Part shown: in pieces, positions 1 through 23,033 of the stretch | Numbering within the stretch: position 1 is the first letter of the stretch | How the letters are laid out: each line of letters starts with the position of its first letter | IMG/VR virus record: IMGVR_UViG_3300035698_007895 | Coordinates: 1-23,033 of that record | Length of the DNA stretch: 23,033 nucleotides | Origin: a virus | Direction: 5' to 3' (one strand) | Made by a program: the position numbers and the translations under genes | Notes under the pieces: generated by a model | Told to the model about the DNA's origin: nothing | The model's database searches: none | Seen by the model: only the letters and a program-made list of their open reading frames with translations

Positions 1-365
1 AGTCCAATCAACTTCATCTTTAAATTCTCTAATAAATGCTTCACTTATTTTCTGATAAACTGAAATATTTTCCCAATTAACTTCATCTTTAAATTCCTTA
101 ATAAATGCTTCACTTAATTTCTGTTCACGTGAAATGCCAGTCCAATTAACTTCATTTTGGAATTCTCTAATAAATGCTTCACTTAATTTCTGAAAATATG
201 AAATATTTTCCCAATTAACTTCATCTTTAAATTCTCTAATAAATGCTTCACTTAATTTCTGAAAATATGAAATGCCAGTCCAATCAACTTCATCTTTAAA
301 TTCTCTAATAAATGCTTCACTTAATTTCTGTTCACTTGAAATTTCATTCCAATTAACTTCTTGCT
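1..365. repeat. 69-bp tandem repeat inside the repeat-protein gene
   Basis: Units recur every 69 bp, with the phrase ataaatgcttcactta recurring in every copy. Most differences fall in two spots: the two variable residues after I-S, and the residues after the conserved W. Copies alternate between W-T-G-I-S and W-E-N-I-S types, which suggests expansion of a higher-order two-unit block. Being a multiple of three, copy number can change without breaking the frame. Confidence 0.85.
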
Positions 366-399
366 TTTCCACTTTCTTCTTTCTTGTAAACCAACTCAT
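1..399 (-). CDS. Tandem 23-residue repeat protein, C-terminus beyond window
   Basis: The frame opens at the ATG complementary to 397-399, preceded by a strong GGAGGA (405-410 complement), and stays open to the left edge, so only the first 133 residues are seen. After a basic N-terminus (MSWFTRKKK) the protein is about five copies of a 23-residue unit with the pattern W-x-x-I-S-x-x-Q-K-[LI]-S-E-A-F-I-[RK]-E-F, followed by a short acidic turn ending E-V-[ND]-W. At DNA level this is a 69-bp tandem repeat with few differences. Each unit is probably one or two amphipathic helices stacking as a solenoid. I recall similar W..IS..Q.LSE.FI repeats in uncharacterised proteins of phages and large DNA viruses, but cannot check this and give no function. 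It lies last in the visible leftward gene block, 11 bp after the preceding stop. Confidence 0.85.
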   Translation of the reverse strand, partial: MSWFTRKKKVEKQEVNWNEISSEQKLSEAFIREFKDEVDWTGISYFQKLSEAFIREFKDEVNWENISYFQKLSEAFIREFQNEVNWTGISREQKLSEAFIKEFKDEVNWENISVYQKISEAFIREFKDEVDWT

Positions 400-410
400 T
401 TTAATCCTCC

Positions 411-713
411 TTATTGCTTAGAGTATCCAATATAAAACTGTGTGACGTTCGTGAATGAAGCTATCGCAGTTACATATAATATTCTGTATGCGTTGATGAT
501 GTCACCTACATTTGGTAAATCATATTCTAATTCTGCCCATTCATTGTTATATATGTACATGTTTTCGAATACTTCTGTTGTACTAGTCCCCACCCCGCCA
601 TCAAGTGAGGTTTTTACTTTAAAACCTTGCAATATAAGATGTTCCAACTCCAAAACATCTTTTCCTTTTATACCTCTCAACTCAACTTTTTCACATATTT
701 CTTTTGATGTCAT
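411..713 (-). CDS. Hypothetical phage protein, 100 aa
   Basis: I choose the internal ATG (complement of 711-713) because GGAGA lies 7 nt upstream of it. A longer frame to 809 would add 32 residues but has no ribosome binding site and starts just after the previous gene. The protein begins MTSKEICEKVELRG, has a charged helical N-terminal half, and ends with a hydrophobic, probably beta-rich segment (IINAYRILYVTAIASFTNV). I recognise no family. It is the penultimate gene of the leftward block; the repeat-protein gene follows 11 bp later, so the two are probably co-transcribed. The beta-rich end could be a small structural or adaptor domain, but that is a guess. Confidence 0.7.
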   Translation of the reverse strand: MTSKEICEKVELRGIKGKDVLELEHLILQGFKVKTSLDGGVGTSTTEVFENMYIYNNEWAELEYDLPNVGDIINAYRILYVTAIASFTNVTQFYIGYSKQ

Positions 714-825
714 TTTACTTCTCCTTTCCTTGATTAAGCACTCGCCAATTACTAGGCATTTATCGTGCATGATTAACCTATTCAAAAACTTTCTATGGTT
801 TTCCTTCATTATATAAAAAATACTT

Positions 826-1095
826 TTACCATGAAATCAATTCAGCTTCTTTAGACTCTTGTGGGTCTATTATGATTGGAACACGAACTATTTTATCTCT
901 AACCTTTCTACGTAATCTTTCTTTACTTCTAATTAATGTATGTTGTGTTATAACAGACATCACTTCTAACCTCAAGTCATCAGCAGACAGCTCACGATGC
1001 GTTTTAACTAAGTGTTGGAACATTTGCTTATACTCGGTAAGTATTTCTTCTCTAACAGCTTTAAGAGCTACTTTTGTTCGATTTTGCTTATTCAT
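826..1095 (-). CDS. Hypothetical small basic protein, 89 aa
   Basis: The start ATG overlaps the stop of the upstream gene in an ATGA arrangement, and GGAGAAAA precedes it, so translation is probably coupled. The product is helical and charged, with an N-terminal basic patch (MNKQNRTKVALKAVREE), a middle segment possibly forming a helix pair, and an Arg/Lys-rich stretch (RSKERLRRKVRDKIVRV) near residues 56-72 that could bind nucleic acid. No recognised domain. It belongs to the 826-2209 overlapping trio, so its products are probably made together. Confidence 0.75.
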   Translation of the reverse strand: MNKQNRTKVALKAVREEILTEYKQMFQHLVKTHRELSADDLRLEVMSVITQHTLIRSKERLRRKVRDKIVRVPIIIDPQESKEAELISW

Positions 1096-1454
1096 TGTTT
1101 TTCTCCTTCTTCAAGTTCTACAAATATTGTATCTGTTAGCCAGTGGCACCCCTTATCTTCTTTTACGATAGAGTCGATGATGTATTGTTGTAGGTGTTGG
1201 CATGTCCATTCTTCTTCACCTGCACCTACGTCCATTAGTTCGACTTTCTCGTAACCGTATTCTTTTATAAGCTCTGCAATTATAGATTTTCCTTCATCGG
1301 CTGCTTTTGCAGCACCACCATGATTAAATGCATCTTCTATTGCCTTCTCCAGTGCACAAAAAAGCGAGTTTTCGTATCTTAACTGTGTGTCTATCGTACT
1401 ACTTAATTCAGCTAGCCTAGCTATTCTTTTGTCTGCCCCTTGGTATTTCTTCAT
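1092..1454 (-). CDS. Hypothetical acidic protein, 120 aa
   Basis: Starts in a TAATG overlap with the upstream gene and carries a strong GGAGG upstream; its own stop overlaps the start of the next gene as ATGA. The product is acidic, with a helical N-terminal half (K/R-rich first 15 residues, then an amphipathic helix near 15-60) and an alpha/beta C-terminal part containing MDVGAGEEEW and CQHLQQYIID. The GAGEEEW stretch recalls a glycine loop, but not a convincing nucleotide-binding motif. No function assigned. The tight overlaps on both sides argue for coordinated stoichiometry with its neighbours. Confidence 0.75.
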   Translation of the reverse strand: MKKYQGADKRIARLAELSSTIDTQLRYENSLFCALEKAIEDAFNHGGAAKAADEGKSIIAELIKEYGYEKVELMDVGAGEEEWTCQHLQQYIIDSIVKEDKGCHWLTDTIFVELEEGEKQ

Positions 1455-2209
1455 TATGCCGCCTCCTTTATTCTTGCCATTACCTTATCACAACTCTCGA
1501 TGAAGTTTGTTGGGTATAAATACTTAGTTAAAATCTCACCCTTGTTCATGTCAATCCTTGGGAGAACTTCATCAAAAATAAATCTTGCCATATTCTCCGT
1601 CGTTAAGCGGGAGCGGTCAAACTTCACTCTTTTTAACCTTTTTGCAAATTCATCTTCATCGTTGTGATCTGTAATATATGCAATGCCACAATTGCCTAGT
1701 GAATCTCTCCATTGACTTAAGAATGTTTCCCTTTGACTCGTACCGTCTATAATCTCTTGTTCAAAATCCTTGTAGTTGACATATAGCGACTTAACTATAT
1801 TAACTTGAACCTTTGAAATGCTATCTTTCTTCTTTGTTTTTCTTTCGTTCCGTTCTGCCGTAACAATATCATCTTGTTTGCATTCGCTGCATTCTTCTCT
1901 ACTGCCTAAAGTCCAATTACGTTGAGTGTAACCATTATGACCACAACGATGAAATGCTGCTGACATTTTTTTAATTATCTTATGTCCATTATCCTTATCT
2001 ATACCTAATGCGTCAAGTATGGTTTTTTGTTCTACAAAAAACCGTCCACCTTTATGTTTGTGACTAGAATGTAGGTTAGCACCAATATATTCCATAATAG
2101 CCTGACTCGCAGAAAAGTATCCTAACTTTTTTAGCTCGATAATATCTTCGTTACGAGTGTAACTCATTCTTCCAATTATCAAATCCATTATCTTTTTGTA
2201 ATCTTTCAT
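1454..2209 (-). CDS. Hypothetical protein with possible zinc site, 251 aa
   Basis: ATG at the complement of 2207-2209 follows AAGGAGAAAAC, a good ribosome binding site. The first 90 residues are helical and include a basic stretch (HSSHKHKGGRFF). Around residues 86-110 there is CGHNG and, about 20 residues later, CSECK; together C-x-H...C-x-x-C could form one zinc site. A lysine/arginine-rich linker (ERNERKTKKKD) follows, then a helical C-terminal half. This is the first gene of the 826-2209 overlapping trio. The layout of a basic N-terminus, a possible zinc finger and a charged linker would fit a DNA-binding or replication-associated role, but I recognise no family. Confidence 0.75.
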   Translation of the reverse strand: MKDYKKIMDLIIGRMSYTRNEDIIELKKLGYFSASQAIMEYIGANLHSSHKHKGGRFFVEQKTILDALGIDKDNGHKIIKKMSAAFHRCGHNGYTQRNWTLGSREECSECKQDDIVTAERNERKTKKKDSISKVQVNIVKSLYVNYKDFEQEIIDGTSQRETFLSQWRDSLGNCGIAYITDHNDEDEFAKRLKRVKFDRSRLTTENMARFIFDEVLPRIDMNKGEILTKYLYPTNFIESCDKVMARIKEAA

Positions 2210-2235
2210 GTTTTCTCCTTAACTCTTAAAAAAAC

Positions 2236-2286
2236 AGTTGGGCAACGCTGAGTTCACGCTTTCGACTTGCAAATCTAGCCCAACCA
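2236..2286. repeat. 7-bp inverted repeat between leftward genes
   Basis: GTTGGGC near 2238 and GCCCAAC near 2278 are perfect complements with about 34 nt between them. They lie between the 58-residue regulator gene and the next leftward gene. Neither orientation has a T-run directly after the arms, so it is not a standard terminator. It may be an operator or an mRNA structure in the leader of the 251-residue gene. Confidence 0.35.
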
Positions 2287-2293
2287 AAATCAT

Positions 2294-2470
2294 TTAAACT
2301 TCCTCTAGCTTTTCTATTCTAATATCTTCAATTAACTTGTCACGGAAATACTTCGATGAGAACTTCACATTCTCCTCTAACCAATTCATTTGTAATTGTG
2401 TTAAACTGATAGTTACCCTGTGTATTAGTTTTTCTTCTTCAATCATTTTCTTTCTACCTAACTTTGCCAT
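2294..2470 (-). CDS. Ribbon-helix-helix (CopG/Arc-like) small regulator, 58 aa
   Basis: A short gene with a clear AAGGAG 7 nt upstream of ATG (complement of 2468-2470) and a TAA at 2294-2296. After a basic N-terminus (MAKLGRKK) residues 18-50 fit a ribbon-helix-helix fold: a strand RVTISLT, a helix QLQMNWLEENV, a short turn KFSS, and a second helix KYFRDKLIEDIRIEK. Such proteins dimerise and use the beta strand to contact DNA, usually as autorepressors or antitoxin-type regulators. No toxin-like partner is evident next door. A natural guess is control of the leftward block or of the repeats at 3.5-4.6 kb. The fold call rests on pattern only. Confidence 0.72.
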   Translation of the reverse strand: MAKLGRKKMIEEEKLIHRVTISLTQLQMNWLEENVKFSSKYFRDKLIEDIRIEKLEEV

Positions 2471-2519
2471 GTTTCTACTCCTTTTATTCTTGTCTTCGCT
2501 ACGCTCAGAACGCTCAGAC
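2471..2519 (-). promoter_or_regulatory. Repeated gene leader, copy A
   Basis: The 49 bp upstream of the 58-residue regulator nearly match the leaders before the genes starting at 2839 (copy B, 2840-2880) and 3353 (copy C, 3354-3405). In coding orientation each contains a GAGCGTAGCGA-like core (GAGTGGAGCGA in B), a short purine-rich stretch, then AGGAGTAGAAA and the start codon. GTCT before and AGAC after the core can form a small stem. The role is unknown: shared translational control, or leftover from duplication. Confidence 0.6.
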
Positions 2520-2524
2520 TAAGT

Positions 2525-2839
2525 TTATATACAATCCAGTATCATTCTCATACCACCAAGATCCATATTGTAATCAAACTTCTGACTCCTAGTTGGTATT
2601 TCAAGGTCATCATCTCTAAGTGCTATTATGTCATCCTCAACGATATTAAAAGCTGCCACAATTGTTCCCCTTCGACCCTTGGTAATCCTATATCTAGATT
2701 GCTCCATTGATACAAGCAGCTTTGCTAACTCATTGTATAGCTTGGCATAGTATGTATCATCTAGCATGCAAGAAATGGACTCTTTCGCTCTTTCTAAATA
2801 CCCTTTCAAGTTATCTTCCATTATCACGTTCAATTTCAT
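2525..2839 (-). CDS. Hypothetical protein, 104 aa
   Basis: ATG at the complement of 2837-2839 follows AAAAGGAGTAGAAAT. The product is mostly helical for residues 1-55 (acidic and basic residues alternating, a lone CM), then has a basic turn (RITKGRRGTIV) and an acidic tail (EDDIIALRDDD). It starts MKLN like the next upstream gene, and the leader is also similar, so the starts of the two genes may be duplicated. No recognised domain. It stands between the ribbon-helix-helix gene and the SprT-like gene, all with related leaders. Confidence 0.7.
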   Translation of the reverse strand: MKLNVIMEDNLKGYLERAKESISCMLDDTYYAKLYNELAKLLVSMEQSRYRITKGRRGTIVAAFNIVEDDIIALRDDDLEIPTRSQKFDYNMDLGGMRMILDCI

Positions 2840-2880
2840 ATTTCTACTCCTTTTATTCTTGTCTTCGCTCCACTCAGACC
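2840..2880 (-). promoter_or_regulatory. Repeated gene leader, copy B
   Basis: Shares with copy A (2471-2519) an almost identical stretch of about 35 bp ending in AGGAGTAGAAA before the start codon. It fills nearly the whole gap between the stop at 2886 and the ATG at 2839, so it is unlikely to be accidental. The stem GTCT...AGAC is preserved. Confidence 0.6.
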
Positions 2881-2885
2881 TTATC

Positions 2886-3353
2886 TTATAGTTCTACAGT
2901 TACACAAACAAATTCATTCCATTTGCCATTACAACGACAATAGCCATTTGATGTTTTGATGTTTTGCTTTCTCCATCTTTTGCAAACGGGACATGTATAC
3001 GTGTGCTCCCTTTTCCATTTTATAGTTCTTTGGGTTGGATGGCTAATATTGTCGTCAACAGCACATCTTTCAGATCCAGTTCCAATCTCAATGCATTTTT
3101 GCTTCCACTTTTTACCATGTCCCTCATCAATACCACAAAGGGCATGTGCAATTTCGTGTAGAATCGTATCTCTTGCTACCGAGATAGGATTTATAATTAC
3201 ATACGGCAATGACAATTCAATACTGTCTGCACGACACACTCCTAAAATGCTTTTACTATCAGTCCACCTTAACCTCCAATTAGTTAACCCATGCTTGTCC
3301 ATTAACTTGTGTGCTAGTTTTCCAACTTCTGTTTGTGTTGCGTTAAGTTTCAT
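2886..3353 (-). CDS. SprT-like zinc metalloprotease, 155 aa
   Basis: A zincin motif H-E-I-A-H stands at residues 66-70 with the third ligand expected at H79 in DEGHGKKW, the SprT/Spartan arrangement. A C-terminal zinc ribbon follows: CPVC at 121-124 and CRC at 139-141. Length (155 aa) is normal for bacterial/phage SprT-like proteins. Known eukaryotic relatives (Spartan/SPRTN) cut proteins crosslinked to DNA; the role of phage versions is not settled, and DNA-protein crosslink repair or clearing host proteins from DNA are reasonable inferences. Start ATG is at the complement of 3351-3353 with AGGAG upstream. It is the first gene of the leftward block, directly downstream of the repeat-rich control region. 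Confidence 0.88.
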   Translation of the reverse strand: MKLNATQTEVGKLAHKLMDKHGLTNWRLRWTDSKSILGVCRADSIELSLPYVIINPISVARDTILHEIAHALCGIDEGHGKKWKQKCIEIGTGSERCAVDDNISHPTQRTIKWKREHTYTCPVCKRWRKQNIKTSNGYCRCNGKWNEFVCVTVEL

Positions 3354-3405
3354 ATTTCTACTCCTGTTATCAGTCTCGCTACGCTTTGACCGCTTTGACC
3401 GCTTT
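3354..3405 (-). promoter_or_regulatory. Repeated gene leader, copy C (divergent)
   Basis: Leader of the SprT-like gene. It keeps AGCGTAGCGAGAC and AGGAGTAGAAAT but differs from copies A and B in the middle (GATAACAGG instead of the AAGAATAAAAGG type) and carries a doubled GGTCAAAGC element. It is the most diverged copy. Confidence 0.5.
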
Positions 3406-3428
3406 TATCTTATCTCTGCTTGCGGGTA

Positions 3429-3465
3429 TATTATACATAAAGTTTTGGTCAAAAACCTTTATTAT
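3429..3465 (-). promoter_or_regulatory. Candidate promoter of the leftward block
   Basis: On the reverse strand a perfect TATAAT (complement of 3430-3435) lies about 75 bp upstream of the first leftward gene. No convincing -35 sits at 17 bp; TTGACC occurs only 11 bp upstream of it. A sigma-70-type -10 with an activator or a phage-specific -35 is possible. Confidence 0.35.
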
Positions 3466-3535
3466 CTGAAATTAAATTCATATAAAACATTTAGAACGTT
3501 CAATACAAAATGAAACCTTAAGCACTGTAGTAAAT

Positions 3536-3674
3536 GAGTAGGTATAAAGTAACCTACTCATATAAAGCAAAATGAGTAGGTAGTTCTGTACTGACTATGA
3601 AAATGAGTAGGTAGTTCTGTACGGTTTGAGTAGGTAGTTCTGTACGGTTTGAGTAGGTAGTTCTGTACCTACTC
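3536..3674. repeat. Iteron-like cluster of GAGTAGGT repeats
   Basis: The 18-mer gagtaggtagttctgtac occurs four times, starting at 3574, 3605, 3628 and 3651; the last three are 23 bp apart. A variant at 3536-3559 and the last copy extended to 3674 are dyads: GAGTAGGT, 8 nt, ACCTACTC. So the cluster begins and ends with an 8-bp inverted repeat and has direct repeats between. Regular spacing of about two helical turns is typical of iterons that bind an initiator or of multi-site operators. It stands upstream of the leftward block. Confidence 0.8.
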
Positions 3675-3768
3675 CTCTTCAATTAGGATTATTTTAAGAA
3701 TATTTTATAAGGAAGTCGAGCAAAAGCTCTCTCCATTTAAACAAATCAGTTAGAAATACAAAAAGAAA

Positions 3769-3846
3769 CGATTAGACAGTTATCTACTTTATCGTTGAAA
3801 CATAGAACAGTATGCTCTGACGATAAAGTAGACATACCTCTAATCG
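3769..3846. repeat. Nested inverted repeat (8 bp + 13 bp arms)
   Basis: CGATTAGA (3769-3776) pairs with TCTAATCG (3839-3846), and inside it the 13-mer at 3783-3795 pairs perfectly with 3820-3832, leaving a symmetric 6/6 internal loop and a 24-nt apical loop. The right half lies within the first 129-bp duplicate. It could be a structured RNA, an origin hairpin or a regulator site. No T-run follows on either strand, which argues against a terminator. Confidence 0.75.
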
Positions 3847-3934
3847 GTTAATAATACTATCATAGACATTGATACTATACAAATAGGTACATTGTACTAC
3901 TTAATGGTAAATCTATTGTTATAGAGCTTTATAT
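3806..3934. repeat. 129-bp direct repeat, copy 1
   Basis: Matches 4418-4546 over 129 positions without gaps and with about eight substitutions. Contains the 11-bp dyad GTACATTGTAC and several ACTATCATAG-like stretches. No open reading frame is shared by both copies, so it is non-coding DNA conserved as a regulatory site or RNA. Confidence 0.85.
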
Positions 3935-3999
3935 TTAGATTAAGAGTTGTTTTTCTATAGTTTTGTATGATCTGTTAGATTTCCACTACCACTAGGACC

Positions 4000-4197
4000 C
4001 TAATGTACCCACTTTTCTAACATTTTTTCAAGGTCGGCGATTGCTTTTTCTCTAACAAAACTCTTAATCGTGTATTGAATTGTATTGCTACTTACTCCTG
4101 CCTTTTTGCCAATAACTTCTCTTGTTTTAGCTTGTGGAGAATTCTCCACAAGCTTAACTTTATCTTTTCCGCATTCATCTTTGCTATTCGCAAATAC
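4000..4197 (-). pseudogene. Remnant of a ParB-like helix-turn-helix protein
   Basis: The reverse strand is open from 4197 to the TAG at 4000-4002 (65 codons) but has no usable start and a TGA directly upstream. The translation contains KTREVIGKKAGVSSNTIQYT, which fits the helix-turn-helix of ParB-like proteins (typically KTREE.AK.AGVS..T...). In another frame the DNA just upstream (about 4155-4240) reads ILRNEYLRIAKMNAEKIKL, reminiscent of the region preceding that helix-turn-helix in the same family, so a frameshift may have broken a once longer gene. A 25-bp scrap of the same coding (SNTIQYTIK) reappears at 4312-4336. A decayed repressor/partition-like gene in a control region is the simplest reading; ParB membership is inferred from the motif alone. 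Confidence 0.55.
4129..4154. repeat. 26-bp perfect palindrome
   Basis: The 26 bp centred on GAATTC (4139-4144) are perfectly self-complementary, with arms AGCTTGTGGAGAA. It falls inside the ParB-like remnant, just before the helix-turn-helix codons. Arms without a loop suit a protein-binding site or cruciform rather than an RNA hairpin. Confidence 0.8.
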
Positions 4198-4247
4198 TCA
4201 TTACGGAGTATCCTAGAATAAAAGCTTAACGATTTGCTATTCGCAAA
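4180..4247. repeat. Two copies of the dyad TTTGCTATTCGCAAA
   Basis: The 15-mer occurs at 4180-4194 and 4233-4247, 53 bp apart in the same orientation. Each is an inverted repeat, TTTGC and GCAAA around TATTC. Paired short dyads about five helical turns apart look like operators for a dimeric repressor that can loop DNA. Confidence 0.6.
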
Positions 4248-4417
4248 CCTACTTTTCTCCGAGGATATTTAAAAATACTACTTTAAAATAGACAATTAGA
4301 GAAGTTACCTCCTTAATTGTGTATTGAATTGTATTGAAAACCTATTGAAAACTACAGGTAGACGATTTATGTATTCGTAAATCTGTCTAGCTTATCCACT
4401 TTGTAATACAAATCGTA

Positions 4418-4546
4418 AACAGTATGCTCTGACGATTAAGTAGATATACCTCTAATCGCTTAATAATACTATCATAGACATTGTTATTATATAAATTGGT
4501 ACATTGTACTACTTAATCGTAAATCTATTGTTATAGAGCTTTATAT
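4418..4546. repeat. 129-bp direct repeat, copy 2
   Basis: Second copy of 3806-3934. Here acgattaagtag (4432-4443) pairs perfectly over 12 bp with ctacttaatcgt (4509-4520). In copy 1 the same pairing has two mismatches, but its left arm pairs with an upstream sequence instead. The copy ends 13 bp before the 3' end of the next leftward gene. Confidence 0.85.
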
Positions 4547-4558
4547 AACCACTTTTAG

Positions 4559-5056
4559 TTATTGGATTATGTCTAAAGCAGCTTGAACTTTTTCAATCAG
4601 AATACCTACAAACTCATAACCTTCTGTATTCTTTAGCAACGCTATTTCAATATCTGAATTATCATAGGTTCCCATACCCAATCCTTGCTCCCATGAACAC
4701 TTAGGACACTTAGGATATTTGTTATATCCAATGACATTGCAATCATCATTCATCGAATGAGAATACTTAGATCGTTCTTTATCGTAATAGATTTTGAATA
4801 CATTATGGCGAATTTCATTGATTTCATCACAATCAAGTCCATCACCATATAGGACTTCAGCTAATTCAGCTTCACCTAAAGCTACTAATTCTTCTACGCT
4901 TAATTCAGTAAATGCACGTATTTGAACCATTAAGTCAGCTTGAATGATGTCATTAAATGATGCATTGAACCTCTCAGTAGCATTAATTACCTCTTTAACC
5001 AACTCATTATCTGCATAATTAAAGTCTACTACCATCGTTTCAACTACTTTCTTCAT
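4559..5056 (-). CDS. Hypothetical protein with CPKC motif, 165 aa
   Basis: ATG at the complement of 5054-5056; the upstream AAAGG is a moderate ribosome binding site. Residues 10-70 are acidic and helical; residues 71-110 contain an acidic segment (GDGLDCDEINEIR) and a lone C106; CPKC stands at 117-120 and could, with C76 and C106, bind one metal ion. The C-terminus is alpha/beta (EGYEFVGILIEKVQAALDII). No family recognised. It is alone between two control regions, read opposite to the sigma-like gene, with a plausible promoter upstream, a layout common for a regulator or early host-takeover gene, but the function is unknown. Confidence 0.72.
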   Translation of the reverse strand: MKKVVETMVVDFNYADNELVKEVINATERFNASFNDIIQADLMVQIRAFTELSVEELVALGEAELAEVLYGDGLDCDEINEIRHNVFKIYYDKERSKYSHSMNDDCNVIGYNKYPKCPKCSWEQGLGMGTYDNSDIEIALLKNTEGYEFVGILIEKVQAALDIIQ

Positions 5057-5113
5057 CGTAATTACCTTTCGTTTCTTCGTTTGCTTCGTTGTACCGTTTG
5101 CTTCATTTACAAT

Positions 5114-5141
5114 ACTGTACCATAATGAAGGATTGAGTCAA
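5114..5141 (-). promoter_or_regulatory. Candidate sigma-70-type promoter for the 165-aa gene
   Basis: Reverse strand TTGACT (complement of 5136-5141), a 16-bp spacer, and TACAGT (complement of 5114-5119). Distance to the ATG at 5056 is about 58 bp, normal for a leader. The -10 is only a partial match. Confidence 0.45.
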
Positions 5142-5168
5142 CAATTACTTTCAAAAGTTAGCAGTGCC

Positions 5169-5187
5169 TATCCGCAGATGACGGATA
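5169..5187. promoter_or_regulatory. Short dyad in the divergent intergenic region
   Basis: TATCCG and CGGATA flank 7 nt. It sits between the leftward promoter and the rightward sigma-like gene, a suitable place for an operator affecting either. A TATAAT at 5223-5228 precedes the sigma-like gene but is only 17 bp from its ATG, too close to serve a normal leader. Confidence 0.35.
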
Positions 5188-5244
5188 TTAATCGCAAAAT
5201 TAGAAAATGAGGAATAAAGTTCTATAATGTAGGTAGGAGGAATT

Positions 5245-5853
5245 ATGAAAACAACAAGAACCATTACAGATTATAAAGCAGAGTCATTAGATGTTAAGAA
5301 ATGGCAGAAAACTAATGATCAAGAACTCTATGAGGCAATTATCCTTAATCGTATTCCAACGCTCAAACACTGGTCACGCAAATGTTATCGTGACTATATG
5401 GATACCACAATAGATGACCTACAACAGGATTTGACACTACCATTAATTAAGGCTATAAATACATATAAATATGATAAAGGTACATTTAACACATATCTCT
5501 ATCGTTTGCTAAGCAACCACATGGCTAATATAGTTTCTTCTCGTTTCCAAAAAAAGAGAGTTCATCAAGGATTATATTCCGTTGATGCTCCTGCTTTCGA
5601 AAATGATGATCCTGAAACAGTAGTAGATGGAATGGAAGGTAATATACCTGATGAAATGATTCTCAATAACACCATAGAAAATGTCATGGATTTATTCAAT
5701 TTTGAAAGCAAAGAAGCTAAAGATTGGCTATATAATATTGCTCATGGTGAGAAAATGAAGTCAAATATAAATATGAGAAGAGAACTTCATAGTAAACGAT
5801 CACTTATGAAAACACATGAATGGAAACGAGATTATGATAAAAAGTTCGGATAA
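5245..5853 (+). CDS. Sigma-70 region-2-like transcription factor, 202 aa
   Basis: ATG follows AGGTAGGAGG, a very strong ribosome binding site. Residues 27-105 resemble sigma-70 region 2: a helix with LYEAIILNRIPTLKHWSRKC, then TIDDLQQDLTLPLIKAINTY, an aromatic-charged KYDKGTFNTYLYRLLSN, and a helix ending in basic SRFQKKR. The -10 recognition helix of sigma factors falls in such a segment. After residue 110 there is an acidic linker (ENDDPETVVDG) and then a basic C-terminal stretch in which I cannot identify a clear region-4 helix-turn-helix. Such phage factors redirect host RNA polymerase to middle or late genes. It stands alone before the virion module, on its strand. The family call is by pattern; I am moderately sure. 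Confidence 0.65.
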   Translation: MKTTRTITDYKAESLDVKKWQKTNDQELYEAIILNRIPTLKHWSRKCYRDYMDTTIDDLQQDLTLPLIKAINTYKYDKGTFNTYLYRLLSNHMANIVSSRFQKKRVHQGLYSVDAPAFENDDPETVVDGMEGNIPDEMILNNTIENVMDLFNFESKEAKDWLYNIAHGEKMKSNINMRRELHSKRSLMKTHEWKRDYDKKFG

Positions 5854-5869
5854 TCTCCATTTGTAATAT

Positions 5870-6602
5870 AAATTCGTACTTTGATTTTATCTAAAAACTC
5901 AAGGTACTTTGAAATAAACTATAGCTACTTTGTATGTCAGATGGTTTTGAACTACTTTTCTCACAAAAATCCTGTACTCAAGAAAAAGCAAAGTAAAGTG
6001 GTCGTTTTCCTTAATGTTTAGACTCTCTTTTAGAGTCTATTTCTAATCGCTCTGCTACTATTGGTTTTTAGATTTACTATGACCATTCTCAAATAAAAGT
6101 TCTCTACTATTGGTTTTGGTATTCTTTAGACACTTCTCAAAATAAAAATCTAAAGTATGACATTTTTAAATCTCTAGAACCTATTTGAAATATTTTCTCA
6201 CACTATTGGTGTTTCAATTTACTCAAGGTCATATCACACAAAACTTTCTACTTTTCATTTTTAAATTCTCTGAGGCACTTCTGAAATATTCTTGTCCTAC
6301 TTTGAGTTTTCTCAAAAACTATAGTCTGTCTGAAATAAACTATACCTACTTTGATATTTTCTAAAAACTCAATGTACTCTGAAATAAAACTTCTATACTT
6401 TGATATTTCTCAAAAACTCAAGGTACTTTGAAATATTATTATCCTACTTTTCATTTTTAAATTCTCTGAGGCACTTCTGAAATATAAATTCCTACTTTGA
6501 TTTTATCGAAAAACTCAAGGCACTTTGAAATAAACTATAGCTACTTTGCATTTATCGAAAAACTCAAGGTACTTTGAAATAAACTATAGCTACTTTGCAA
6601 AA
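5870..6602. repeat. Degenerate non-coding repeat array, about 49-bp period
   Basis: The whole gap between the sigma-like and nuclease genes is built from variants of one unit containing CTACTTTGATTTT, AAAAACTCAAGGTACTTTG and AAATAAACTATAG. The clearest neighbours are 49 bp apart (5877 and 5926; 6505 and 6554), and the last two are nearly identical. One 42-bp stretch recurs perfectly at 6248-6289 and 6444-6485. The middle (6040-6240) is more diverged. A period of 49 bp is not a multiple of three and all frames carry stops, so it is not coding. There are no constant repeats with unique spacers, so it is not CRISPR. Confidence 0.8.
6019..6043 (+). terminator. Possible weak terminator downstream of the sigma-like gene
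   Basis: TAGACTCT (6019-6026) and AGAGTCTA (6032-6039) form an 8-bp stem with a 5-nt loop, followed by TTTCT. The stem is AT-rich and the T-run broken, and it lies some 165 bp after the stop codon, so the call is tentative. Confidence 0.35.
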
Positions 6603-6701
6603 TACAATTTTCCTCCGTCAAATCCGAACAAAATGTGCCTACTTTAAAAATAAGTGAGATAAATAGAGGAGAAATAACAAAACCTTGTGAAGTAATATGT
6701 C

Positions 6702-7181
6702 ATGAAGTTTGAAAACCTTAAAACAAATCCACTTGCAATATACGGTGAGTCATTAGTTATTCAAAGATTAAAAGCAAAAGGATATAGTGTATATGAAGCT
6801 CCGAATGAGTCACATCCTGTAGACCTAATCGCTATTAAAAACAACACAATTAAGTTCGTGGAAGTTAAAACTAAGAGAAAAATGGTATATTATAATGCTA
6901 CAGGTATGGATTTAGCCGATGAACGACACTATATCGAATTACAAAAACAACAGAATATACCATTAATCGTTGTATTCGTAGACGCAGAATCTAAATCAAT
7001 ATATGGCAACACAATAAATGATTTAAAGCACTTTACTATGAAAGGTGGTTCATCGGTCATTGTGACGTATAATGTACCGATGAGAGCATTTTCATTAGAT
7101 AATATGCAACATGTAGACACCTTGAGCGAATCAGAATGTAATAAGCTACGAGAATTAGACCACTCAAAATACAAGTATTAA
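6702..7181 (+). CDS. PD-(D/E)XK-type nuclease, 159 aa
   Basis: The motif pattern of PD-(D/E)XK nucleases is present in order: E16 in GESLVIQRLKAKGY, D41 in HPVDLIAIK, and E54-V-K56 in FVEVKTK. The arrangement (acidic residue on helix 1, D, then E-x-K on a strand) is typical of small resolvase-like or restriction-like phage nucleases; substrates range from Holliday junctions to damaged or foreign DNA. The rest is alpha/beta with a C-terminal segment of unknown role. The ATG at 6702 has only a weak upstream GTGAAG; a good AGAGGAG at 6665-6671 is 30 bp away and in no usable frame, so a structured leader is possible. The next known genes are packaging genes, so a role in resolving or trimming replicated DNA is plausible. 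Confidence 0.78.
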   Translation: MKFENLKTNPLAIYGESLVIQRLKAKGYSVYEAPNESHPVDLIAIKNNTIKFVEVKTKRKMVYYNATGMDLADERHYIELQKQQNIPLIVVFVDAESKSIYGNTINDLKHFTMKGGSSVIVTYNVPMRAFSLDNMQHVDTLSESECNKLRELDHSKYKY

Positions 7182-7182
7182 T

Positions 7183-7314
7183 GTGAATAAACCAAATAAA
7201 CCAGTAGTGATAACAAATAAAAGAGTGGGAAAGGGAAGTAGAAATAGATCCGCTAGTAGAAAGTATTGGGAATCAAGTTATTGGGAGAAGAAAAATGAAA
7301 AAGAAACCAAGTAA
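7183..7314 (+). CDS. Possible small basic protein with GTG start, 43 aa
   Basis: A frame starting at GTG (7183), 1 bp after the nuclease stop, runs to TAA at 7312-7314, overlapping the next gene by 20 bp. The product is strongly basic and polar (VNKPNKPVVITNKRVGKGSR...) with two Tyr-Trp pairs. There is no ribosome binding site except possible coupling with the preceding stop. It fills an otherwise empty 113-bp gap, which is the main argument for it. It could equally be untranslated. Confidence 0.3.
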   Translation: MNKPNKPVVITNKRVGKGSRNRSASRKYWESSYWEKKNEKETK

Positions 7315-7528
7315 AGAATTAATCGAGTCAATTGAACAACTTAGATTATGGTTAAGTATGACACCAAAAGCTAGAGAACTCTATTATGAAGTTGAAGATG
7401 CAATCGAAGAAGCAAAACAAGAAATTCAAGATAAACAAGAACAACTCATTTGGTGGAATTATATTCTACAACAAAATGTTCAACTAATTGGTGAATTTCT
7501 AAATTATCAAAATAAGGATAATATATAA
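7295..7528 (+). CDS. Small coiled-coil protein, 77 aa
   Basis: ATG follows GGGAGAAGAAAA. Residues 1-60 are continuously helical, with heptad-like spacing of Leu/Ile and alternating E/K (IESIEQLRLWLSM, EVEDAIEEAKQEIQDKQEQL), then WWNYIL and a hydrophilic end. This is a probable coiled-coil dimer. The stop overlaps the next ATG as TAATG, so it is co-translated with the helix-turn-helix gene and may form a complex with it. No family recognised. Confidence 0.75.
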   Translation: MKKKPSKELIESIEQLRLWLSMTPKARELYYEVEDAIEEAKQEIQDKQEQLIWWNYILQQNVQLIGEFLNYQNKDNI

Positions 7529-7917
7529 TGGATAAAGAATTTGAAGATAAAATACACACAGAACAATATGAACACTTTGTTGTGGATGAAGAAAAACAAT
7601 CATTTAAGTATCCAACATTCGGAGAAAAGGATAAAGAGTTTGATATAGACAAATTATGGGCAGACAAGGAAGTCACTAAAGTAGTAAAGATTATGTTAAA
7701 GGACTTTATTCATCTATTTGTGCAACTAACACCATTACAACAACAGATTGTGTGTATATTAATCGTGGAACCAGATATCAAATTTAATAAATTGTGTCAT
7801 AAGCTAGACAACAAATCCTCATCGTGGGTACATCGCAATTTACTTAAAATAAACAAATATACAGAATTCTCTTGCCTTATGCCTAATAACGTTGGTACGA
7901 GATTAGTGGACAATTAA
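7528..7917 (+). CDS. Helix-turn-helix protein, possible sigma region-4-like, 129 aa
   Basis: Starts in a TAATG overlap with the preceding gene. The first 60 residues are acidic and probably flexible (EEKQSFKYPTFGEKDKEFDI). Residues 67-108 read LTPLQQQIVCILIVEPDIKF, then a turn and KSSSWVHRNLLKINKY; the L-T/x-x-Q-Q-x-I-x-x-I-L opening and a second helix fit sigma-70 region 4 or a related helix-turn-helix. The stop codon lies within one of the GGACAATT motifs, and TerS follows 71 bp later. Position just before the packaging and head genes suits a late regulator. The region-4 call is tentative; another small helix-turn-helix regulator is also possible. Confidence 0.55.
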   Translation: MDKEFEDKIHTEQYEHFVVDEEKQSFKYPTFGEKDKEFDIDKLWADKEVTKVVKIMLKDFIHLFVQLTPLQQQIVCILIVEPDIKFNKLCHKLDNKSSSWVHRNLLKINKYTEFSCLMPNNVGTRLVDN

Positions 7918-7929
7918 CCTATTATATAA
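7908..7929 (+). promoter_or_regulatory. GGACAATT-N4-TATT motif, copy 1 (before TerS)
   Basis: GGACAATT at 7908-7915, AACC, then TATTATATAA. Its first element overlaps the stop of the previous gene; the next ATG (TerS) is at 7989. One of five related sites, all on the coding strand. Confidence 0.55.
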
Positions 7930-7988
7930 ACTTGAATAAACTACATGGTGAGTCAAAATGTCACACTATTAGATATTAGAAGGAATAT

Positions 7989-8390
7989 ATGAGAACAAAA
8001 GCAACAAAGATAACGAGTAAGCAATTAAAGTTTGCTGAATTAGTGGCACAAGGTATAGATCCTAAAGTAGCTTATGTCGATTGTGGATATAAAGGTGTTA
8101 AGAATGCAGGCAAAAACGCACACAATTTAATGATAAATAGATTTGTTATAGCAGAGATAGATAAGATACAAGCTAAATCAACAGACAGCACAATAGCCTC
8201 TCTAATCGACTGTAAGGCTAAATTAACTGAGATTATGAATGATAAGGATACCGGAAGATTAACAGTGATTAAAGCAATTGACTCCTTAGCGAAATTATCT
8301 TCATGGGAGGTTCAGAAAATAGCATTAAATGTTAATAAGGCTACCTCCGACATGAGTGATGAAGAGCTGTTGTCATTCATAAATGAGTAA
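7989..8390 (+). CDS. terS: Terminase small subunit, 133 aa
   Basis: The N-terminal pattern KITSKQLKFAELVAQGIDPKVAY is typical of Terminase_2-type small subunits (K-Q-x-K-F-x-E...A-x-x-A-Y/AGY), a helix-turn-helix that recognises viral DNA for packaging. The rest (residues 45-133) is a helical assembly region with KAIDSLAKLSSWEVQKI. Length is normal. The gene starts after AGAAGGAATAT and ends 2 bp before the large subunit. In known phages TerS binds pac or cos DNA and hands it to TerL; the packaging site is often within or near terS, which is not visible here as a specific sequence. Confidence 0.85.
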   Translation: MRTKATKITSKQLKFAELVAQGIDPKVAYVDCGYKGVKNAGKNAHNLMINRFVIAEIDKIQAKSTDSTIASLIDCKAKLTEIMNDKDTGRLTVIKAIDSLAKLSSWEVQKIALNVNKATSDMSDEELLSFINE

Positions 8391-8392
8391 AC

Positions 8393-9790
8393 ATGACAAT
8401 ATGTAAGAAAGAAGCAGCACAAGAATTACTTAATAGACGTAAAGCACGTAATCATTTAACAGATTTTTGTAACTATGTTTATCCGAAATATGAGTCCACA
8501 TGGCATACTAAATTAATATGTAACAAATTAGAGGCTGTTGAACGTGGTGAAATCAAACGCCTTATAATTAATATGCCTCCACGTCATTCGAAATCTTTGC
8601 ATGCATCTGTGCTTATGCCTTCATGGTATCTTGGCAGGCATCCAGACAAATTGGTCGTACAAGCAGGATATGCAGCAGATATTGCTCAAAAACAAAGTCA
8701 AGATGCACGAAGAATTGTTACATGTGAACACTATGATAAATTATTTAGTAATTTAACAGCAAAATTAACAAAAGATTTAGATAGTAAAAATAGTGTTAGA
8801 GAGTGGCAAACATATAAGGGTGGTGGATATTATGCTACAGGAGTTGGTGGAGCGTTAGTAGGACGTGGCTGCGATTTACTGCTAATAGACGACCCATTTA
8901 AATCACGAGAAGATGCAAATAGCCACATTAAACGAGATAAAGTAATTGATTGGTTCAAATCAGTGGCATTTACACGTTTAATGCCTAATGCAGCTATAAT
9001 TATCATTAACACAAGATGGCATGTTAATGATTTAGTAGGACAAATTTTAAAAGAAGGTGCAGAAGATTGGGAGATATTATCTTTACCTGCGATCAAAGAA
9101 GATGAATACACCGCATTGTGGCCGGAACGCTATAATGAGGACGATTTAGCTATTATTAAGGAAACGATTGGTTTAAGAGAGTGGTCATCACAATATTTGC
9201 AAGAACCTACAGTTGAAGGTGGTAACAGATTTAAATGTGACACAATTCAAATAGAAAATGAAAATGATTTTCCAAATGTCACGTATTTAAGAGCTTGGGA
9301 TTTAGCTTCAACAACAAAAGAACGAGGCAAAAATGATCCTGATTACACTGTTGGTATGCTTGGTGCTGTTGTCAAAGATAAAAAAGGATTAAATCACTTA
9401 TGGGTGAAACAATGTATCTATGGTCAATGGGAATCACCTAAGCGTAACGATATGATAAAAACAGTTGCTAATAGTGATGGTCCACGGGTTGGTGTTTATA
9501 TAGAAGCATTTGGTGCATATAAAGATGCCTATAATGAGATAAAAAGAGTGTTATCGGGTCGAAATATAGTTAGACCTAGTAGACTATCTGGCGATAAAAC
9601 AGTTAAGGCATCAGGATTAGAACCTATATTTGAGGCAGGAAATGTTCATCTGGCAAAAGGTCCATGGAATGATACATTTATTAAACAATTTATGAATTTT
9701 CCAGACGGTTCACATGATGACGTAGTTGATGCCTGTGCTATTATTTATGGCGAAAGTGCAAAAGCTAAATCATCACTTATGCTATGTTAG
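8393..9790 (+). CDS. terL: Terminase large subunit, 465 aa
   Basis: ATPase motifs are clear: Walker A MPPRHSKS at 61-68, Walker B LLLIDD at 162-167, and the coupling motif NTRWH at 206-210. The C-terminal RNase H-like nuclease has its acidic residues in AWDLA (D303), VYIEA (E371) and SHDDVVDA (D442/D443). It cuts concatemeric DNA and drives it through the portal. Length (465) is typical. The start lies 2 bp after terS; no strong ribosome binding site is seen, so translational coupling is likely. The closest type is the Terminase_6/GpA-like large terminase with a C-terminal nuclease. Confidence 0.95.
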   Translation: MTICKKEAAQELLNRRKARNHLTDFCNYVYPKYESTWHTKLICNKLEAVERGEIKRLIINMPPRHSKSLHASVLMPSWYLGRHPDKLVVQAGYAADIAQKQSQDARRIVTCEHYDKLFSNLTAKLTKDLDSKNSVREWQTYKGGGYYATGVGGALVGRGCDLLLIDDPFKSREDANSHIKRDKVIDWFKSVAFTRLMPNAAIIIINTRWHVNDLVGQILKEGAEDWEILSLPAIKEDEYTALWPERYNEDDLAIIKETIGLREWSSQYLQEPTVEGGNRFKCDTIQIENENDFPNVTYLRAWDLASTTKERGKNDPDYTVGMLGAVVKDKKGLNHLWVKQCIYGQWESPKRNDMIKTVANSDGPRVGVYIEAFGAYKDAYNEIKRVLSGRNIVRPSRLSGDKTVKASGLEPIFEAGNVHLAKGPWNDTFIKQFMNFPDGSHDDVVDACAIIYGESAKAKSSLMLC

Positions 9791-9807
9791 TTTAAAAAGG
9801 AGAAGAA

Positions 9808-11106
9808 ATGTCAGAAGATACAATTAAACTTCTTGTTGAAAGAAAAAACCAGACACTCGAAGAAAGAGAATATCAATTATATATTAATCGCTTAGCATAC
9901 CATGGCGGTAAACCATATATTGACGAACGATTAAGCAGATTTCCAGCAGAGAGTGATATTGATTGGGGAGGCGGAAAAAGAAATGATGGTTCCTCCGTCA
10001 CAGGCAGAAAGGATAAAGCTTATGTTGTGCCTTATCTGGAACGTATTGTAGACAAAATTAACCAATATGTATTCGGCGTAGAACCAACAAGAACTAATAT
10101 CGACGAAGAAATCGAACAAGATATTACGTCACAAGGTAAATCTATAAATGAATTAATGTCTGAAGTATCTTCATTATTAACAGTAAATGGATGGTGTTGG
10201 ATAGGTGTTGACGCTCCGGAATTACCAATAGATACTCAAGTGAGTCAAGTAGAAAAATCACAATTAAAGATTCGTCCATATGCTCAAGTCTATAATGCAG
10301 ACCAAGTTGTGGACTGGTACGTTACTCCTAATGGCAAAATTCAATGGTTAATAACAGAATCAAATGAATATGTTGCATTTAGTCCACTTGAAAAACCATA
10401 TAATCAAATTGTACGAAGATTATGGGAACCGGGACAGGTCACAAAGATAATTGTCAATGATACAGGTGAAGATTTTGTCGTTGAAGTAATAGAATTAAGC
10501 TATAAAGATGCAGTTCCATTCGTATTGGTTGGTACACCTTCGAAAGAACCACATATGTTTGACTCATTGGAATCTATTAATCGAGCAATATTAGACCTTA
10601 GTTCAGCAAACTTTGCTAATTACTATAATTGTGTTTATCCTCAAATGTATTTACCTGCGTCTGTATTAGATATGGTTATGAGTACATATTCAGTAACAGC
10701 AGAAACAGCCACAACTATGATAAAAGGATTTAGTTATCCTATTTTGTTGAGTGAAACAGACCAAACACCGGGTTATCTCATGCCTGATGCCAATTCCATC
10801 GGCACAATGAGAACAGAAATGGATGCACTTAAGAACGAATTATTTGAATCTACTGGTATGTTATTGCGAAAAGAAGGCAATGCAGTAGAATCCGCAGAAG
10901 CAAAAGCATTCGATAATCTTGATTTAAACATGCTTATTCGTGCTCGTTCAAAAAAATTAGAGGATGCAGAGACGAAAATGTCTATTCTGATTAATGGATG
11001 GGACTCAAGCATACCTGTATATGAAGTGGAATATAACAAAGAAATGAATTCGGCAGAAGAAGCAGTAGATATTGCTGAGGATATTAAAGATATTGTTATG
11101 GAGTAA
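9808..11106 (+). CDS. Portal protein, 432 aa
   Basis: Follows TerL by 17 bp with AAAAAGGAGAAGAA before the ATG. The N-terminus (LVERKNQTLEEREYQLYINR) is helical with an aromatic G-G-K-P-Y-I segment, then a wing-like region with VNGWCWIGVDAP (about 127-138) and a central beta part. The stretch VPFVLVG...MFDSLESINRAILDLSSANFANYYN (about 237-270) resembles the crown/clip boundary of many SPP1- or DUF4055-like portals. The acidic C-terminus (EEAVDIAEDIKDIVME) ends the helical region. Portals form the dodecamer at the head vertex, receive DNA from terminase and connect to the tail. Family call is firm in function, softer in subfamily. Confidence 0.85.
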   Translation: MSEDTIKLLVERKNQTLEEREYQLYINRLAYHGGKPYIDERLSRFPAESDIDWGGGKRNDGSSVTGRKDKAYVVPYLERIVDKINQYVFGVEPTRTNIDEEIEQDITSQGKSINELMSEVSSLLTVNGWCWIGVDAPELPIDTQVSQVEKSQLKIRPYAQVYNADQVVDWYVTPNGKIQWLITESNEYVAFSPLEKPYNQIVRRLWEPGQVTKIIVNDTGEDFVVEVIELSYKDAVPFVLVGTPSKEPHMFDSLESINRAILDLSSANFANYYNCVYPQMYLPASVLDMVMSTYSVTAETATTMIKGFSYPILLSETDQTPGYLMPDANSIGTMRTEMDALKNELFESTGMLLRKEGNAVESAEAKAFDNLDLNMLIRARSKKLEDAETKMSILINGWDSSIPVYEVEYNKEMNSAEEAVDIAEDIKDIVME

Positions 11107-11128
11107 GGACAATTTGTCTAATAGTGAA
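11107..11128 (+). promoter_or_regulatory. GGACAATT-N4-TAATAG motif, copy 2
   Basis: GGACAATT at 11107-11114 begins immediately after the portal stop, then TGTC and TAATAGTGAA. The next ATG is at 11170. Confidence 0.5.
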
Positions 11129-11169
11129 CGTTAACAAGAGAGAGAGTTAATTAACAAAAAGGAACAATT

Positions 11170-12018
11170 ATGAGTGATATGAAGAATCAATACAAGCTTA
11201 CAGTGCCAGTAGGGTCAACAGACCTAACATTTGATACCGCTATTTCTGGATGGCTAGACATTGTACATTGGCATTTTGCAGCAGATGTCAGCGGATTAAT
11301 TGGTATGCAGATAAAGCGTACAGATGGCAATTATATGGTTATTGCTAATGATACTGCCGCAACTGAGTCGGAAATGATTTGGCAAGGAAATTATTTTGTC
11401 AATAATAACGACATCGTTCGATTTAATAACGATACAGGTGAAGAAGCAACAGTTTATATCACAATTGGATATGAATTAGCAGGTACTGGAGCATGGACGG
11501 GATTTGCAGGTGGTGCAGGAGATGACTCAAGTTCATCTAGTTCCGTTGACAGTTCAAGTTCATCTAGTTCAAGTTCCGAAAGTACACAGAGTTCATCTAG
11601 TTCGTCTAGTCAGAGCAACTCCAGTTCATCGAGTTCAAAGGATAGTTCCTCAAGTTCTAGTTCTGTCGGCTATAGTTCCTCCAGTTCTAGTGTTGGAAAC
11701 AGTTCTAGTTCTAGTTCTGTAGATAGTTCATCTAGTTCAAGTGTGTCATATACAGAGTGTAATGACGAATATGTTGCTACTCTATTCCCATCGGGTGACC
11801 CTAGTATCAATGATACTTATACTACTGCTGGAATATATAATGGTGCTAGCTACTATGCAGGAACGGATTATTACTTATTCTTAGCTAATACAAACCCTGA
11901 TTATTGGGCTATTTCTGGAGATGTTGGTGACCCCTCAAATCAATGGGTAACATCTAAGGATACGTCTGGTGGATGTCCTAATGGAGCATATGTTGGTGCC
12001 GTTGGTACAGTTACCTAA
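11170..12018 (+). CDS. Virion-associated protein with polyserine linker, 282 aa
   Basis: Three parts: residues 1-112, probably beta-rich (KLTVPVGSTDLTFD, HWHFAADV, MQIKRTDGNYMV, EEATVYITIGYEL); residues about 119-193, a linker of more than 50 serines broken by VD, ES, TQ, KD, VG; and residues 194-282, a tyrosine/tryptophan-rich domain (IYNGASYYAG, ANTNPDYWAISG, SGGCPNG). The serine codons mix AGT, AGC, TCA, TCT, TCC and TCG, so the serine content is kept at protein level. Position between portal and scaffold suggests a head-decorating or head-fibre protein presenting its C-terminal domain on a flexible stalk, perhaps binding a glycan or a host-associated ligand. That is inference; no family is recognised. 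Ribosome binding site AAGGA, 6 nt from ATG. Confidence 0.75.
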   Translation: MSDMKNQYKLTVPVGSTDLTFDTAISGWLDIVHWHFAADVSGLIGMQIKRTDGNYMVIANDTAATESEMIWQGNYFVNNNDIVRFNNDTGEEATVYITIGYELAGTGAWTGFAGGAGDDSSSSSSVDSSSSSSSSSESTQSSSSSSSQSNSSSSSSKDSSSSSSSVGYSSSSSSVGNSSSSSSVDSSSSSSVSYTECNDEYVATLFPSGDPSINDTYTTAGIYNGASYYAGTDYYLFLANTNPDYWAISGDVGDPSNQWVTSKDTSGGCPNGAYVGAVGTVT

Positions 12019-12039
12019 TAGAAATTTTTAAAGAAGCAT

Positions 12040-12084
12040 CTATAGCTACAATTGACATGAGAGTGGACAATTGTAGCTATAGTA
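12040..12084 (+). promoter_or_regulatory. GGACAATT motif copy 3 inside a 15-bp inverted repeat
   Basis: The 15-mer at 12040-12054 is the exact complement of 12068-12082, with a 13-nt loop. The right arm carries most of the motif GGACAATT (12065-12072), GTAG, C, TATAGTA (12078-12084). The hairpin has no T-run, so it is not an ordinary terminator; it lies 22 bp after the polyserine gene and 100 bp before the scaffold gene. The left arm read on the other strand carries TGTCAATT and CTATAG, so the site is nearly symmetrical. Confidence 0.6.
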
Positions 12085-12187
12085 GAGATGGTATACATAA
12101 TACCGAATTAAATTATGTGATTGGTTACTACAACCGTTGATAGTAGTGTATGGTTTGGTTATACCGTAAATAATTGGGAGGCTAAGA
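12085..12187 (+). other. Leader of the scaffold-coat genes, no gene seen
   Basis: About 100 nt between the hairpin and the scaffold ATG. It contains small complementary stretches (GGTAT...ATACC near 12089-12103; CTAC...GTAG near 12129-12148) and a strong GGGAGG before ATG. It may be a structured 5' leader helping high expression. No open frame is supported. Confidence 0.35.
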
Positions 12188-12823
12188 ATGGCAATCGAAG
12201 AGATTATGGCAAAGTTGCAAGAAGCTGGATTGACTGAGGGAGAAATCAAAGAACTTCAAGGTGTCAAAGAAGATACTACGGAGGACACTGATAGGGACAA
12301 TAAAGCTTTAAAAGATGAAAGAGCTGCGAAAGCACGTATTTTATCCGAAAAGAAGGCTGCCGTTCAAAGGCAACAAGAGCTTGAAGATGAACTTGAAGCG
12401 ATTAAATCAAAGGATATGAGTGAGGTTGAAAAACTAAACCGAGAATTTGAGAAGTCACAGACAGCAAATCAGAAAGCTTTAGAAGATTATAAAATACTTC
12501 AATCCCAACATGAAGCTACAGTCAAGAATTATAATCTAGAGAAAATTGGTTCCACAATTAAGTTTATGGATACAATACCTCAAGATTTACGAAGAATTGC
12601 GATTGAGAAATCATTTGGCGAAGTAGATATATCTGATGATGCTGCCGTTACATTAGCTAAAGAAACATTTACTACTCAATATAAGAGTATTCTTGCTTCT
12701 GAAGATACTGCTAAAGGTTCTGGTTCTTCTGTTGGAGATTCCACAATTAATAGCACTAAAACTCCTGACAAAATGACCGTTGATGAAAGAGCTAAATATT
12801 TGTCCGATCACAAATTGAATTAA
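12188..12823 (+). CDS. Capsid scaffolding protein, 211 aa
   Basis: Residues 35-115 form a long charged coiled coil rich in E, K and Q (KDERAAKARILSEKKAAVQR, EVEKLNREFEKSQ), then a helical region (QDLRRIAIEKSFGEVD) and a Gly/Ser-rich linker, ending in a basic segment (KMTVDERAKYLSDHKLN). Small acidic coiled-coil proteins directly upstream of a coat gene are the usual scaffold arrangement; scaffold guides coat assembly and leaves or is cut before packaging. GGGAGG precedes the ATG. 33 bp separate it from the coat gene. It may include a protease cleavage region, but no protease is seen nearby. Confidence 0.82.
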   Translation: MAIEEIMAKLQEAGLTEGEIKELQGVKEDTTEDTDRDNKALKDERAAKARILSEKKAAVQRQQELEDELEAIKSKDMSEVEKLNREFEKSQTANQKALEDYKILQSQHEATVKNYNLEKIGSTIKFMDTIPQDLRRIAIEKSFGEVDISDDAAVTLAKETFTTQYKSILASEDTAKGSGSSVGDSTINSTKTPDKMTVDERAKYLSDHKLN

Positions 12824-12856
12824 ATCGGACACAAACTATAAAAAAGGAAACACATT

Positions 12857-13987
12857 ATGCCTAACACATTTGTAACAACGGATTTAGTAGCACGCGATGC
12901 TTCTATTATCCTTGCAAATAACCTAGTGATGGCTAACTTAGTTAACCGTAACTATGAATCTAAATTCGCAAACAAGATCGGTGATACTGTTTCGATTAAG
13001 GTTCCGCCTACGCAAACCGCACGTGATTTTATTGATGACAGTTCTTCTGTTACTGATAATGAAATCACTGAGTCTAGTGTTGATTTGGAATTAACCGAAC
13101 AGCCATATGTCGCACACACACTTACCTCCGAAGAGAAGTCGCTTGAATTAGATGACTTTAATGAAGTTGTAACGAAACCTGCTGTATATGCAATTCGTAA
13201 TGCCATTGATGAATATCTTATCGAAGTCGCTGCTGCTGGTTTTGCAATTAACTATGCTGGTGGAGAAGGTTCTGCTCCTAGTACTGTCGCTCATTTGATT
13301 GCTGGACGTAAAGTTCTTCAGGATAATGGTTGTCCTCTTGAAATGAGAGTTGGTATTCTTGACACTACTGCTGAAGCTTCTATGCTTTCACTTGACCAAT
13401 TCACATCTGCTGATTATGGTCCCGGTAATCCTAGAGCACTACAAGAAGCTGCATTAGGTCGCAAATATGGAATAGACTTCTATACTGACCAGAATGTTGG
13501 TACGCTTACACGTGGTGATGTAGCCGAAGCAACTAATCTTGCTGCTGCTACCGTTGCTGCTGCTACCTCGCTTTCTATGGATGACGCTGGTGGAACTTCT
13601 GTTGGTACTATGTATCGTGGTTCTAGATTCGTAATGGCTGGTGATACTCAGGTTTATACATTGACTGCTGATTCTACCGCTGCTGCGGGTGAATTTGCTA
13701 TGTCTGTAAGTCCTGCTATTACTGGTATTATCGTTGATAATGCTGCAATTACGTGGCAAACAGCGAGCAAAGAGAACGTGCTATTCACTCGTAATGCAAT
13801 GGCTGGTGCTATCGTAGCTCCTGCTCCTCTTGCTATCGGTTCGAGCGTTGCTTTCTACAATGGTGTTGGAATTCGTGTTTCCATGAGTTCTAGTACTGCT
13901 TCATTGAGCGATCAGATTGTATTTGATACGTTCCTTGGTGGACAGATTGTTGAAGCTGATGGTGGATGCGTCGTTGGCGGAGTTTAA
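12857..13987 (+). CDS. Major capsid protein, P22 coat-like HK97 fold, 376 aa
   Basis: N-terminal pattern PNTFVTTDLVARDASIILAN, then NLVNRNYESKF and KIGDTVSIKVPP, matches the P22 coat/Gp5-like class of HK97-fold capsid proteins. Two long helices with INYAGGEG follow. Residues about 217-301 form an extra, Ala/Thr/Ser-rich domain (DVAEATNLAAATVAAATSLS, MAGDTQVYTLTADS, SPAITGIIVD) placed as the I-domain of P22-type coats. The end (VGIRVSMSSSTASLSDQIVFD) returns to the core. The gene uses GCT and TCT far more than its neighbours, which fits a highly expressed gene. AAAAAGGAAACACATT precedes the ATG. A terminator follows. Confidence 0.85.
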   Translation: MPNTFVTTDLVARDASIILANNLVMANLVNRNYESKFANKIGDTVSIKVPPTQTARDFIDDSSSVTDNEITESSVDLELTEQPYVAHTLTSEEKSLELDDFNEVVTKPAVYAIRNAIDEYLIEVAAAGFAINYAGGEGSAPSTVAHLIAGRKVLQDNGCPLEMRVGILDTTAEASMLSLDQFTSADYGPGNPRALQEAALGRKYGIDFYTDQNVGTLTRGDVAEATNLAAATVAAATSLSMDDAGGTSVGTMYRGSRFVMAGDTQVYTLTADSTAAAGEFAMSVSPAITGIIVDNAAITWQTASKENVLFTRNAMAGAIVAPAPLAIGSSVAFYNGVGIRVSMSSSTASLSDQIVFDTFLGGQIVEADGGCVVGGV

Positions 13988-14021
13988 GCTTAATTAACTT
14001 AATTGTTAGTTAAAACAATTC

Positions 14022-14065
14022 AAGGGAGCGAGTGAGGTCATACTCGCTCGTTCCCTTTCTTTTTA
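14022..14065 (+). terminator. Rho-independent terminator after the major capsid gene
   Basis: GAGCGAGT (14026-14033) pairs with ACTCGCTC (14042-14049) over an 8-nt loop, with AAGG and CCTT extending the stem across a 4-nt bulge, followed by TTTCTTTTT. It is a GC-rich stem with a T-run, 38 bp after the coat stop. It should reduce expression of downstream joining genes relative to coat. Confidence 0.82.
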
Positions 14066-14075
14066 AGGATATAAC

Positions 14076-14222
14076 ATGAGAAAACACACAGAAACCATTA
14101 TTAAAGATGGAGTTGTTCTAAGAATACCAGTCTCTCTTGTCAGTGAATTTGAAAGAAACGCATGGAGTAAATATGATAATTTACCAAAAGTAAATGGTAA
14201 GTCACATAAGTTCAAAAAATAA
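14076..14222 (+). CDS. Small protein, 48 aa
   Basis: ATG at 14076 follows TTTAAGGATATAAC; TAA at 14220-14222. The product (MRKHTETIIKDGVVLRIPVS LVSEF..., split here for reading) is basic, has one short beta-like hydrophobic stretch (VVLRIPVSLV), and ends KSHKFKK. No family recognised. Between the coat terminator and the connector gene, it could be a short head protein; its codon use and the downstream ribosome binding site support it being real. Confidence 0.6.
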   Translation: MRKHTETIIKDGVVLRIPVSLVSEFERNAWSKYDNLPKVNGKSHKFKK

Positions 14223-14233
14223 GGAGAGTTAAT

Positions 14234-14620
14234 ATGGCATATACGTCAACACTGCAAGATTGCGATGAATACTTTTATCCTAATAACCATTTAAATAGCT
14301 ATGATTGGAGAAGTTATGATCCTGATGTACAAAATGCAGCTTTTACTCAAGCAAAAAGAGAATTAGAGGTTTCATTAGGCACATCATTAGTAGATCCAGA
14401 CGATGATGATGTATATCGCTCTGATTATGCACATTTCGAACAAACACTTTATATTCTTATGAATACAGCACGTCAAGAAGTTGATGGTGTTTCAGATGTT
14501 ATAGATACAGCAGATGAAGAATCAGGCAATAAAAAAGCACCTATTAGTCAAGGTGTGCTTATTAGTCCACAAGCTCAAAGATATTTAGGATTGAATAGAA
14601 TTAAGATGGTTCGAGGATAA
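14234..14620 (+). CDS. Head-tail connector (adaptor-like) protein, 128 aa
   Basis: AAGGAGAG precedes the ATG. The product is helical at the N-terminus (QDCDEYFYPNNHLNSYDWR, AFTQAKRELEVSL), an acidic turn (DPDDDDVY), a helix (YAHFEQTLYILMNTAR) and a C-terminal PISQGVLISPQAQRYLG tail. Position after the coat gene and before the HK97-gp10-like gene, with this length and helical content, is typical of the adaptor that docks to the portal (gp6/gp15-type). Sequence identity to known adaptors cannot be judged here. Confidence 0.6.
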   Translation: MAYTSTLQDCDEYFYPNNHLNSYDWRSYDPDVQNAAFTQAKRELEVSLGTSLVDPDDDDVYRSDYAHFEQTLYILMNTARQEVDGVSDVIDTADEESGNKKAPISQGVLISPQAQRYLGLNRIKMVRG

Positions 14621-14647
14621 CCATCTAATCGCCAAAATATAGAATAA

Positions 14648-14668
14648 GGACAATTCAGGTATAGTAAG
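14648..14668 (+). promoter_or_regulatory. GGACAATT-N4-TATAGTA motif, copy 4
   Basis: GGACAATT 14648-14655, CAGG, TATAGTA 14660-14666. The ATG of the next gene begins at 14669, only 2 nt later, so a promoter here would give a leaderless or near-leaderless message. This copy is the best argument that the motif could instead be something other than a promoter. Confidence 0.45.
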
Positions 14669-15058
14669 ATGATTGATATTAAATTTGACATTAATTTAAA
14701 TAAGATTAATCGGTATCTGAGTGGCATCGGAAAAGCTATAGATAAGCGTTTAAACAAATCAAAAGAAGAAATAGGTAGATTTGTATTAAGAGATGCTAAG
14801 AAGTACGCACCGAAGGAAGATGGGACGCTAGAGCAGTCTATTAGAAGTTCTGTAAGAGGCGATGATATATTATTTTATGTACCACGTTCTTCTAAGGCTG
14901 GCAAATACGCTAAATATAGACATGATGATGGACCACGAACTGATAAAGGTGATATTAGAAAAGGTCCACAAGCAGGTAGCAGATTTATATTTAGAGCGAT
15001 AATGGATAATGAGAAGAAAATTGAAGATGAAATATCAAGTATTTTTAGGAGTTTATAA
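14669..15058 (+). CDS. HK97 gp10-like head-tail joining protein, 129 aa
   Basis: Contains VLRDAKKYAPKEDGTLEQSI, the A-x-x-x-A-P-x-x-x-G-x-L-x-x-S-I signature of HK97 gp10-like neck proteins, followed by a beta stretch (ILFYVPRSSKAGKYAKY) and a helix at the end. Members join head and tail or act as neck/minor tail factors. The start is set by ATG at 14669; a weak AGG lies about 9 nt upstream. The stop overlaps the next ATG in TAATG, so the pair is translationally coupled. Confidence 0.8.
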   Translation: MIDIKFDINLNKINRYLSGIGKAIDKRLNKSKEEIGRFVLRDAKKYAPKEDGTLEQSIRSSVRGDDILFYVPRSSKAGKYAKYRHDDGPRTDKGDIRKGPQAGSRFIFRAIMDNEKKIEDEISSIFRSL

Positions 15059-15540
15059 TGGGATATGATACACCAAATATTGATGCAACTGTGTTAACCG
15101 CATGGGAATCAGCAGAAAAAGTATGTTTTGATTATTTAGTGTTTCATACAGATTCAAAAGCGGGTTATAATGCATTTATTGGAGATTCACCACAAGATTC
15201 TAATAAGAAGAATGTTTTTACTTTTATGTTGAGTGGAGGAAAGGACGTTCAAATGCGTCAATGTCCAACACCTAATAAATACTTTCAAGCTTATGGATTT
15301 GTCGCCGGAATTTATGAATCACGTAAAGCTGCTTTAACGATTGCAGGAAGAATAATGAATTCAATGCCTGCTTTTTGGGATGAAGGTGACGATATCGAAG
15401 CACAAGGTATTGATTCAAATGTAGATTATTTTAGATTAAGTTATCATCCTGAATGTTTCTCTCGTAAAGAAGAAGGGAAAAAGAGAGAGTGGATATTGTT
15501 AATGGAATTTGAATGTGCCTATAACTATAAAGAGAATTAA
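15058..15540 (+). CDS. Tail terminator/completion-like protein, 160 aa
   Basis: Starts in a TAATG overlap with the gp10-like gene. The product is alpha/beta: helix VLTAWESAEKVCFDYL, a mixed loop (PQDSNKKNVFTFMLSGGKDV), a YGFVAGIYESRKAALTIAGRIMN segment, and a C-terminal beta end (YFRLSYHPECFSRKEEGKKREW). Place in order (neck gene, this, fibre-like, tail tube) is where the tail terminator normally lies; the size is normal. No conserved motif makes this certain. Confidence 0.55.
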   Translation: MGYDTPNIDATVLTAWESAEKVCFDYLVFHTDSKAGYNAFIGDSPQDSNKKNVFTFMLSGGKDVQMRQCPTPNKYFQAYGFVAGIYESRKAALTIAGRIMNSMPAFWDEGDDIEAQGIDSNVDYFRLSYHPECFSRKEEGKKREWILLMEFECAYNYKEN

Positions 15541-15565
15541 TAGAGGATATAGAGGATAATATATT

Positions 15566-16525
15566 ATGGCAATTACAGGCAAAACAGCTTTAAAGGCATA
15601 CTTTGAAACAGGTGATACTCCCACACAAACTCAATTTGGCGAACTAATAGATGATATGGGTGTTGCTCAAAACGTTACTGGTACATATGATATCAGAGCG
15701 ATGGATGAGGGAGCAACTGGTGGTAACGCTCGTGGAGAAAACTCTGTTGACCTTTGTACTAAAAGGAGTAATGCAGCTTATGTTCCATCTGGAGCATGTT
15801 CTGCCTCTATCGGTGGAGAGAATAACGGTGGGTCAGGAACTCATACAATTTATGGTGGTTCAGGAAATTATGACAATACAGGAAATCATTGTTCTATTGG
15901 CGGAATTGATAACAGTGCTAACGCAGGTAATGGTTGCTCTATTAATGGTAATGGCAATAGTGACAATATGGCTGACGGAAGTCTGATTTGTGGTTATAAT
16001 AACTCTTATAATGCAGGTAGTTATTGTTCTATCTCAGGAATTGATAATAGTTATAATTTTGGTAGTTATTGTTCTGTCTCAGGAAGGAGTGTTACGTCTA
16101 ATACATTAAATTATGCAAGAGTACATGGTGGTGCAGCTAATGCAAGAATAATTGATTTAATTGCTCAAATAGATTCAAGTGGAACAGGAGCAACAGAATT
16201 ACTATTAGGTGGTTCTGGTGGTTTTAGAATTATAATTCCTGACCAAAGTGCATGGAATGTTGATGTAAGATTTGTAGCAAAAACTGCAACAGGTGCAAAT
16301 GCCTCTATTCAAAACTTTACAGGAGTTATTGTACGTGATGGAACAAATACATTATATGCAGCTGGTACATCAGATGGTTCAATAACGACTATAGGTACAA
16401 CTAATGTATCAGCGTTTACCGTGAATAAGGATGATACAAATGAGGCATTACTATTAACTGTAGCATGTAGTTCTGGTACTGTGAGATGTTCGGCAAGGGT
16501 TCAATTAACACAAGTAGACTATTAA
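15566..16525 (+). CDS. Repeat-rich fibre-like protein, 319 aa
   Basis: The N-terminus GKTALKAYFETGDTPTQTQF resembles a short conserved segment at the start of many phage surface proteins. Residues about 80-172 hold about six repeats of 14-15 residues with the pattern x-G-x-x-N-[SD]-x-N-x-G-x-x-C-S-[IV], likened to YadA-like or other beta-roll repeats; most units carry Cys-Ser. The rest (residues 180-319) is a beta-rich C-terminal domain ending RVQLTQVDY. Such proteins often form trimeric fibres or decorating spikes. It lies between the tail terminator and the tail tube, an unusual place for a fibre, so it may decorate the neck or the tail tube. RBS AGAGGATAAT, somewhat distant. Confidence 0.65.
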   Translation: MAITGKTALKAYFETGDTPTQTQFGELIDDMGVAQNVTGTYDIRAMDEGATGGNARGENSVDLCTKRSNAAYVPSGACSASIGGENNGGSGTHTIYGGSGNYDNTGNHCSIGGIDNSANAGNGCSINGNGNSDNMADGSLICGYNNSYNAGSYCSISGIDNSYNFGSYCSVSGRSVTSNTLNYARVHGGAANARIIDLIAQIDSSGTGATELLLGGSGGFRIIIPDQSAWNVDVRFVAKTATGANASIQNFTGVIVRDGTNTLYAAGTSDGSITTIGTTNVSAFTVNKDDTNEALLLTVACSSGTVRCSARVQLTQVDY

Positions 16526-16556
16526 AATATAGGTTTATTTAAAAAGGAGAAATAAA

Positions 16557-17231
16557 ATGGCAGCAAATGCAACAATAGAAGCTAGTGATATTTTTAGTTT
16601 AGGAGGTAGTTTTATTCCACAAAACTCAAATTCGTCAATCGATATGCTTCACGCAAAAATGAAAAAGGCAGATGGAGATTATTCAAAGTTTAGTTTAGTT
16701 TTTAACCAACAAAACAATGTAACGTGTGCATATAAATTTAATGCTGATACTGCTTTAGGTGCAGCATTACCAGAAGTTGGTGAAATTAAAAATGGATATG
16801 TAGTTACAGAAATTTCTGTAGATTCTACTTTTGATGATTATCCTACAATCAATATTACTGGACATGCTCATGCATCTAATACTGACGTTGAAACTAATAC
16901 ATATGCCATATCTGCTACAATACAAACTGCACTTACAGGAGCTATTGGAGCATATGACTTATTGAGTTTAGCTGATGGTAGTTATACGTGTACTACAGCT
17001 TCAACCTATACTCTTGGCGTTAATCACGTTGATGACGCATGTGGAGCAGGTGATCATTGGTATGGTACGAATATCGAAGGCATGGAAACTGTTAATATTA
17101 CTTATATTGGTCAAATTTCAGAAGCAACGATTTCTAGTGGTTATACCATTACTAGCTTCACATTAGACGATAGCAATGAAGCACATGACACATCTTCGAT
17201 TACTGGAGAGAAATTAGTTCTTAGATCATAA
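16557..17231 (+). CDS. Probable major tail tube protein, 224 aa
   Basis: AAAAAGGAGAAATAAA precedes the ATG. The product is beta-rich and uncharged: FSLGGSFIPQNSNSSIDMLH, FSLVFNQQNNVTCAYKF, EISVDSTFDDYPTINITGHA, with an ending that reads ITSFTLDDSNE...GEKLVLRS. The place directly before the frameshifting chaperone gene and the tape measure, with this size, is the standard siphophage slot for the tail tube. The repeated GHAHAS/SATIQT segments could be an added surface domain. Family not recognised directly. Confidence 0.65.
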   Translation: MAANATIEASDIFSLGGSFIPQNSNSSIDMLHAKMKKADGDYSKFSLVFNQQNNVTCAYKFNADTALGAALPEVGEIKNGYVVTEISVDSTFDDYPTINITGHAHASNTDVETNTYAISATIQTALTGAIGAYDLLSLADGSYTCTTASTYTLGVNHVDDACGAGDHWYGTNIEGMETVNITYIGQISEATISSGYTITSFTLDDSNEAHDTSSITGEKLVLRS

Positions 17232-17268
17232 TATACGTGATAGTATATATAATAGAAGGAGTTACATT

Positions 17269-17448
17269 ATGGAGAAACAATCTGTAAGGATGGTTAGGCA
17301 AATATTATCTTCTTTTACACACATGTCAGAAATAGATTCTGAATCTGAAGCTTTAATTTTAGGTGAAATAGAACGTGTTAAAAGCGGATCTAAACCTAAA
17401 AAAAAAGAGGGTGTAGAAGATGCCAAAAGCGAAAAAAAGAGTTCTTAG
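17269..17448 (+). CDS. Tail assembly chaperone-like protein, short product (59 aa)
   Basis: AGAAGGAGTTACATT precedes the ATG. The product is helical (VRMVRQILSSFTHMSEIDSE, ALILGEIERVK) and ends in a lysine/serine-rich tail (KSGSKPKKKEGVEDAKSEKK). It lies between the tail tube and tape measure genes, where siphophage chaperone pairs are encoded, but at 59 residues it is much shorter than typical G-like proteins. Two A-runs fall in its end; a -1 slip at the second (17433-17439) would extend it by 27 residues. Confidence 0.65.
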   Translation: MEKQSVRMVRQILSSFTHMSEIDSESEALILGEIERVKSGSKPKKKEGVEDAKSEKKSS

Positions 17449-17522
17449 CGGCAAAGTTAAAGGCTGAGAAGTTGTTAAACGCCGAGAACGCTTTAAAAGT
17501 GAACAAGAATAAAATAGATTAA
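17269..17522 (+). CDS. Predicted -1 frameshift product, 84 aa
   Basis: After A AAA AAG (17433-17439), reading in the -1 frame gives EFLAAKLKAEKLLNAENALK followed by VNKNKID and TAA at 17520-17522, 8 nt before the next gene. The extension is a strongly helical, Ala/Leu/Lys-rich stretch with codon use like its neighbours, in a space that would otherwise be empty. The product would be residues 1-57 plus 27 new residues. In siphophages the corresponding slip joins the G and T chaperone parts. Efficiency is unknown. Confidence 0.6.
17433..17470 (+). promoter_or_regulatory. Ribosomal -1 frameshift site with downstream stem
   Basis: The heptamer A AAA AAG sits in frame (codons 56-57). UUCUUAGC (17442-17449) can pair with GCUGAGAA (17463-17470), eight pairs with one G-U, over a 13-nt loop. 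The stem starts 2 nt after the heptamer, closer than usual. A run of nine A at 17398-17406 upstream, also in frame, is a second possible slip site into the same -1 frame, which is open from there. Confidence 0.6.
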
Positions 17523-17529
17523 GGGCAAT

Positions 17530-18264
17530 ATGCATATACTTACGAAAGAAGCACTCAAAAGATTTAAAAATGAAGGCATCTTAGTTCAACCTGAAGATGC
17601 TATTGCCCTTAATGATTTGGCAGAAAAAACTTCTAAGGTATCAGATCAGAAGTTATTAAGTCATTCAGGAATTTATTGTGGCAACACAGAAGTATTTCCA
17701 TTGACATTAGGTGCAAAAGTTTGGTTAAAAACAGATGCTCTTCAGTGGTTCGAACATGATGAATATGTCTATAATTTATGCTTATTCTATTCATTTGCTC
17801 ATTCGAGAGATGAAAATGCGTTCAACTTCGATAATGCTAAACAAGCTCGCAAATGTATTATTACGTGGGCTAAAGGCGTAATTGCTACAGAAGAAGAAAT
17901 GTTGAAATTAAGTGAGTTCAATTTAGAGGACAGCAATGAAGCAGATACTCTTCTAAGTGATTTAGTTAAACAAATAACCAACAAACCTGATTATTTGAAT
18001 TTAGTACCAGCACTCAAATACATTAATCATATTGAACGTGTTCAAAAGGATGTAGGAACAACACCTATAATAGCATGGTTGATATCTAATTGTGGACAAA
18101 CCGCACAATATTGGTTATGGGAACATGGTTGGAATGATATTGAAGCTATGATAGATCAAGTTCAAAAACAGAGTTCACCTGATAATTATATAGATTCAAA
18201 AGATCCATCAATAATGGCTATGAAGCATTTTCAGAATAAGATTTTAGAGATAAGGAGTAAATAA
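17530..18264 (+). CDS. Hypothetical tail-assembly protein, 244 aa
   Basis: Starts 8 nt after the end of the frameshifted frame; the stop overlaps the tape measure ATG (TAATG). The product is helical with a central part (SGIYCGNTEVFPLTLGAKVW, then ARKCIITWAKGVIA) and a C-terminal YINHIERVQKDVGTTPIIAW with GQTAQYWLWEHGWND. Its place between the small chaperone and the tape measure and its size suit a second tail-assembly chaperone or a protein that loads the tape measure. No family recognised. Confidence 0.6.
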   Translation: MHILTKEALKRFKNEGILVQPEDAIALNDLAEKTSKVSDQKLLSHSGIYCGNTEVFPLTLGAKVWLKTDALQWFEHDEYVYNLCLFYSFAHSRDENAFNFDNAKQARKCIITWAKGVIATEEEMLKLSEFNLEDSNEADTLLSDLVKQITNKPDYLNLVPALKYINHIERVQKDVGTTPIIAWLISNCGQTAQYWLWEHGWNDIEAMIDQVQKQSSPDNYIDSKDPSIMAMKHFQNKILEIRSK

Positions 18265-19862
18265 TGGCTGCTGACCTAACATTAATTGTAAAAGTATTAA
18301 ATAAAGCAAATAAAGGACTAAGAAAAACACTTAGTTCCTTTAAGAGGTTTGGTACTAATATTAAGTCTATTGCAAAAGGGATGGCTAAGGGAGTTGCTGC
18401 TAGCGTGGCAGGGATGGTTAAGGGAGTTGCTGCTAGCTTGGCTGTTGCAACTGCTGCTATTGTTGCATTTGGTGTTAAAGCAATAAGCTCTGGTTTAAAG
18501 TTTCAAGATATTTCTGCTAAATTTAGGATTGTATTCGGTGCTCTAGCAGACGAATATGAAAAAGTAGCATTAAAAATGGCTAACGCAAATGCTGCTCCCG
18601 TTAAAGCGGTAAAATCAATGATGGCTGATTTCCAAGATTTATTTACTGGTTTTGGTTCTGGTACTAAAGAGGCTGCTATATTAACAGAGCAATTGTCAGA
18701 TCTCGCCTTAGCTTTTAGTGCCATGAACCCAGACAAGAACTTAGGTGATATAGTATTAGCTCTTAAGGGTGCTGCAACGGGCGAATTTGAGGGTGTTAAG
18801 GGGTTGGGCGTAAAATTATCAGCAAAAGATATAGACGCAAAAGCAATTGAAAAATATGGTAAATCGTTCACAATTATGCAGAAGGCTGAAGTTGCATTAG
18901 CTGAAGTTATGAAGCAGTCAAAGGCTGCATATAAATTCAGGGATGCTCAAACAAAATCTGCAAGTTTTCAGTTAAAAAGGATAACGACTGCGTCAAAGAA
19001 CTATACTAATGTAATGGGAGAACAACTAGTCGTAGGTTTAGGGTTAGGTAAAACATTTGATAGTGTAGCTACAGCAATGGAAAATTTCTTAGTAAAGTTA
19101 CAAACATCTAAGGCTGTTCAAATATGGGCAGCAGAAGTTAGGGAGGAATTAGCACCATTAAAAGATATAATAATAGATATGTTTAGTGGTGAAGAAGGTG
19201 CATTTAAAGAAGGGTTTTCAAAGATTGGAGGACTTCTAAAAGATGCTCTTAATAAAGCTTTAAGCGGTGTAGCAGATGCTTTTGGAAGTAAACTTGGTAA
19301 ATCCATTGCCGACGCAATCAAAAAGTCATTGCCTTTTGGTTTTGGAAAAGCGTATGAAACACAAGGCATTCAGGAGGAAACCAAATCAATAGAAGAACAG
19401 GGTAATAAATTAAGAGAAGAAATTAATAGAAGAACTGGAACCGAAGAAGAGAAAATGGTTGAAGTAAAAGAACCACAGTCAAAAACTAGAATATTTGCTG
19501 GCACTCTTGCGAAAGGAATAGCAGGAATTACTCCAGTTGGTTCAATTGTTAAAGCAATTAAGAAAATTAAGAATATAACGTACTCTACAAGAAGGGCGTC
19601 TGAAAATGCAGACGCAATTAACAAAGCTCTAATAAAAAATTCATTAACAACAGATCAAATATCAAAAAATATAGGTAAAACAGTTAATAGTGTTGGAACA
19701 GTTAACAGTTCTTTAATGAATTCTACAACAAAGCAATTAGAAATGAATACACAAATACCTAATACCTCTATGCTTCCTATGCAATTAGAAACACTGAATA
19801 TAATGCAAGCAAATATGGAAGCAAATATATTAACAAGTAAGAATTTAACTGAAACACAATAA
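18264..19862 (+). CDS. Tail tape measure protein, 532 aa
   Basis: Largest gene of the window: helical and Ala/Lys/Gly-rich. The N-terminus has a hydrophobic segment (ASLAVATAAIVAFGVKAI, about residues 57-74). Residues 80-260 contain the FRIVFGALADEYEKVA and GLGVKLSAKDIDAKAIE stretches often seen in tape measures (SAKDI..AIEKYGKS). A basic second half ends with a low-complexity tail rich in Asn/Thr/Met. Using the rule of about 0.15 nm per residue, the tail would be roughly 80 nm. Residues 39-60 are an 11-residue tandem duplicate. Starts in TAATG overlap with the upstream gene, so translation is coupled. Confidence 0.82.
   Translation: MAADLTLIVKVLNKANKGLRKTLSSFKRFGTNIKSIAKGMAKGVAASVAGMVKGVAASLAVATAAIVAFGVKAISSGLKFQDISAKFRIVFGALADEYEKVALKMANANAAPVKAVKSMMADFQDLFTGFGSGTKEAAILTEQLSDLALAFSAMNPDKNLGDIVLALKGAATGEFEGVKGLGVKLSAKDIDAKAIEKYGKSFTIMQKAEVALAEVMKQSKAAYKFRDAQTKSASFQLKRITTASKNYTNVMGEQLVVGLGLGKTFDSVATAMENFLVKLQTSKAVQIWAAEVREELAPLKDIIIDMFSGEEGAFKEGFSKIGGLLKDALNKALSGVADAFGSKLGKSIADAIKKSLPFGFGKAYETQGIQEETKSIEEQGNKLREEINRRTGTEEEKMVEVKEPQSKTRIFAGTLAKGIAGITPVGSIVKAIKKIKNITYSTRRASENADAINKALIKNSLTTDQISKNIGKTVNSVGTVNSSLMNSTTKQLEMNTQIPNTSMLPMQLETLNIMQANMEANILTSKNLTETQ
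18378..18443 (+). repeat. 33-bp tandem duplication in the tape measure gene
   Basis: Two 33-bp units encode GMAKGVAASVA and GMVKGVAASLA, with only a few base differences. The frame is kept. It lengthens the N-terminal hydrophobic region. Confidence 0.8.
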
Positions 19863-19871
19863 GGTAATTTT

Positions 19872-20660
19872 ATGTCATTAAATACTACAAAAGTTGCACC
19901 AACTACTGGCCAACAATTACAAATGTTGACAATGAGAGCTACTATTGGTGAAAATAAAAAATATACTCCAGCAGAGAGAGATGGTACCGAGTTTAAAAAG
20001 TGGAGTTATAAAATGAGTTATCAGCTACAAACGTACACTGATACGGCTGAAATAACCAGTGCTTCATTGGGTTCAATTAATAATGACCAAAGCGTTATAT
20101 CGTGCTCATTTAATGGTTCGGCAGCTATAGAGGTAGAAACACCAGCAGATTTTAGTTTCTGGTTAAATAACACGAGTGGAGCTATTCCTAATGGACCGGC
20201 AGGAGGTAAATTTGCCAGACTGACTAATGGGTATTATTGCGAAGGTGATGATATACACGTATTTGATTGGGATGATAATACAAATCAAGGTAACGCGATT
20301 ACCTTACTTAGTAGTGTTACTGGTTGTGATAATTATATTTTTACTGGAATTCAACAATCCGTTCAGACACGTTCTTTTTCTAGCAAAACATATGTGAGGA
20401 ATTACGCTGACGTTTCAATAGAAGATAAAATTCAAGATGTAACGTCAATATCCAGTAGTGGATTTAATGGACTAATTCATAGAGTGGGTTCTCTAACGGG
20501 GTCTATAAATGGTGGTGCTGCATTTACCATTAATTCAATGACAAATTCTTGGTTCACATTGGTACAACAGAGTATAGCACCACTAAATGTCGCAGGAAGT
20601 AGATTTATTAAAGATAGAAGAGTATATAGGTCAATTGGTGCATGGCAACTTATAGACTAA
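19872..20660 (+). CDS. Hypothetical tail protein, 262 aa
   Basis: Starts 9 bp after the tape measure stop, with a weak AAGGTAATTTT site. The product is beta-rich and neutral: QLQTYTDTAEITSASLG, SVISCSFNGSAAIEVETPAD, GGKFARLTNGYYCEGDDIHV, and RSFSSKTYVRNYADVSIED, ending in KDRRVYRSIGAWQLID. Genes just after the tape measure usually make the distal tail or baseplate hub; this one would fit as a distal-tail-like protein, but I see no diagnostic motif. Confidence 0.55.
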   Translation: MSLNTTKVAPTTGQQLQMLTMRATIGENKKYTPAERDGTEFKKWSYKMSYQLQTYTDTAEITSASLGSINNDQSVISCSFNGSAAIEVETPADFSFWLNNTSGAIPNGPAGGKFARLTNGYYCEGDDIHVFDWDDNTNQGNAITLLSSVTGCDNYIFTGIQQSVQTRSFSSKTYVRNYADVSIEDKIQDVTSISSSGFNGLIHRVGSLTGSINGGAAFTINSMTNSWFTLVQQSIAPLNVAGSRFIKDRRVYRSIGAWQLID

Positions 20661-20672
20661 TAAGGATTAATT

Positions 20673-21782
20673 ATGGGACAAGATAGTATAGTTTCGGGCG
20701 GCGAATTCAATGCAAGCATGAACAATAATACACGTGGATTACAAGGCACAAGAACTTTAAATGCCATAGGTAATAGCTTAAATATGATGTCTGGTACAGG
20801 AGATGCAACTATTAATCGTGGTATAGATAATGGAATTAATATAGATGTAAAGGGTTTTCCTTGGGAAAAAACCCCTTTTGGGTATACAATTGGTAAAATC
20901 ACTGGTGCTGGTGTCGATAGAGTTATGGATTATTCTTTTGTTACAATAAATAAAGGTGGAATATATTATAACTTGAATGGATTGTTTTCGTTTTCAGCCG
21001 TTGCAGAAGTAGAATTAGAAATAACCGCTGATGCCGGGGATACCTATGATCTTATATACGTAAAATTTGACAACAAATATGGCACCGCAGAAACTATCGT
21101 TTCAAATGGAGTTGATTACGATAGTGCTGTTCTATATTCCAATCCTCTTTACAACTATACACTTTTATATGCGTTTTATAAAACTGACAGTACTGTCCTT
21201 GTTGATATATTTAATTTTGGAGATATTATAATTGATGTGGATAAAAATACGTTTTTTTTGGAGCATTCATTTGGTTATGTAGCTGGATATGATGGAGTTC
21301 TTACAGACCTGTTTATACAATTTGGCATAGTATGGGTAGAGGACAATACGGGTGTAACATATTCTCGTACTGGATATATTATTCCAGCAATAACATTACA
21401 TATTACAAACGATGTCAATATATACCTTAAGTGGGACATATCTTCGAATACTGGAGAAATAGTAGCAGATGTAAGTCTATTAACATCTAATGACAATTAC
21501 TATTATGAACTATTATATGCTGCGGAATTAAAAGATAATAATAACACAGTTCCAGTACAAGAAAAACAGGTCTATATCTCACATATTTATCATAATGGTG
21601 ATATTTATATCCGTAAACATCTTGATCTAAGTAATACTGTTGATGTCGTAATTAATGTTGCTTATAATTTAACTACACATGAATTAACGCAAGAAAAACA
21701 AGAATGTTATTTGGTTGCCGCAAATGTCGCTTCCGTTATAACTGTAATTGATACCGCTGTTGTATGTGAATGCACAGAATAA
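20673..21782 (+). CDS. Hypothetical tail or tail-tip protein, 369 aa
   Basis: ATG follows TAAGGATTAATT. The N-terminal 90 residues are Gly/Asn-rich (GGEFNASMNNNTRGLQGTRT), then a beta-rich body with repeated hydrophobic strands (FSFSAVAEVELEITADAG, DLIYVKFDNKYGTAETIV, NYTLLYAFYK, VYISHIYHNGDIYIRKH). Beta-sandwich content and position suit a baseplate or tail-tip component. No enzyme motif is seen. The C-terminus ends VVCECTE. Confidence 0.55.
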   Translation: MGQDSIVSGGEFNASMNNNTRGLQGTRTLNAIGNSLNMMSGTGDATINRGIDNGINIDVKGFPWEKTPFGYTIGKITGAGVDRVMDYSFVTINKGGIYYNLNGLFSFSAVAEVELEITADAGDTYDLIYVKFDNKYGTAETIVSNGVDYDSAVLYSNPLYNYTLLYAFYKTDSTVLVDIFNFGDIIIDVDKNTFFLEHSFGYVAGYDGVLTDLFIQFGIVWVEDNTGVTYSRTGYIIPAITLHITNDVNIYLKWDISSNTGEIVADVSLLTSNDNYYYELLYAAELKDNNNTVPVQEKQVYISHIYHNGDIYIRKHLDLSNTVDVVINVAYNLTTHELTQEKQECYLVAANVASVITVIDTAVVCECTE

Positions 21783-21794
21783 AGTAGGTATATT

Positions 21795-22325
21795 ATGGCA
21801 GATAATTTAAGATACGATTATGTTACTGACCACTTACTTTATCATAGTGAAAGTGGTCACTTAATTTATTCTTGTGTTGAAACATGTTTATATACAATTA
21901 CGGTTACATTAACGTGGAGTACTTACTCTAACGCTGATTTAGACTTATACACTAAAGTTGGTACAGATGTATGTTGGTTTGGTAATCATCCAATAGCAGG
22001 ATTAAGTTTAAATCATGACGCGAACCCTAATTGTGATTCTACGCCTACACCTCCTGAAATAATTACAGGACAGTTCAATAGCACTGAAACATTCTCTGTG
22101 TGGTATAACCAATATAGTGACTGTGCTGGAGAAACAGTTCCAACAACAACAAAAATAGAAGTGACAAATGATGGTTCACTAAATATATGCGTTAATGGCA
22201 ATCTAATAGCACCTAATAATACGCATACAATTAATTCGTTTGCCTACGCTGGATACAATAATGCAAGTCAACCAGCATATGCAAGTGGTACATCTGTGGT
22301 TGTAACTTGTGAATCGTGCCCATAA
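21795..22325 (+). CDS. Beta-sandwich tail protein, DUF2135-like, 176 aa
   Basis: Residues 31-110 read TITVTLTWSTYSNADLDLYT, then an aromatic CWFGN, SLNHDANPNCDS, and PPEIITGQF...FSVWYNQYSDC. The T-W...A-D-L-D-L-[YH] opening, the N/D-rich middle and the E-x-I...G-x-[YF]-x-V-x-[YV] end resemble DUF2135/YfaP-like beta-sandwich domains, some of which sit on cell surfaces. Eight cysteines are spread over the protein. The C-terminal NITF-like part (ICVNGNLIAPNNTHTINSFA) seems a second domain. It could bind a host glycan or protein at the tail tip. Family call by pattern only. Confidence 0.55.
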   Translation: MADNLRYDYVTDHLLYHSESGHLIYSCVETCLYTITVTLTWSTYSNADLDLYTKVGTDVCWFGNHPIAGLSLNHDANPNCDSTPTPPEIITGQFNSTETFSVWYNQYSDCAGETVPTTTKIEVTNDGSLNICVNGNLIAPNNTHTINSFAYAGYNNASQPAYASGTSVVVTCESCP

Positions 22326-22328
22326 TGA

Positions 22329-22350
22329 GGACAATTCACATATAATATAG
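22329..22350 (+). promoter_or_regulatory. GGACAATT-N4-TATAAT motif, copy 5
   Basis: GGACAATT 22329-22336, CACA, TATAATATAG 22341-22350; begins 3 bp after the stop of the preceding gene. The next ATG is at 22400. This copy has the best -10-like element. Confidence 0.55.
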
Positions 22351-22399
22351 ACTTCAACTCGTTCTTGTCTATTAGGCCGGGCGAACATAAAGGAGAATG

Positions 22400-23033
22400 A
22401 TGCCAGTACCAAATTTTCAATTAAAATTAGATATACAAGATACAGTACAATCATATGTTATTACGACACATGCCGGTACGACTCCTACCATTCGTGCCTA
22501 TACATTCCAAAATGGCAAGCAATGGGTCGCTCCTGCTACTTATACCGCTCAATTGGGTTATGGGACGGAATTTGAAGATACGTCCTCTATGGTCCTTATA
22601 GACGGCACGTGCGATGGTATCAATAATTACTTTGATTTTCCAATAGAAGCTGCTGATATAAGTACTCATGGAGATTACTGGTGTCAAATACAGATTGACA
22701 ATACTCCTGACGATGAACGCTGGGTTTTTGGGGATGGTAGATTACGTGTATTAAAGTCACCTATATCGGGTTCACCTACTCCATTAAATACATTAGAGGT
22801 AGTTAATTGGGATACAGTCGATAGTATTGGAACAGTTCCTTGGAGTGATTCTTCTAATAGTGCTGCTTGGGGAGGTATTACAGGAAATGTTTCATCTCAA
22901 ACAGACTTATATGATGTGTTTTTGACTCAAAGCAATGCTGCAAGTGCTTATTTAACAGATGCCCCCGCAGATGGTGCTACATATGGTCGTAAAAATAATT
23001 CATGGGCAGAAGTTATTACAAGCACTAATTGGG
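22400..23033 (+). CDS. Tail fibre or receptor-binding protein, BppU-like start, C-terminus beyond window
   Basis: Two ATGs are in frame (22397, 22400); I choose 22400 because AAGGAG then lies at 4-5 nt. 211 residues are visible. The N-terminal ~110 residues (KLDIQDTVQSYVITTHAGTT, IRAYTFQNGKQWV, ATYTAQLGYG, FPIEAADISTHGDYWCQIQI) fit the BppU-like beta domain of Gram-positive phage baseplates. A linker rich in P/S/T follows, then WGGITGNVSSQTDLYDVF and DAPADGATYGRKNNSWAE, phrases very common in phage tail fibres and often preceding a collagen-like or beta C-terminal part. It should bind the host surface, but the decisive C-terminus is outside the window. Confidence 0.7.
   Translation, partial: MPVPNFQLKLDIQDTVQSYVITTHAGTTPTIRAYTFQNGKQWVAPATYTAQLGYGTEFEDTSSMVLIDGTCDGINNYFDFPIEAADISTHGDYWCQIQIDNTPDDERWVFGDGRLRVLKSPISGSPTPLNTLEVVNWDTVDSIGTVPWSDSSNSAAWGGITGNVSSQTDLYDVFLTQSNAASAYLTDAPADGATYGRKNNSWAEVITSTNW

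Follow-up and report, generated by a model that had tools for sequence, protein, structure and literature searches.

Five sites in a 23,033-base virus record from an uncultured phage (the whole stretch analyzed, hereafter the window) are probably late promoters, in which a TATA-like block would act as the -10 element and which would be read by the host RNA polymerase together with a small sigma factor that the phage itself encodes. Each site joins the 8-mer GGACAATT to a TATA-like block 4 or 5 nt further 3', and the repeated element lies 5' of late or virion genes on the coding strand in all five cases (5:0), as a phage-sigma-dependent late promoter would. A sequence-only reading had proposed a compact, phage-specific promoter here. 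The sequence evidence supports that proposal: related phages carry a similar element at the corresponding junctions, no -35 box is present, and the window encodes a sigma factor, of which the earlier reading made no mention.

Gene layout and related phages

Leftward small genes occupy positions 1 to 5,056 of the window, and the rightward genes from about 7,990 on encode terminase, portal, scaffold, capsid, and tail proteins (Table 1). Annotated phages are distant matches only, with identities of at most 37% for terL and at most 34% for the capsid protein. No close isolate of the lineage was present among 50,697 phage records, and no prophage relative was found in genome contigs with capsid or portal queries. 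Single-protein terL scans and distant alignments returned mostly unrelated phages; alignments including the relative L012, with iterative scanning of viral contigs, returned the useful ones. L012 (17.6 kb) is syntenic with the window and shares 65% identity in the portal protein and 71% in the capsid protein. L172, L173, and L233 are overlapping contigs of one phage (99 to 100% identical), whose capsid protein is 58% identical to that of the window, and L175, a 33.6-kb record, has a capsid identity of 57%. The further relatives are L174, L222, L223, L224, L232, and L234 to L240.

Several features of these records stand apart from the promoter question. In L221 (the L174 record), a capsid gene fragment at 891-1418 recurs inverted at 12891-13418, near both contig ends, which suggests either an invertible end or a palindrome created in assembly. 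HNH-endonuclease-like genes lie near terS in L224 (3556-4188) and L233 (1117-1797). Long serine-rich repeats occur in the gene after the portal gene (11509-11760 in the window and 8500-9023 in L175) and also in other proteins of the L175 record.

Table 1. Features of the window and of the scaffold leaders of its relatives
Feature	Position	Strand	Remarks
Sigma-70-like promoter candidate, TAGAAA-N16-TATAAT	5201-5228	+	Precedes the sigma gene; rests on a match to the consensus only
Small sigma factor, 202 aa	5245-5853	+	Pfam PF04542, E=2.6e-7; PHROG 351 sigma factor, E=1.7e-9
Small protein, helix-turn-helix-like fold weakly supported	7528-7917	+	Located close to terS in relatives
Motif copy 1, GGACAATT-aacc-TATTATA	7908-7926	+	Shares bases with the stop codon of gene 7528-7917; precedes terS/terL/portal
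Motif copy 2, GGACAATT-tgtc-TAATAGTG	11107-11126	+	Directly 3' of portal stop; upstream of serine-rich gene; matching junction in L175, L172
Inverted repeat, 15 bp, perfect	12040-12082		Arms 12040-12054 and 12068-12082; overlaps motif copy 3
Motif copy 3, GGACAATT-gtagc-TATAGTA	12065-12084	+	Upstream of scaffold/capsid genes; matching junction in L172/L173, L012, L174
Three tandem RNA hairpins, ACCG loops	12094-12178	+	Between copy 3 and scaffold gene
Intrinsic terminator after major capsid gene	14022-14057	+	Hairpin plus T-run at same place in L012, L173
Motif copy 4, GGACAATT-cagg-TATAGTA	14648-14666	+	ATG of gene 14669-15058 follows after 2 nt; L012 and L172 lack a matching gap
Motif copy 5, GGACAATT-caca-TATAATA	22329-22347	+	Upstream of tail-fibre-like gene 22397; matching junction in L172, L175
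Scaffold-leader hairpins, L012	7825-7867
Scaffold-leader hairpins, L173	3958-4010
Scaffold-leader hairpins, L174	9246-9290
Scaffold-leader hairpins, L175	9237-9281
Scaffold-leader hairpins, L222	2201-2250
Scaffold-leader hairpins, L223	6499-6545
Scaffold-leader hairpins, L234	6320-6371
Scaffold-leader hairpins, L236	11432-11478

The repeated element in the window

All five exact copies of GGACAATT that the sequence-only reading listed are present on the plus strand, with none on the minus strand, and its estimate that few would arise by chance holds: 0.55 to 0.57 copies are expected on the plus strand of the late region under second- and third-order Markov models, and 1.1 at the fourth order. 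When all 8-mers were compared over the 781 non-coding late bases, which four of the copies overlap, only the ribosome-binding-site word AAAAAGGA tied with GGACAATT. The TATA-like blocks are real as well, matching TATAAT at 5, 4, 5, 5, and 6 of 6 bases in copies 1 to 5, respectively. A match of at least 5/6 at the 4- to 5-nt spacing, found in four of the five copies, has a P value of ~2e-5 against junction positions.

The motif named earlier, GGACAATT-N4-TATAGTA in five copies, is exact only once (14648), the spacer being 5 nt at copy 3 and the box TAATAG at copy 2. Because box and spacer vary among the copies, a search for the full motif with up to three mismatches showed no enrichment (3 matches versus 1.6 expected). 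The GGACAATT signal is confined to the exact copies, since allowing one mismatch gave no excess (27 found versus 24.7 expected). A two-block scan, with a matrix built from the same five sites that it then ranked, scored these sites at 18 to 23 bits and the next best, inside terL, at 15.9 bits. Matches internal to terL (window 9139; 16793 in the reversed coordinates of the L175 record) are inside coding sequence and were set aside as chance matches.

The earlier placement of the copies, always at or just after a stop codon, fits copies 1 (which overlaps the stop), 2, and 5, whereas 47 nt separate copy 3, and 28 nt copy 4, from the preceding gene stop. The closeness of copy 4 to the ATG of gene 14669 was reported correctly; the other four copies lie 63 to 123 nt upstream of a start codon. 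A location in the 5' regions of late genes, with one copy near a start codon, would also suit signals acting at the RNA level (in processing or translation) rather than at the DNA level. That explanation is very improbable: four copies are too distant for ribosome binding, separate AAGGAG-type sites are present, and inspection found no hairpin common to the five sites.

Similar elements at matching junctions in related phages

Conservation at matching junctions, to which the sequence-only reading had appealed, was found in a modified form. Position, orientation, compact layout, and a TATA- or TAGTG-like block are kept in at least two relatives, whereas GGACAATT itself is not conserved at the relatives' junctions and is swapped for a lineage-specific block. 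The upstream block and the spacing of the two blocks differ in each phage (12 to 17 nt from start to start), and the downstream block persists. The recurrence is strong in two relatives and weak in L012 and L174.

These elements were sought with a repeated-word test that assumes no motif, in which the best ungapped word common to two late gaps within one phage is compared with shuffles. It replaced a simple EM motif finder, which returned A/T-rich low-complexity solutions when run on all junctions. In the window, the top word was that shared by copies 1 and 5 over 31 nt (26.6 versus a shuffled maximum of 19.9). The top word of L175 was AATGACACA-N8-TATTAGTGATA (its upstream part also written TGACACA), located between the portal and serine-rich genes and before the homologue of gene 22397 (29.2 versus 20.8). 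In L172/L173 it was GGAG-NN-AATTTAC-NATAGTGTA, at the portal end, between the serine-rich and scaffold genes, and before the homologue of gene 22397 (23.2 and 23.0 versus 21.2); it came out on top only with the bases adjacent to start codons kept and was not the top word in the trimmed first run. Additional copies in this phage (L172/L173/L233), every one of them on the coding strand, precede terS and occupy a gap farther downstream; its copy before the gene 22397 homologue is very near the ATG.

L012 carries AGTGTTAA-N9-TATAGTGA at two junctions only, those of terS and scaffold, a pair that is weak alone, with an equally good one in 12% of shuffled sets. In L174, GGAAGATTTATACCATAATGTAAGATGG stands between the scaffold gene and a hairpin resembling a terminator, in register with copy 3 of the window. 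The same word test on L222, L223, and L224, which are short or distant contigs, gave no clearly significant element of this kind. A match before terS in L175 was not counted; it also fits TTGACA-N18-TATTAT. In three phages of the lineage, the window among them, the top word is a compact two-part element, and the matching junctions are those of terS, portal/serine-rich gene, scaffold, and the tail-fibre-like gene. The chance that the relatives' sites fall only on junctions used in the window is ~4e-4, a rough, combined value for patterns picked partly post hoc. The word test lessens this bias in just three of the phages.

Chance recurrence of an 8-mer would accord with the one-mismatch result and with the nonsignificant full 15-base pattern, but it is hardly credible beside the rank of GGACAATT among 8-mers in the late gaps, the repeated-word tests, the P value of the TATA-like block, and the recurrence at matching junctions; the comparative data already contradict it. 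The sites could instead be operators for a phage DNA-binding protein, such as a repressor or a packaging or replication factor, with the TATA-like block incidental. Copy 3 does sit within a perfect inverted repeat, as an operator might, and a helix-turn-helix-like gene lies just 5' of terS. Operators are nonetheless a distinctly improbable explanation, given the uniform orientation, the lack of dyad symmetry at copies 1, 2, 4, and 5, the TATA-like block at fixed spacing in 5/5 copies, and the persistence of precisely that block across relatives. On the opposite strand, the left arm of the 12040-12082 repeat mirrors the CAATTGTAGCTATAG half.

Promoter class and the phage sigma factor

The five sites depart from the common bacterial promoter classes. 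The sequence-only reading had excluded -35/-10 spacing of the sigma-70 type, and indeed none of the five sites has a -35 box: the best TTGACA-like hexamers 15 to 19 nt 5' of the -10 block match at 3, 2, 4, 3, and 3 of 6 positions, the level of random sequence. A sigma-70 promoter was rejected for want of this hexamer at the usual spacing. Sigma-54 (-24/-12) promoters have GG near -24 and require GC at -12. The present sites are similar to them in compact spacing and in GG near -24 but have TA where GC is needed; inspection of the five sites thus did not find GG at -24 combined with GC at -12, and this class was rejected. A T4-type late promoter, with TATAAATA as the sole element, does not describe the blocks TATTATA, TAATAGT, TATAGTA, TATAGTA, and TATAATA.

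The product of gene 5245-5853 contains a sigma-70 region 2 domain (PF04542; 30.8 bits, cut-off 24). Its region 4 has no Pfam match, and the C-terminal 65 residues are predicted to be helical with low confidence; the AlphaFold model as a whole is also of low confidence (mean pLDDT, 45.5). A sigma factor with no recognized region 4 fits a promoter lacking a -35 box. L012 encodes a homologue at the matching place (45% identity over 113 aa), and L174 encodes a different, longer sigma factor. The co-occurrence of sigma gene and element was seen only in the window and L012, because no sigma gene was found on the L172/L173 or L175 contigs, which are fragments. The 7528-7917 protein is a possible partner in promoter reading. 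A sigma factor split into region 2 and region 4 proteins is not claimed, since the sigma model is of low confidence and the fold model of the 7528-7917 protein gave no significant structural match. One L224 gene fuses a helix-turn-helix-like domain of the 7528 type to an endonuclease-like N-terminal part.

The most likely reader of the five sites would be host RNA polymerase carrying this sigma factor. The TATA-like block would be its -10 element, and GGACAATT, ~12 bp upstream (roughly -24 to -17), would provide a lineage-specific second contact in place of the -35 box. Transcription would start ~7 nt past the -10 block and would split the virion genes into overlapping units: terS/terL/portal, the serine-rich gene, scaffold/capsid, the connector and tail genes, and the tail-fibre-like gene. 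For copy 4 the predicted start, 14672, falls on or slightly within the ATG of gene 14669, so only a different start point would allow this copy to promote that gene. As the matching gap is also absent in L012 and L172, copy 4 would either drive genes located farther on or be non-functional.

Promoters they may be and still be read by another phage activity, either an RNA polymerase encoded outside the fragment or an activator working with a host sigma factor. The window is a 23-kb fragment from which other transcription genes may be missing, and single-subunit polymerases, too, would suit a compact promoter in one piece. A search of nine records for a T7-type RNA polymerase gave no match, but neither did the search controls. 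Another activity is nevertheless unlikely, as the window has a sigma gene shortly before the late genes and the downstream block resembles a bacterial -10 element.

Comparison with known late promoters

The late promoters of phiEco32 consist of a single element, tAATGTAtA, with starts 6 to 8 bp downstream, and are attributed to a phage sigma lacking region 4 (PMC8948821). Like its middle/late promoters, which host RNA polymerase reads with the phage sigma gp36 (PMC8948821), the present sites are short, lack a -35 box, precede groups of late genes, and would be read in the same way; the -10-like blocks of L174, CATAATGTAAG and AATAATGTATG, resemble tAATGTAtA. The lineage differs in adding a phage-specific block 12 to 17 nt 5' of the -10-like block, and kinship of the proteins is not claimed. 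In phage 7-11, late promoters of the form GTAAtg-16-aCTA, for sigma gp47, occupy positions similar to those of the related phiEco32 and differ from them in sequence (PMC8948821). They are bipartite like the present sites, are read by a phage sigma, as is proposed here, and keep a relative's positions with a different sequence (PMC8948821), but their spacer of 16 bp is typical of -35/-10 promoters, whereas that of the present lineage is 4 to 9 bp. In T4, late promoters carry TATAAATA at -13 to -6 and depend on gp55, gp33, and gp45; the Aeh1 element and the Aeh1 gp55 have diverged jointly (PMC1524935). Both systems have a TATA-like block, read by a phage sigma in T4 and probably so in the present lineage, and in T4 that block suffices (PMC1524935), with no conserved upstream block, whereas the present element has a near-adjacent one. 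The present element most likely works like the late promoters of phiEco32 and T4 with an upstream block added; descent from neither is claimed.

More tentatively, the lineage may represent a promoter class in which a reduced phage sigma recognizes a -10-like block together with a contact only 4 to 9 bp upstream, possibly aided by a distinct helix-turn-helix protein (the 7528-7917 product, for example). In such a class, each phage would have its own version of the upstream block, whereas the promoter positions would be kept. If so, this compact class would be a natural series for studies of sigma/promoter co-evolution. The five sites would give a late-transcription map for an uncultured phage lineage, and the comparison suggests that promoter positions may stay while the sequence turns over together with the phage sigma.

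A hairpin array before the scaffold gene

Directly 5' of the scaffold gene, the lineage carries an array of 2 to 3 RNA hairpins, spaced ~28 to 35 nt apart, with conserved [A/G]CCG loops and freely varying, fully covarying stems. The scaffold leaders of the window and 11 relatives contain 22 hairpin units versus 0.5 in shuffles. The first helix pairs in 90.5% of cells, and its covariation is 0.61, compared with 0.15 in shuffles and at most 0.11 in slid registers. No Rfam family matched these hairpins. The array is likely a conserved regulatory RNA of the lineage; translational control of the scaffold gene is the natural guess, and capsid assembly might be controlled at this point. In the window, L012, L174, and L173, the hairpins begin ~10 to 30 nt 3' of the -10-like blocks, which agrees with transcription starting there. 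A hairpin of the same CCG loop type, GTAGTTT-GCCGGT-AAACTAC, lies at ~16440-16465 of L012, just before the homologue of gene 22397.

Other repeats in non-coding DNA

A non-coding stretch of ~740 nt (5862-6612), composed of degenerate repeats with a 49-nt period (GAAATAAACTATAGCTACTTTGATTTTATCGAAAAACTCAAGGTACTTT type), separates the sigma gene from the gene that follows it. The non-coding region at 3569-3668 contains four 23-nt iterons (AAAATGAGTAGGTAGTTCTGTAC type), and a non-coding 155-nt direct repeat (3780-3934 and 4392-4546) is 88% identical between its copies; together they form a region that appears origin-like. Different repeated 22-mers occur in the non-coding DNA at ~950-1300 of L012.
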